From a virus: a stretch of DNA of 45,881 nt. Location of the stretch: the IMG/VR virus record IMGVR_UViG_3300025889_000013, positions 1 to 45,881 of that record. One strand, written 5' to 3'. The notes under the pieces were generated by a model. That model searched no databases and was not told the origin of the DNA. It saw only the letters and a program-made list of their open reading frames with translations. Positions 1 to 45,881 of this stretch are shown here, one piece after another; positions within the stretch are counted from its first letter, which is position 1; each line of letters starts with the position of its first letter. Made by a program: the position numbers and the translations under genes.

Positions 1-944
1 ATGGGACGAACTTTGTTGTTAATAACGGCGTTATTCGCGCAAATAACACGCTTGGCTACTATACAAATTTAACGGCAACAGGTTTAACAAACTACGCTAC
101 ATCAATGGATTTTGATAGTGTCAGCAGTTACTTGTTCAAAATTAACAGCTCAGAAAAGATGCGTTTGGATACATCCGGCAACCTCGGCTTGGGTGTTACA
201 CCTCGCGGCGGGATAGGCGCGTATGTCCAAATGCAAATTGGCGGCACTACTACCGCAGGCAGCGTTACGACGTTCTTTGGGCAGAATAACGCAGGAGCTG
301 GCGGTATTGTATCTAATGCCTATATCGACTCATCTAACAATTTCAAATACGGGCAAAATTACGCTTCAAGCCAGTTGTATCTGGACAACGGTGCTTTTAC
401 ATTTCGAAGCGCGGCATCGGGTTCTGCTGATGCGACGATTTCTTATACTGATGTAATGACGCTTGGTAGCGCGGGCCTACTAACACTGCCTAGTCTTGTG
501 TCAACATACACAACAGCGAGCGCAGCAAACGTATATACAAATCCTGCAAACGGAGAAATTTCTCGATCAACATCTGCGCGTAAGTACAAGACTGATATTG
601 AACCGATGACGCAAGAATGGGCCGATAAGGCGCTTGATTTTGTGCCTGTTCACTACCGATCAAAGTGTGCTGTTGATAACCCCGATTACGGGTACTACGG
701 ATTTATTGCTGATGATGCTGTTTCGATTGATCCGCGTTACGTGCATTTCAAGGAAATAAAAGACGAAGAAGGAAATGTAATTGGGTTGGAGCCGGAAGGA
801 TTCCAGTATGAAAGGCTTACCGCTCCGCTGTTGTTTCATGCCAAAAAGCATAGAGACGAAATAGCACAAGCAAAAGAGAAAATAGCATCTCTTGAAGAAA
901 CAATAGAGGCACTCAAAGCGCGGCTTGATGCCGCAGGACTATAA
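1..944 (+). CDS. Tail fibre/spike protein, 3' part, with C-terminal S74 chaperone domain
   Basis: Open in frame from base 3 to the stop at 942-944. It continues the ORF that begins at 45571 across the circle junction, giving a 375-aa protein. The first half is glycine/serine/threonine-rich, with fibre-type phrases such as SGNLGLGVTP. The C-terminal ~120 residues resemble the Peptidase S74 intramolecular chaperone of endosialidases and tail spikes: SARKYKTDI holds the likely self-cleavage serine (about residue 253 of the full protein) and downstream lysine, followed by GYYGFIADD and a final coiled coil (EIAQAKEKIASLEETIEALK). By family knowledge this domain trimerises the fibre and then cuts itself off. 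Likely a receptor-binding fibre or tip. The gene is split only by where the assembly was opened. Confidence 0.85.
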   Translation, partial: GTNFVVNNGVIRANNTLGYYTNLTATGLTNYATSMDFDSVSSYLFKINSSEKMRLDTSGNLGLGVTPRGGIGAYVQMQIGGTTTAGSVTTFFGQNNAGAGGIVSNAYIDSSNNFKYGQNYASSQLYLDNGAFTFRSAASGSADATISYTDVMTLGSAGLLTLPSLVSTYTTASAANVYTNPANGEISRSTSARKYKTDIEPMTQEWADKALDFVPVHYRSKCAVDNPDYGYYGFIADDAVSIDPRYVHFKEIKDEEGNVIGLEPEGFQYERLTAPLLFHAKKHRDEIAQAKEKIASLEETIEALKARLDAAGL

Positions 945-953
945 GGAGATAAA

Positions 954-1286
954 ATGGAACAAGCACAATACACTTGGACGGTAACGGCGATGGATTGCCG
1001 TACCAAAGAGGGTGATAATAATAATGTCGTCTATAACGTCCATTGGACATGCAGCGGTCAGTTCATCGACTTCAATGCTAGTGTTTATGCGACCTGTTCA
1101 GTACCGGCTCCTAAAGGCTCCTTCACCCCTTACGCTAACCTTACTCAAAATCAAGTATTGGGTTGGATTTATGCCAATGGTGTAGACAAGCATGCGACTG
1201 AGGCTGCTGTTGCAAAAAAGATTCAAGAGATGATTGCGCCTACTACTCAAACTCCTCCGCTGCCGTGGTCATCTCTGCCGAAGTAG
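954..1286 (+). CDS. Small conserved protein next to the tail fibre
   Basis: 110 aa, starting 9 bases after the fibre stop with a strong ribosome site (AAGGAGATAAAATG). It has the phrases YTWTVTAMDC, VVYNVHWTCSG and NQVLGWIYANGVDK, and a proline-rich end (TPPLPWSSLPK). This pattern is familiar from small proteins encoded beside phage fibre genes (DUF7936-like), whose function is unknown. No signal peptide, membrane helix or catalytic motif is visible. A fibre accessory or assembly role is inferred only from position. Confidence 0.7.
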   Translation: MEQAQYTWTVTAMDCRTKEGDNNNVVYNVHWTCSGQFIDFNASVYATCSVPAPKGSFTPYANLTQNQVLGWIYANGVDKHATEAAVAKKIQEMIAPTTQTPPLPWSSLPK

Positions 1287-1341
1287 CAGTCCTGCGTATT
1301 ATTACGACGCAGCCTATCAACCAAAAGTAAGGAGATACAAA

Positions 1342-1563
1342 ATGGGAAAAAACGAAAAAGCCCCCGTTGTTATTGACGATGTTGAGTATGACTATAACAC
1401 CATGACAGACTACCAAAAAACGTTGGTAAACCATGTCACGGACTTGGACAGGAAACTTTCTGCTGCCAGATTTAATGTTGACCAAATGCAAGTAGGCCGT
1501 GATGCTTTCTTTGCAATGCTCAAACAAAACTTGGAAGCGGGTGAAGAAAAGGTTGCAGCATGA
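1342..1563 (+). CDS. Small hypothetical protein (DUF6447-like)
   Basis: 73 aa. The start at 1342 is chosen because it follows AAGGAGATACAAA; the longer reading from 1234 overlaps the previous gene and has no ribosome site. The N-terminus VVIDDVEYDYNTMTDYQK followed by an amphipathic helical half resembles the small DUF6447-type proteins of marine phages, an identification made from memory. No enzymatic motif. The stop overlaps the next start (GCATGATT at 1558-1565), so it is translationally coupled to the membrane protein that opens the lysis cassette. Confidence 0.6.
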   Translation: MGKNEKAPVVIDDVEYDYNTMTDYQKTLVNHVTDLDRKLSAARFNVDQMQVGRDAFFAMLKQNLEAGEEKVAA

Positions 1564-1829
1564 TTGAACTGTACGTAGTGTTTGCAGCATTACAACTAGC
1601 GGACATGTGGACAACTCACACCATTCTGTCACAGGGTGGTCGTGAGTTGAATCCTGTCCTTGCCAAACTGTTTGATAAGTTTGGGCACCTTCCTGTTTTA
1701 GTAGTGTTTAAAAGTGCGGTGCTTGTTCTGGTGTACTTTTATGTACTTCCTTACGACGTTGTTATGTACCTTCTAATAAGTTTGTACTCAGTAGTAGTGG
1801 TTCACAACTACACACAAATTAAGAGGTGA
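1560..1829 (+). CDS. Three-helix membrane protein (DUF5658-like), lysis cassette
   Basis: 89 aa and mostly hydrophobic, with about three predicted membrane segments (residues ~2-18, ~43-64 and ~66-82). The motif LADMWTTHTILSQGGRELNP resembles DUF5658-type small membrane proteins. It overlaps the gene before by 4 bases (ATGA). It lies directly upstream of the 3TM-type holin and two other lysis-type membrane proteins, so it may be a holin or antiholin partner. That role is inferred from context. Confidence 0.6.
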   Translation: MIELYVVFAALQLADMWTTHTILSQGGRELNPVLAKLFDKFGHLPVLVVFKSAVLVLVYFYVLPYDVVMYLLISLYSVVVVHNYTQIKR

Positions 1830-1831
1830 GT

Positions 1832-2224
1832 ATGTTACAAGTGCTGTTACCTATTCTTGCTCCAATATTAAATAAAGTTGTTGGTAACTTGTTCCCTGAT
1901 GCAGAAGCAAAGGCAAAGGCGGAACAGGAAGTGCTGACACAACTTCTGGCGCATCAGAGTGAGATTGAAAGTGCAGCAGCCTCCATCATTAAGACAGAGG
2001 CAGCTTCGACCCATTGGCTTGCGTCCAATTGGCGTCCCCTCACTATGATTGTGTTTGTCGCCCTAATTGTTGCTCGGTGGTTTGGCTGGTCTGCCCCTAA
2101 TTTAGCACCTGAAGAATATATTAAACTGTGGGACATTGTACAACTAGGATTAGGTGGGTATGTAATAGGACGCAGTGTTGAAAAAATAAGCGGCCCAATT
2201 ACTGACGCAATCAGGGGGAGGTAA
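1832..2224 (+). CDS. Holin, 3TM (gene-transfer-release) type
   Basis: 130 aa from the ATG at 1832, preceded by AAGAGG; a GTG at 1826 in the same frame would add two residues. An alanine/glutamate-rich amphipathic region (EAKAKAEQEVLTQLLA) is followed by WLASNWRPLTMIVFVALIVA and IVQLGLGGYVIGRSVEKI. This layout, including the ASNWRPLTM turn, matches the 3TM holin family found in gene transfer agents and alphaproteobacterial phages. Its role would be to permeabilise the inner membrane and release the endolysin encoded at 2930. Confidence 0.8.
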   Translation: MLQVLLPILAPILNKVVGNLFPDAEAKAKAEQEVLTQLLAHQSEIESAAASIIKTEAASTHWLASNWRPLTMIVFVALIVARWFGWSAPNLAPEEYIKLWDIVQLGLGGYVIGRSVEKISGPITDAIRGR

Positions 2225-2226
2225 TA

Positions 2227-2433
2227 ATGAGTGAGCACTCTATACAAGAAAAACTAGCTCGACTAGAAGAGCGTGTCGTACATGTAGCAGAAGACGTTAA
2301 AGATTTGTCAGCAACGTTTCAGAAGTATGTTACGCACGAGCGTTTTCGTCCTGTAGAACTACTTGCGTATGGAGTTGCTGCACTTATTGGCAGTGGTGTA
2401 GGTGGAGCAGTGTTGGCACTGGTGTTCAAATGA
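2227..2433 (+). CDS. Holin-like / XhlA-like membrane protein
   Basis: 68 aa. An N-terminal coiled coil (EKLARLEERVVHVAEDVKDL), a link containing YVTHERFRPVELLAYG, and one C-terminal membrane helix rich in glycine and alanine (ALIGSGVGGAVLALVF). This is the layout of XhlA-type haemolysin/holin accessory proteins. It starts 2 bases after the holin stop and its own stop overlaps the next start (ATGA). Probably works with the holin in membrane disruption; it could also be an antiholin. Confidence 0.65.
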   Translation: MSEHSIQEKLARLEERVVHVAEDVKDLSATFQKYVTHERFRPVELLAYGVAALIGSGVGGAVLALVFK

Positions 2434-2930
2434 GAGAAACTTTTGTCGCACTTAAACACGTCTCTGTATGGAAACGTACAGCGTTTGTGTTTTTTTTTGT
2501 AATGGTACTAGTTGGGTATGGATTTTTAGCAATGGTGCTTTATTGGAAATGGTTTGACAACGCACCTCCTGTGCGTTCAGTTTATCAGCACGACAAATTT
2601 GTGAGCAGACCTGTACAGAGCAAGGAGGAAGCAAAGCAGTGGGAAATAACAGAAGCAAAAGCAGGTAGTGTAGTCTATCGTTACACGGAGTACTGCCTGC
2701 TTCGTCCCGTAACAGGAGAGATTAAGCGGCATTGGGAAAACGGACTTGTCTATTTAGCACCAACAACATTTAACATAGGTAGGGTAGGATGCTATAAACG
2801 CAGTTTTTCACTCACTGTACCTCCCGCAGCAGGGCACACCTCTACGTTCTACCAAATTATTGAGTATCAGATAAACCCTATTAAAACGTATTTACACAGA
2901 AATAAACCGATTAAACTAAACATACTATAA
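2430..2930 (+). CDS. Single-pass membrane protein in the lysis cassette
   Basis: 166 aa. One membrane helix at about residues 17-39 (FVFFFVMVLVGYGFLAMVLY) precedes a ~125-residue soluble region with three cysteines and many aromatic residues, ending KPIKLNIL. The topology suggests an N-in, C-out membrane anchor. The stop overlaps the endolysin start by one base (TAATG). A spanin-like or inner-membrane lysis role would fit the position, but no lipobox or proline-rich spanin pattern is seen, so the function is unknown. Confidence 0.55.
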   Translation: MRETFVALKHVSVWKRTAFVFFFVMVLVGYGFLAMVLYWKWFDNAPPVRSVYQHDKFVSRPVQSKEEAKQWEITEAKAGSVVYRYTEYCLLRPVTGEIKRHWENGLVYLAPTTFNIGRVGCYKRSFSLTVPPAAGHTSTFYQIIEYQINPIKTYLHRNKPIKLNIL

Positions 2931-3454
2931 TGATAAATATATTTAACACTGCATTACAACACGTCCTTAAGCACGAAGGTGGATATGCCCACCACCCGCG
3001 TGATCCGGGTGGGCGCACCAATTTGGGCGTGACACAGCGGGTGTGGGAAGAGTGGACAGGTAAGCCTTCTAGTGAGGAAGAGATGCGTAGCTTAACAGTG
3101 GAACAGGTGACGCCGCTGTACAAGCAGCGATTTTGGGATAAGATTAAAGGTGATGAACTTCCTGTTGGTGTAGATTATGTTGTGTTTGATTTTGCTGTTA
3201 ATGCCGGTGTTGCAAGAAGTGCATCAACATTGCAGGCTGTTGTAGGGACATGGCCTGACGGCATTATTGGCCCACAGACATTGTTTACTACACAGCAGCT
3301 TGACCCTGCTGATGTGGTAAAGATGTTCAGTGACGAACGTTTAAAGTTTTATAAATCACTTAGCACATACGATGTGTTCGGAGTGGGTTGGACACGTAGA
3401 ATAGAAGATGCTAGAAAAACAGGAGTGGAAATGGCAAATGGCACAAAAAGTTAA
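2930..3454 (+). CDS. Endolysin, GH108-type N-acetylmuramidase
   Basis: 174 aa, close to the usual length of the family. The N-terminal motif HVLKHEGGY carries the expected catalytic glutamate (E16), followed by DPGGRTNLGVTQ, the signature of GH108 phage muramidases. The second half (DFAVNAGVARSASTLQ, DGIIGPQT) matches the accompanying peptidoglycan-binding domain. It cleaves the glycan backbone of peptidoglycan at lysis. No signal peptide is visible, so export depends on the upstream holin-type proteins. The 3' end overlaps the next gene by 17 bases. Confidence 0.92.
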   Translation: MINIFNTALQHVLKHEGGYAHHPRDPGGRTNLGVTQRVWEEWTGKPSSEEEMRSLTVEQVTPLYKQRFWDKIKGDELPVGVDYVVFDFAVNAGVARSASTLQAVVGTWPDGIIGPQTLFTTQQLDPADVVKMFSDERLKFYKSLSTYDVFGVGWTRRIEDARKTGVEMANGTKS

Positions 3455-3710
3455 TAAATCAAAAATGGCTTGTAATAAGCCTAAACGTACACCGGGACAT
3501 CCTACTAAGTCGCACGTAGTTAAAGCGTGCGCTAACGGCAAAGAAAAGATTATTAGATTTGGACAGCAAGGAGTAAAAGGTAGTCCTAAAAAGAAGGGCG
3601 AGAGTAAGTCGTATGCTGCTCGTCGTAAATCGTTTAAAGCTAGGCACGCAAAGAACATTGCCAAAGGTAAAATGAGTGCTGCTTATTGGTCGGATCGCGT
3701 CAAATGGTAA
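3438..3710 (+). CDS. Small basic protein, unknown function
   Basis: 90 aa and very rich in lysine and arginine (KSKMACNKPKRTPGHPTKSH, KKKGESKSYAARRKSFKARH), ending SAAYWSDRVKW. The start at 3438 is chosen over 3408 because it removes most of the overlap with the endolysin and follows AGGAG, although the spacing is long. Proteins of this look lie between lysis and packaging genes in marine podoviruses. A nucleic-acid-binding or virion role is plausible but unproven. Confidence 0.6.
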   Translation: MAQKVNKSKMACNKPKRTPGHPTKSHVVKACANGKEKIIRFGQQGVKGSPKKKGESKSYAARRKSFKARHAKNIAKGKMSAAYWSDRVKW

Positions 3711-3719
3711 GGAGACAAC

Positions 3720-3833
3720 ATGCCAATTAATCGTAAGAAAATGACTGCTCTTAAAAAAGAGTACGGTGAGAAAAAAGGCAAGAACGTTCATTATGCACTA
3801 GAACAAAAAGCTAAAAAGAAGAAAAAGAAATGA
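3720..3833 (+). CDS. 37-aa lysine-rich mini-protein
   Basis: A short ORF with an excellent ribosome site (AAGGAGACAACATG), 9 bases after the preceding stop. The product begins MPINRKKMTALKKEYG and ends in a run of six lysines. Its stop overlaps the start of the next gene (ATGA), the coupling pattern used throughout this region. Very basic, so it may bind DNA or RNA. Easily missed by length filters. No family recognised. Confidence 0.65.
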   Translation: MPINRKKMTALKKEYGEKKGKNVHYALEQKAKKKKKK

Positions 3834-4324
3834 AACACTTTGACTACGAATCAATTAGGAATAAGGTGGTGGATACTTATGGACGAAGAGTTGTGCTATC
3901 TCTGTTTTCCGAGTTCTCAAGGACAGACTACACTCCGCTCTGGTCTCTTTATAAAGATTGGAAACCAATTTATATGGAGGCAGAAGACCCCACAGAGTAC
4001 GAAGCCGCTATGCGCCTTATTGGTGACTACGAACACTGGCTCCTGATTAGAAGCCATCCTAAGATAGCACCCATCATCGACAAGTGGGCAATTGAATTGG
4101 AAATTAAGATGCGAAGTGATGCAGTGAGAAAAATGGTTAGGCACTCTGCGTCCAATCAAGGAACGGCTGCTGCTAAATGGATTGCTGAAGGAGGGTTTAC
4201 TATGCGTGACAAACGCAGTAAGAAGGGTAAGGAAGAAGAGCGAGAAATTACAGAAGTGCTGTCCGAGCGGCTGCATGAAGACATGACCCGACTTGGAATT
4301 AGTGTAGTGAAGGGAGGTAAGTAA
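3830..4324 (+). CDS. Probable terminase small subunit
   Basis: 164 aa, highly charged, without membrane segments. It lies immediately upstream of the HNH protein and the terminase large subunit, the usual position for the small subunit. The C-terminal third is rich in K/E (RDKRSKKGKEEEREITEVLS) and ends in ERLHEDMTRLGISVVKGG, as in small terminases that contact the motor. By family knowledge it would recognise the packaging site. The assignment rests mainly on position and size. Confidence 0.6.
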   Translation: MKHFDYESIRNKVVDTYGRRVVLSLFSEFSRTDYTPLWSLYKDWKPIYMEAEDPTEYEAAMRLIGDYEHWLLIRSHPKIAPIIDKWAIELEIKMRSDAVRKMVRHSASNQGTAAAKWIAEGGFTMRDKRSKKGKEEEREITEVLSERLHEDMTRLGISVVKGGK

Positions 4325-4593
4325 TGCCGTCCTCACCTAATTATAAACGTAACTACAAACAAGAATACCGTAACTACGACGGTAAGCCTTCTGTTAAAAA
4401 GAAGCGGGCTAAACGTAACAAGGCGCGTCGTACACTTGAGCGTCAAGGTAAGGTCAGGAAAGGAGACGGTAAGGACGTAGACCACAAACGCCCACTGTCA
4501 AAGGGAGGCAGCAACAGTCCTTCCAACTGGCGTGTAAAGTCGGCTAGTAGCAATCGTAGCTATAAACGCACTCGTTCTGGAAAGATGAAGTGA
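4324..4593 (+). CDS. HNH-type nuclease-like protein between terminase genes
   Basis: 89 aa, very basic. The motif KDVDHKRPLSKGGSNSPSNW is the core of a small HNH/ββα-Me domain (DH, then GG and N). No zinc-binding cysteine pair is present, as in other short terminase-linked HNH proteins. It overlaps both neighbours by 1-4 bases, so the three are made together. HNH proteins beside terminases are known to be required for packaging cleavage in some cos phages. Here it may assist genome cutting, but it could also be a degenerate homing nuclease. Confidence 0.7.
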   Translation: MPSSPNYKRNYKQEYRNYDGKPSVKKKRAKRNKARRTLERQGKVRKGDGKDVDHKRPLSKGGSNSPSNWRVKSASSNRSYKRTRSGKMK

Positions 4594-6128
4594 AAATAAG
4601 TAAGGCAGACAAAGAACACGTTCGCACACTTGCGGAACAAGATTTAATTACGTTCATTAAACTTGTCGCTCCGCATCGTGTGTTGGGCAGCATACACGAA
4701 GAGTTGTGTAACTGGTGGTGTCGCGCTGACGCTAAAGACAACCAACTTGTCTTGCTTCCGCGTGACCACCAGAAGAGTGCTATGATTGCCTACCGTACTG
4801 CGTGGTGGATTACTAAGCATCCAGAAACCACTGTGTTATACGTTAGTGCTACAGCAGATTTGGCAGAGAAGCAGCTTAAAGCTATTAAAGACATTCTCAC
4901 TAGCGACATCTACCGGTTTTATTGGCCGGAGATGCTTAACGAAAACGAGAACAAGAGAGAACGATGGGCAGTGGATGAGATTAGTGTGGACCATCCTAAA
5001 CGTAGGGCAGAAGGTGTACGAGATGCTACAATTAAGGCGTGCGGTCTTACAGCCAACATGACAGGGTTGCATTGTAATGTAGCCGTGCTGGATGACGTAG
5101 TGGTGCCTAGCAACGCCTATACGCAAATAGGGAGGGACCAAGTGAGGGCCACCTACTCTCAGTTGTCGTCTATTCAGACAACAGGTGCGAAAGAGTGGGT
5201 AGTTGGGACGCGCTACCATCCTGCGGATTTGTACAAAGACCTGATGGAAATGGTAGAGACTGTGTACAACGAAAAGACAGAAGAAGACGATGAGTTTTCA
5301 GTGTATGAAGTGTTTGAGCGTCAGGTTGAAACCAACGGAGAGTTTCTCTGGCCCAAACAACGTCGAAAAGACGGGAAGAGCTTTGGGTTTGATGATAGGG
5401 AGCTGGCTCGTAAGAAAGCAAAGTATTTGGACGTAACACAGTTTTACGCCCAGTATTACAACAATCCTAACGCTATAGAAAACCAGTATTTAAACAAGGA
5501 CAACTTCCAGTGGTATGAGAAAGAGAAGGTGGAAAATGTAAGTGGAGTCTGGTACATTGGTGAAAAAATGTTGAACGTTTTTGCTGCTATAGACTTTGCG
5601 TTCACTGTCAACAACACGTCAGACTACACTGCGTTAGTTGTAGTTGGGGTGGATGAGGACAACACAATTTACGTTCTGGACATAGACCGATTTAAAACAA
5701 ACAAAATTAGCACAATGTTTGAAAGAGTTGAGAAGTGCTATAAGAAGTGGAAGTTTAGGAAACTAAGGGCGGAAGTGGTTGCAGCACAGCGCCTTATTGT
5801 CACGCAGTTTAGAGAGTATATGCGTAGTCAGGACGTATTCTTCTCTATCGAGGAATACAACCCTCCACGTAACATGAGGAAGGAAGAGCGCATTAGCGCA
5901 ATTCTGGAGCCGCGCTATTCAAACCAAACTATCTGGCACTATAAGGGAGGCAACTGCCAAGTGTTAGAAGAAGAGTTGTTGATGACTAATCCTGAACACG
6001 ATGACGTAAAAGACGCACTTGCCAGTGTTGTAGAAATAGCCAAAGCTCCTATGGGCAATAAAAGCACGTGGGGGCGTAAAGATAATACGGTAGTTTATTC
6101 CACCCGATTTGGTGGGGTTGCAGCTTAA
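4590..6128 (+). CDS. Terminase large subunit
   Basis: 512 aa; GTG start overlapping the previous stop. The ATPase half has a deviant Walker A (LLPRDHQKSA, residues 55-64), coupling-type SATADLAEKQL (residues 86-96) and Walker B VAVLDDV (residues 164-170). The nuclease half begins with AAIDFAFTVNNTSDYTALVV, carrying the first metal-binding aspartate, and ends near HDDVKDALASVVEIA. Slightly shorter than T7 gp19. It powers DNA packaging into the prohead with the portal encoded next. No large intein or frameshift is seen. Confidence 0.92.
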   Translation: MKISKADKEHVRTLAEQDLITFIKLVAPHRVLGSIHEELCNWWCRADAKDNQLVLLPRDHQKSAMIAYRTAWWITKHPETTVLYVSATADLAEKQLKAIKDILTSDIYRFYWPEMLNENENKRERWAVDEISVDHPKRRAEGVRDATIKACGLTANMTGLHCNVAVLDDVVVPSNAYTQIGRDQVRATYSQLSSIQTTGAKEWVVGTRYHPADLYKDLMEMVETVYNEKTEEDDEFSVYEVFERQVETNGEFLWPKQRRKDGKSFGFDDRELARKKAKYLDVTQFYAQYYNNPNAIENQYLNKDNFQWYEKEKVENVSGVWYIGEKMLNVFAAIDFAFTVNNTSDYTALVVVGVDEDNTIYVLDIDRFKTNKISTMFERVEKCYKKWKFRKLRAEVVAAQRLIVTQFREYMRSQDVFFSIEEYNPPRNMRKEERISAILEPRYSNQTIWHYKGGNCQVLEEELLMTNPEHDDVKDALASVVEIAKAPMGNKSTWGRKDNTVVYSTRFGGVAA

Positions 6129-6139
6129 TAGGAGACTGT

Positions 6140-7879
6140 ATGCAAGACAACATTCAAATTCAATATGACGAACCCCAACATCTAGCCACTACTATTGTAG
6201 ACTACTGGGTAAAGTGGGACGCTGCCCGCGCTACGTGGAAAGAAGAAAAAGAAGACCTGCGAGAGTATTTGTTTGCAACAGACACTCGCAGCACGGAGAA
6301 TGGAAAACTCCCGTGGAAAAACTCCACTGTCACTCCCAAGCTGACGCAGATTAGGGACAACCTCCATGCTAATTATATGGCAGCGTTGTTCCCATCTGAG
6401 GATTGGTTTACGTGGGAAAGCACAGAAAAGAATGAGGACGTGCTTAGAAAACGAAACGCCATTGTCAATTACATGAAACAAAAACTGAAAGCGTCTAATT
6501 TTCAGCTTCTTGTCTCTCAGTTGGTTTACGACTACATTGATTACGGCAATGTGTTTGTAGGACATCAGTTTGTGTCGGAAACCAAAGAAGACCCCGCTAC
6601 TGGGGAAAAGGTAAACCTCTACACTGGCCCCAAAGCGTTTCGTGTCAACCCGCTGGATGTTGTAATTAATCCGCTGGCAACGTCGTTTGAGAGTAGTCCG
6701 TTTATTCGCCGCGTTCTTAAGAGCGTCGGCGATTTGATGAGTGATGTTGAAACTAATCCGACACTTGGATACGATAAGAAGGTAGTCAAGGAACTGATGG
6801 CGTTTCGTGCATCCTACCGCGACTCTCCTGAGAAGTATAAGCAGAACGGGCTGACGGTTGACGGCTTCGGTAGTTTGGACGAATATATTAATTCCGACCT
6901 TGTTGAACTCATTGAGTTTTGGGGAGACATTTGGGACAGAGACAGCGGCAAGTATATTCGTGATGTCGTCATAACCATTGCAGACCGTCGCCTTATTCTC
7001 CGTAACCAGCCCAACAAAAGCTGGCTTGGAAAGAAACCTTTCTTCCATTGTGGCTGGCGTCTTCGCAGCGATAATCTGTGGGCGCAAGGTCCGTTGGATC
7101 AACTGATGGGGATGCAATACCGCATCGACCACTTGGAAAACCTTAAAGCTGACGTGTTTGACCAGATTGCTTATCCGGTAGCTAAGGTTAAGGGAATTAC
7201 AGTTGAGGAGTTTGAGTATCAGCCGGGAGAGATTATTTTCTGTGGTGATGAGGGAGACGTAGAGTTTATGCGCCCTGATGCCACTGCCCTGCAAGCGGAC
7301 ATGCAAATTGTAGAATTGATGAACCGCATGGAAGAGTTGGCAGGTGCGCCCAAGCAGGCTATGGGTATCCGCACTCCGGGTGAAAAAACCAAGTATGAAG
7401 TGCAGGTGTTGGAGAATGCTGCTGGACGCATTTTCCAGAGTAAGGTCAATTGGTTTGAAAAGAATATACTTGAACCGCTCATTAACTCTATGCTTGAAGA
7501 AAGCCGCCGTAACTTTGGTGCGGTTGAGCAGATTAAGGCAATTGATCCTGACTTTGGACACGAAGAGTTTATTGAGGTTACAAAAGACGACTTGGTGGGT
7601 AAGGGAACGCTCTACCCGATGGGTGCACGCCACTTTGCAGAACAAGCTAAGTTTATTCAGGAGTTGGCTCAAACTGTACAAACTGTGGCCTCCATTCCTA
7701 GCGTGGCTGCACACATCTCTGGAAAGGCCATTGCTAAAGCCCTTGAGGAAAACTTGGGATGGTCTAACTACAAGATTGTTCAGGATAACGTCATGTTGTT
7801 TGAACAAGCTCAGACTCAACGCTTGATGAACCAGTTGAGTGAAGACATGCAAGTAGAGCAGCAGATTCCTACTGAGTAG
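6140..7879 (+). CDS. Portal / head-tail connector protein
   Basis: 579 aa, comparable to the T7-like connector (gp8, 536 aa). It lies between terminase and scaffold and starts after TAGGAGACTGTATG. Features include an N-terminal tryptophan/acidic segment, LKADVFDQIAYPVAKVKG and the region GAPKQAMGIRTPGEKT followed by a long helical part (FEKNILEPLINSMLEESRR), as in podovirus portals. It forms the dodecameric vertex for packaging and tail attachment. One near-match of the 12-bp genome palindrome falls in the gene at 6713. The 601-aa antisense ORF over it is a shadow. Confidence 0.88.
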   Translation: MQDNIQIQYDEPQHLATTIVDYWVKWDAARATWKEEKEDLREYLFATDTRSTENGKLPWKNSTVTPKLTQIRDNLHANYMAALFPSEDWFTWESTEKNEDVLRKRNAIVNYMKQKLKASNFQLLVSQLVYDYIDYGNVFVGHQFVSETKEDPATGEKVNLYTGPKAFRVNPLDVVINPLATSFESSPFIRRVLKSVGDLMSDVETNPTLGYDKKVVKELMAFRASYRDSPEKYKQNGLTVDGFGSLDEYINSDLVELIEFWGDIWDRDSGKYIRDVVITIADRRLILRNQPNKSWLGKKPFFHCGWRLRSDNLWAQGPLDQLMGMQYRIDHLENLKADVFDQIAYPVAKVKGITVEEFEYQPGEIIFCGDEGDVEFMRPDATALQADMQIVELMNRMEELAGAPKQAMGIRTPGEKTKYEVQVLENAAGRIFQSKVNWFEKNILEPLINSMLEESRRNFGAVEQIKAIDPDFGHEEFIEVTKDDLVGKGTLYPMGARHFAEQAKFIQELAQTVQTVASIPSVAAHISGKAIAKALEENLGWSNYKIVQDNVMLFEQAQTQRLMNQLSEDMQVEQQIPTE

Positions 7880-7909
7880 TATTATCTTCAAGAATAGGAA
7901 ATTATACAA

Positions 7910-8164
7910 ATGAAACACATTCTCATTAAGCATAAACCTGAAGATTCCTCTAAAGAAGATTGGGAAAAAACATGGAACAACATGCAATATGGGTTGTCTT
8001 CACTACATAAGGCACTAGAAGAGTTAAAAAGTTCCACAAATAAAGTTAAATCTGATGATTTTTCTATCCCTAACCATTATGCACTATTAGCGTTTGAAGC
8101 AGGAAAAAGACAAGCATATCAAGAAGTTATAGATATGTTGCCTGAAGGTAGTAAAAAAAGTTAA
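7910..8164 (+). CDS. Small hypothetical protein between portal and scaffold
   Basis: 84 aa, hydrophilic and mostly helical (MKHILIKHKPEDSSKEDWEK, HYALLAFEAGKRQAYQEV). It lies in a more AT-rich stretch than its neighbours and has only a weak ribosome site (ATAGGAAATTATACAA). The likely late promoter follows right after its stop. No family recognised. It may be a recent insertion in an otherwise conserved head-gene order. Confidence 0.55.
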   Translation: MKHILIKHKPEDSSKEDWEKTWNNMQYGLSSLHKALEELKSSTNKVKSDDFSIPNHYALLAFEAGKRQAYQEVIDMLPEGSKKS

Positions 8165-8171
8165 AAACAGA

Positions 8172-8205
8172 TTGGACAAACAGGGTGTTTTTTACTAATA
8201 TATCA
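8172..8205 (+). promoter_or_regulatory. Putative late promoter before scaffold/capsid genes
   Basis: 34-bp element: TTGGACAAACA, then five variable bases (GGGTG), then TTTTTTACTAATATATCA. Its only other copy is at 43157-43190, before the tail-fibre genes; 29 of 34 positions are identical and all five differences sit together in the middle. TTGGAC and TAATAT are 18 bp apart, like -35/-10 boxes. It lies 29 bp upstream of the scaffold start. Whether host sigma-70 or the phage sigma factor reads it is unknown. Confidence 0.7.
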
Positions 8206-8233
8206 ATAGAAGGACAATTTTAAGGAGATTCAA

Positions 8234-9004
8234 ATGTCAGACAATGGCACAATTTTTACAGCAGACAATGCACCGCAGGAAACTGAAACCGCTACGACTC
8301 AGGCAGAAGACACCTCTTCTGTTACTCAGACACAATCTGAGATGGTAGCTGCCCTTGTAGGTGAGGGTAGGAAGTATAAGACAGTTGATGACTTGGCTAA
8401 AGCGTACGTTAATGCTGATAGCTTTATCGAACAGTTGAAGGCTGAAAACCGACAGCTTAAAGAGAAAGCGGATTCTGCCAAAAACATTGATGATGTCTTA
8501 GAACGGTTGCAACAACAACAGACTACACAGCCAGCAGACCAGCCGGTTGCGGCACCACAGCCCAGTGTAGGAGACCTTACTAAGTTGGTTGAAGCTACTG
8601 TAACGGGTCTGGAAACAAAGAAGCGGCGTCAAGAAAACATTCTTAAAGCTGATGCTAAAATGAAAGAGTTGTTTGGTGAAAAAGCAGCAGAGAAGTTTGC
8701 TGCGGTTGCCGTAACTCCCGACTTGCATCGCGTGTACACTGAGTTGGCTTCTGTTGATCCAGATAAGTTTGTATCACTGTTTGCGGGAGAACAAAAACAA
8801 CCGACTGTAGCAGACACAGGAGGTGTGAATACGACAGTAAACTACAGCTCTGTTAGCAACACTGGCAGAGTAACAAAAGTAGGTACTAAAGAATATTTTG
8901 ACAATGTTCGTCGTACTAACCCTTCCCTCTATTACAGTCAAGATTTTCAACTGCAAATGGACACATCGGTTAGGAGCAATCCCAACCTCTATTACGGTAA
9001 ATAA
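8234..9004 (+). CDS. Capsid assembly (scaffolding) protein
   Basis: 256 aa, acidic and glutamine-rich, with a long central helical region (NADSFIEQLKAENRQLKEKA) and no membrane segment. It precedes the major capsid gene, and its strong ribosome site (TTTTAAGGAGATTCAAATG) follows the putative late promoter. The C-terminus SLYYSQDFQLQMD...NPNLYYGK is short and aromatic, as in scaffolds that dock on the capsid. Shorter than T7 gp9 (307 aa). It directs prohead assembly and then leaves or is degraded. Confidence 0.82.
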   Translation: MSDNGTIFTADNAPQETETATTQAEDTSSVTQTQSEMVAALVGEGRKYKTVDDLAKAYVNADSFIEQLKAENRQLKEKADSAKNIDDVLERLQQQQTTQPADQPVAAPQPSVGDLTKLVEATVTGLETKKRRQENILKADAKMKELFGEKAAEKFAAVAVTPDLHRVYTELASVDPDKFVSLFAGEQKQPTVADTGGVNTTVNYSSVSNTGRVTKVGTKEYFDNVRRTNPSLYYSQDFQLQMDTSVRSNPNLYYGK

Positions 9005-9017
9005 ATAGGAGCGATTT

Positions 9018-9986
9018 ATGGCACACAATTATGATGCAGTAAATGCCAACCTCGTTCGTGCTGAGATTTGGAGCGACCAACTCAAGGAAATCCTGAAAGA
9101 TCGTCTTCAAGGTCAAAAGTACGTGCGGTGGCTGAGCAACTTCCCTGACGGGAACCAACTGACAATTCCGTCAATTGGTGAGATTCCGATGCGTGAAACC
9201 GCAGAAGAAACACCCGTTGTTTATGACGCGATGGACACTGGTGAGTTCAACCTGACGATTGATCGTTATGTTGAGTCTGCCACGTACATCACGGACAAAG
9301 CGAAGCAAGACGCGTTCTATGCGAACCAGCTCATTGCCTCGTTCATTCCGAAAATGCGTCGTGCAATTGAAGAAAACTTGGAGACATCCATCTTCGCGCT
9401 GGCTGGTCAGCAAACACTGGCTGATGCTAACACCATCAATGGTGCGGCACATCGTTTTGTTGGTTCGGAAGCATCAGGCAACCTGACACTGGGTGACTTT
9501 GCGAAAGCTAAGTTTGCTCTGGATAAGGCCAATTGTACTGGTATGCGTGTTGCGATTGTTGATCCGTCGCAAGAGTATGTTCTTAACACTCTTACCAACG
9601 TTACTAACGTGAGCAACAACCCGCGTTTTGAAGGTTTGGTCAACACTGGTTTTGTGAACGACATCACAGGTATGGCGTTTGTTAAAAACATCTACGGCTT
9701 TGACGTTTATGTTTCTAACTACCTGTCCACAACTGCCTCGGATGAAAATTCGGGTCTTGGTGGTGCGTCGGTTACGTCCACTGGTTTTGTTCAAAACCTG
9801 TTCTGTTCGCTTGGCGGCATGGACGAAACACCGTTCGTGGGCGCATGGCGTCAAGAGCCGCGTGTGGAGTTTGAGCGTAACAAAGATATGCGCCGTGACG
9901 AGTATGTCATGAACGCACGCTTTGGCTTGAAACTCTATCGCCCGGAGAGCATGGTAGTTGCGCTCACTCCTAACACTATCGCTTAA
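9018..9986 (+). CDS. Major capsid protein
   Basis: 322 aa, in the T7 gp10 position directly after scaffold, with ribosome site ATAGGAGCGATTTATG. It starts MAHNYDAVNANLVRAEIWSD and contains VGAWRQEPRVEFERNKDMRR and YVMNARFGLKLYRPE near the C-terminus, typical of HK97-fold podovirus capsids. Codon use differs visibly from its neighbours, with more C-ending codons such as CTG, AAC and GAC, consistent with very high expression. Forms the icosahedral shell. Confidence 0.9.
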   Translation: MAHNYDAVNANLVRAEIWSDQLKEILKDRLQGQKYVRWLSNFPDGNQLTIPSIGEIPMRETAEETPVVYDAMDTGEFNLTIDRYVESATYITDKAKQDAFYANQLIASFIPKMRRAIEENLETSIFALAGQQTLADANTINGAAHRFVGSEASGNLTLGDFAKAKFALDKANCTGMRVAIVDPSQEYVLNTLTNVTNVSNNPRFEGLVNTGFVNDITGMAFVKNIYGFDVYVSNYLSTTASDENSGLGGASVTSTGFVQNLFCSLGGMDETPFVGAWRQEPRVEFERNKDMRRDEYVMNARFGLKLYRPESMVVALTPNTIA

Positions 9987-9997
9987 GGAGAGATGAC

Positions 9998-10501
9998 ATG
10001 ACTACTTCTGCAAATCGTGGTTCTTCTTGGACCAACTCGGACGGTCTGGTTGTTGGTTTCGGCCCGAACAAGCCCACTATCACTGGCAGCATTGCTAAGA
10101 GCTATGTGGGTGCGGGCGGACTGAAAACGGCTGCTGTTAAATTCACGTATAAAGACATCAACGCTGCTGCTGCGGTCAATGTTCCCATTGCTGCTGGTAG
10201 CCGTATTGTTGAAGTCAAAATCGTGGTTGACAGTGCGTGGGCCGGTAGTTCCAATGCCCTCATTGTCGGTGACGGCAATGACGACAACGGCTATCACACA
10301 ACTACGGCTGGTGCTGTTGCTAACCTCACGGCTGGTGCGGTGATTGCTGCTGATGGCGTGTACGTCTATGACGACACGGCTGACGGTGACGCTACATCGC
10401 GTGAGATGAAGCTGTACAGTTCTGCTGACACGATTGACGTTGCTTCGGCTGACGTTGATTGGACAGCGGGCAGTGCTTCGCTGGTTGTAACTTACATCTA
10501 A
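9998..10501 (+). CDS. Capsid-adjacent structural/decoration protein
   Basis: 167 aa, rich in Ala, Gly, Thr and Val with almost no charged clusters, so probably all-beta. It follows the capsid gene by 11 bases with an AAGGAGAGATGACATG start and shares the same capsid-like codon use, so it is probably made in large amounts. The hairpin terminator at 10511 ends this highly expressed block. A head decoration or fibre role is inferred; no family was recognised. Confidence 0.6.
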   Translation: MTTSANRGSSWTNSDGLVVGFGPNKPTITGSIAKSYVGAGGLKTAAVKFTYKDINAAAAVNVPIAAGSRIVEVKIVVDSAWAGSSNALIVGDGNDDNGYHTTTAGAVANLTAGAVIAADGVYVYDDTADGDATSREMKLYSSADTIDVASADVDWTAGSASLVVTYI

Positions 10502-10510
10502 CGGTGTAAC

Positions 10511-10534
10511 GGGGAGGGAGGAAACTCTCTCCCC
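10511..10534 (+). terminator. Hairpin terminator after the capsid block
   Basis: GGGGAGGGAG, loop GAAA, CTCTCTCCCC: a 10-bp stem with one G-U pair and a stable GNRA tetraloop, followed by ACTTTA. The T-tract is short, so read-through into the next genes is likely. This resembles the partial terminator after the capsid gene in T7-like phages. Confidence 0.7.
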
Positions 10535-10551
10535 ACTTTAAGGAGAAGACT

Positions 10552-11124
10552 GTGCCAAATGTATCTCACGCTAGTTTAACAGGTGCTAACCTACATGAGC
10601 CTAAAGGAGTGGCTACAGCCTCTTCTGGTGATGTTTACGTAGCTGATGGTGGCGGCAGCGGTGATTGGAAACAGGGTGGCGGACACGTCTATGGAAACAT
10701 CTACTCTAAAGATGGATCAATAGCCATATCCACAATCGGTACTACTGCAAAGAAGTTTGCCGTGTTTACGGCTAATGGTCCTAGTAATGGAATGACATCA
10801 GATCACACTAACGACCAAATAACAGTGCTAACAGCAGGTGTGTATAAAGTACACGGCGTGTTTTCTATTGCAACAGCCGCAGCAGGTGATGCTGGCCTCT
10901 ACCAATTACACTTACGTGTAAACGGTACAGAAGATAGTTCAGTGGGCATTCGCCACTACTTCTCTGGATCAAGTGATACTGACACAATTATGTTAGCTGG
11001 AATTGTAACCCTAGCAGTTAATGATGTGCTTACTATTTACATTGAAAGTGATGAAGCAGGTAACACCGATGATGTAGTAGTTGAAGCAGCTAATTTTAGT
11101 GTGTTTCTGTTAAAAGAGTCTTAA
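10552..11124 (+). CDS. C1q/jelly-roll-like virion protein
   Basis: 190 aa, GTG start after AAGGAGAAGACT. The N-terminal segment MPNVSHASLTGANLHEPKGV and SSGDVYVADGGGSGDW is a conserved docking peptide seen in phage head-fibre proteins. The C-terminal ~130 residues read as a beta-sandwich of the C1q/TNF type (VLTAGVYKVHGVFSI, LRVNGTEDSSVGIRH, FSVFLLKES). Likely projects from the capsid and may bind cell surfaces or glycans. It lies just beyond the capsid terminator, so it is probably made at a lower level. Confidence 0.7.
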   Translation: MPNVSHASLTGANLHEPKGVATASSGDVYVADGGGSGDWKQGGGHVYGNIYSKDGSIAISTIGTTAKKFAVFTANGPSNGMTSDHTNDQITVLTAGVYKVHGVFSIATAAAGDAGLYQLHLRVNGTEDSSVGIRHYFSGSSDTDTIMLAGIVTLAVNDVLTIYIESDEAGNTDDVVVEAANFSVFLLKES

Positions 11125-11136
11125 TAAGGAGGCTTT

Positions 11137-11334
11137 ATGGATACATTTTTTGTAGCGGTGTTGTTCGCATGTGTTGAAGGGCAGTGTTCTTTTGCAACAA
11201 CACCTGTGCAAGTGTATTCAGTTGAAGCCGAGTGTTTAGCTGACGGAAACGAAATTATTCAAAAATTTTCTGAGATGTTCCCGAATGGTGCAATTCAAGG
11301 AACGTGTGTTAAAGTAAAAATAGGTAAGATATAA
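11137..11334 (+). CDS. Small cysteine-containing protein, possibly exported
   Basis: 65 aa with ribosome site AAGGAGGCTTTATG. It has a hydrophobic N-terminus (MDTFFVAVLFACVEG) and cysteines at residues 12, 17, 33 and 57, as in small disulphide-bonded periplasmic or membrane-attached proteins. Its stop overlaps the next start (TAATG). The 81-aa protein at 40498 has a similar build but no clear sequence match. Function unknown. Confidence 0.55.
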   Translation: MDTFFVAVLFACVEGQCSFATTPVQVYSVEAECLADGNEIIQKFSEMFPNGAIQGTCVKVKIGKI

Positions 11335-12041
11335 TGGCAACCATGACCTTGTTAGAAATTGTCCAGAGCGTGATGAGCGCAATGGACAGTGATAATGTAA
11401 ATAGTATTGACGACACAATTGAGAGTGAGCAGGTAGCCACTGTAGTTAAAGAATGCTACTTTGAATTGGTAAGCCAACGTGATTGGCCGTTCTTAGGAAC
11501 GAAATTCAGCATGTCAGGGCTGTCTGATTCTTCTCGCCCTACCTATTTGCAGTTGCTTGACACCTACTCAAAAGTTGAGTGGATTAAATATAATGGTAAA
11601 GATGTTACCTACCTTGACCCCAAAGAGTTTCAAGACATGCTTGACCAGCGTGTAGTTACAGCAGACGTAGTTAATAGTAATAAGTTTGTCATCAACCGTG
11701 ACCCACTCTATTACACAACGTTTGACGATGAGTATTTTATTTTTGACGGAATTGACTTAGACGAGGACACTACCCTGCAAACCAGTAAGAACGTTTGCTT
11801 TGGAACACGTGTTCCGACATGGACACACACAGACGGATTTACTCCCGACCTGCCTGCTAAGATGTTTCCAACATTGTTGGCAGAGTGTAAAAGCACCGCA
11901 TTCATTAACCTGAAACAGCAGCCCAACGCTAACGAAGCACGTAAGAGCCAGCGTGGAAGAAACATATTTCAAAACGAGGCTTGGCGAAACAATGCCAGCG
12001 AAGCTAAATGGAATACTAAGGTGAACTATGGACGAAAGTAA
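11334..12041 (+). CDS. Tail tubular protein A (gp11-like adaptor)
   Basis: 235 aa. Position, size and N-terminal style (TLLEIVQSVMSAMDSDNVNS, then ECYFELVSQRDWPFL) match the T7-like tail tube A/adaptor that joins portal to nozzle (T7 gp11 is 196 aa). The C-terminal QQPNANEARKSQRGR region is common in this family. An exact genome palindrome lies at 11489 and is read here as F-L-G-T. It overlaps the next gene by 14 bases. Confidence 0.85.
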   Translation: MATMTLLEIVQSVMSAMDSDNVNSIDDTIESEQVATVVKECYFELVSQRDWPFLGTKFSMSGLSDSSRPTYLQLLDTYSKVEWIKYNGKDVTYLDPKEFQDMLDQRVVTADVVNSNKFVINRDPLYYTTFDDEYFIFDGIDLDEDTTLQTSKNVCFGTRVPTWTHTDGFTPDLPAKMFPTLLAECKSTAFINLKQQPNANEARKSQRGRNIFQNEAWRNNASEAKWNTKVNYGRK

Positions 12042-12297
12042 AGACACAGTGTTTGATGAAGTGATGCGTAAAAACGCACAGCGTAAAGAGAAGCAGAAAG
12101 AAACACGTAAAAACTTTGAAGAGAGTGTAGACAAAGGCGAGAAAAAACTCGTGTGTGATGTTTCTTCAACAGGGTTGTATTCTCTGCGCTTCACTGGTGG
12201 CGGCAATCTTCCTGACGAACTTAAGGGGAAGTTTACGTCTATCGACCGTATTCGTAAAATGGTAGTGGCACGCTATGGTAAGGACATCCTAGCGTGA
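12028..12297 (+). CDS. Small hypothetical protein between tail tube genes
   Basis: 89 aa. A basic/acidic coiled N-terminal half (RKNAQRKEKQKETRKNFEES) is followed by a compact C-terminal part (STGLYSLRFTGGGNLPDELK, IDRIRKMVVARYGKDIL). It overlaps tail tube A by 14 bases and tail tube B by 4 bases, so all three are translated as a unit. Probably a structural or assembly factor of the tail. No family recognised. Confidence 0.6.
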   Translation: MDESKDTVFDEVMRKNAQRKEKQKETRKNFEESVDKGEKKLVCDVSSTGLYSLRFTGGGNLPDELKGKFTSIDRIRKMVVARYGKDILA

Positions 12298-14501
12298 CAA
12301 TCACTTCCGCACAAGACGAACAGTTTACATTCGTAGCGGGGCTTAATACAGAGGCAACCTACTTTACCTTTCCTAAGAATACGTGGAAAGATGGAGACAA
12401 TCTTATCCCTAACATTAATGGTAGGATTAGTCGCAGGGTAGGGATTGACCTAGAGAACGGTGCAACCAACACGAGCCTGTCTATAAGTGCTGCTGATAAA
12501 AACCAGTATGCCTTTACTTCAGGTAAGTGGATTGCTGTAGGTGGTGATGGCGACCTTAACTTTATTGTTGCTCAAGCCGGTAGGTACGTGAGGTTTTATA
12601 TAGACTCACCAATTGCTACGTCCACCGGCCTCAAGGCATTCTCAATCGATCTGAACAGCTATCACCCTGCTGGTAATCCGTCAATCATAGGCACTGCCCC
12701 GATTAAGTGTGCCAGTGCTGCTGGAAAGCTCATTATTACGTCACGTGATACAACTCCTATTGTTGTAGAGTATGACGCTGATGGCGACAGCATTACGGTA
12801 ACTCCAATTACAATTAAGACGCGTGACTTTGAAGGGTTGGACGACAGCTTGGAAGTGAATGAGCGCCCAACCACTCTCACAGATGCACATAAATATAACC
12901 TGTTCAATCAGGGGTGGGATACAACCAAGATTAATGACTACTATACGGCAACAGGTTATTATCCTTCCAATTCGCAGAGCTGGATATATGGCAAAGACAC
13001 CAATGACGACTTTGATAGCACAGTGCTTGATAAGCAGGATTTTGGAACGTCAGTTGCTCCTAAAGGAAGATATATTTTAGAAGCGTTTGATGAAGATAGA
13101 AGTGATGCTTCCGGTATTGGCGGTATAGCGTCTGTGACAGACAACTACCGACCTGCTGTATGTGCCTTCTTTGCAGGTAGGGCGTGGTTTGCTGGTGTGC
13201 AAAGCACTCGTCTAGGTTCGGCTGTGTTTTTTAGTCAGGTGGCTTTAGACTTGGACAAGTATGGTAAGTGTTATCAGGATGCTGACCCCACGTCAGAAGT
13301 TATTTCTGACCTCATTGACAGTGATGGTGGCGTAATTTTTATTCAAGATTGTGGTGAGATTGTTGACATTTTTTCGTTTAATAACGGTGTCATTATTCTT
13401 GCCAGTAATGGTGTGTGGGCTATTCTAGGAACATCTACCAGTGGTTTTACGGCCACAGGATATGAAGTGCAGAAGTTAAGCAACTTGGGGTGTGTTAGCT
13501 GGAAGAGTGCAGTGAGTGTGGATGACGGTGTTTTGTATTGGGGCTACAGTGGTATATGTAAACTTGGAAACACACAGCAAGGACTGTTGGCAGTTGAGTC
13601 AATCACTGACCTGAACATTAAGACCTTGTATAACAGTATACCCGCACTTGCACGGCAGTATGCCGCAGGAGCATACAATCCCGCAGACAAGGTGGTGTAT
13701 TGGGCATACAATAGTACGCTCACAACTAACGATGCGGAGTTTGCATTTAAGAAAACTAACATCCTTGCAATGGACGCCCGTAGTGGCGCATTCTACACAT
13801 TCTCTTTTCCTACAGACACGTCTCTTCCAATGTTTACAGACATCACTGTAACTAAGGAAACGCTGATAGGCGAGTTGGAATTTACAGTTGTAAACTCTGC
13901 TGGAGACACAGTTGAAGATGCAAGTTCTAACACAGTCACCGCTGACCTTGACATTACGTCTACAGGTAAGAATCAGTTTAAGTTTTTGACAGTGGTGCCC
14001 GATAGTAGCGTGTTTGAAATTACGTTTGCTGATTTTTTAACTACAGAAGATGCTCCGAATAAGTTTTACGATTGGTATAGTTTTGATGATACGGGAGTTG
14101 CACAAACGTGCTACCTAATAACTGGCTATAGCTTTGCTCCTAATGGACCCAGTAAGGGCAAACAGTCGTCCTACTGCACAGTGTATATGGAGAGAACTGA
14201 AACAGGGTTTGACATTGACGACAACCCTCTAAACGAAAGTAGTTGCACACTACAATCACGTTGGGATTTTACAGACAGTGTTAATGCTAACAAGTGGGAT
14301 GGTGGACAAGAAGTGTATAGACATCGTAGGATGTTTGTTCCTTCTGGAGCAACGTTTGATGACGGCTACCCTGTAGTGATTACAAAAAACAAACTACGCG
14401 GTAGAGGCAAAGCACTACAACTTAAATTTACTGCTGACCCTGATTACGACATGCGTATTTTGGGATGGACAATGTTCTTGTATGGCGGAACTAACGTCTA
14501 A
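12294..14501 (+). CDS. Tail tubular protein B (gp12-like nozzle)
   Basis: 735 aa; GTG start overlapping the previous stop. It resembles T7-like tail tube B (794 aa): N-terminal FVAGLNTEATYFTFPKNTWK and ENGATN, repeated beta-rich segments (FAGRAWFAGVQSTRLGSAVF, IILASNGVWAILGT), and a C-terminal region with SRWDFTDSVNANKW and RHRRMFVPSG. It builds the short tail nozzle below adaptor A. No frameshift is seen. Confidence 0.88.
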   Translation: MTITSAQDEQFTFVAGLNTEATYFTFPKNTWKDGDNLIPNINGRISRRVGIDLENGATNTSLSISAADKNQYAFTSGKWIAVGGDGDLNFIVAQAGRYVRFYIDSPIATSTGLKAFSIDLNSYHPAGNPSIIGTAPIKCASAAGKLIITSRDTTPIVVEYDADGDSITVTPITIKTRDFEGLDDSLEVNERPTTLTDAHKYNLFNQGWDTTKINDYYTATGYYPSNSQSWIYGKDTNDDFDSTVLDKQDFGTSVAPKGRYILEAFDEDRSDASGIGGIASVTDNYRPAVCAFFAGRAWFAGVQSTRLGSAVFFSQVALDLDKYGKCYQDADPTSEVISDLIDSDGGVIFIQDCGEIVDIFSFNNGVIILASNGVWAILGTSTSGFTATGYEVQKLSNLGCVSWKSAVSVDDGVLYWGYSGICKLGNTQQGLLAVESITDLNIKTLYNSIPALARQYAAGAYNPADKVVYWAYNSTLTTNDAEFAFKKTNILAMDARSGAFYTFSFPTDTSLPMFTDITVTKETLIGELEFTVVNSAGDTVEDASSNTVTADLDITSTGKNQFKFLTVVPDSSVFEITFADFLTTEDAPNKFYDWYSFDDTGVAQTCYLITGYSFAPNGPSKGKQSSYCTVYMERTETGFDIDDNPLNESSCTLQSRWDFTDSVNANKWDGGQEVYRHRRMFVPSGATFDDGYPVVITKNKLRGRGKALQLKFTADPDYDMRILGWTMFLYGGTNV

Positions 14502-14519
14502 CTGCAAAAAGGAATAGAC

Positions 14520-15758
14520 ATGGCACGACTTACACAAGACCAGATTAATGCGCTGATGGCGACAGAGCAGTCCTACCTGTCGTCACAAGGTGTCACTAGG
14601 TATGAAGAAGACGGAGACATTAGCTACAGGAATGAAGATGGAGAAAGAGTTAGGTTTGGAGACGACCTAAACAACCTAATCGCTAACATGACACAGCAGA
14701 ACATGCAGCGTGCTGGTGTCATTGACACAAGTTTTCTACAATCGGCACAAGAGTCTGGAAAACTAAAGCAGTTGGGGTTTGATAGTTCAGAAAGTTATTT
14801 AAAGTATTTGTATGGAGGCGGAGAGCAAGTCGGTTCCAACTTCCTTCTTCCAGATACGCAAGACTTCCTAAATCCGCAGTATGTCAACACTCCCCTACTT
14901 TATTCAGAGGGTGATAAAAACTTTTTCAAGAAGTTTTTAGGTGGAGCAGCACTACTTACTGGTGCTGGATTTGGATTAAACTCTCTGATGACCGCATCAG
15001 CGGCAACCACAGGTGCCGGAGCAGCTACAACCGCAGGTGCGGGAGCTGCGTATGGAGGAGAAATTGCTGGTGCAGCATTTGGCACAGAGGTGTTGGGCAC
15101 TGGGGCAGCTACTACAGCAGGCGCTAGTGCTGCGGGCAGTGGCCTACTCTCATCCATATTTGGAGAAACAGTTGGTAGTGCGCTAGGTACAGTTGGGAGT
15201 GCTGTAAGCACCATATTTGATGTCGGTGCTAAAGTAGCTCCTGTTGTCGGTGCAATTACTAATGTGGCTGGAACAGTAGCGCAAATACAAGCGGGTAAAG
15301 ACCAATCTGACGCCCTCAAGTCGCAAGCAGCGGCACAGCAAGATCAGGCGGCTGCACTGCGAGAGCAATACGCCATTTCTAAAAAACTGGCTGACATACA
15401 GAACATTAGGGCCATTAGGCAACAACTACGTGAGCGTTATAGGGCAGGTGGGGCATTAACAGCCCGTGGTGCTGTTGGAGGGACGTTGGGTAGCTCAGGA
15501 TATGCTGGCGGCATGTCGTCGCTAGGAGCGCAGTTGTCTTCAAACCTCAGCTATATGTCAGATACGGCAGGATTACAAGCACAGTCGGCTGCTCAATCTG
15601 CCGCTATTGGACAGGCTAAAGCTGCTTACGGCGCTGCTGCTGGAGACGCTGCTGCCGCACAGGGACGGGCGTCTATGGGCGCTGCATTTGCTACACTTGG
15701 CGGAACAATCTTTTCCAAAGCAGGTGGCTTTCAATCTATTTTTAAAAGTATAGGCTAA
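14520..15758 (+). CDS. Internal virion / ejection protein, gp14-like position
   Basis: 412 aa. An acidic N-terminal ~140 residues precede a long Ala/Gly/Thr-rich hydrophobic stretch (residues ~145-260) that could insert in a membrane, then a glutamine/alanine coiled region (SQAAAQQDQAAALREQYAIS) and an Ala-rich end (QSAAIGQAKAAYGAAAGDAA). This composition and its position after tail tube B are typical of T7 gp14-type ejection proteins that form a channel in the outer membrane. Assigned by position and composition, not by motif. Confidence 0.7.
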   Translation: MARLTQDQINALMATEQSYLSSQGVTRYEEDGDISYRNEDGERVRFGDDLNNLIANMTQQNMQRAGVIDTSFLQSAQESGKLKQLGFDSSESYLKYLYGGGEQVGSNFLLPDTQDFLNPQYVNTPLLYSEGDKNFFKKFLGGAALLTGAGFGLNSLMTASAATTGAGAATTAGAGAAYGGEIAGAAFGTEVLGTGAATTAGASAAGSGLLSSIFGETVGSALGTVGSAVSTIFDVGAKVAPVVGAITNVAGTVAQIQAGKDQSDALKSQAAAQQDQAAALREQYAISKKLADIQNIRAIRQQLRERYRAGGALTARGAVGGTLGSSGYAGGMSSLGAQLSSNLSYMSDTAGLQAQSAAQSAAIGQAKAAYGAAAGDAAAAQGRASMGAAFATLGGTIFSKAGGFQSIFKSIG

Positions 15759-15761
15759 CTA

Positions 15762-18700
15762 ATGCAACCTATGACAGAAGAACAAGTATACGATCCTACA
15801 CTGGATAGTGGGCTTAACGACGACACTTACGATCCTACTATAGAAATATCGTCCACAGAAAATGCGGAGACACGCCTACTTAACCCGACTAAAGCGGCGG
15901 GGTTTGTGTCGGCACACGACGGGCTTAATGGCACTCCTTCCAACCCTGCTCAAAACGCTGCACAATTGGAAGCTGGTTCTACGTTTCCAATAGACAGGTC
16001 ATTTGAAACCTATTTGCAAAATGAAATATCCGCGTCTAGGGAACAGGCGTTTAGTGCTGCTATGGGCGGGGATGCTGGCAAGGCAAAGTTCTTTGCTGAC
16101 TATTCAAAGGCACAGGAAGACCTTCGCAACTCAACACAGTCATTGTCTACAAAGCTGTTTAAGGTTACTAAAAACACACACGAACAACTTGCTGCTACCG
16201 GACCCTATCCCCCGCGAGATGCGTCGGACGTAGCTAAACTAAACCGATCAGCCACTAACACTGCTGCGGGTGTGTCGTGGGAAAACTTTGTGGGAACACT
16301 GGCTAAAGATGCTGTTCCTGAATCTTACGTAGGTAAGGCAGCTACGTTCGTGCAGTTTTTAGCTACCGAAATGACTCCGTGGGGAAGTTATGAAGAGTTT
16401 GGAATTGTCCCTAATGCAATTGCAGAAATTACAGGACTAGACAGGCAACGTAGTGCTGAAGAAGCTGTGCTTCAGATGCGTAGATATATTAACACTCTGG
16501 ACCGAGGTTCTCAACAAGAACTACTTACTAACTTGTATGAACTTCTCAAAACAAAAGGAAATGATTTTTATGCGTTCTCTGTAATAGCTTCTATTGCAGA
16601 CCCTAACCTAGACCATGATAAGTGGTATGAACTGGAAGAGACTCCCTTTTTCCTTAAAACAAGTGAAAAGTTGGCGGCAGCAGGGCTAGTGGCCGACGTT
16701 GCCTTAGTGGGTGGCATTGTTCGCGCTGCTGGTGCAGCCGGTATACGAGGACTAAAAGCCCTCTCGCTCCGTGGCAAACTTTCTAGGGTGATGAAAGAAA
16801 CACGTGGCTCAGAAGAGGTTGCTGAACAGGCGTTTAGTACGGCGTTAAGAGGTGGGGACAATGCTTTAGGCGTTAGCAAAACTGAGGCGCTAGAGATGGC
16901 CCGCGCACATACGCTTAACAACATTATAGGAACATCGCTTGATAACGTAAACCAAGCATTAGGTAAGCGTATTAGGCAAGACGCCCTAGACGCAATTGAA
17001 GGGATGCGTTCGCTGTTGTTCTCGTCAGGCAAGACGGATGACGAGGTTGCAGCAGCTATTAAAGAGGCGTCTAAGCAAGTTGCACAAAACAACCCGCACG
17101 TTCTTAACGTCCTTCCAGTTGAGGCAAGTGAGCGCGGTGTGTCGGTGCAGATTGTTCACGGCAACGACAAGGGACAGTTGTTTAAAACACGTGAAGAAGC
17201 AGAGGCGTATGCTAAAACGCTTTCTGGTGCAACTAAAATTATTGAGGCCAAAAGTAATACGGGATTTGCTGTAGCTCTTGACAAAATACCTACGCTTGAA
17301 GAGGATGTGGCTACGCTTCGTGAACTCGTTCTTAAGAACAACGCTACTAGGGCAGCAGAAGAAACCCCGGCAGGACGTGCTGCAAACTCAGGTGTTGGCG
17401 TGTTGTCCGGTAAGAAAATTGATAATCCGGCATACTCATCTTTGTTTACAAGGTCTGATGAAGACCGCATTCTTAACGGGCCGGTAAACGCAGCCGAGAT
17501 TGTAGACGCTTTGGCAGATGGGAGTAAAGACCCCATCATACAAAAGATTGCTCAACGCCTTCGGCAGAACGATGCAATCGACTTGTCAAACGTTCAGCTT
17601 ACACCGATGTCGCAAATTGAACGCTCAAGCGGACCTGTGGGGCTGTATAGAACAATTGAAGACACGTTAGGATATGACGTAACTAAGTTCAAGAACGGGG
17701 TTCCTGACGAAGCAACTGCACTACATGAGGTTATACACAGCGTAGTGACACAAACAATTGACGCTATCATGCAAGCTGATAGGGGTTCAGTTGTAATGAA
17801 CAAGGCAAATAAGGCTGTCAAGTTTACAACCGCACAGCAAACCGCTGTGCGTAAATTGGACAGAATTTTCCGTGCAATGATTCAATCCGACTTTGCTCCT
17901 TATGGAAACAGTTTGCGCGATGTTCACGAGATTTACTTGGACGCAATTCAGAGTGGTCTTGGAATTGTGGGAGAAAACGCAGAGCGACTGTTAAACCGTT
18001 ATTACGGACTGACCGACGTGCATGAGATGGTTGCCGAAGCACTATCTAACAGAGAGTTTATGAAGACTCTTCAGAAGATTCCTCTCTCTGAATTGTTCGA
18101 TGCGGAAACAATACGCAAAGAGTTTGGTGGTGGTAAGCGGTCTGTGTGGGATGCCATTACAGAGTTTATTGTTGAGATGTTTAAGGGAAGTAAGGCTGAA
18201 CCTACGGCACTTTCTGCTGTTCTTGAGAACAGTTGGAAACTAATAGACTCTGCTAAAGAAGATCAGCGCACTCTCATTTCGTCACTTGTTGCTCAAGGTA
18301 AGTTGCCGAGAACCCCTGACGGTGGAATTCGTTTTCCAAAGTTGGGTAAGCCGCACATTAAAGTGAAGGCACGTAAAGTTCTTGAGGACATGCTTGCTGC
18401 TAAAGAACAAGAACTAATTGAGTTGAAAGCTCTCAAGGACGAAGGCTTTCAAGGGTACGGTGTTGTTCAAGTGAGAGAAGACCCGACAATGCTTAAAGCA
18501 GTGGGTGGATTTGACCCCACTGACATTGCGTCAATGAATCGCATTCTTGGGTTTGACGATAAGCACATGTCCTCGTCACTGTTGGTAGACCAGTTCACTG
18601 CCGCATGGCACGTAACTGCTGGCAACCGACGCATCCTTACAGACTTTTATAAAAAGGCAATAGACCCACTGAATAGTAAGGAACGTAACGCACTCTACTC

Positions 18701-21611
18701 CATTCTTTCAGAGGGAGACACTGCGTCTAACTTCGGCGGATTGGGCAAAGAGTTTTCTGCAACTGAAATTGCGTCTAAACTTGCGGACCACTTTACCCCT
18801 GCACAAGTTGAAAAAATCACTGAGGGATACATACGCACACGTGTTCTTAGGAACATGCTGCACGACATTAAAGACGAGGCTGGAGTTAGAACTCTTAAAG
18901 CTCGTGGGTATGACCAACACGTGCAGTTTTCACTTGACGGAACATCACAGCTTGTAGGTGCAGGTAAAGTTTTAGCAGACCCTTCTTCGTTGAAAGGCGG
19001 TAAGATTTTTTCTGTGGCGTTAGGCAAACACGTAGATGTGGACGATGAACTACTTACAACTCTTAAGTCAGGTAAGGTTAAAGTGGTAGAACTAAGTGAA
19101 GCCGAACAAGTCGGTGGCGTTTTTGTCCGCAGGTTTTTTGACGAGGCAGATAAAGTTAATGCTGCTGAAATACGTTCCATAATTCCCCGCAGACCGGGGG
19201 AGTTTCAGCGGATATATGATGACCCGTTCTTTATTTCCGTCAATGGGACACGTGTAGTTGACGGAGTTAGTGAAGCAGCCCAAAAGACCTTACGAACAGC
19301 TAAGAACAACGCAGAGGCAGAGGCGTATGTAAAAGGATTTAACTTGTTGTTAGATGCTAAGAAACGTGGCGTGCTGACGCTCGACTTAATTCGCTCTACA
19401 ATTGGCAAGTGGGAAGACCCTGATAGCTTTTACAAACTTCTCATGTCAAGTGAAATGTCGTGGGCAGATGAAGCAGTGTTGCGTGTTAGTCGCAGCAAGG
19501 ACGAGTATATGAGCAACTTTGTCGATGCTGTTTCTAGCAACGGTATGTTGTTTAACGGCTCACGTAATGAGAAGTTGGTTCCAATTGACAACCCCGTGAG
19601 AGCTAACACGCTTTCCGTAGAGCAGAGTTTGGCGGCAGAGCTTACGTCTGTGTCTCGTCTGATGTCGGTATACGAGCTACGTGCTTCGGCTATACAGCGG
19701 TGGCACAATCACGGTGTTGAAACAGGAGCATTACCTGCTGCACTTCGCTCCATGTCCCCTCAAGACGCGTTCGTTGCATATAGGCGTGTACGTCTTTCTG
19801 CGTTGTCTGACAACAGAGACAAACTGTTCTCAGAGCGTGCGTGGCAGTATATTAACGAACAGTTGGGTGCCAAAACAGCTCACGAACAAAAGATTCAGGA
19901 GTATCAAGAGTTTTTTTCTCAGAAGTTGTTAAACAATCCCAATGCTGGCTGGTTTAGGAAACAGTTAGGTATGTATCTTAGAGAGTCGTCTTCTGTGGAC
20001 GATTTGCGTGGCCTAACTTCCCACCTCACACTGGGCACGCTGAACATTGGGCAACTGTTTGTTCAGATGGCAGGTGCGTCCGTAGCAGCGGTTCTTCATC
20101 CTGTTCACGGAGTGTCGGCAGCAATGACTGCACTTCCGCTACGTGTTGCACTTATGTTTGACAATCCGGCTATGTGGCGCAGAGTGGCTAGACTTGCACA
20201 GGTAGGTACGTTGGGATTTACCAGTGTAAACGATTTTGTAGAGTTGGTTCAGGCTGTTAAAAAAAGCGGCATTATATCCGGTATTCAGTCTACAGCCGAC
20301 TATACAAAAACAGACGGTGCGTTCAACTTGTTTAGCAGAACTAAAGGAGCTGCTGCCGAGACAAGTTACTTTTTCTTTAATCGCGGTGAAGAATTTTCAC
20401 GTCTAATATCCTTCGACATTGCTAGACGTATTCTAAAAGAAAAAGGTGATGTAAACTTGCTGGATGACTTTGTTCTTCGTAAAGCCATTCAGATGGAAGA
20501 TGACTTCACTCAGAATATGACTAAAGGGAATCAGGCGTGGTTTACACGAGGTGCCGTAGGTGTACCGTTGCAGTTTATGCAGTATAGTTTGAAGTTTGTT
20601 GGAAACTTCACCGCAGGCTTGTTTAGTAAGAAGGGGCTTGAAAGAGGCTTTACTCGTGCTGAGTGGGCTAAGATTGTTACAGGAATGACTGTGCTATACG
20701 GTGTTTCAAACATGGGTATGGGAGACTTGGTTGAAGAAACGTTGGGTGAGAGTTTCATGAACTCCTTAGATATAAAAGACCCTGACGCACGATATAACGC
20801 TCGCCTAGCTGTGTCTGAAGGTATTATTGCTGCGACTATCAACCTAATGAGTGAACACATGTTTGGCACCAGTACACGACTGTCAGTTGGTAAGCGGCTG
20901 TCACCGTTTGGCTTTTCAGAAATAGCTGAAGAGTTGGTTAATAATGAGAAGGACTACGCCGAGGTGTTGTTAGGCGCGTCTATGCGAACCATTAAAGCCA
21001 TTGCTGGATTTGGTCCGTTCTTAAGAACGCTGGTTAAAAACGATGAGGCTACGCCTAGACAAGTGCTGTCAGACTTGGCTGACATAGCCGCTTCTGCGTC
21101 TAGCCAGTTTAACAACGCACAAAAAGTGTGGCTTTATGCAAACAACCAGAACAAGCTAATAACCTCTACTGGACAGTATATAGCGCCACTAAGCACGTCA
21201 GAAGTGTGGGCAAAGCTAATTGGTTTTTCAAGTGTTCCATTAACTGATTACTACCGTCTTCGTAAAGATGAGATACGCTACAAGAAACACATAGAGGAAA
21301 ATGTAGGTAAGTGGTTGGCACAACAACGTGTAAAAATCCTCACTGCATACAACGCAGGTGATACAGAGCTTGGTGACACGTTACAGCGTAGGTATGACCT
21401 GATGATGCCGGATAGAAATACAATAGAATGGGACTATGTTCAGAAGTATCTTGAACGTACAAAGCCGACACATCGGGCAGCAATACAAGATCAGGTTACA
21501 AAACTTTTGGAAAAATCATACGGGCGAACTGTTTCTAATTCCGCACCGTTTACGGCGACTAAAGAGCAGTATAGCACGGTTCCACTGGAGAAAAACAATG
21601 GCAAAGACTAA
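15762..21611 (+). CDS. Giant internal virion protein with zincin motif (1949 aa)
   Basis: 1949 aa, the longest gene. In the gp15/gp16 position of T7-like phages, so probably ejected into the cell. The motif ALHEVIHSVV (H655-E656-xx-H659) has the zinc-metallopeptidase pattern; a third ligand was not found with confidence. Alanine-rich hydrophobic stretches occur near residues 305-335 and 1425-1475. The genome palindrome occurs at 17328 (V-L-K-N), 18843 (V-L-R-N) and 21017 (F-L-R-T). It starts after a weak ribosome site (GCTAACTAATG) and overlaps the next gene by 14 bases. Confidence 0.78.
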   Translation: MQPMTEEQVYDPTLDSGLNDDTYDPTIEISSTENAETRLLNPTKAAGFVSAHDGLNGTPSNPAQNAAQLEAGSTFPIDRSFETYLQNEISASREQAFSAAMGGDAGKAKFFADYSKAQEDLRNSTQSLSTKLFKVTKNTHEQLAATGPYPPRDASDVAKLNRSATNTAAGVSWENFVGTLAKDAVPESYVGKAATFVQFLATEMTPWGSYEEFGIVPNAIAEITGLDRQRSAEEAVLQMRRYINTLDRGSQQELLTNLYELLKTKGNDFYAFSVIASIADPNLDHDKWYELEETPFFLKTSEKLAAAGLVADVALVGGIVRAAGAAGIRGLKALSLRGKLSRVMKETRGSEEVAEQAFSTALRGGDNALGVSKTEALEMARAHTLNNIIGTSLDNVNQALGKRIRQDALDAIEGMRSLLFSSGKTDDEVAAAIKEASKQVAQNNPHVLNVLPVEASERGVSVQIVHGNDKGQLFKTREEAEAYAKTLSGATKIIEAKSNTGFAVALDKIPTLEEDVATLRELVLKNNATRAAEETPAGRAANSGVGVLSGKKIDNPAYSSLFTRSDEDRILNGPVNAAEIVDALADGSKDPIIQKIAQRLRQNDAIDLSNVQLTPMSQIERSSGPVGLYRTIEDTLGYDVTKFKNGVPDEATALHEVIHSVVTQTIDAIMQADRGSVVMNKANKAVKFTTAQQTAVRKLDRIFRAMIQSDFAPYGNSLRDVHEIYLDAIQSGLGIVGENAERLLNRYYGLTDVHEMVAEALSNREFMKTLQKIPLSELFDAETIRKEFGGGKRSVWDAITEFIVEMFKGSKAEPTALSAVLENSWKLIDSAKEDQRTLISSLVAQGKLPRTPDGGIRFPKLGKPHIKVKARKVLEDMLAAKEQELIELKALKDEGFQGYGVVQVREDPTMLKAVGGFDPTDIASMNRILGFDDKHMSSSLLVDQFTAAWHVTAGNRRILTDFYKKAIDPLNSKERNALYSILSEGDTASNFGGLGKEFSATEIASKLADHFTPAQVEKITEGYIRTRVLRNMLHDIKDEAGVRTLKARGYDQHVQFSLDGTSQLVGAGKVLADPSSLKGGKIFSVALGKHVDVDDELLTTLKSGKVKVVELSEAEQVGGVFVRRFFDEADKVNAAEIRSIIPRRPGEFQRIYDDPFFISVNGTRVVDGVSEAAQKTLRTAKNNAEAEAYVKGFNLLLDAKKRGVLTLDLIRSTIGKWEDPDSFYKLLMSSEMSWADEAVLRVSRSKDEYMSNFVDAVSSNGMLFNGSRNEKLVPIDNPVRANTLSVEQSLAAELTSVSRLMSVYELRASAIQRWHNHGVETGALPAALRSMSPQDAFVAYRRVRLSALSDNRDKLFSERAWQYINEQLGAKTAHEQKIQEYQEFFSQKLLNNPNAGWFRKQLGMYLRESSSVDDLRGLTSHLTLGTLNIGQLFVQMAGASVAAVLHPVHGVSAAMTALPLRVALMFDNPAMWRRVARLAQVGTLGFTSVNDFVELVQAVKKSGIISGIQSTADYTKTDGAFNLFSRTKGAAAETSYFFFNRGEEFSRLISFDIARRILKEKGDVNLLDDFVLRKAIQMEDDFTQNMTKGNQAWFTRGAVGVPLQFMQYSLKFVGNFTAGLFSKKGLERGFTRAEWAKIVTGMTVLYGVSNMGMGDLVEETLGESFMNSLDIKDPDARYNARLAVSEGIIAATINLMSEHMFGTSTRLSVGKRLSPFGFSEIAEELVNNEKDYAEVLLGASMRTIKAIAGFGPFLRTLVKNDEATPRQVLSDLADIAASASSQFNNAQKVWLYANNQNKLITSTGQYIAPLSTSEVWAKLIGFSSVPLTDYYRLRKDEIRYKKHIEENVGKWLAQQRVKILTAYNAGDTELGDTLQRRYDLMMPDRNTIEWDYVQKYLERTKPTHRAAIQDQVTKLLEKSYGRTVSNSAPFTATKEQYSTVPLEKNNGKD

Positions 21612-24003
21612 GACAGTAACACGCGATGATTACCTTGCACCGACACTTGGCAACGGCACTGCTGCCGCTGCGGGCAATGACCAGCTACTTGTAGCCGCAG
21701 GTCAGGCAGAAGGTGCTGCGGCAGAGCTTCAGGGACAGTCTTCAAAAGTCGCGTCAACTACAAACGCCTTTGCTCTTGACAGGGCAACAGAGACAGGTAA
21801 GGCTGCGTATGAGGGGTATGTAGGTGCTACAACACTTGCTGAAATAAATAAGATTACAGACTACCTTTACAACCCAAACCTTCCTCAAGGAAAGAATGCT
21901 ACATTTGTTGGGCCTAAAGTGGTGTCTGCGGTTGCTGACCAGATGGGGGAGTTTGCTCGCAAAACACAGGGCGCAGTGAATGCAGGCGTTATAACTGCAC
22001 AGGATGCTATGGCTAGATTGGCTGCTAAACAAAAAGAACTAATTGCAGCGCACCCTGCTGAAGCAGATCGCATACGTAGAATCTTTCACGAGCAGACAGG
22101 TATATCTAACTTCCATGCTCAACTGGTAAACACTGCACTTACAGCAACACCTGCCAAAGCAGGATCAGATAAGAATGCTGATGCAGCAAGGGCAATAGAC
22201 AAGTCGCTTGCGGAAAACCCTGAAGTGCAGCTTGCGTTTTATAACAGACTCGGTATTGCTGGCGGAGATGTGTTTACGGCTATAACAACTAACCCGCACC
22301 ACAGGATGCTTGCTGGAAGCATTGCTGCGGCTGCTCAAGCTGATGCTGTTGCAAAGCGTGTTAGAGCACGGAATGATGTGTCTGACGAAGACAAAGCGTT
22401 TGAAGCAGGTAAAGCAGCAATAGCTAGAGGAAACGCGGCACAAGCTCAACTCATGGCAGACCTGAATAAAATTCCGGGGATGCAAGACGTATCTACTAAC
22501 ATGTCTCCTAAAGATTTCGCGGCATTTTGGGCAGCTAATGTTGGAGGTATACGTGTGCTGGTCAACTCTACAGTTGATAACCTTGAACGCCAAAGATCGG
22601 AACTTCTTTTGATGAGAAAGGTTGATCCTAACCATATTGCAGCACTGGACAAAAAGATATCATACATTAAAACACTCGGTAGTGAGGACGTAAACGTTGC
22701 ACGCTCGACGTTCGCTACTTACAACTCAGCCCTCACCTCTAGAAGCCAAGCGGCGCTGAACAGTGCAACCACAATGCACACTATTACTCAAGCAATTGGT
22801 GCGAAAGGTGAGGATGTCACATCGCTCTTGAACATAACCGCTCAACTACAAGACCCCGACCCAAACATCCGTAAACAGGGACAGCGTCTAATGGACGGAA
22901 TGCGTAACACTATGCCCGGTATGACAGCGGCATTAAGTGGGGTTGTAGCAAACTTTGTAAATGATCCCTACGGCACGACCACTAAAGACTACCTAGCAGC
23001 TAGACAGTCGCTCAGTGGACCGGACGTAAAAGCGCCCCTTAAGGGCACGTCAGGACAAGCTGCGTTTCATGTTTTGGTCGACAACACTGCGGCTGATGTC
23101 TCTGCGTATGGTGCTGGAACGATAGGTGTTGCTCCGTCAGAAGAGACGCGTAATGGTGTGGCACAGACTCTTGCACGAGTATCACCTATGGGAGAGAACG
23201 GTGAAAAAGTAAGGCGATTGTTTACAGGTGAGCCTTCAGCGTTTGACAACATGGTTAAAGCAATTCCTGAAAGCGAAAGACAACCCTACCTAGACACTCT
23301 GTCTAAAAACATGTGGAACCGCGTCACTGCCTCGTCAGACAACTCGTTAATGTCAGCAATATCTAGGGATGTTCTGGCGCTGCAAAGACACATCAATGAT
23401 CGACTTACGGGACAGCAGCACAGACTTGGTGTAGGCATTAATCCCGACACACAGGCACTTACGGTTGGTGCATTTACTGATGATGGATTTGTCCCGTATA
23501 ACAAGCTGGCAGTGTTTAGAGAACTGAAGCATGAGATTAATGCGGACGAGTTAAATCGCAACTTAGATAACCTGTCTAAGACGGCTGCGTTGTCGGCTCT
23601 TGTTATAAACAAGGCGGATAAAACAACCACTATTACAGACGTAAAGAACCACATTGTCGGGCAGTTTAACACTGACTTAGACATTGAGGGAGGCTCTACA
23701 ATGGCAGGAAGACTTGTCAAGCAACTTGACAACACAGCAGGGGGCACGGGTGCTGCCACCGCAAATCCTAACCTGCGTATGCAGGGGAAAAACACTGCGC
23801 CACGGGAAACGAGTGCGCCAACAACTACTCCCAAAGTGTATAACCCTGTTGAGGGGAAGATAAGAGGACCGGAGACAACTAATGATTCTGACAAGGCTAC
23901 ACTGGGCACTTTCTCACCCAACCGTGATGAGGCTGGTCAGCCTATTCGTCCTGTCGTCTATCAGTCTCTTAAATCCTTCCTTTCTACAAAAGAGACCAAC
24001 TAA
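21598..24003 (+). CDS. Internal virion protein, 801 aa
   Basis: 801 aa from the ATG at 21598, preceded by CTGGAGAAAAACA. The longer reading from 21436 lies within the end of the previous gene and is rejected. Starts MAKTKTVTRDDYLAPTLGNG, then long Ala/Gln/Asp helical regions (GQAEGAAAELQGQSSKVA), with no catalytic motif recognised. The Pro/Thr-rich C-terminus (RETSAPTTTPKVYNPVEGK) looks flexible. Sits between the 1949-aa protein and the transglycosylase, so it is probably an ejected core protein. Confidence 0.7.
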   Translation: MAKTKTVTRDDYLAPTLGNGTAAAAGNDQLLVAAGQAEGAAAELQGQSSKVASTTNAFALDRATETGKAAYEGYVGATTLAEINKITDYLYNPNLPQGKNATFVGPKVVSAVADQMGEFARKTQGAVNAGVITAQDAMARLAAKQKELIAAHPAEADRIRRIFHEQTGISNFHAQLVNTALTATPAKAGSDKNADAARAIDKSLAENPEVQLAFYNRLGIAGGDVFTAITTNPHHRMLAGSIAAAAQADAVAKRVRARNDVSDEDKAFEAGKAAIARGNAAQAQLMADLNKIPGMQDVSTNMSPKDFAAFWAANVGGIRVLVNSTVDNLERQRSELLLMRKVDPNHIAALDKKISYIKTLGSEDVNVARSTFATYNSALTSRSQAALNSATTMHTITQAIGAKGEDVTSLLNITAQLQDPDPNIRKQGQRLMDGMRNTMPGMTAALSGVVANFVNDPYGTTTKDYLAARQSLSGPDVKAPLKGTSGQAAFHVLVDNTAADVSAYGAGTIGVAPSEETRNGVAQTLARVSPMGENGEKVRRLFTGEPSAFDNMVKAIPESERQPYLDTLSKNMWNRVTASSDNSLMSAISRDVLALQRHINDRLTGQQHRLGVGINPDTQALTVGAFTDDGFVPYNKLAVFRELKHEINADELNRNLDNLSKTAALSALVINKADKTTTITDVKNHIVGQFNTDLDIEGGSTMAGRLVKQLDNTAGGTGAATANPNLRMQGKNTAPRETSAPTTTPKVYNPVEGKIRGPETTNDSDKATLGTFSPNRDEAGQPIRPVVYQSLKSFLSTKETN

Positions 24004-24004
24004 C

Positions 24005-24847
24005 ATGCCTACTTGGAAAGAGTTAGCTGACCTTCCGCTAGAACAGCGCACTAAGCTCAAGTGGAACGACCCTAGAATACTTGACTATGTGCGTGCTGTA
24101 GAGGCACAGTTTACGCTGCCTGCTAACGCTTTGCGTACTCTACTCTACGCTGAGAACAGCTTTATTGACAAAAGCGGTAAGGTGCAACTGAACACCACTA
24201 ACGACAGCACCACTACTAGCAAGGCTAAAGCACGTGGCATTATGCAGTTTACGGACGCTACAATGAAGCTGATGGAGGATAGGTGGGTACACAATGCTGC
24301 TGACCCCTTAGAGAACGTGTGGTTTGCTGCTGACTATTTAAACCACACTCTGCACAAGCAGTATAAGGGTAACATTGTTGCTGCTATAGCTGACTACAAT
24401 GGCGGGTGGAAGCAAGCTAAAAACGTTCTTAAGAACAAGATGCCGACTGATAAACAAACTGCTGACTACTTGAAGAAGGCTGCACATCACGCGTCAGTGT
24501 TTGATAGTGAGGAACAACCTGAGATTACGGCTAAAACACATGACGGACTACCTGCCAGACGAAACGCTGACGGCACCTACTCCACCGAAGTGTCAATTAC
24601 AGTTACTAATCCAAAGCTAAATGGGGGTAGACCAACAAATATACCGTCTCTTTGGGGAGGGAAAGAAGTGGACGAAGAGACGGCTGTTAGCAAGGCGCTT
24701 GCATCTGGCAAGTCGTATCCATCGTTCAATTCAATTGACGAGGCAGTGTCTTCCGCCAAAGCTAGAAGTGAGGCAGGAGGTGCGGGTGCACCCGAAGCAC
24801 CTACTCCTGTAGAACAGCCCAACTTAGAACAAACAGCAATGCCATAA
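24005..24847 (+). CDS. Virion lytic transglycosylase
   Basis: 280 aa from the ATG at 24005, 1 base after the previous stop. The SLT-type fold is visible: LLYAENSF with catalytic E50, KARGIMQFTDATM (residues 75-87), NVWFAADYLNHTL and AAIADYNGG. It cleaves peptidoglycan with 1,6-anhydro product formation so that DNA can pass the cell wall. In T7 this domain is the N-terminus of gp16; here it is a separate last gene of the rightward unit. The C-terminal ~130 residues are of unknown function and end in a Pro/Ala/Glu tail. An exact palindrome lies at 24425 (V-L-K-N). Confidence 0.88.
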   Translation: MPTWKELADLPLEQRTKLKWNDPRILDYVRAVEAQFTLPANALRTLLYAENSFIDKSGKVQLNTTNDSTTTSKAKARGIMQFTDATMKLMEDRWVHNAADPLENVWFAADYLNHTLHKQYKGNIVAAIADYNGGWKQAKNVLKNKMPTDKQTADYLKKAAHHASVFDSEEQPEITAKTHDGLPARRNADGTYSTEVSITVTNPKLNGGRPTNIPSLWGGKEVDEETAVSKALASGKSYPSFNSIDEAVSSAKARSEAGGAGAPEAPTPVEQPNLEQTAMP

Positions 24848-24851
24848 AAAA

Positions 24852-24867
24852 GCCCCCTTTCGGGGGC
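24852..24867 (-). terminator. Terminator at the convergence of the two transcription units
   Basis: GCCCCC-TTTC-GGGGGC hairpin with six A residues on its left on the + strand, so it reads as stem plus T-tract for leftward transcripts. It sits 6 bases beyond the last leftward stop (24874) and 4 bases beyond the last rightward stop, so it may block transcription from both sides. The U-tract favours leftward termination. Confidence 0.85.
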
Positions 24868-24873
24868 ATAAAG

Positions 24874-25077
24874 TTACAGGCTAGAAATAGCAAATCCGTA
24901 TAGACCGATGGTAGCAGTGCGATTGCGTACATCAATGGTCTTGCGAAGTTTAGGCTGCTTCTTGAACAAGGCATACAGCCATGCACGTACAGCTTTACGC
25001 GCTTGGTCATACGACTTGAACGTCTTGTTCTTAAGAACAGTGGGAAGTGCCTTTCCTTTGCGTGTAATTGTATACAT
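24874..25077 (-). CDS. Small basic protein, last gene of the leftward unit
   Basis: 67 aa. The start is set at 25077 because of AAGGAGTGAGTATG; the longer form from 25104 would lie over a hairpin and has no ribosome site. Sequence MYTITRKGKALPTVLKNKTF, then KAVRAWLYALFKKQPKLRKT, with about 16 basic residues and few acidic ones. The genome palindrome at 25027 encodes its V-L-K-N. It could bind nucleic acid and is one candidate for a binder of the palindrome, but no helix-turn-helix is certain. Confidence 0.6.
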   Translation of the reverse strand: MYTITRKGKALPTVLKNKTFKSYDQARKAVRAWLYALFKKQPKLRKTIDVRNRTATIGLYGFAISSL

Positions 25078-25095
25078 ACTCACTCCTTTTAAAAT

Positions 25096-25119
25096 GACGC
25101 CCACTTAACGCGGGGCGTC
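25096..25119 (-). terminator. Possible leftward terminator or attenuator
   Basis: GACGCCC/GGGCGTC 7-bp stem with a 10-base loop, followed on the minus strand by ATTTTAAAA. It lies between the 79-aa gene and the last leftward gene, so it would lower expression of that last gene. The tail is short; moderate support. Confidence 0.5.
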
Positions 25120-25125
25120 TTGGCG

Positions 25126-25365
25126 TTAGTCAGTGAGACCTGCCTTAACCTCACTGTCTTTACTACCTGCCTCTGCATCTACTCGGTCGTTCCAGCCCTT
25201 TGTAAAGTAGGTGCCTAGCGCATCGTATCCGATGACGAACGATTGTGCCCGTAGAAAGTCCATGAACAAATCTGCTTGTTCAGGCCATGTGACGGCATCA
25301 ACTATTTCTAGCGTTGCCTTTCTTCCTGTTACAGCGTCTTCGTGTGTAAATGTAATTCTTTCCAT
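25126..25365 (-). CDS. Hypothetical protein, 79 aa
   Basis: 79 aa with ribosome site AAGGAGAGTTAAATG. Acidic; starts MERITFTHEDAVTGRKATLE, then FLRAQSFVIGYDALGTYF. It lies directly downstream of the tRNA and upstream of a possible terminator. No family recognised. Codon use fits the phage. Confidence 0.55.
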   Translation of the reverse strand: MERITFTHEDAVTGRKATLEIVDAVTWPEQADLFMDFLRAQSFVIGYDALGTYFTKGWNDRVDAEAGSKDSEVKAGLTD

Positions 25366-25381
25366 TTAACTCTCCTTATAT

Positions 25382-25457
25382 TGGTGCCTCTCGTCTGACT
25401 CGAACAGACGACCTGCCGCTTACAAGGCGGCTGCTCTACCAACTGAGCTAGAGAGGC
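25382..25457 (-). tRNA. tRNA-Thr (TGT), CCA encoded
   Basis: 76 nt; cloverleaf read by eye on the minus strand. Acceptor GCCTCTC pairs with GAGAGGC; D arm GCTC/GAGC; anticodon stem GCCGC/GCGGC with loop CTTGTAA; T arm GTCTG/CAGAC with TTCGAGT loop; 3' end ACCA is in the DNA. Anticodon TGT reads ACA, a frequent Thr codon in this phage. The last codons of the DUF3310-like gene (stop TAG) lie inside the 5' acceptor region, so the tRNA is cut out of the leftward mRNA. Confidence 0.95.
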
Positions 25458-25693
25458 GTTGTACGTTTGTTAATCTCTCGTTCAATGTACCAAATAGCTT
25501 TGCGTAAGTCTTCTATGGCGTCGTTCTTAAGATCGGCCCTCCATATATACTTAACAGCATTACCTAAACAAAAGCCCATGTGTTCTGTAACATCAATGCA
25601 CTCCACACCACTAGGGTGTTGCGTGTAGTGGCGTGGGTGATCGACATTACAAGTGCAGGTGCGTCCTTGATTACAGTCGTTATTACACCCCAC
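25448..25693 (-). CDS. DUF3310-like protein
   Basis: 81 aa from the GTG at 25693, preceded by AAAAGGAGGAAGCT; the ATG at 25729 is upstream but lacks a ribosome site. The core HPRHYTQHPSGVECIDV followed by GNAVKYIWRADLKNDAIEDL is the recognisable DUF3310 pattern found in many phages, sometimes described as nucleotide-kinase-like. Cysteines cluster at the N-terminus. It overlaps the end of the ribonucleotide reductase by 11 bases and the tRNA by 10. A nucleotide-metabolism role is suggested by its neighbour. A one-mismatch palindrome lies at 25523. Confidence 0.75.
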   Translation of the reverse strand: MGCNNDCNQGRTCTCNVDHPRHYTQHPSGVECIDVTEHMGFCLGNAVKYIWRADLKNDAIEDLRKAIWYIEREINKRTTPL

Positions 25694-27320
25694 AGCTTCC
25701 TCCTTTTCCGCTAATGTCACAGATGTCATTCTCTTGAAACACTACACCCTTGTGCTTAATTGCTTCATGATAGTCCATCTCAGTGATGGGTTGACCACCC
25801 CTGCTACCATCAGGATATGCAGTGAAGCCCCTAAGCCGTGGTGCATACTTTGACAACACCTTAGAAAATTCGTTCACCTTATCTTCGTTGTTGTTCTCAG
25901 TACCCCACGCAGGCAGGTTAATGGTTGAGCTAATAGACATGTCTACATAGTCCTGAATGTCAGCTTGAAACTTGATACGCTTTTCAAACTTGTTAGACAA
26001 ACTATATGCTGTCTCAATCTTGTCAGGATTGATACCATCTTGAATCAGCATCTCTGCCGTAGCGTCAACACAATACTCATAGTGCCAGCGTGTACCGTCC
26101 TTCAGATAGCGTCGCTTATATGCTACAGCAAACAGCGGCTCTATTCCGGTGGTTGTTCCGGCAAGAATGCCGATGCTGCCTGTAGGAGCAATTGCACGAT
26201 ACGCAACAGGACGGCTGAGAAACAGACGATCACAATGGTCATTAGCACTACGCTCACTTTCGTCACGATAGATAGAAAGCCACTTATGCAATTCAGGACT
26301 AACTTCATACCCATACCCCTTTTTCAGTAGCCATTCATGTATGCCCATCAATCCCAAACCGAGTCGTCGATTTTTCTCCCTGACATCATACACTTTATCA
26401 TACGGAAGTGTAGCACGAATAGTTCCACACACAAGAAACTTAGAGGCCAAAGATACCACAGATTTGAACTCTTCAATGCTGTCAATGTTCCCGATGTTGA
26501 TAGAACCAAGATTGCACACATCGCTATCATCCTCGGACGTAACTTCGGTGCAGGCGTTCCTAAGTGTTTCATTCTGCTTATCTCCAAAATTAAAAGAAAA
26601 CCCCGGCTCACCTGTAGACATAGCCTGAAAACAATTGTCTACGAACACAGGGTTTTTATGACGGTCTGGTGAATTCAACCAAGCATCGTCATAGTTAAGG
26701 CTAATGTTAGTCATGTCAAGCTGTGCAGGGAAATTGAAGTCTTTGTTCTTAAGAACTTTAATTTCGTCAGACCAATTCTTAGCCACCATAAAATCACGCA
26801 CATCATCATGTTGCCAATTGAGAGAGGCGTATATGGCGCTGCGTCGGCTACCGCCCTGCATCACATTCCTACCAATCTCGTTAATCATGCACATAAGGCT
26901 AATAGGCCCGCTGCTGGTGCCGCCTGTACGTGTAATGGCCTTGCCCTTGCCGCGCAGAATGGAGTAGTCAATACCAATGCCACCACCTGTCATAAGACAG
27001 CTAGTGCTACGCCATGCTACATTAGCCCACTCCTCACGTGTGTCTTCCTCTGCACGCAACAGATAACAATTGTTGAAGAAGCTGTTAGGGCGTCCAGCAT
27101 AATAAATATAGCGTCCACCCGGAACAAACTTAAACTCTTTAACATATTGTACAAGCTGCTTCCTGTCAGACTCAGACATCAGTGCCCTGTCTGCACCTCC
27201 TCGTGTGCCACACACATCGTCTACCAGCCGTTCTGCAAGCTGTGACCACGTATCTGCTGGCCCTTGTGCATACTTAAAACGGAAAACATTCTCTCCCAAC
27301 TTACTTCTGAATTCATTCAT
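25683..27320 (-). CDS. nrdJ: Class II (adenosylcobalamin-dependent) ribonucleotide reductase
   Basis: 545 aa. Active-site motif NACTE (N255, C257, E259) matches the N-x-C-x-E of class II enzymes. Redox cysteines are C85 in NNCYLL and C269 in DVCNLGSIN; the C-terminal pair is C534/C543. PTGSIGILAGTTTGIEP and LGLGLMGIHEWL are also typical. There is no R2 (NrdB) gene, as expected for class II. It reduces ribonucleotides to deoxyribonucleotides using vitamin B12, so phage DNA synthesis works with or without oxygen but needs host cobalamin. The start overlaps a 52-aa membrane protein. Contains one exact palindrome at 26745. Confidence 0.92.
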   Translation of the reverse strand: MNEFRSKLGENVFRFKYAQGPADTWSQLAERLVDDVCGTRGGADRALMSESDRKQLVQYVKEFKFVPGGRYIYYAGRPNSFFNNCYLLRAEEDTREEWANVAWRSTSCLMTGGGIGIDYSILRGKGKAITRTGGTSSGPISLMCMINEIGRNVMQGGSRRSAIYASLNWQHDDVRDFMVAKNWSDEIKVLKNKDFNFPAQLDMTNISLNYDDAWLNSPDRHKNPVFVDNCFQAMSTGEPGFSFNFGDKQNETLRNACTEVTSEDDSDVCNLGSINIGNIDSIEEFKSVVSLASKFLVCGTIRATLPYDKVYDVREKNRRLGLGLMGIHEWLLKKGYGYEVSPELHKWLSIYRDESERSANDHCDRLFLSRPVAYRAIAPTGSIGILAGTTTGIEPLFAVAYKRRYLKDGTRWHYEYCVDATAEMLIQDGINPDKIETAYSLSNKFEKRIKFQADIQDYVDMSISSTINLPAWGTENNNEDKVNEFSKVLSKYAPRLRGFTAYPDGSRGGQPITEMDYHEAIKHKGVVFQENDICDISGKGGSCGV

Positions 27321-27471
27321 CGTTAATGTCCTCTATGTCTTCGTGTGAAATATACTCAAATGTAAAACGAATAACACCTACATCTACAACAAGTGTCTTG
27401 TACCCCCAAAGTACTTCGACACCAAACATAATACCGCCTATCAAACTAGCGCATATGCTAATCCCTGCCAT
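27313..27471 (-). CDS. 52-aa membrane protein
   Basis: A short ORF starting MAGISICASLIGGIMFGVEV with one hydrophobic segment, then a charged tail ending ISHEDIEDINDE. Its stop overlaps the reductase start by 8 bases, and its start overlaps the upstream gene by 14 bases, fitting the coupled arrangement of this unit. Below usual length cut-offs. No family recognised; probably a small inner-membrane protein. Confidence 0.5.
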   Translation of the reverse strand: MAGISICASLIGGIMFGVEVLWGYKTLVVDVGVIRFTFEYISHEDIEDINDE

Positions 27472-27664
27472 TGTCCACCCCCGTCACAATCCGTGCGTTA
27501 TACTCGTAAAAGTGTTTGTCACACAACACTCCGTAGTGTTCAACATTCCCTTCACGCCACACTGACAGAATACTACCGTCCTTTACAGGACAGCCACAGT
27601 CTAGGGTTTTGTTCTTAGGAACATCGAGCACCCTCTCTACCCAATCACGCATAAAGATTTTCAT
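27458..27664 (-). CDS. Small cysteine-containing hypothetical protein
   Basis: 68 aa. LDCGCPVKDGS and YGVLCDKHFYEYNARI give three cysteines and a histidine that could bind zinc. The genome palindrome at 27611 encodes V-P-K-N just before this region. The start overlaps the preceding gene by 4 bases. No family recognised. Confidence 0.55.
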   Translation of the reverse strand: MKIFMRDWVERVLDVPKNKTLDCGCPVKDGSILSVWREGNVEHYGVLCDKHFYEYNARIVTGVDNGRD

Positions 27665-27822
27665 ATGTCTACCCTCGCTTTGAGTGCCATCATCAAATTA
27701 TATGCCACAATAGGGTGCAAACTATTGGCAACATGTTCGACCCCTAAACTATGACACAAGTCTTCAAAGTGCGCTATCGTCTGGTGATAGTATGCTTCGT
27801 CGTTTGCTTGTTTTTCGTCCAC
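27661..27822 (-). CDS. Small hypothetical protein overlapping the HNH gene
   Basis: 53 aa from the GTG at 27822, preceded by AAGGAAGAGCC; the longer reading to 27939 lies inside the HNH gene without a ribosome site. Helical: DEKQANDEAYYHQTIAHFED, then VANSLHPIVAYNLMMALKAR. It overlaps the HNH gene by 59 bases in another frame, more than usual here, so the true start is uncertain. Confidence 0.45.
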   Translation of the reverse strand: MDEKQANDEAYYHQTIAHFEDLCHSLGVEHVANSLHPIVAYNLMMALKARVDI

Positions 27823-28180
27823 GGCTCTTCCTTTCCTCAGCAGTTTTCTTAAGGTGACACTTCTTACACAGCACTTGTAAACCATTTTCATCACAAAACA
27901 TTCGGTCAATGTATGTGTCCCAATCTTTGAATCCGACAACTTTATCTACAACTGGTTCAATATGATCTACCTGAACATCTCTACTAGCAAATACATCACG
28001 GCATTGAGCGCAGCGATAGTGTGCAGCGTCCCTTCCCGTCTTACGGTTTTTCTTTCTTCCGGCAAACGCAGCTTTCAGCGCCTTAAACTTGTTAGGGTAG
28101 CGAGAGAACGCACTACGTAACGCACTGGTAATGAATGCCCGCATTCGTCCGTCTGTCCATCCATACACTCTAGTCTTCAT
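27764..28180 (-). CDS. HNH endonuclease with zinc ribbon
   Basis: 138 aa from the ATG at 28180 (MKTRVYGWTDGRMRAFITSA), which overlaps the sigma gene stop; the longer form adds 28 residues inside that gene. YRCAQCRDVF gives the first cysteine pair, VQVDHIEPV the HNH core, and LQVLCKKCHLKKTAEER the second cysteine pair and final histidine. This is the standard zinc-containing HNH fold. Could act in host DNA breakdown, recombination or as a free-standing homing nuclease. Confidence 0.85.
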   Translation of the reverse strand: MKTRVYGWTDGRMRAFITSALRSAFSRYPNKFKALKAAFAGRKKNRKTGRDAAHYRCAQCRDVFASRDVQVDHIEPVVDKVVGFKDWDTYIDRMFCDENGLQVLCKKCHLKKTAEERKSRGRKTSKRRSILSPDDSAL

Positions 28181-28610
28181 TGTACGCCCTCTTGACAACT
28201 TGTTTAGCCCACCACAGATTCTTTCTATCGTTAGAGTCTGTGCCCTCTCCCTCCACTCGTTCAAATATAGCCTCCCTCTGTTTATTGGGAAGGGTGTTGC
28301 ACAACTCTATCAACTCCGTGTACGACAAGAATGTGTCAGGTGAATTGAAGTGCGGTATTTTCAGCACGTCTACTGACCGATCAAACACTAGCTTATCTTC
28401 TCTGCGCCAATCAGCCACTATCACAGGAACGAACCCGTACACCCAAGTGACGAAGCTGAAGCTGTCATTGAACTTGTGCTTGTGTTCAAACGCTCTTAAG
28501 AACGCCTCTTGTACAGCATCTTCTCCTTGTTCTCCCCACTTATAAACTGCCCATCGGAGTATTTTGCTGTAGTATTTGTTGCACATTCTATCAAAGTCAT
28601 CGTTCTTCAT
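28170..28610 (-). CDS. ECF-like sigma factor (short region 4)
   Basis: 146 aa from the ATG at 28610. Region 2 is clear: CNKYYSKILRWAVYKWGEQG, EDAVQEAFLRAFEHK, then FVTWVYGFVPVIVADWRRED, which in ECF factors binds core polymerase and melts the -10. The C-terminal part starts like region 4 (LPNKQREAIFERVEGEG) but its helix-turn-helix is short and poorly conserved (WAKQVVKRAYNED). It would redirect host RNA polymerase to phage promoters, possibly the 34-bp elements at 8172 and 43157. A one-mismatch palindrome lies at 28492. Confidence 0.72.
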   Translation of the reverse strand: MKNDDFDRMCNKYYSKILRWAVYKWGEQGEDAVQEAFLRAFEHKHKFNDSFSFVTWVYGFVPVIVADWRREDKLVFDRSVDVLKIPHFNSPDTFLSYTELIELCNTLPNKQREAIFERVEGEGTDSNDRKNLWWAKQVVKRAYNED

Positions 28611-28761
28611 CCTGTTGATTCCTGTCTCTATTGTTGCATTGACGTAGATACTCCTTAATCTCTTCCTCTGCCTCAATCTCCTCCTCGTGAAATCGGATAA
28701 GCCGTTTAGTGTTGCTGTTTAGGTTCTCGCCTTCACCAACTTTACGCAAATCCTTCTTCAT
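28597..28761 (-). CDS. 54-aa charged mini-protein upstream of sigma
   Basis: A short ORF with ribosome site GGTGGAGAATG. Starts MKKDLRKVGEGENLNSNTKR; the second half is a strongly acidic helix (FHEEEIEAEEEIKEYLRQ). It overlaps the sigma start by 14 bases and the upstream stop by 4 bases (ATGA). Being small, acidic and coupled to a sigma factor, it could be an anti-sigma or regulator; that is only inference from position. Confidence 0.55.
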   Translation of the reverse strand: MKKDLRKVGEGENLNSNTKRLIRFHEEEIEAEEEIKEYLRQCNNRDRNQQDEER

Positions 28762-28985
28762 TCTCCACCTTTCTTAATGGTATAATACTCTTTTAAAAAA
28801 TCTTCAAACGTCTCAAAACACTGCTCAAACTTCAACTGATACAACTTTTCAACGCCTATTAAAATGTTAGCAGTGTCGTCGTCTGAAATGGACTTATCCA
28901 CCACTCCACGCTGGAGTGTTTTTAAGTCCTCTATAATGTTCCAACAACCCATAATGCTCTGTTCTAAATCAAACTGCTTGCTCAT
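28758..28985 (-). CDS. Hypothetical protein, 75 aa
   Basis: 75 aa, acidic and helical: LEQSIMGCWNIIEDLKTLQR, ILIGVEKLYQLKFEQCFETF. The phrase CWNIIEDL is common in small phage proteins of unknown function, probably protein-binding. Overlaps the exonuclease gene by 1 base and the mini-protein by 4. Confidence 0.6.
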   Translation of the reverse strand: MSKQFDLEQSIMGCWNIIEDLKTLQRGVVDKSISDDDTANILIGVEKLYQLKFEQCFETFEDFLKEYYTIKKGGE

Positions 28986-29725
28986 TATACACCTGTGTGT
29001 GTAGGTTTGTTAACTTTGAGAGAAGCCACTTCCTTGAACCACCCTTTACAACTGTTGCACTGGTAACGATTGTAGGTGAGTGTGGCTGATCTGTACACCC
29101 CTCTAGACTGATACTTGGTCGAGCCACATCGCGGACACCCTGTGGATGCAGGAGTGTATGCTGTGACGTTAGGATGGTTAGGAATCCACGGAAGGAGTCT
29201 AACGTACAACTTCTCCAATAGGTTTACATCCTGCTTGTTATACTTCTCCATAACACGCCATGCTGCGCTGTCGTCAGCCATGCAGTCACTCCACAACTTC
29301 ATGCCTTTGTGGTGCACCTTGTTGCCCAAACCTAGCCGTTGGCATACGTAGTCTAGCTTATTGCTAGTAAACTTAAACTTCCTACGCACTGTCTTCAGTA
29401 GGTCAATCTCCTTGACAGGTGACGGGGGCGGCAGTCCGTTTAGGACAAACTCCCTGTGCAGTGTAGGTACATCAAACTTTGTGCCGTTGTAATGCACAAC
29501 AAAGTCTGCCTCATCTAGCAACTGATGAATTTTAGACAGAGCCTTTTTCTCATTTCGCGAAATGCGAATATACTCTGTCTTACCTCCTTGCCACTTCCAA
29601 GCTACGCACAGAACATGCCCATGTGCAACAATCTGGTCAATGGAAATGTTCTGGTCGAACAACCCCCACGCATACACCACGTTAGGGGCTGTCTCTATGT
29701 CAAAGAACAGTATTTTAGGCTTCAT
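28985..29725 (-). CDS. DEDDy 3'-5' exonuclease with C-terminal zinc ribbon
   Basis: 246 aa. RNase H-like exonuclease motifs are present in order: ExoI FFDIETAP, ExoII VVHYNGTKFDVPTL, ExoIII YNKQDVNLLEKLY (Y-x3-D). A four-cysteine zinc ribbon follows (CPRCGSTKYQSRGV, QCNSCKGWF). It resembles YprB/RNase_H_2-type phage exonucleases. May trim primers or recombination ends, or process DNA during replication. It is separate from the exonuclease built into the polymerase. Overlaps the RecB-like gene by 11 bases. Confidence 0.82.
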   Translation of the reverse strand: MKPKILFFDIETAPNVVYAWGLFDQNISIDQIVAHGHVLCVAWKWQGGKTEYIRISRNEKKALSKIHQLLDEADFVVHYNGTKFDVPTLHREFVLNGLPPPSPVKEIDLLKTVRRKFKFTSNKLDYVCQRLGLGNKVHHKGMKLWSDCMADDSAAWRVMEKYNKQDVNLLEKLYVRLLPWIPNHPNVTAYTPASTGCPRCGSTKYQSRGVYRSATLTYNRYQCNSCKGWFKEVASLKVNKPTHTGV

Positions 29726-30578
29726 CGCTCTCCACCTTGTTCAAATCAATCTCAGGAACACGCGGCAAGTCTACCACATCGGTGAGGAATTCCACTTTGT
29801 TGGAGTAGGCAAACGCACGCAGTGACGGGAAACACTCACGCTTGAACGGGCAATAGGAACAGGTAGTACACAGCTTCTTGTTCTTACTTGTGGCAGACTG
29901 AGGTACAGGTGCTAGTAGGTCTTCAACTGGCGCGTCCCTGTCTACACTACGTATAGCACGAGCTACTGTGTGTTCAAACACCTGTTCATCTGCGCCAAAC
30001 GGAAAGTAGTTAATGTGCCCCAACTCTTTCTGAATGGTGAGGAACCCCATGTCCTTGCTCTTAAGAACGTTAGCATAGCCGTTAAGCTGCCCATAATAGC
30101 CGAACGGGTCTTCTGTCAGGCCATCATGAAACTTACGCTCACTCTGCTTTGTAACACTCTTAACGTCAACTACATGTCCGTCAATAACAGCATCAATCCT
30201 GCCACGCACCCGCCAACCAGTATTATCATCAACATGCTCCACAACCTCCTGTTCACGCTCTACGGAATGCCCGCTGTCACGTGCAAGCTGAAGAACAAGG
30301 GCTTCAAGCATGTCTCCATAGATAAACTTAATCTTAGTTTCTGAACGTAATGCCTCTCCTATGTTGGGTTTGTGGTATTTAAACCACATCCTACGCGGAC
30401 AAGTGTCACCGAGTTCTGAGAAGTAGAGTGTCTTCGCATCCCTCACCTTGTCGCGCTTCTTCAACTGCTTGACATATCCGTCCTTAACCAAATCACCAAT
30501 ACCACCCCCAAAGGGGGCAGTATCGGCATGGTTCTTAAGAACAAAGGCGTTAATGTCCTGAACCAATTTATCAATCAT
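29715..30578 (-). CDS. RecB/Cas4-like PD-(D/E)XK exonuclease
   Basis: 287 aa. Nuclease core: GDMLEALVLQLARDSG (acid and helix), RGRIDAVIDGHVVDVKS with D...D-V-K metal site, then YYGQLNGYANVL. CTTCSYCPFKREC near the C-terminus, with the upstream region, suggests a 4Fe-4S cluster as in Cas4/AddB-type exonucleases. In phages this class makes 3' tails for recombination together with an ssDNA-binding protein, here the next gene upstream. Exact palindrome at 30531 (V-L-K-N) and a near match at 30057. Confidence 0.85.
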   Translation of the reverse strand: MIDKLVQDINAFVLKNHADTAPFGGGIGDLVKDGYVKQLKKRDKVRDAKTLYFSELGDTCPRRMWFKYHKPNIGEALRSETKIKFIYGDMLEALVLQLARDSGHSVEREQEVVEHVDDNTGWRVRGRIDAVIDGHVVDVKSVTKQSERKFHDGLTEDPFGYYGQLNGYANVLKSKDMGFLTIQKELGHINYFPFGADEQVFEHTVARAIRSVDRDAPVEDLLAPVPQSATSKNKKLCTTCSYCPFKRECFPSLRAFAYSNKVEFLTDVVDLPRVPEIDLNKVESDEA

Positions 30579-31108
30579 TACGCAGCTTCCTCGTCAACAA
30601 GTTCGTCCATTGATTTAGGTGCAGACTTCTTCTTAACCATCTCCTTTGCCATCTCCGCATCCAAGTCACCGCAAGCATACGATTCAAAGATACGTGCGAC
30701 AGCAATAATTTCCATAGCAGCTTCCTTTCCAAAGCTATTACCTCCCGCTGCTGCGTACAACTCACGGGCATTGGTGAGAGCGTTCTGCCGCACAATGGCA
30801 CGTTGCCCATCAAGTGCAGGGATAGGGAACACACCCTTACCACCTCCACCGAACGCAGGTTTGACTACAGACGCGGATGCTGGTGCTGCACCGCCTCCTG
30901 TAACAGAGACAGACTTGGCGTCAACTGAATTGCCATACGTAGTCTCCGAGTAGTCAAAAGAAATGCTGTCACCTTTACCAAACTTAGGCTTGGTGAAGCC
31001 CATGCTAAACCACTCGCCATCCAACTTGAACGAGTAGGTAGGCTTCATGCCAAACTTGGTCTTAGCTTCCTTGCTGCCCATTGCTTCAACAACGCCTGCT
31101 TTTTCCAT
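30578..31108 (-). CDS. Probable single-stranded DNA-binding protein
   Basis: 176 aa. An N-terminal ~70 residues of OB-like beta pattern (KPTYSFKLDGEWFSMGFTKP, FGKGDSISFDY), a glycine-rich linker (VTGGGAAPASASVVKPAFGG) and an acidic C-terminal end (SMDELVDEEAA). This is the layout of phage SSBs, whose acidic tail recruits partners. It lies between the polymerase and the recombination exonuclease and starts after AAGGAGATTTAAACATG. Confidence 0.75.
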   Translation of the reverse strand: MEKAGVVEAMGSKEAKTKFGMKPTYSFKLDGEWFSMGFTKPKFGKGDSISFDYSETTYGNSVDAKSVSVTGGGAAPASASVVKPAFGGGGKGVFPIPALDGQRAIVRQNALTNARELYAAAGGNSFGKEAAMEIIAVARIFESYACGDLDAEMAKEMVKKKSAPKSMDELVDEEAA

Positions 31109-31110
31109 GT

Positions 31111-33048
31111 TTAAATCTCCTTAAGATTACCCCAGTTAGGTCCGACACTACAACCAGTAGACAACTTAACCTCTAATTTAGTTCCAAAAAATTCATTTAC
31201 TACCTCACTTGTTTTGTTTAGCATAGCTGACACAATTGTAGTTACTACATTTACAACCTCCTTTTTCACATCGAACAACACACTGTCGTGCACAGTCATG
31301 ATTGGTACACACGGAATATTGTGTGTATATATCTGCTTCACAACGTGTCCGAGCATGTGTGGCACAACATCACCTGTACTAAACCCCTGCACAAGCCAGT
31401 TCTTCAACTCAGTGGGGCTAAATGACGGCTCTTTCTTCCACTCATTGTCATACTCCTTAAATACATACATCCTCCCTGTAGCCGTCTTCTTCAGGAATGC
31501 GTGTCTAGGCATCCCTTTAGGAGTGTGCTCTGCGATCAGTATGCGTTTACGTGTTGCCTCCTCCAGTATTTGTTCGTGGAAACGTTTCACTCCTGAGTAG
31601 CGAGCATAGAACACATCTATAAACCGCTTTGCATCATCTACAGAACACCCTGCTTGCTCTGCCAGCTTCTTAGCACCCGCACCATACACCAACCCAAACG
31701 ACAGCCTTTTGAACGGCTTACGCTCATCCTTAGTGGGGTATCTGCCGTACATGCCCTTGTACAACTCGCTGTGCATGTCAATGTTGTTGTTGATGTCCTC
31801 TGTCAATTGTTCGTCACCACTGACAAAGGCGAGTCCGGCCATCTCTAGCTGTGAAAAGTCAAACTCCGCTATCACACCATCGTCACCGTATCTGCTTATG
31901 TACGCATCTTTAATACCTCCTTCCGTAGTCTGGTTCTGAATGTTAGGCTTGTTGCATGACAGCCTACCTGTCTTCGTACTGACCATGTTGATATTGGGAT
32001 AGATAAACCCATTGGGAAACATCAAGCTCTTCATGTTCTCGTAATAAGTTTCTTTCTGCTTTGACAACTTACGCAGCTCCAACACTGCTTTACTAAACGT
32101 ACCTCCTACGTTCTTAAGAACAGCGTCATCAGTAGTCCACCATCCCAACTTTGTCATTGTTGCACCACACGAGCTGGGGCTTGCACCTGCCCCTTCCATG
32201 CTATAAACAACATCCTCAGTCTTAAACTTGTCCTTACCGTTTTTATACTTACCTACCAGCTTCTTCTCCTTAACTTTGTACGTACCACCAAACAATATGT
32301 TGCTAACGTCACGTGGTGATGACCAACTCCACTCACCGTAATTGTCAGGCAGTGTAACTGATGACCGTAGTGTTTTCTCCAGCGCCTCAATCTCAGCACC
32401 CAACTCCTCACAACGCTTGTCTATGTAGACAGAGTCCACCTTCATACCGCTACACTCCATAATGGTGACAGCCACCAACGCTTGCATCTGACTCTCTACC
32501 AGCTTCTCCATGCCATACTTACGCACCTTCTTCCTCTGTGCTTTGTACACCAACTCGGTGTTCTTAAGATCGCCGAGCAGGTAGTCACTAAGCACCTTCT
32601 CAGGTATAAGCTCTGTAGGTACGCCATCTTCCCACATCTTCTTAACCGACTCGTCCTTAACTGTTCCGCCATACTTCACTGCCAACTCATCCAGTGACGG
32701 GTAGGTATGGGTCTGTGCAGACAACAAATACTCCACTACCTGTGTGTCCCATATCCTATGCTGCACCAACTCGGTTCTGCTAAAGTAGCCGTACTTAAGT
32801 AGGTAGGACAAATCAAACTTCAGATTGTGGCCTATGATTGGAACACCTTCGTGTACATAGTTTTCAAACGTCAATCCTACATCTCGGTCATCTCCTTCGT
32901 CCATTTTCCCTGACATGGTAGTTACAGCGTCGTGGTCAAGCATACCAAACATGACAATAGTATTCATGGGCCACATGGGGTGCGCCTCACTACTAATTGG
33001 TGAGTGCATGGTGGTTTCCAAATCAAGAACCACATACTTGTCATACAT
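31111..33048 (-). CDS. Family A DNA polymerase with 3'-5' exonuclease
   Basis: 645 aa. Exonuclease: LDLET (D9, E11), GHNLKFDL (D79), Y156-x3-D160. Polymerase: motif A EFDFSQLEM (D397), motif B R443-x3-K447-x3-F451-x3-YG, motif C VHDSV (H587, D588). Residue F451 is equivalent to E. coli F762, the ancestral state. There is no 5' nuclease domain, as in T7 gp5. It replicates the phage genome with the helicase and primase beside it. Exact palindrome at 32110 (V-L-K-N), one-mismatch copy at 32560. Confidence 0.95.
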   Translation of the reverse strand: MYDKYVVLDLETTMHSPISSEAHPMWPMNTIVMFGMLDHDAVTTMSGKMDEGDDRDVGLTFENYVHEGVPIIGHNLKFDLSYLLKYGYFSRTELVQHRIWDTQVVEYLLSAQTHTYPSLDELAVKYGGTVKDESVKKMWEDGVPTELIPEKVLSDYLLGDLKNTELVYKAQRKKVRKYGMEKLVESQMQALVAVTIMECSGMKVDSVYIDKRCEELGAEIEALEKTLRSSVTLPDNYGEWSWSSPRDVSNILFGGTYKVKEKKLVGKYKNGKDKFKTEDVVYSMEGAGASPSSCGATMTKLGWWTTDDAVLKNVGGTFSKAVLELRKLSKQKETYYENMKSLMFPNGFIYPNINMVSTKTGRLSCNKPNIQNQTTEGGIKDAYISRYGDDGVIAEFDFSQLEMAGLAFVSGDEQLTEDINNNIDMHSELYKGMYGRYPTKDERKPFKRLSFGLVYGAGAKKLAEQAGCSVDDAKRFIDVFYARYSGVKRFHEQILEEATRKRILIAEHTPKGMPRHAFLKKTATGRMYVFKEYDNEWKKEPSFSPTELKNWLVQGFSTGDVVPHMLGHVVKQIYTHNIPCVPIMTVHDSVLFDVKKEVVNVVTTIVSAMLNKTSEVVNEFFGTKLEVKLSTGCSVGPNWGNLKEI

Positions 33049-33049
33049 G

Positions 33050-34300
33050 TCAATACACTCCTATGTATCTAGCTATCTCAGGTTTAATTGTAACCTCAAA
33101 CTTGCCGTGCCTCAACTCCTCTTTGGATACGGGACCACCCCACAACTTGTTCTTAGGAACGTGAATGTAACGCTTATACTCATCCTCTCTATCCTTTCCG
33201 ATGGTGACGATTAGATCAGCTTCACCTGCCTTGTCTGTCTTACTACCACGCAACATAGCCATAGGTATGTAGTTTACATAGTCAGCTTGCTCTGACGCCT
33301 GACTCACAGCTATGACGGGGCCAAACTTCTTAGCCAAATCACGTGCCCACTCATACAACTTACCCAACCGTATGTCGTCACGTGCCTCACGTGTAAACCC
33401 ATGTACCTTGTCTAGCTGGTCGAACACGATTAGCACAGGGTTGCACTCATCAAACAATGCCGACAACTTCTTCACACTGTTAAGCCCCATGTCGTCATTG
33501 ATGATGCGAATACGATTGCCTATTTCAGCAGCGTATCTTTTATCATACTCGTCCTCATGTGTCAACAGGTCTGACAATGTAGTGCCGAAGTGTGCCTGTA
33601 TAACCCTGCTCATAACCTTACTGCTACGTTCCTCGTTATTAACCCACACAATAGGGCGGATGTCATCCTTCAATTGAGTAGCGAAGTGTGTCAGTTCCGA
33701 CGCTATGAATGTTGTCTTACCTGTCTCCGGTCGTGCAGCCACTACAGCAAAGTCGCCTATACGTAGCGGGCCTGCACTCTTGTTCAACTCGTTAAGTCTC
33801 CAAGTAAAGCCTGCACTTGAACACTCAGCAATAGCACTCTTCAATGATGCAGGTACAAACAAATCATCCTTAGTTACAGCACACCCAATCTCCTTTTTAT
33901 ATTGTGCAAGAATTGTTTCTACGTCTTCAATAACTCCTTCATCAGTTTCGTTGAGAATGTTAAGTGCCTTGTTCATAACTTGAGTAGCATAATCACGAGT
34001 GATGTAGTTCTTAAGAACATCTTCAACCACTTCACTGTCAGCATCTACTTCTTCAATACGTTTGAAGTAGGCTTCATATATAACGTGTTCATCAGGTTTC
34101 AACTTACTCACTGCAAAGAAAAACACTTTAAACTCAGACCAAATAACAGCATCATTATCAGGGTAAGATTTAAAATAGTTACGTAGTGTGTTTAAAAACT
34201 TCCATGTCTCCTTACTGACAGAGTGTTCTTTAATATAAGGCATAAGTCTATTAAATAATTTTTTATCTGACAACTTCTTAATCAGAATAATGTCATGCAT
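33050..34300 (-). CDS. DnaB-type replicative helicase
   Basis: 416 aa. RecA-like C-terminal domain: Walker A ARPETGKTT (residues 189-197), PIVWVNNEERSSKVMSR (H1a/H2-like), Walker B VLIVFDQLDK (D294), and VIAVSQASE (H3-like glutamine). The N-terminal ~150 residues are helical, as in DnaB family N-domains. It unwinds DNA in front of the polymerase. The primase is a separate gene upstream, unlike the T7 gp4 fusion. Exact palindromes at 33149 (V-P-K-N) and 34007 (V-L-K-N). Confidence 0.9.
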   Translation of the reverse strand: MHDIILIKKLSDKKLFNRLMPYIKEHSVSKETWKFLNTLRNYFKSYPDNDAVIWSEFKVFFFAVSKLKPDEHVIYEAYFKRIEEVDADSEVVEDVLKNYITRDYATQVMNKALNILNETDEGVIEDVETILAQYKKEIGCAVTKDDLFVPASLKSAIAECSSAGFTWRLNELNKSAGPLRIGDFAVVAARPETGKTTFIASELTHFATQLKDDIRPIVWVNNEERSSKVMSRVIQAHFGTTLSDLLTHEDEYDKRYAAEIGNRIRIINDDMGLNSVKKLSALFDECNPVLIVFDQLDKVHGFTREARDDIRLGKLYEWARDLAKKFGPVIAVSQASEQADYVNYIPMAMLRGSKTDKAGEADLIVTIGKDREDEYKRYIHVPKNKLWGGPVSKEELRHGKFEVTIKPEIARYIGVY

Positions 34301-35096
34301 GTAACAACTCCTTTATCTGTTTATATGTTGCTTCTTTGGGTTGTTTGAAACAAACCATACGTGGTGCTACTACCAGCGGTTTCAACTGATTCATAATCAC
34401 ACGGGCTGCCGACACACCTGCTGTGTCTTCGTCTAACCATACATCTACCATCTTATACCTAATTGCTGTTGCAAGGTGAACATCGCTAAGTGATGTACCC
34501 ATCAGACACATTACATTATACCCTGCTTTGTTAAGTTTGTATGCACTAACTAAGTCTTCCACAACAACAAGCTGCTTATTAGACACATCGGCTAAGAACA
34601 TAGCGGGCATGTGTTTCGTAATACTTAGTGTAAGATATTTGCAACTACCCTCGCTTCTAAAGACTCTGCCCTGCCATGCCGTGCCTCCTGCGTTAAGCCA
34701 CAGACGCTGGTTGTGCCACTGCACCTGATGCTTAGTGGCATCCTCCTGTTCTAACCCATACGACAGCCACCATAACCTAGCCTCAATGGACCACTTCTCC
34801 ATGTCCACTTCACCAACAGTGTGTGATAAATCAACAGCAAGTTCTCTTATAAGACTAGACGATTCGTCAGGAACCGCAAATACCTCAGACGCTCGATGGT
34901 ACACATCATGTGTACGATAGTACCCACGTTGTGAACAGTGGTGGCAGTAGAACAGCACAGCATCAGGGGTACGCTTGATGTACAGACGCTTCTTTGTGTC
35001 TACTCCTGCGGGGCAGTCTTCATGGTTCACTGCTATCTGCTGCCCTACCGCTGGAAAGTCATACGTCTGCATCTCTACTCTACTCAGGTGTTTCAT
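34293..35096 (-). CDS. DnaG-like primase with zinc finger and Toprim domain
   Basis: 267 aa from the ATG at 35096 (a GTG one codon earlier is possible), with GGAG 5 bases upstream. N-terminal zinc site: NHEDCPAG and LFYCHHCSQRGYY. Toprim domain: VVVEDLVSAYKLN with the first glutamate, then VWLDEDTAGVSAAR with the D-x-D pair. Shorter than bacterial DnaG. It makes RNA primers for the adjacent helicase and polymerase. Overlaps the helicase by 8 bases. Confidence 0.87.
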   Translation of the reverse strand: MKHLSRVEMQTYDFPAVGQQIAVNHEDCPAGVDTKKRLYIKRTPDAVLFYCHHCSQRGYYRTHDVYHRASEVFAVPDESSSLIRELAVDLSHTVGEVDMEKWSIEARLWWLSYGLEQEDATKHQVQWHNQRLWLNAGGTAWQGRVFRSEGSCKYLTLSITKHMPAMFLADVSNKQLVVVEDLVSAYKLNKAGYNVMCLMGTSLSDVHLATAIRYKMVDVWLDEDTAGVSAARVIMNQLKPLVVAPRMVCFKQPKEATYKQIKELLHA

Positions 35097-35314
35097 CACA
35101 ACTCCTCGTTCTTAAGAACAGTTTCTTCCTCGGCGTTGGTCATGTGGTGGCCTCGCGTTGCATTTGCGACATTTCCGCGTCTGACAACTTCGCGGAACCC
35201 GCACCATTTGCACCACAGCATAGTGTCTCCGGCTGGATAAACTGGCGGCGCGTAGTGCCAATGAAACCTGTGCGCGATTCGCATAATTGCGCGGTATATC
35301 ATTCCACGTATCAC
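35096..35314 (-). CDS. Small zinc-motif protein upstream of primase
   Basis: 72 aa; GTG start after GGAGGTGAATC. HRFHWHYAPPVYPAGDTM and LWCKWCGFREVV resemble a small accessory protein seen in many phages; the CxxC and nearby histidines could bind a metal. More GC-rich than the surrounding genes. An exact palindrome at 35108 encodes V-L-K-N close to its C-terminal end. Confidence 0.55.
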   Translation of the reverse strand: MIRGMIYRAIMRIAHRFHWHYAPPVYPAGDTMLWCKWCGFREVVRRGNVANATRGHHMTNAEEETVLKNEEL

Positions 35315-35766
35315 GATTCACCTCCGTTCAGTTTGTCGAGCGCATCAAATACTTGTTTCGTCTCCTTCTCTGCGTTCATGGTTTGGTCACGTAATAGTAC
35401 GGAGTCAATGGATGAGTCGAGGCGTTTACGTGAAACCATGATTTTTATATCGCTGCCTTGTATTCCACAATTCTCATAGAGATGGACCCAACCTGTATTT
35501 TCCCGCAGCCACCGATACCGCTCTGCGTCCATCTCCAGCTCCTTCACGCGTTCCTCTGCCTCCATCCGCTTCTTTTGCTCGGCTTGGGCGTAGTCGAGAA
35601 GGTCGGGGCTGTAGAGGGGGCGCACTTCCACATTGTTCCCCCAATCTTTTCGTAGCCGACTCGCAAATTCATCAGCAACATCAGCCCTTACGCAAAATTT
35701 CTCGGTCCCTCCTTCTACGAGAACTTGATAAGCCACCGGCTCCGGCATCTTCGCGTCCTCGATCAT
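35311..35766 (-). CDS. Ead/Ea22-like accessory protein
   Basis: 151 aa. A basic/acidic coiled coil (QAEQKKRMEAEERVKELE) followed by DAERYRWLRENTGWVHL, the signature of Ea22/Ead-like accessory proteins of many temperate and lytic phages. It overlaps both neighbours by 4 bases. Codon use is more GC-rich than the genes around it, suggesting acquisition from another phage. Function unknown. Confidence 0.6.
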   Translation of the reverse strand: MIEDAKMPEPVAYQVLVEGGTEKFCVRADVADEFASRLRKDWGNNVEVRPLYSPDLLDYAQAEQKKRMEAEERVKELEMDAERYRWLRENTGWVHLYENCGIQGSDIKIMVSRKRLDSSIDSVLLRDQTMNAEKETKQVFDALDKLNGGES

Positions 35767-36032
35767 TCCGATAACTCCGCAAGAATACGACAGGCTTCTA
35801 TTCTTGGCTTAACTTTTCCCGGGGGCCAAAAATACGTTTTACCGTTATCAAAGCGATCAATTAGTTGCATATGCATCTGGCGTTTTTGTTTATATGGAAT
35901 AATGTCGTCAAGCCACATTGCGGTTATGCAATTGCACAATCCTTTATAACGTGTATTTTCTTTGTTATCTACAGGCATTCCATACGTTTCTAATGTGTCT
36001 GCCAACATAGTCCATGCTTCACTTGTTTTCAT
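35763..36032 (-). CDS. Hypothetical protein, 89 aa
   Basis: 89 aa from the ATG at 36032, preceded by AAAGGAATCGAA; the earlier ATG at 36056 is weaker. MKTSEAWTMLADTLETYGMP and CNCITAMWLDDIIPYKQKRQ, with YFWPPGKVKPRIEAC near the end. Similar small proteins occur in diverse phages. No catalytic motif. Overlaps neighbours by 4 bases on each side. Confidence 0.55.
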   Translation of the reverse strand: MKTSEAWTMLADTLETYGMPVDNKENTRYKGLCNCITAMWLDDIIPYKQKRQMHMQLIDRFDNGKTYFWPPGKVKPRIEACRILAELSE

Positions 36033-36481
36033 TTCGATTCCTTTATCAAAAGCCACTCTGGTTGCGGACGTTTAGTGTAACGCATATCAATCTGTTTGCT
36101 TTTGTAATAACTACGATAGGCTTTCACTGCATCTTCCTGCTTGTGTTCGACAGGCATTGCCAATGCGAAAGGTGTTAGTACAGCATCATTGAACAAAGGT
36201 TCCTGAATGTTTGCAATTATGTCACGACACTTGTGTTGCTTGCCATACCTATACGAATACTCGTCACACAATGCAAGACCGTGCAACTTCAACCACCTGA
36301 AATTACCTAGCGTCTTACCTGCCCACACAGTGCATGGATGTTTTGCATGTGTAGGTTTATATGGACCACCTGCTACAGTGGACAACATTTGAGCAGACTC
36401 TAGGCACATCTTAACTACATGCTTATCACATTGCATCTGAGCAGCAACAACAGGGTCATTGTCAAGCACGAATATGTTCAT
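36029..36481 (-). CDS. Conserved phage protein, pyrimidine-dimer-glycosylase-like N-terminus
   Basis: 150 aa. MNIFVLDNDPVVAAQMQCDK and VVKMCLESAQMLSTV, then HPCTVWAGKTLGNFRW, form a pattern found in many phages and sometimes matched to Pyr_excise-type DNA glycosylases. It might repair UV damage in phage DNA or act on host DNA, but no activity can be claimed from sequence alone. Overlaps the upstream gene by 20 bases. Confidence 0.6.
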   Translation of the reverse strand: MNIFVLDNDPVVAAQMQCDKHVVKMCLESAQMLSTVAGGPYKPTHAKHPCTVWAGKTLGNFRWLKLHGLALCDEYSYRYGKQHKCRDIIANIQEPLFNDAVLTPFALAMPVEHKQEDAVKAYRSYYKSKQIDMRYTKRPQPEWLLIKESK

Positions 36482-36701
36482 GTTTCATCCTCTGTTTATA
36501 CTCTCGGTTTATCTCTCTTACACGTTCGACATTCTTTGCATTCCATTCCTTCGCCCTAGCTAACAACTTCTCTCTGTTCTTCAAGTAGTAGGCTCTGTTC
36601 TTAGGAACATTACCTTGTCCCTTCCTCCAACTCCTACGTTTAGAGAACAACTTGCGTATTACAACACGTTGTTCATCACTTGGAAACAAAGAGAATGTCA
36701 T
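36462..36701 (-). CDS. Small basic coiled-coil protein
   Basis: 79 aa, strongly basic: VVIRKLFSKRRSWRKGQG, then KNREKLLARAKEWNAKNVER. The helical repeats resemble the N-terminal part of some HNH homing proteins, but no HNH core follows, so it could be a truncated one. Exact palindrome at 36597 (V-P-K-N). Overlaps upstream by 4 bases. Confidence 0.5.
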   Translation of the reverse strand: MTFSLFPSDEQRVVIRKLFSKRRSWRKGQGNVPKNRAYYLKNREKLLARAKEWNAKNVERVREINREYKQRMKHEHIRA

Positions 36702-36880
36702 TTAAGTTCAATCCTAATTGTGTTGATAGATTGTTCATCAACCTCAAACGCCCATTGCAAATTCTTGATAGCATTCTCAGGCGTAGAGTAGAGACACTCG
36801 CTAGTATACCATGCATCGTCTGTAGTGTTGTGTCCATACGCTACATACCCTACTCTGCTGTTGCTATTCGATAGTGCCAT
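36698..36880 (-). CDS. Small hypothetical protein, 60 aa
   Basis: 60 aa with a strong ribosome site (AAGGAGGCGATATG). MALSNSNSRVGYVAYGHNTT and CLYSTPENAIKNLQWAFEVD, acidic. It follows the AAA+ gene by 9 bases. No family recognised. Confidence 0.55.
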   Translation of the reverse strand: MALSNSNSRVGYVAYGHNTTDDAWYTSECLYSTPENAIKNLQWAFEVDEQSINTIRIELK

Positions 36881-36889
36881 ATCGCCTCC

Positions 36890-37951
36890 TTAGATGAACA
36901 CTTTGTTAAAAAGTTCAACCACAACTTTCTTGTCACTCTCACGCAACTTGTCGTGAAACGCAATGTTAAAGCTCTCACGCAAATCAGCGTGCTTCTCATA
37001 CTTGTTACCCCAATTGATGAGAGTGCGGGGCGACATGGTGAGATTGATGGAGCGATTGTTGTACGCAGTACGAATGAGCGCAGCCAACTGCACCATCTTA
37101 CCTGCCACATCTTTACTCACACCAGTACGTGATGTAATCACCGCAGTCTCGTGCCTCTTATCCAGATAGTCAAGGTGAATGGTGGTTGTGAACCTGTCCA
37201 GAGTAGCAGAGTTCTGCACCATTGTTCCTGAGAACGCACCACTATCGTCACCCTGACCCACAGTGTTACCTGCACATACAATGCGGAAGTTAGGATGCGG
37301 AATGATAGTCTTGTCAGCAGAGCTTCCCGGCATTTCCTTGAGGAACAGAAAGCCATCGTCTTCCAACAAGTTCTGCAAACCCATGCTGATCTCAGGCGGC
37401 ATGAGTTCCCACTCGTCAATCAGCACCACCGCACCATTACGCACAGCCTCAGTGATCGGGCCATCCTCCCACACAGTAGAACCGTCACGTGCTACCAACT
37501 GTCCGAACAACACGCTGCTCTCTGCGTCAGCAGACATGTTGATGCGGATGAATGGTGCACCTAACTTAGCACACACATACTTGACCAAGCTACTCTTACC
37601 GCTACCCGTCGGTCCTGACAGCAGCACCTTGTCGCCATCCATCAGTGCAGACACAAGGCGTGCAGCCTGCTCAACCTGCACCCTGTAATGCTTGTCAGTA
37701 GCAGGAACGAAGCCACGCATTGCCTCACTCACTCCGTCAAACACCTTCACACCGAAGTCACGAATGTTCTTAGGAACGCTGCCGAACAACTCAGAGAACC
37801 ACTTCTCACCTGCCTTCAGCGGAAGCGGGGCAACAGCATCGTCACCTGCCATCGGCTTTAGTTCGGGTGCAGTAGTGGGCGCAACTGTGTCGCCCATGTA
37901 CTCAGCCATTGCGGAAGCTACAAACTTGTCCATATCCATAGCGGTAGACAT
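36890..37951 (-). CDS. CobS/MoxR-like AAA+ ATPase
   Basis: 353 aa. Walker A LLSGPTGSGKSS (G113-S120), Walker B VVLIDEWELM (D179, E180), and the sensor stretch FRIVCAGNTVGQGD followed by SGTMVQNSATLDRF, which is characteristic of CobS-type proteins. It would remodel or load a partner through the VWA protein encoded next to it. In bacteria CobS/CobT help insert cobalt into the B12 ring with CobN, which is absent here. A general MoxR chaperone role is equally possible. Exact palindrome at 37766 (V-P-K-N) in the N-terminal linker. Confidence 0.85.
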   Translation of the reverse strand: MSTAMDMDKFVASAMAEYMGDTVAPTTAPELKPMAGDDAVAPLPLKAGEKWFSELFGSVPKNIRDFGVKVFDGVSEAMRGFVPATDKHYRVQVEQAARLVSALMDGDKVLLSGPTGSGKSSLVKYVCAKLGAPFIRINMSADAESSVLFGQLVARDGSTVWEDGPITEAVRNGAVVLIDEWELMPPEISMGLQNLLEDDGFLFLKEMPGSSADKTIIPHPNFRIVCAGNTVGQGDDSGAFSGTMVQNSATLDRFTTTIHLDYLDKRHETAVITSRTGVSKDVAGKMVQLAALIRTAYNNRSINLTMSPRTLINWGNKYEKHADLRESFNIAFHDKLRESDKKVVVELFNKVFI

Positions 37952-37960
37952 AACTACTCC

Positions 37961-39619
37961 TTATCGAAGAATGTTGTTAGTGATTACAGACAGCAGTGTG
38001 CTACTTGTTTCACTTGCTCTACTAATAACTGCGTTGTTTTTATACCACTTACGTGTATCGTGCACTAACCCAATACCTATCAGTTCAACAGGTGATTGCT
38101 CAATACTGCGAATAACATCACGTGTGTACTTGTCTAAATTTCCTCTGTCATACCCACCACAAGGAGCGCCGTCCGATAACACAATCATCATCTTGCGTTT
38201 CTCCTTACGCTTCGCAATGCGAGTATACCCATACACTAAACTTTCACCGTCTACATTATCCTCAAGATTGTACGCTATGTTACCGAGCGAACTCGCCATG
38301 CGTATGTCTGATATAGGTGTGTCAAACTCCTTGAGTATAAACATTCTGTGGCAGGCATGAGTATCAGTGAACGCTAGTATTTCAGTAGGTATTTTCAACA
38401 CATTAGAAAACACGTTATTAAGAACAATTGCAGCACCTCCAGCTACAGTGAATTTATTACCTGACATACTACCTGATGCATCAATGAGTATTTGAATAGA
38501 TATGTCCAACACTTTATTAACAATTTTTTGCTTGAACAATCGTTCATTCAAACCTTTAGCCTCTTTCATACCAACACGATAGAGGGATGCTCCGTTCAAC
38601 TTGCCTCGCTTCTTACCATACTCATATCTATCACGTGATAGTATTTGCAACTTAGCACGAATCTGATTGGCTAAAGTCTCACTGCGTGCAGCTTCATCAA
38701 TAAACATGCCACCATCTGACGCATGTCCATAAGGGACGAAGTTACCTGTGTTGTTAGTGTAGTTATACCACTCAATTTTACCTGCGGGTGTCGGAGTGTA
38801 TTCGCCCTTACCAACTGAGCACACGGCTTTGTCTGTGCGCTTATCCGCAGTGTGGTCTGCGTTAGGCATAGGCATACCTTCCACCTTGATGTTCTCTACC
38901 TTGTGTGCTTCCTCAGATTGTTCTCCTTTGTCGTTGATTTCATTGGCTTTTTCAATACGCTTCTCAGCTTCCTCACCCTGCATATCTTCAGGGTTTACAT
39001 CAAACACCTCACGAACAATACGCTCTGCTAGTGCATACACTTCATCGAACGCAACACTCTTGTCATCAATGTTGCGAATGTTCCTAAGAACGTCAGCATA
39101 ATTTCCTTTGTGCAACTTCTTGTATATGTCATGTGCAGTGGGTGTCGTCAGCTTGAACGGGTCCGCTGTGCGGGTCCACAAGTCATCACGTACGTCTAAA
39201 TCCCATGCAAATAACGGAACGTAATAGTTCTGCGCTTCTTCTGTGAGTGATGCTTTCGCCATCTCCTCTGCATATACACGTAGAAACTCTTCGCTGTTAG
39301 CCTTGTCACCAGCGTACGCTTTGTCGTTTCGATAGTCGATGCGATGGTCTTCCAGCAAATTGTTAATGAATGCAAGTATACCTTGCGGTTTTTTAACATT
39401 CAGTTTATCAAAGTCACTATCCTTAATGTGGCAGGTCTCGTGCTTGACAAAGTGAGTCAGGCGCACCTTGTCCTCGTGTGTAGCATACGCACTCATGAGC
39501 GGAAGTGTGATGGTGCGTCCGTCAGTGCATGGAGTAGCGCCCTCTCTCCACACTACACGTGCACCAGCACTGTCAGCGCAAGCTGCCACATACTGCGTGA
39601 TTGTATAACTATCTAACAT
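37961..39619 (-). CDS. CobT-like VWA protein with metallopeptidase-type motif
   Basis: 552 aa. C-terminal VWA domain with MIDAS motif DASGSMSG (D380, S382, S384). The N-terminal HFVKHETCHIKD (H60-E61-xx-H64), then NNLLEDHRID (E90), has the HExxH...E pattern of zincins, as in VWA proteins with a DUF2201-type domain. The middle is acidic and Lys/Glu-rich (EDMQGEEAEKRIEKANEIND), as in CobT. It is the usual partner of the MoxR/CobS ATPase downstream, 9 bases away. Exact palindrome at 39080 (V-L-R-N); one-mismatch copy at 38414. Confidence 0.82.
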   Translation of the reverse strand: MLDSYTITQYVAACADSAGARVVWREGATPCTDGRTITLPLMSAYATHEDKVRLTHFVKHETCHIKDSDFDKLNVKKPQGILAFINNLLEDHRIDYRNDKAYAGDKANSEEFLRVYAEEMAKASLTEEAQNYYVPLFAWDLDVRDDLWTRTADPFKLTTPTAHDIYKKLHKGNYADVLRNIRNIDDKSVAFDEVYALAERIVREVFDVNPEDMQGEEAEKRIEKANEINDKGEQSEEAHKVENIKVEGMPMPNADHTADKRTDKAVCSVGKGEYTPTPAGKIEWYNYTNNTGNFVPYGHASDGGMFIDEAARSETLANQIRAKLQILSRDRYEYGKKRGKLNGASLYRVGMKEAKGLNERLFKQKIVNKVLDISIQILIDASGSMSGNKFTVAGGAAIVLNNVFSNVLKIPTEILAFTDTHACHRMFILKEFDTPISDIRMASSLGNIAYNLEDNVDGESLVYGYTRIAKRKEKRKMMIVLSDGAPCGGYDRGNLDKYTRDVIRSIEQSPVELIGIGLVHDTRKWYKNNAVISRASETSSTLLSVITNNILR

Positions 39620-39620
39620 A

Positions 39621-40058
39621 TTACACTCCTAATCTATCAGCAAGTTCTCTGAGTTCAAACACATACGCTTTTCTCATTACATCATTAGGCTCTTTTACAA
39701 TAATTGCTTCGACAGTGTTCAGTGCTTCAGCAAACAATTTCTCTGTGTTTTTAGGCACCTTATCTTTCTTAAGTAGTTTCTCCACTGCGCTCTTACCTAC
39801 AGGTAGCCCTTGCTCATCTGTAAGGGATACGGATGCATTGTAAGCTCGCAGCGCCACACTCTTTGCACTGCGCCACTTACTCGGCAGCGCCTTGCCTGTC
39901 TTTTCCTTAAACTCCTTTTCTGCGTTCTTAAGAACATCTTGCAAGTCTCTGCCTTCCTTGCGTGCACTTTGTATGTTGGTAACAAGCGTGCCCCACGCAT
40001 CGCCGTCGAGCTTGTCACTTGCGCCAAACTGCATGATTGCCTCTACCATGTTATACAT
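39621..40058 (-). CDS. Helical protein, paralogue of the 176-aa early protein
   Basis: 145 aa from the ATG at 40058 (AAAGGAGACGTAC upstream). VLKNAEKEFKEKTGKALPSK, then WRSAKSVALRAY, with LPVGKSAVEKLL, closely resembles VLKNNLKAQEQEYKAAHPRC, YRSAKSVLLKAV and LKGKSALEAEI of the gene at 41876. So the two arose by duplication or share a family. The stop is 1 base before the CobT-like start. No known domain recognised; helical, probably protein- or DNA-binding. Exact palindrome at 39924. Confidence 0.65.
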   Translation of the reverse strand: MYNMVEAIMQFGASDKLDGDAWGTLVTNIQSARKEGRDLQDVLKNAEKEFKEKTGKALPSKWRSAKSVALRAYNASVSLTDEQGLPVGKSAVEKLLKKDKVPKNTEKLFAEALNTVEAIIVKEPNDVMRKAYVFELRELADRLGV

Positions 40059-40242
40059 GTACGTCTCCTTTAGCCTTACGTTTATCAACAATCATTGTTC
40101 CTAAGAACTTTTCAAACTTCGCTCTATCAAACTTGGGATTGTCCTTGCCTAGCCAAGCGCATAGGCTGTCCACAAACTTGCCACTGACAACACCTTCCGC
40201 CATTGCGTCGCACAGCCCGATGTAATCCTTACGTGTAAGCAT
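40051..40242 (-). CDS. Small hypothetical protein, 63 aa
   Basis: 63 aa from the ATG at 40242, preceded by TCGGAGACATC; the ATG at 40287 has no good ribosome site. MLTRKDYIGLCDAMAEGVVS, then WLGKDNPKFDRAKFEKFLGT, a pattern shared by small phage proteins of unknown function. Overlaps the next gene by 8 bases. The palindrome at 40097 is read here in the F-L-G-T frame. Confidence 0.6.
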   Translation of the reverse strand: MLTRKDYIGLCDAMAEGVVSGKFVDSLCAWLGKDNPKFDRAKFEKFLGTMIVDKRKAKGDVHV

Positions 40243-40308
40243 GATGTCTCCGAATGATGACCGTAGTAAATTGTGCCGTTCCGCCATTAGACAGACGCAC
40301 CTATCCCA

Positions 40309-40485
40309 TTAGTTCAACTGAGATTTTCTAATCCGAATGTTCTCCTTAATTTGTTCACGTTCATCTGACGTTGCATCTTTCCACGCCTCTATCTCGTCAA
40401 GTGTGCGAAAGCATCCTACACACGCTTCCAAGTCTAGGTCATACATGCACGCACCTGTACACAGCTTGTCTTCTTCGTTGTCCAT
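40309..40485 (-). CDS. DUF1289-like small cysteine protein
   Basis: 58 aa with ribosome site AAGGAGAGACGATTATG. Cysteines in KLCTGACMYDLDLEACVGCF followed by RTLDEIEAWKDATSDEREQI match the DUF1289 pattern (C-x3-C and C-x2-C, then a helix with W). Such proteins are common in proteobacteria and may bind a metal or iron-sulphur cluster. Too short for usual length cut-offs. Likely acquired from a bacterial host. Confidence 0.72.
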   Translation of the reverse strand: MDNEEDKLCTGACMYDLDLEACVGCFRTLDEIEAWKDATSDEREQIKENIRIRKSQLN

Positions 40486-40497
40486 AATCGTCTCTCC

Positions 40498-40743
40498 TTA
40501 ATACGTGATTTTAGGGGCGCTCGGCTCACTGCCAGACGTGCTAGTTACTACGTACAACGGAAGGCACGCAATGACAATTTTATCTCCTTTGCTGGACATG
40601 TGCAGCGGTGTGTGTTGTAATTTTGCAACAATTGTATTTCGCATTTCGTTACACGTAGGCATGTCCATAGACTTTGGAGGGACTACTTGTGCGCCATTGA
40701 TTGTCATGGTGAATACAACTCCCACTAACGTAAGGTTAGACAT
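40498..40743 (-). CDS. Small protein with hydrophobic N-terminus
   Basis: 81 aa with ribosome site AAGGAGACATAAAATG. MSNLTLVGVVFTMTINGAQV is hydrophobic and could be a membrane segment or weak signal; two cysteines follow (PTCNEMRN, IVIACLPLYV). Same general plan as the 65-aa protein at 11137, without clear sequence match. Possibly periplasmic or membrane-associated. Function unknown. Confidence 0.5.
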   Translation of the reverse strand: MSNLTLVGVVFTMTINGAQVVPPKSMDMPTCNEMRNTIVAKLQHTPLHMSSKGDKIVIACLPLYVVTSTSGSEPSAPKITY

Positions 40744-41312
40744 TTTATGTCTCCTTTGAAAGTTTCTTTGATTGCTTTGTTAATTATTTCCTCACTAGCC
40801 GCCTCCGCCGCCCATGCTTCCGACCTTGCCGCCGCCATTGCTGCCGACCTTGACGCCGCCATTGCTGCAACCCATCCCCTCGACTCTGCCGACCTTGACG
40901 CCGTTGCTGCCAAATCTCCTGATCTGTCCTGTCCTGACAGCCATTTATCAGCCCATTCATTAAACTGAACACCAGTGCAGACAGCTTTGGCGCAGCGGAT
41001 AGAAAACTCTATTCGTTCATCTGTGGTAATTACCGGAAGTTCTACTTGCCGCAGTAAAGTCTGAGACTTGCACCAGCACTTCAACCCATCTGTTCCGAGT
41101 TGTTCGGAGCATTCAATTTCCCACAGAATAGGGTTTTCAATTGACGCATGAATCGGGTTAAACAAGACAGCGTGCAGCGGCGATTCATAATAGTGCAGAA
41201 CGCCATCTGTGCAAGGTGCGTTTCCTTCTCCTGTAGCAGTTACAGCTTTACCTACTTTCCACTGGAATCCGTCGTGGGTTGTGAGTGCTTGAGTTGTCAG
41301 TTTATAACCGAT
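40725..41312 (-). CDS. DUF7666-like protein with Ala-rich repeat tail
   Basis: 195 aa from the ATG at 41312 (GAGGAGTTTGAAA upstream). N-terminal half: GYKLTTQALTTHDGFQWKVG, APCTDGVLHYYESPLHAVLF, NPIHASIENPILWEIECSE, the signature of a phage/bacterial family of unknown function. The C-terminal part carries alanine/serine repeats (SRSAESRGWVAAMAASRSAA) encoded by a 24-nt tandem repeat. GC-rich, so probably imported. Overlaps neighbours by 11 and 19 bases. Confidence 0.65.
   Translation of the reverse strand: MGYKLTTQALTTHDGFQWKVGKAVTATGEGNAPCTDGVLHYYESPLHAVLFNPIHASIENPILWEIECSEQLGTDGLKCWCKSQTLLRQVELPVITTDERIEFSIRCAKAVCTGVQFNEWADKWLSGQDRSGDLAATASRSAESRGWVAAMAASRSAAMAAARSEAWAAEAASEEIINKAIKETFKGDIKCLTLR
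40820..40867. repeat. 24-bp tandem repeat inside the DUF7666-like gene
   Basis: Two adjacent 24-bp units (40820-40843 and 40844-40867) that differ at one base, with a shortened third unit at 40889-40909. They encode the Ala/Ser-rich tail. The number of units could vary between strains. Confidence 0.8.
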
Positions 41313-41463
41313 CATTTTCAAACTCCTCATTTAAAGATTGGGCCACCATCTCAGCAGCACTTTCACTCCCATACAGCGCAACTATGCGACGCACATTATT
41401 GGTGCACTGTACACGCATAACTGCATACGTCTTGCTACTGTACCGCTTCACGTAGTGATACAC
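41302..41463 (-). CDS. 53-aa hypothetical protein (GTG start)
   Basis: A short ORF starting GTG after GAGGAGATTTTAAA. MYHYVKRYSSKTYAVMRVQC, then YGSESAAEMVAQSLNEEF, resembling small phage proteins with a leading beta-hairpin. Overlaps the gene upstream by 16 bases and the DUF7666-like gene by 11. Small enough to be missed by length cut-offs. Confidence 0.5.
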   Translation of the reverse strand: MYHYVKRYSSKTYAVMRVQCTNNVRRIVALYGSESAAEMVAQSLNEEFENDRL

Positions 41464-41663
41464 TTTAAAATCTCCTCAAGCGGATTGACTAGCATATCAT
41501 ACCCATGCATCACCTCATACTGATGCTGCATTACGTTGATGCGCTTGCTACGCTTGCTTGGCTTGTTCTTAGGAACGTTTGCCCAATTAGAAGAACGGTC
41601 GGACTTCTCCCTTTTGTAGTGCGATGCACTCTCGTGTCCACGCTTGTACAGACTTGTAATCAT
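41448..41663 (-). CDS. Small basic protein, 71 aa
   Basis: 71 aa, basic N-terminal half (SLYKRGHESASHYKREKSDR, NKPKSKRSKR-type lysine/arginine content), then QHQYEVMHGYDMLVNPLEEI. Overlaps the membrane protein gene by 4 bases (ATGA). Exact palindrome at 41565 (V-P-K-N). Might bind nucleic acid; no family recognised. Confidence 0.5.
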   Translation of the reverse strand: MITSLYKRGHESASHYKREKSDRSSNWANVPKNKPSKRSKRINVMQHQYEVMHGYDMLVNPLEEILKCITT

Positions 41664-41809
41664 AATACGTCATCTCCGTGTAAAAACACCACTATTCCAT
41701 AGAACATGCAGCCAACTCCCAGTATTCGGGCAGTTATGTCTTCAGCCATGAGTGCTAGGCAGATACCTGCAATTAGCAGAGGAAGCGCGACGATGTCAGA
41801 TTTTAGCAT
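41660..41809 (-). CDS. 49-aa two-helix membrane protein
   Basis: A short ORF with GGAGAAAAC 1 base before the ATG at 41809. Sequence starts MLKSDIVALPLLIAGICLAL and ends with a second hydrophobic stretch (ILGVGCMFYGIVVFLHGDDV), so probably two membrane helices. It begins just after the palindrome at 41819 and the terminator at 41837. Function unknown. Confidence 0.5.
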   Translation of the reverse strand: MLKSDIVALPLLIAGICLALMAEDITARILGVGCMFYGIVVFLHGDDVL

Positions 41810-41818
41810 GTTTTCTCC

Positions 41819-41830
41819 GTTCTTAGGAAC
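41819..41830. promoter_or_regulatory. Intergenic copy of the 12-bp palindrome
   Basis: GTTCTTAGGAAC, the only exact copy outside a coding region. On the minus strand it lies directly after the T-tract of the terminator at 41837 and 4 bases before the GGAG of the next gene, where a bound protein could control read-through or translation start. Confidence 0.6.
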
Positions 41831-41836
41831 AAAAAA

Positions 41837-41865
41837 GAGGGAAGAGAGTTTTCACTCTCTCCCTC
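41837..41865 (-). terminator. Leftward terminator after the first leftward gene
   Basis: On the minus strand: GAGGGAGAGAGT, loop GAAA, ACTCTCTTCCCTC with one bulged base, followed by six T residues. It separates the highly placed first gene (41876-42406) from the rest of the unit, so the first gene may be expressed more strongly and alone. A downstream promoter or antitermination is then needed for the other genes, and none is obvious. Confidence 0.82.
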
Positions 41866-41875
41866 AAGCACACCA

Positions 41876-42406
41876 CTACGCAGCAATCTGCTCGCTCGGC
41901 ACCACCACAGCCACACTTGCCCGTTCCGCCTTCAGGATTGCGTCAACGAGCATGGCTGTGATTGCCTTAGCTTGCCTGATATCCGCCACCGTGTCAATCT
42001 TTGCGAAAATCTTACCCGCAGTCTCGACGGCATTCTGAAACTTTTCAATCTCGGTCTTCTCATCCTTGCCAGCCTTAATTTCGGCTTCGAGCGCACTCTT
42101 GCCCTTGAGCTTGCCCTTCTCGTCCACCAGTGCAATGCCCACGCTAACAGCCTTGAGCAAGACTGACTTCGCAGAGCGATAGGCCACCGGAAACTCGTCG
42201 CACCTCGGATGCGCTGCCTTATACTCCTGCTCTTGCGCCTTGAGGTTGTTCTTAAGAACGTTTCCAACTTCGTTGGGGTCCATCTTCGCTTCGACGTTCA
42301 ACTTCGTTGAAGCATGGCAGTAGTCTGCCAAGCTGCCGAAGGCATTGCCTTGCTTGTTGCTTGCTACGACGAAAGTGTCAACAGCTTTGCTGAACGTGGT
42401 GTGCAT
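41876..42406 (-). CDS. First leftward gene, helical protein, paralogue of 39621-40058
   Basis: 176 aa from the ATG at 42406 after GAAAGGAAAACGAAA. MHTTFSKAVDTFVVASNKQG, then a paralogous middle (YRSAKSVLLKAV, LVDEKGKLKGKSALEAE) and Ala-rich helix (AITAMLVDAILKAERASVAV). It is the first gene after the divergent control region and has its own terminator, so it is probably expressed early and strongly. Good candidate for a takeover or DNA-binding factor; no domain recognised. GC-rich codon use. Exact palindrome at 42248 (V-L-K-N). Confidence 0.65.
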   Translation of the reverse strand: MHTTFSKAVDTFVVASNKQGNAFGSLADYCHASTKLNVEAKMDPNEVGNVLKNNLKAQEQEYKAAHPRCDEFPVAYRSAKSVLLKAVSVGIALVDEKGKLKGKSALEAEIKAGKDEKTEIEKFQNAVETAGKIFAKIDTVADIRQAKAITAMLVDAILKAERASVAVVVPSEQIAA

Positions 42407-42429
42407 TTTCGTTTTCCTTTCAGGAAACT

Positions 42430-42446
42430 CGGCGAATCGGTCGCCG
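42430..42446 (-). promoter_or_regulatory. Leader hairpin of the first leftward gene
   Basis: Perfect 6-bp stem CGGCGA/TCGCCG with a 5-base loop, about 9 bases before the ribosome site of the gene at 42406. There is no T-tract, so it is probably not a terminator. It could stabilise the message or control translation. Confidence 0.45.
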
Positions 42447-42783
42447 CGCCGCACTGCATTAAAATCTTTTTAAGAACATTTTTTTCTTTCTTTCGTAATG
42501 AAATGGAGAAAGGAAAAAATGTTCGTTAAAGGTTTTTAAATACATATTACTACAAAAGTCATTCCAGTCGTCAGACCTTCGGTCTTCCTCCTGTAATGCC
42601 TTTTGTTAGTAACCGCGTATGCATGTGTAGCAAAACTCGTGCCAGCCGTTGATGGCAAGCAAAACCCATGCCATGAATATGGCATGTATATATGTATGTA
42701 TGTACGACTGCAACTTTCGTGCCAGCTTCAGGTATAAAATATTTCAATGGGGCCATCAACTATTTCAACGCCTGTAAGGACTT

Positions 42784-42815
42784 GTTTTATATATGTATTA
42801 TATACATATAAAAAC
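42784..42815. repeat. Long AT-rich inverted repeat
   Basis: A 13-bp stem with one bulged A and a 5-base loop, almost all A/T (arms with TATGTA and TACATA next to the loop). It sits directly before the alternating TA tract and could extrude as a cruciform during origin opening. Confidence 0.6.
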
Positions 42816-43156
42816 TACTTATCCCCCCATATATTACTATGTAATATTAGTAGAGATTGTTAAGTGTTGTATTTTTACAACAACTATATATTATATATTA
42901 TTATTATATTATATATTATATATATTATTATATATTATGTATTATATATATATATATATATATATTAATAACTATACATATATATGTATCAGGTACCCTA
43001 CTAAGGGGGTGTGGGGGTTAGTTCATAAGTGCATTGACACCAAATAAGTCCCTAACAATTTTTTCTGTGTACACTGGCTATGTTATATAAGTGTATGTAT
43101 TTATTAATAAACCCACCCACCCTACCCTTCTTGACAAAATATATTTTCATTTTCAA

Positions 43157-43190
43157 TTGGACAAACACCCCTTTTTTTACTAATATATCA
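43157..43190 (+). promoter_or_regulatory. Putative late promoter before the tail-fibre genes
   Basis: Second copy of the 34-bp element: TTGGACAAACA, CCCCT, TTTTTTACTAATATATCA. The shared outer blocks (29/34) and unrelated five central bases argue for selection on two contact regions. It lies 41 bp before the first fibre gene and would drive rightward transcription across the junction into lysis and packaging genes. Confidence 0.7.
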
Positions 43191-43230
43191 TAGGAAGCAC
43201 TTTTTTTGTCACCTAATACAAGGAAGGGTA

Positions 43231-43794
43231 ATGGCAAAGCTAACGTTAAACACAATTGGAAGTAGGTATGCATCTGTCTCAGCTTTAAATGCCAACTTTG
43301 ACCTGATTGAAACAGCTCTTGAAAACACCCTGTCTCGTGATGGCACCACACCCAACACGATGGCGGCAGACCTTGACCTTAACAACAACGACATTCTAAA
43401 TGTAGCCACTCTTAACGGCATTGACGTTTCAGCTTTAGATGAAGACATCAACACCATTGCTGACAACATTGACAACGTAAACACTGTAGCAGCATCAATT
43501 GACGATGTAAACACGTTGGCAGCTATTGATAGCAACATCACCACTGTAGCGGGAATAGCGGCTGATGTTACAACAGTGGCATCAATTTCAGCAGACGTGT
43601 CTACAGTGGCGGCTAATGACACCAACATCACAGCAGTGGCAGGGAATGAAGCTGACATAGGAACAGTGGTGGACAATCTAGCAGCAATTAATGTCGTAGC
43701 GTCAAACATCAACACTGGCGTCATTAATTCAATTTTAGACTACGGGTCGGTGTTAGACACCATCTCTGGCTCTAACGATTATGGGAGTGTATAA
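43231..43794 (+). CDS. Tail fibre N-terminal/attachment protein
   Basis: 187 aa after AAGGAAGGGTAATG. SVSALNANFDLIETALENTL is a leading helix typical of fibre attachment modules. It then has repeated short units built on N-x-T-V-A and D-V-T-T-V-A (residues ~85-165), as in trimeric shafts made of repeated coil. Ends GSNDYGSV. It is the first rightward gene after the late promoter. Probably the tail-proximal fibre segment to which the next proteins attach; 2-base gap to the next start. Confidence 0.72.
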   Translation: MAKLTLNTIGSRYASVSALNANFDLIETALENTLSRDGTTPNTMAADLDLNNNDILNVATLNGIDVSALDEDINTIADNIDNVNTVAASIDDVNTLAAIDSNITTVAGIAADVTTVASISADVSTVAANDTNITAVAGNEADIGTVVDNLAAINVVASNINTGVINSILDYGSVLDTISGSNDYGSV

Positions 43795-43796
43795 AC

Positions 43797-45503
43797 ATGG
43801 CAACACAAGTTCAGCTTAGGAGAGGCACTACAGCAGCGCACAGCACGTTCACAGGAGCGTTGGGTGAAGTGACGGTGGATACGGACAAGGATACGCTGGT
43901 TGTGCACGATGGAGGCACTGCTGGTGGATTTCCCCTTCTTGCTAAAACACAGACAGACGGTACGGCAGATGGTGTTCTCTATTTGAATGGTAGTAAGGTT
44001 ACAACCAGTGGTGCAGGGTTGCAGTTTAACGGTACTACACTCACAGCAACAGCATTCTCTGGCCCACTCAACGGCACTGTCGGTGCAACGACACCGGCAT
44101 CAGGCGCGTTCACGACCCTGACAGCCAGCAGCACGGCAACCCTGAACACGCTGGCAAGCTCTGGCGCGACCCTGACGGGCGGCACAATCAACGGTATGGC
44201 TATTGGCGGATCGACCGCTGCGGCTGGCGCATTCACCACACTAGCAGCGAGCGGAGCGGTTACGCTGAGTGGTGGAACAGCAAACGGCGTCCTTTATCTC
44301 AACGGAAGCAAGATTGCTACAAGCGGTAGTGATTTTGTATTTGACGGAACAAACCTCGGCTTGGGGGTTACGCCGAGTGCTTGGGGAAGCGGAATCAAAT
44401 CGCTGGATGTAAACGGCAGTTCGTTTGCATCCTCTACGGCAACGCTGGATATTGCGAACAACGCTTTCTATAACGGCTCTGGCTGGATTTACAAAAACAC
44501 TGCAACCGCTGCGAAGTACACTCAATCTGGTGGCGTTCATTATTGGTACAACGCCCCATCCGGCACAGCAGGCAACGCCATCACCTTCACTCAGGCGATG
44601 ACGCTGGATGCGAGTGGGAATTTGGGGATTGGGACTACGTCAATTACATCTTACGGCGCAACTTACAAAAACTTTGATGTATCTGGTTCTAATGGCGCGT
44701 ATATAACCCTGAAAGGCACATCAACCCCTATAACGGCGGATTTTGCAGCAGATAGTACAGTTGTTTATTTAGGTTCTAAAACGGCGCATCCTCTTGTATT
44801 TCGCACCAGCGACACCGAACGCGCCCGTATCGACAGCAGTGGTAACTTTCAACTTGGTGCTGTAAATGATGGTGTAACTAAATCATTCGCTGTCTACCAA
44901 GGCGGCGGTGGAGAGGGAACTATATATGGAATTTTTACAAGAACAAACGGTGGTAGCGATTCCTTAAGAATTCAAAATGCAAATGATTATTATGCAAATG
45001 CAGCGGCTTGTGCTGTTGCGCTAGGTAGAAATTCTGTAAATAGTAGGTCTATAAACGCTGGTGGAACTGTAAACGCCTCCGGCGCTGACTATGCTGAATA
45101 CATGACCAAGGCTGATGATTTTGTTATTGCCAAAGGTGATGTTGTTGGCATCAATGATCAAGGTAAGCTGACCAATGTATTTGCTAATGCGGTGTCATTC
45201 ATGGTGAAGTCAACCGACCCATCTTATGTTGGTGGTGATTCATGGGGTGCTGATTTTGAAGATGATGCTGAAGGATTGGAAAACGCTCGTCAAAAAGTTG
45301 ACCGCATTGCCTTTTCAGGACAGGTTCCGGTAAATGTTTATGGCGCGACGGCTGGGCAATACATCGTTCCGGTGCAGGACGGCGACGGAATAAAGGGGAT
45401 TGCGGTTAGCAATCCGACGTTTGAACAATATCAAAACGCAGTCGGAAAAGTCATCGCCGTCGAGACTGATGGTAGAGCAAAAATTATTGTTAAGGTGGCG
45501 TAA
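43797..45503 (+). CDS. Long tail fibre with Peptidase G2-like C-terminal domain
   Basis: 568 aa. The N-terminus TQVQLRRGTTAAHSTFTGAL, GEVTVDTDKDTLVVHDGG is the module common to fibres and major tropism determinants. Then Gly/Ser/Thr-rich repeats with LYLNGSKVTTSG and LYLNGSKIATSG. The C-terminal part NASGADYAEYMTKADDFV, GDVVGINDQGKLT resembles the autoproteolytic Peptidase_G2/IMC domain. A GC-rich patch at ~44090-44250 suggests recombination between fibres. Likely a host-range determinant. Confidence 0.8.
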   Translation: MATQVQLRRGTTAAHSTFTGALGEVTVDTDKDTLVVHDGGTAGGFPLLAKTQTDGTADGVLYLNGSKVTTSGAGLQFNGTTLTATAFSGPLNGTVGATTPASGAFTTLTASSTATLNTLASSGATLTGGTINGMAIGGSTAAAGAFTTLAASGAVTLSGGTANGVLYLNGSKIATSGSDFVFDGTNLGLGVTPSAWGSGIKSLDVNGSSFASSTATLDIANNAFYNGSGWIYKNTATAAKYTQSGGVHYWYNAPSGTAGNAITFTQAMTLDASGNLGIGTTSITSYGATYKNFDVSGSNGAYITLKGTSTPITADFAADSTVVYLGSKTAHPLVFRTSDTERARIDSSGNFQLGAVNDGVTKSFAVYQGGGGEGTIYGIFTRTNGGSDSLRIQNANDYYANAAACAVALGRNSVNSRSINAGGTVNASGADYAEYMTKADDFVIAKGDVVGINDQGKLTNVFANAVSFMVKSTDPSYVGGDSWGADFEDDAEGLENARQKVDRIAFSGQVPVNVYGATAGQYIVPVQDGDGIKGIAVSNPTFEQYQNAVGKVIAVETDGRAKIIVKVA

Positions 45504-45568
45504 TGAAAACACTCAAAGCAGAACTTGATTCAGTAAAAGCCGAACTAGCAGTAATTAAAGGAGCGTAA
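45503..45568 (+). CDS. 21-aa coiled-coil peptide between fibre genes
   Basis: The ATG overlaps the fibre stop (TAATG) and the stop is 2 bases before the next start. The product is MKTLKAELDSVKAELAVIKG plus a final A. It looks like the last helix of a fibre chaperone domain. May be a remnant cut off by a frameshift or a coupling device that brings ribosomes to the next gene, whose ribosome site AAAGGAGCG lies inside it. Confidence 0.4.
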   Translation: MKTLKAELDSVKAELAVIKGA

Positions 45569-45570
45569 CA

Positions 45571-45881
45571 ATGGCTTCGATACTCAAAGTAGAGAGCATA
45601 CAAAATCCTAGTGCTGGTTCACCTAGCATTGATATTGATTCGTCTGGGAACATAACCTTCACCGGTGCGATCACTAAATCGGGCGGCACGGCGAACGGCG
45701 TACTTTACCTGAACGGTTCTGGAGTTGAGACGAGTGGTAGTGCGCTGACGTTTGATGGGACGAACTTTGTTGTTAATAACGGCGTTATTCGCGCAAATAA
45801 CACGCTTGGCTACTATACAAATTTAACGGCAACAGGTTTAACAAACTACGCTACATCAATGGATTTTGATAGTGTCAGCAG
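45571..45881 (+). CDS. Tail fibre/spike protein, 5' part (continues at base 1)
   Basis: Start ATG at 45571 after AAAGGAGCGTAACA. The ORF runs off the end of the window and continues in the same frame at base 128 onward, through the repeated 127 bases, to the stop at 944; 375 aa in total. Begins MASILKVESIQNPSAGSPSI, with DIDSSGNITFTGAITKSGG and LYLNGSGVETSGSALTF, related to the repeats of the 568-aa fibre. The C-terminal chaperone domain is described in the entry at bases 1-944. Confidence 0.85.
   Translation, partial: MASILKVESIQNPSAGSPSIDIDSSGNITFTGAITKSGGTANGVLYLNGSGVETSGSALTFDGTNFVVNNGVIRANNTLGYYTNLTATGLTNYATSMDFDSVS
45755..45881. repeat. 127-bp terminal repeat (same as bases 1-127)
   Basis: Bases 45755-45881 repeat bases 1-127 exactly, within the coding region of one fibre gene. 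127 is a standard assembly k-mer length, so this is probably the closing overlap of a circular contig and not a biological terminal repeat. It shows the assembly is complete and the genome circular or circularly permuted. Confidence 0.95.

Follow-up and report, generated by a model that had tools for sequence, protein, structure and literature searches.

In the temperate phages phiC31 and P1, a single phage repressor has many operators scattered over the genome. Those of phiC31, its conserved inverted repeats, are palindromic; like the C1 operators of P1, they are promoter-associated and intergenic. Cluster A mycobacteriophages, L5 among them, have stoperators, dispersed sites that number more than 20 and can reach about 30, some of them close to the early promoter. 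These sites are 13 bp long and asymmetric, lie in promoters or in short gaps between genes, and point the way transcription runs. The phages are temperate, the protein that binds the sites is their monomeric HTH repressor, and the motif varies between related phages together with that repressor (PMC6550527, PMC9283540). Lytic T1-like phages (T1, Stevie, TLS) have 16 to 21 dispersed copies of a 21- to 22-bp repeat of unknown function, which is asymmetric, mainly intergenic and aligned with the direction of transcription; in TLS the copies lie about 76 bases ahead of start codons (PMC4319613, PMC11447400).

The window, that is, the whole stretch of 45,881 nt of viral DNA analysed here, shares with the stoperators dispersed copies of one short site (29 in the window) and a motif that differs between related clades, and with the T1-like repeats many scattered copies of a single repeat, in what may likewise be a lytic phage. 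Unlike the stoperators, its sites are palindromic, unoriented and inside genes; no integrase or known repressor was found among the window ORFs scanned. The sites also differ from the T1-like repeats in being neither asymmetric nor intergenic nor oriented, and from the phiC31 and P1 operators in lying within genes. By analogy, the palindromes may work like stoperators but are not stoperators. We found no report of these sites in titles and abstracts, mostly of open literature, on stoperators, Zobellviridae, cobavirus repeats, dispersed intragenic sites and podovirus motifs; the window's motif string occurred in a mouse paper only, and none of the matches listed for the sister clade's string concerned phages.

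The palindrome GTTCYTARGAAC occurs in the window as 21 exact and 8 one-mismatch copies, the first starting at 6713 and the last ending at 42259. The exact count, far above chance, agrees with the initial annotation, which had listed only 6 one-mismatch copies. One hundred dinucleotide shuffles gave a mean of 0.37 and at most 2 copies with up to one mismatch, compared with the 29 found. The site is a 12-bp dyad, not an asymmetric element: 11 of the 21 exact copies are the perfect palindrome GTTCTTAAGAAC, for which, taken alone, a Markov estimate predicts 0.01. It had been held that the copies have nothing in common beyond the 12 bases, which is nearly right; there is a pyrimidine bias just outside the 12-mer (T+C 0.89 at -1 in 46 exact sites, which come from the window and its relatives and are related, not independent). 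The features are listed below. Sites are given without strand, and those with no comparison to related loci (L numbers) rest on the motif scan; RSAK is a family name coined in this analysis.

24874-42454, minus strand: leftward early/replication block with 22 of 29 sites (gene order and site count)
24874-25104, minus strand: small basic protein, last gene of the block, second candidate binder (sequence comparison)
39621-40091, minus strand: the other RSAK paralog, immediately preceding the cobT-like gene (sequence comparison)
41876-42454, minus strand: RSAK-family protein, first gene of the block, first candidate binder (sequence/profile comparison)
42459-42539: inverted repeat whose 33-nt arms are 85% complementary, lying upstream of the gene that opens the leftward block (sequence)
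6713-6724: site, one mismatch (GTTCTTAAGAGC), portal gene; same 12-mer in L006, L007, L008; lost in L009, L010, L011
11489-11500: site, exact; retained in L007, L011; lost in L008, L009, L010
17328-17339: site, exact
18219-18230: site, one mismatch
18843-18854: site, exact
21017-21028: site, exact
24425-24436: site, exact
25027-25038: site, exact, within candidate gene 24874-25104
25523-25534: site, one mismatch, outside called genes
26745-26756: site, exact, ribonucleotide reductase gene
27611-27622: site, exact
28492-28503: site, one mismatch, sigma-like gene
30057-30068: site, one mismatch; exact in L119
30531-30542: site, exact; lost in L119
32110-32121: site, exact, DNA polymerase gene; one mismatch in L119
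32560-32571: site, one mismatch; identical in L005, lost in L119
33149-33160: site, exact, helicase gene; identical in L005, two mismatches in L119
34007-34018: site, exact, helicase gene; retained in L005, L086, L119
35108-35119: site, exact
36597-36608: site, exact; retained in L005 with one YR change
37224-37235: site, one mismatch, cobS-like gene; identical in L005, L086; lost in L119
37766-37777: site, exact, cobS-like gene; retained in L005, L086, L119
38414-38425: site, one mismatch, cobT-like gene, may be chance; lost in L005, L086, L119
39080-39091: site, exact, cobT-like gene; retained in L005, L086, L119
39924-39935: site, exact, within RSAK paralog 39621-40091; retained in L005, L086, L119
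40097-40108: site, exact; one mismatch in L119, lost in L005
41565-41576: site, exact; one mismatch in L119
41819-41830: site, exact, outside called genes
42248-42259: site, exact, within RSAK gene 41876-42454

Could the coding sequence itself produce such a count? In a set of 55 ORFs of our own choosing, 20 of the 21 exact copies lie wholly inside genes. Synonymous shuffles (n=2,000) gave a mean of 0.586 and at most 4 exact copies, and codon-order shuffles (n=2,000) a mean of 0.013 and at most 1; the codon-preserving shuffle suggested in the initial annotation thus leaves the 20 copies unexplained by codon usage. A favoured tetrapeptide, VLKN or VPKN, written in favoured codons would fit the 22 of 27 in-gene sites that stand in frame 0 (VLKN, VPKN, VLRN and variants). 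We give this artefact almost no credence: the synonymous shuffles keep the peptide and yield 0.59, five sites are in frame 2, two of the 29 lie outside called genes, and synonymous positions at the sites are conserved. Unless the gene calls are badly wrong, the shuffles rule out a codon or peptide artefact. Frame 1 would create a stop codon, and the sites use the two stop-free frames. We conclude that the excess of palindromes in the window is real, beyond both chance and codon usage.

The placement of 27 of 29 sites in genes also fits an element acting in early mRNA, where a self-complementary 12-mer could serve pairing, processing or binding and RNA copies could pair with one another. Pairing would favour G-U forms, but the asymmetric variants face both ways, with 6 C-A-mismatch and 2 G-U forms in the leftward block of the window and 8 and 10, respectively, in four other clade A loci (two of them, L118 and L119, cover overlapping sequence). 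We regard an RNA-level role as very improbable.

Close relatives of the window (clade A) carry GTTCYTARGAAC, mostly at the same positions. Across nine related loci with an overall nucleotide identity of 68.4%, the motif is kept with at most one mismatch in 26 of 40 site-by-locus comparisons, and in three early-region loci in 21 of 29. Identical 12-mers were found in 19 of the 40 comparisons and for 179 of 3,517 random 12-mers. Codons at the sites are identical in 110 of 138 cases (80%) versus 8,293 of 15,987 (52%) elsewhere (p 2e-11, for sequences that are related rather than independent). Transitions at YR positions are tolerated. Sites are lost in 14 of 40 comparisons, including the one at 38414 in all three loci and both comparable sites in L009 and in L010. 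By these alignments, most of the palindromes are kept by selection as DNA.

A sister clade (clade B), whose TerL is 72 to 77% identical to that of the window, contains no exact copy of GTTCYTARGAAC in 74 loci and has a different palindrome, approximately YRTTACTAGTAAYR with a TTACTAGTAA core. In the comparison with related phages that the initial annotation suggested, close relatives have the motif and the sister clade has another. The five clade B records longer than 40 kb hold 20 (G009), 21 (G011), 22 (G019), 20 (G018) and 11 (G005) copies of TTACTAGTAA, and at least one copy is present in 21 of 22 clade B records. In eight records of 36 to 46 kb the core TACTAGTA occurs 12 to 40 times, against 1.4 to 1.8 expected, and site totals under a loose definition are 14 to 44 per record. 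Site positions common to the two clades amount to 0 to 1 coincidences per genome (P 0.29 to 1.0, the same number of B records). Near RSAK, 14 clade B loci have a site 250 to 330 bp inside the ORF in 12 cases and at most 80 bp before the open frame in 11. That clade B has another palindrome at other positions, with a similar layout and density gradient, is a new finding. The earlier reading of the palindrome as a dispersed protein-binding site is well supported by the DNA-level conservation, the two stop-free frames, the tolerated YR transitions and the clade-specific sequence.

The 17.6-kb leftward block holds 22 of the 29 sites (p 6e-5). Spacing across the leftward genes, first put at about 0.85 kb, measures 820 bp on average and is more even than random (CV 0.51 versus 0.93, P 0.00085). 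Gene ends are not preferred, with 5 of 22 sites within 60 bp where 5.6 are expected. Density falls with distance from the RSAK start in each of the six clade B genomes examined, and the window shows a shallower fall; pooled over those six, it is about 2.8 sites per kb in the first 2 kb, 1.9 at 2 to 5 kb and 1.0 at 5 to 15 kb (our own sums under a loose site definition, two of the six records being incomplete). Because the gradient runs from the start of the leftward block, it favours a role for the sites in the control of early transcription. Alternatively, a protein might coat or bridge the early end of the phage DNA (as a nucleoid, for nuclease protection or for segregation), so that spacing and density are what matters. 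The even spacing, the indifference to gene ends, the presence of some sites in late genes and the unrelated A and B positions, by which density may outweigh place, speak for such organisation of the genome; the conservation of many single positions in clade A and the drop in density away from the block start speak against it, and we hold it to be unlikely.

Our tentative preference, held with somewhat less than even confidence, is that the palindromes are operator and roadblock sites for an early phage protein of clade-switched specificity that acts on the early operon. The putative binder would be a dyad-symmetric DNA-binding protein, most likely phage-encoded, with RSAK (41876-42454) as first choice and the small basic protein (24874-25104) as second. 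It would sit near its own promoter, autoregulating, and at sites inside downstream genes, where bound sites would act as roadblocks that lower or block early transcription at the turn to late genes. The same protein might shut off a superinfecting genome of matching specificity, and co-evolution of protein and site would have made clades A and B orthogonal specificity groups. The inverted repeat at 42459-42539, which contains a two-mismatch motif copy at 42466-42477, is a possible operator. Counting against an early switch, the seven sites outside the leftward block are not needed by it.

Two of the binders proposed in the initial annotation, 41876 and 24874, stay plausible; for 36462 and 41448 no homolog was detected in the six sister genomes tested. 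For RSAK 41876-42454, the ATG at 42406 looks a better start than the listed GTG. A profile built with B members matches 6 of 6 clade B genomes and 0 of 22 others. Among 38 B-type RSAK loci, 37 carry at least four copies of the B core (the 38th is a 472-bp end), and the A-type loci L118 and L119, which overlap in sequence, carry motif A. This association represents one clade-level event, records without RSAK being structural fragments, incomplete or outgroups, and CobS, CobT and a few other genes are distributed nearly as RSAK is. RSAK was absent from 11 outgroup records with an alignment that finds it in 4 of 16 clade B records. The 12 of 16 clade B records without RSAK say nothing about its loss inside the clade, since most of them also lack helicase and cobS and are fragments.

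RSAK homology between clades A and B is weak; hhalign gives 81% over 21 columns. In profile searches between the clades the right proteins come out on top (best E 0.0046 and 0.0035), and from the third match down the hits of the A profile are a mixture of RSAK and unrelated outgroup ORFs; plain phmmer gave no A-B match at E <1, and an automatic screen recovered the window RSAK ORFs in 0 of 6. The clade B model protein is slightly acidic (26 K+R, 30 D+E) and the window pair slightly basic. Pfam and PHROG matches are weak and scattered (best E 5.6e-4 and 0.002), and BFVD holds one uncultured phage protein 78% identical and another 15% identical (E 5e-3). AF2 models (mean pLDDT 72.6 and 82.0) have no clear match among solved structures, the best (Z 6.3 and 7.6) being to proteins that are not known to us as DNA-binding; the lack of a standout match does not prove a new fold.

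A broader form of the operator reading, which we offer as quite speculative, is a lytic phage family with a genome-wide specificity code. The new-family early protein RSAK, perhaps remodelled by the adjoining CobS/CobT-like AAA+/VWA pair, would bind 20 to 40 palindromes, many in coding sequence and graded outward from the early promoter, and would silence or package the early genome, its own and that of incoming homotypic phages. Clades A and B would then be immunity-like groups without lysogeny, with sites rewritten genome-wide when specificity changes. Each of the two sister clades has tens of binding-site-like palindromes, many of them part of codons; their sequence differs between the clades and their positions are unrelated. 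This would be a natural record, of a rare kind, of how an entire binding network came to be rewritten, and a handful of small proteins with two 12-bp probes makes specificity co-evolution testable. Should the sites silence early genes, the stoperator principle would reach podoviruses without known lysogeny, and coding sequence.

The window genome is a Zobellviridae-like podovirus. Its TerL is 50 to 57% identical to those of ICP2, SIO1, CRP-5 and MEP401, whose annotation tables give a similar TerL/portal/capsid gene order, and homologs of all three proteins are present in 11 of 11 named Zobellviridae genomes, an assignment based on homology. None of these 11 has a comparable dispersed set, and no third dispersed palindrome was found in them or in 11 outgroup records of 36 to 51 kb. 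Because these 22 genomes, with homologous terminase, lack such a set and the sites are sparse over late genes, the packaging role once suggested is disfavoured.

Might the binder come from the host, as an SOS-type regulator, a nucleoid-occlusion protein or a global regulator would, with A and B differing through different hosts? Host regulators commonly have palindromes of this size, and the phage binder remains a candidate only. However, density drops away from the start of a phage early block, and the 22 related genomes lack such a set, GX1 having four intergenic copies of another, 14-bp palindrome; we find a host binder doubtful. Neither RSAK nor a piece of tRNA-Thr matched anything in genome_contigs that would point to a host.

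Motif A was found in none of 43 further TerL loci of at least 5 kb (out of 52 fetched; these loci mostly cover structural regions, which have few sites in any case), and the B core has 0 to 3 copies there. GGTCC/GGACC dyads are present in VP41s3 and ICP2, which we read as collagen-like repeats of tail-fibre genes. Among the 43 loci, L197 has one 4-copy dyad and L167 one 3-copy dyad.

Motif A, the window's 12-bp palindrome GTTCTTAAGAAC, has 21 exact copies in the window and 8 more with one mismatch; shuffling the sequence 100 times gave a mean of 0.37 and never more than 2. With gene calls selected by us among the listed ORFs, 20 of the 21 exact sites lie wholly within the 55 called genes. Could coding alone produce such an excess? 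The initial annotation had read the palindrome as a dispersed protein-binding site whose excess should outlast codon-preserving shuffling, and it does: the 20 in-gene exact copies compare with a mean of 0.586 (largest 4) in 2,000 protein-preserving shuffles and a mean of 0.013 (largest 1) in 2,000 codon-order shuffles. We conclude that the motif A sites are genuine and that coding noise does not explain them. The 27 in-gene sites fall mostly in frame 0 (22 sites, read as GTT CTT AAG AAC and variants), with five in frame 2 and none in frame 1, where the motif would contain a stop codon.

The window is laid out as follows:
Left end to ~24.8 kb, rightward: structural genes.
24874-42454, minus strand: leftward block, with DNA polymerase and its exonuclease subunit, a DnaB-like helicase, primase, a Cas4-like nuclease, ribonucleotide reductase, a sigma-like protein and cobS/cobT-like genes.
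25382-25457: tRNA-Thr (TGT) gene, within the leftward block.

We call the leftward block the early/replication operon, its expression being presumably early. This 17.6-kb block holds 16/21 exact sites (p = 5e-4) and 22/29 of all sites (p = 6e-5), at a mean spacing of 820 bp and with evenness above random. Its sites showed no preference for gene ends, 5 of 22 lying within 60 bp of one versus 5.6 expected. The fully symmetric C form GTTCCTAGGAAC is absent from the window's leftward block and from four other early loci; single-C variants are common.

Close relatives, which the initial annotation had proposed as a second check, carry motif A too: it is present in loci L005 and L086 (early region), L006-L011 (terminase region), and L118 and L119 (early region; these two overlap in sequence). 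We aligned the window codon by codon with nine of the loci, leaving out L118, which allowed 40 site-by-locus comparisons. At an overall identity of 68.4%, 26/40 were still a site (at most one mismatch) and 19/40 were identical, versus 179/3,517 random 12-mers. Sites were kept in 21/29 comparisons with the three early-region loci and 5/11 with the six terminase-region loci. Where the amino acid was conserved, the codon was identical in 110/138 cases at sites versus 8,293/15,987 elsewhere. The one-mismatch variants at 6713, 32560 and 37224 are letter-for-letter the same in certain relatives; three further comparisons show a site that remains exact despite a change at a YR position. Fourteen of the 40 were lost, including 38414 in 3/3 loci, and new sites arise in relatives, as in L008-L011 at window position 6995. 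Because the aligned rows are related to one another, none of these counts represents independent events. These alignments indicate that selection acts on the motif A sites as DNA. A role of the palindromes at the RNA level is unlikely, since asymmetric variants are found in both senses.

How far does the motif extend? Among the best 80 of 169 relatives by terminase, the six closest (78-89% identical) have exact motif A, and none of the other 74 (72-77%) does. That sister group, clade B, has a palindrome of its own, motif B (GTTACTAGTAAC). The sequence TTACTAGTAA occurs two or more times in at least 23 of those 74 mostly structural stretches and is present in 21/22 clade B records. Records over 40 kb hold 20 (G009), 21 (G011), 22 (G019), 20 (G018) and 11 (G005) copies, and records of 36-39 kb hold 10 (G007), 8 (G004) and 6 (G014). 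The 8-mer B core is found 12-40 times in these eight records versus 1.4-1.8 expected; the consensus from 208 sites is about YRTTACTAGTAAYR. In four genomes, 13, 12, 13 and 9 copies lie in ORFs versus means of 0.82, 0.55, 0.78 and 0.35 (300 synonymous shuffles each). Nine of the 22 copies in G019 are outside the ORFs used for that genome; clade B is therefore less strictly intragenic. When positions were mapped by way of orthologous proteins, coincidence of A with B sites exceeded chance in none of the eight records.

In both clades, site density drops with distance from where the leftward block starts; the reference point was the RSAK gene, in the window and in six B genomes (RSAK is our name for the protein family of 41876-42454 and its paralog 39621-40091). 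The nearest sites upstream of this gene lie within ~650 bp in 5/6 B genomes, and G004 has two further upstream sites 1.7-2.1 kb from it. Of 14 B loci, 12 have a site within the open frame of RSAK, 250-330 bp in, and 11 have one no more than 80 bp before that frame. The element is largely conserved, dispersed and dyad-symmetric, with a gradient along the early block and a clade-specific sequence. We propose that a dimeric protein would bind the palindromes, regulate its own gene and, late in infection, impede polymerase along the early genes. The main rival is that the sites serve a structural or protective role.

A dispersed palindrome set was found in none of 11 named genomes and 11 outgroup records of 36-51 kb. 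Phage GX1 is a partial exception: it has four perfect copies of GTTGTCTAGACAAC (41780-45585), each lying between two annotated genes of the leftward block, and these resemble ordinary operators. The GX1 sequence has the same GTT...CTAG...AAC shape. Separately, the 10,306-base locus L197 has four copies of the dyad TAGGA-N6-TCCTA versus 0.03 expected.

In their action the palindromes may resemble the stoperators of L5, whose site sequence likewise varies between related phages together with the repressor (PMC6550527). Stoperators are defined by asymmetry, orientation and intergenic placement (PMC9283540). The palindromes, unlike stoperators, fail all three, and we therefore file them as dispersed phage regulatory sites rather than stoperators. 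Unexplained repeats are also dispersed through T1-like lytic phages, and these too are asymmetric and mainly intergenic (PMC4319613, PMC11447400).

Which protein might be the binder? We screened six B genomes and 22 outgroups for homologs of 56 window ORFs. The RSAK profile found 6/6 B genomes and 0/22 outgroups, a pattern confounded with phylogeny; the two window RSAK ORFs alone found 0/6. Homologs of 24874-25104, a small protein encoded by the last gene of the block, were in 6/6 and 1/22, and cobS and cobT each in 6/6 and 2/22. Near misses were the Cas4-like gene (6/6, 4/22), 30578-31108 (6/6, 5/22), the sigma-like gene (5/6, 3/22) and 27661-27939 (4/6, 1/22). ICP2 and T5S1 have cobS/T without such palindromes. 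The cobS/cobT-like AAA+ and VWA genes (36890-39619) lie directly downstream of the RSAK paralog, and a module of this kind lies close to RSAK in clade B loci as well.

A tblastn search of 50,697 phage records with single sequences found no RSAK at E values up to 1, and Pfam and PHROG gave weak, scattered matches (best E 5.6e-4 and 0.002). Homology between A and B RSAK is suggested by a 21-column core (hhalign 81%), profile searches and place in the block. The two had initially been paired by eye, with a profile that combined both and is not independent. A B-only profile ranks four A-type proteins first (E 0.0035, 0.0085, 0.031 and 0.16; the 39621 paralog, 2.9), and an A-only profile puts two B proteins on top (0.0046 and 0.1), then others mixed with outgroup ORFs. 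The B RSAK model (pLDDT 82) combines one helix with a short turn, the conserved RSAK helix and pairs of short strands, and could be a winged-helix-like reader; no solved fold supported that reading. B RSAK proteins are slightly acidic. Proteins of the 24874 family are small and strongly basic (the window member has 17 K+R and 2 D+E), and their A-B homology is clearer (E about 1e-5), but the gene is the last one of the block. We give RSAK somewhat less than an even chance and 24874 about half of that; the remaining likelihood falls to some other protein of phage or host.

The record is a 45,881-base virus contig without host genome. Its identical 127-bp ends (1-127 and 45755-45881) are likely the assembly overlap of a circular 45,754-bp contig and not physical terminal repeats. 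TerL is 48-57% identical to named Zobellviridae or close records (e.g., MEP401, CRP-5, SIO1 and ICP2), and homologs of terminase, portal and capsid were found in 11/11 such records. The product of 36029-36481 has homologs in other phages annotated as pyrimidine dimer glycosylase/endonuclease V or DNA binding protein. A long AT-rich, repeat-rich stretch at 42880-43000 separates the divergent gene blocks and may serve as an origin or a promoter region. A promoter-like element, ATTGGACAAACA-N13-TAATATATC, has exactly two copies in the window (8171-8204 and 43156-43189), preceding gene 8234 (scaffold by position) and tail gene 43231, and is possibly a late promoter. The sigma-like protein (28170-28676) might read it; that gene matches Sigma-70 region 2, and its clade B counterpart (L097, 11778-12290) matches both regions 2 and 4.
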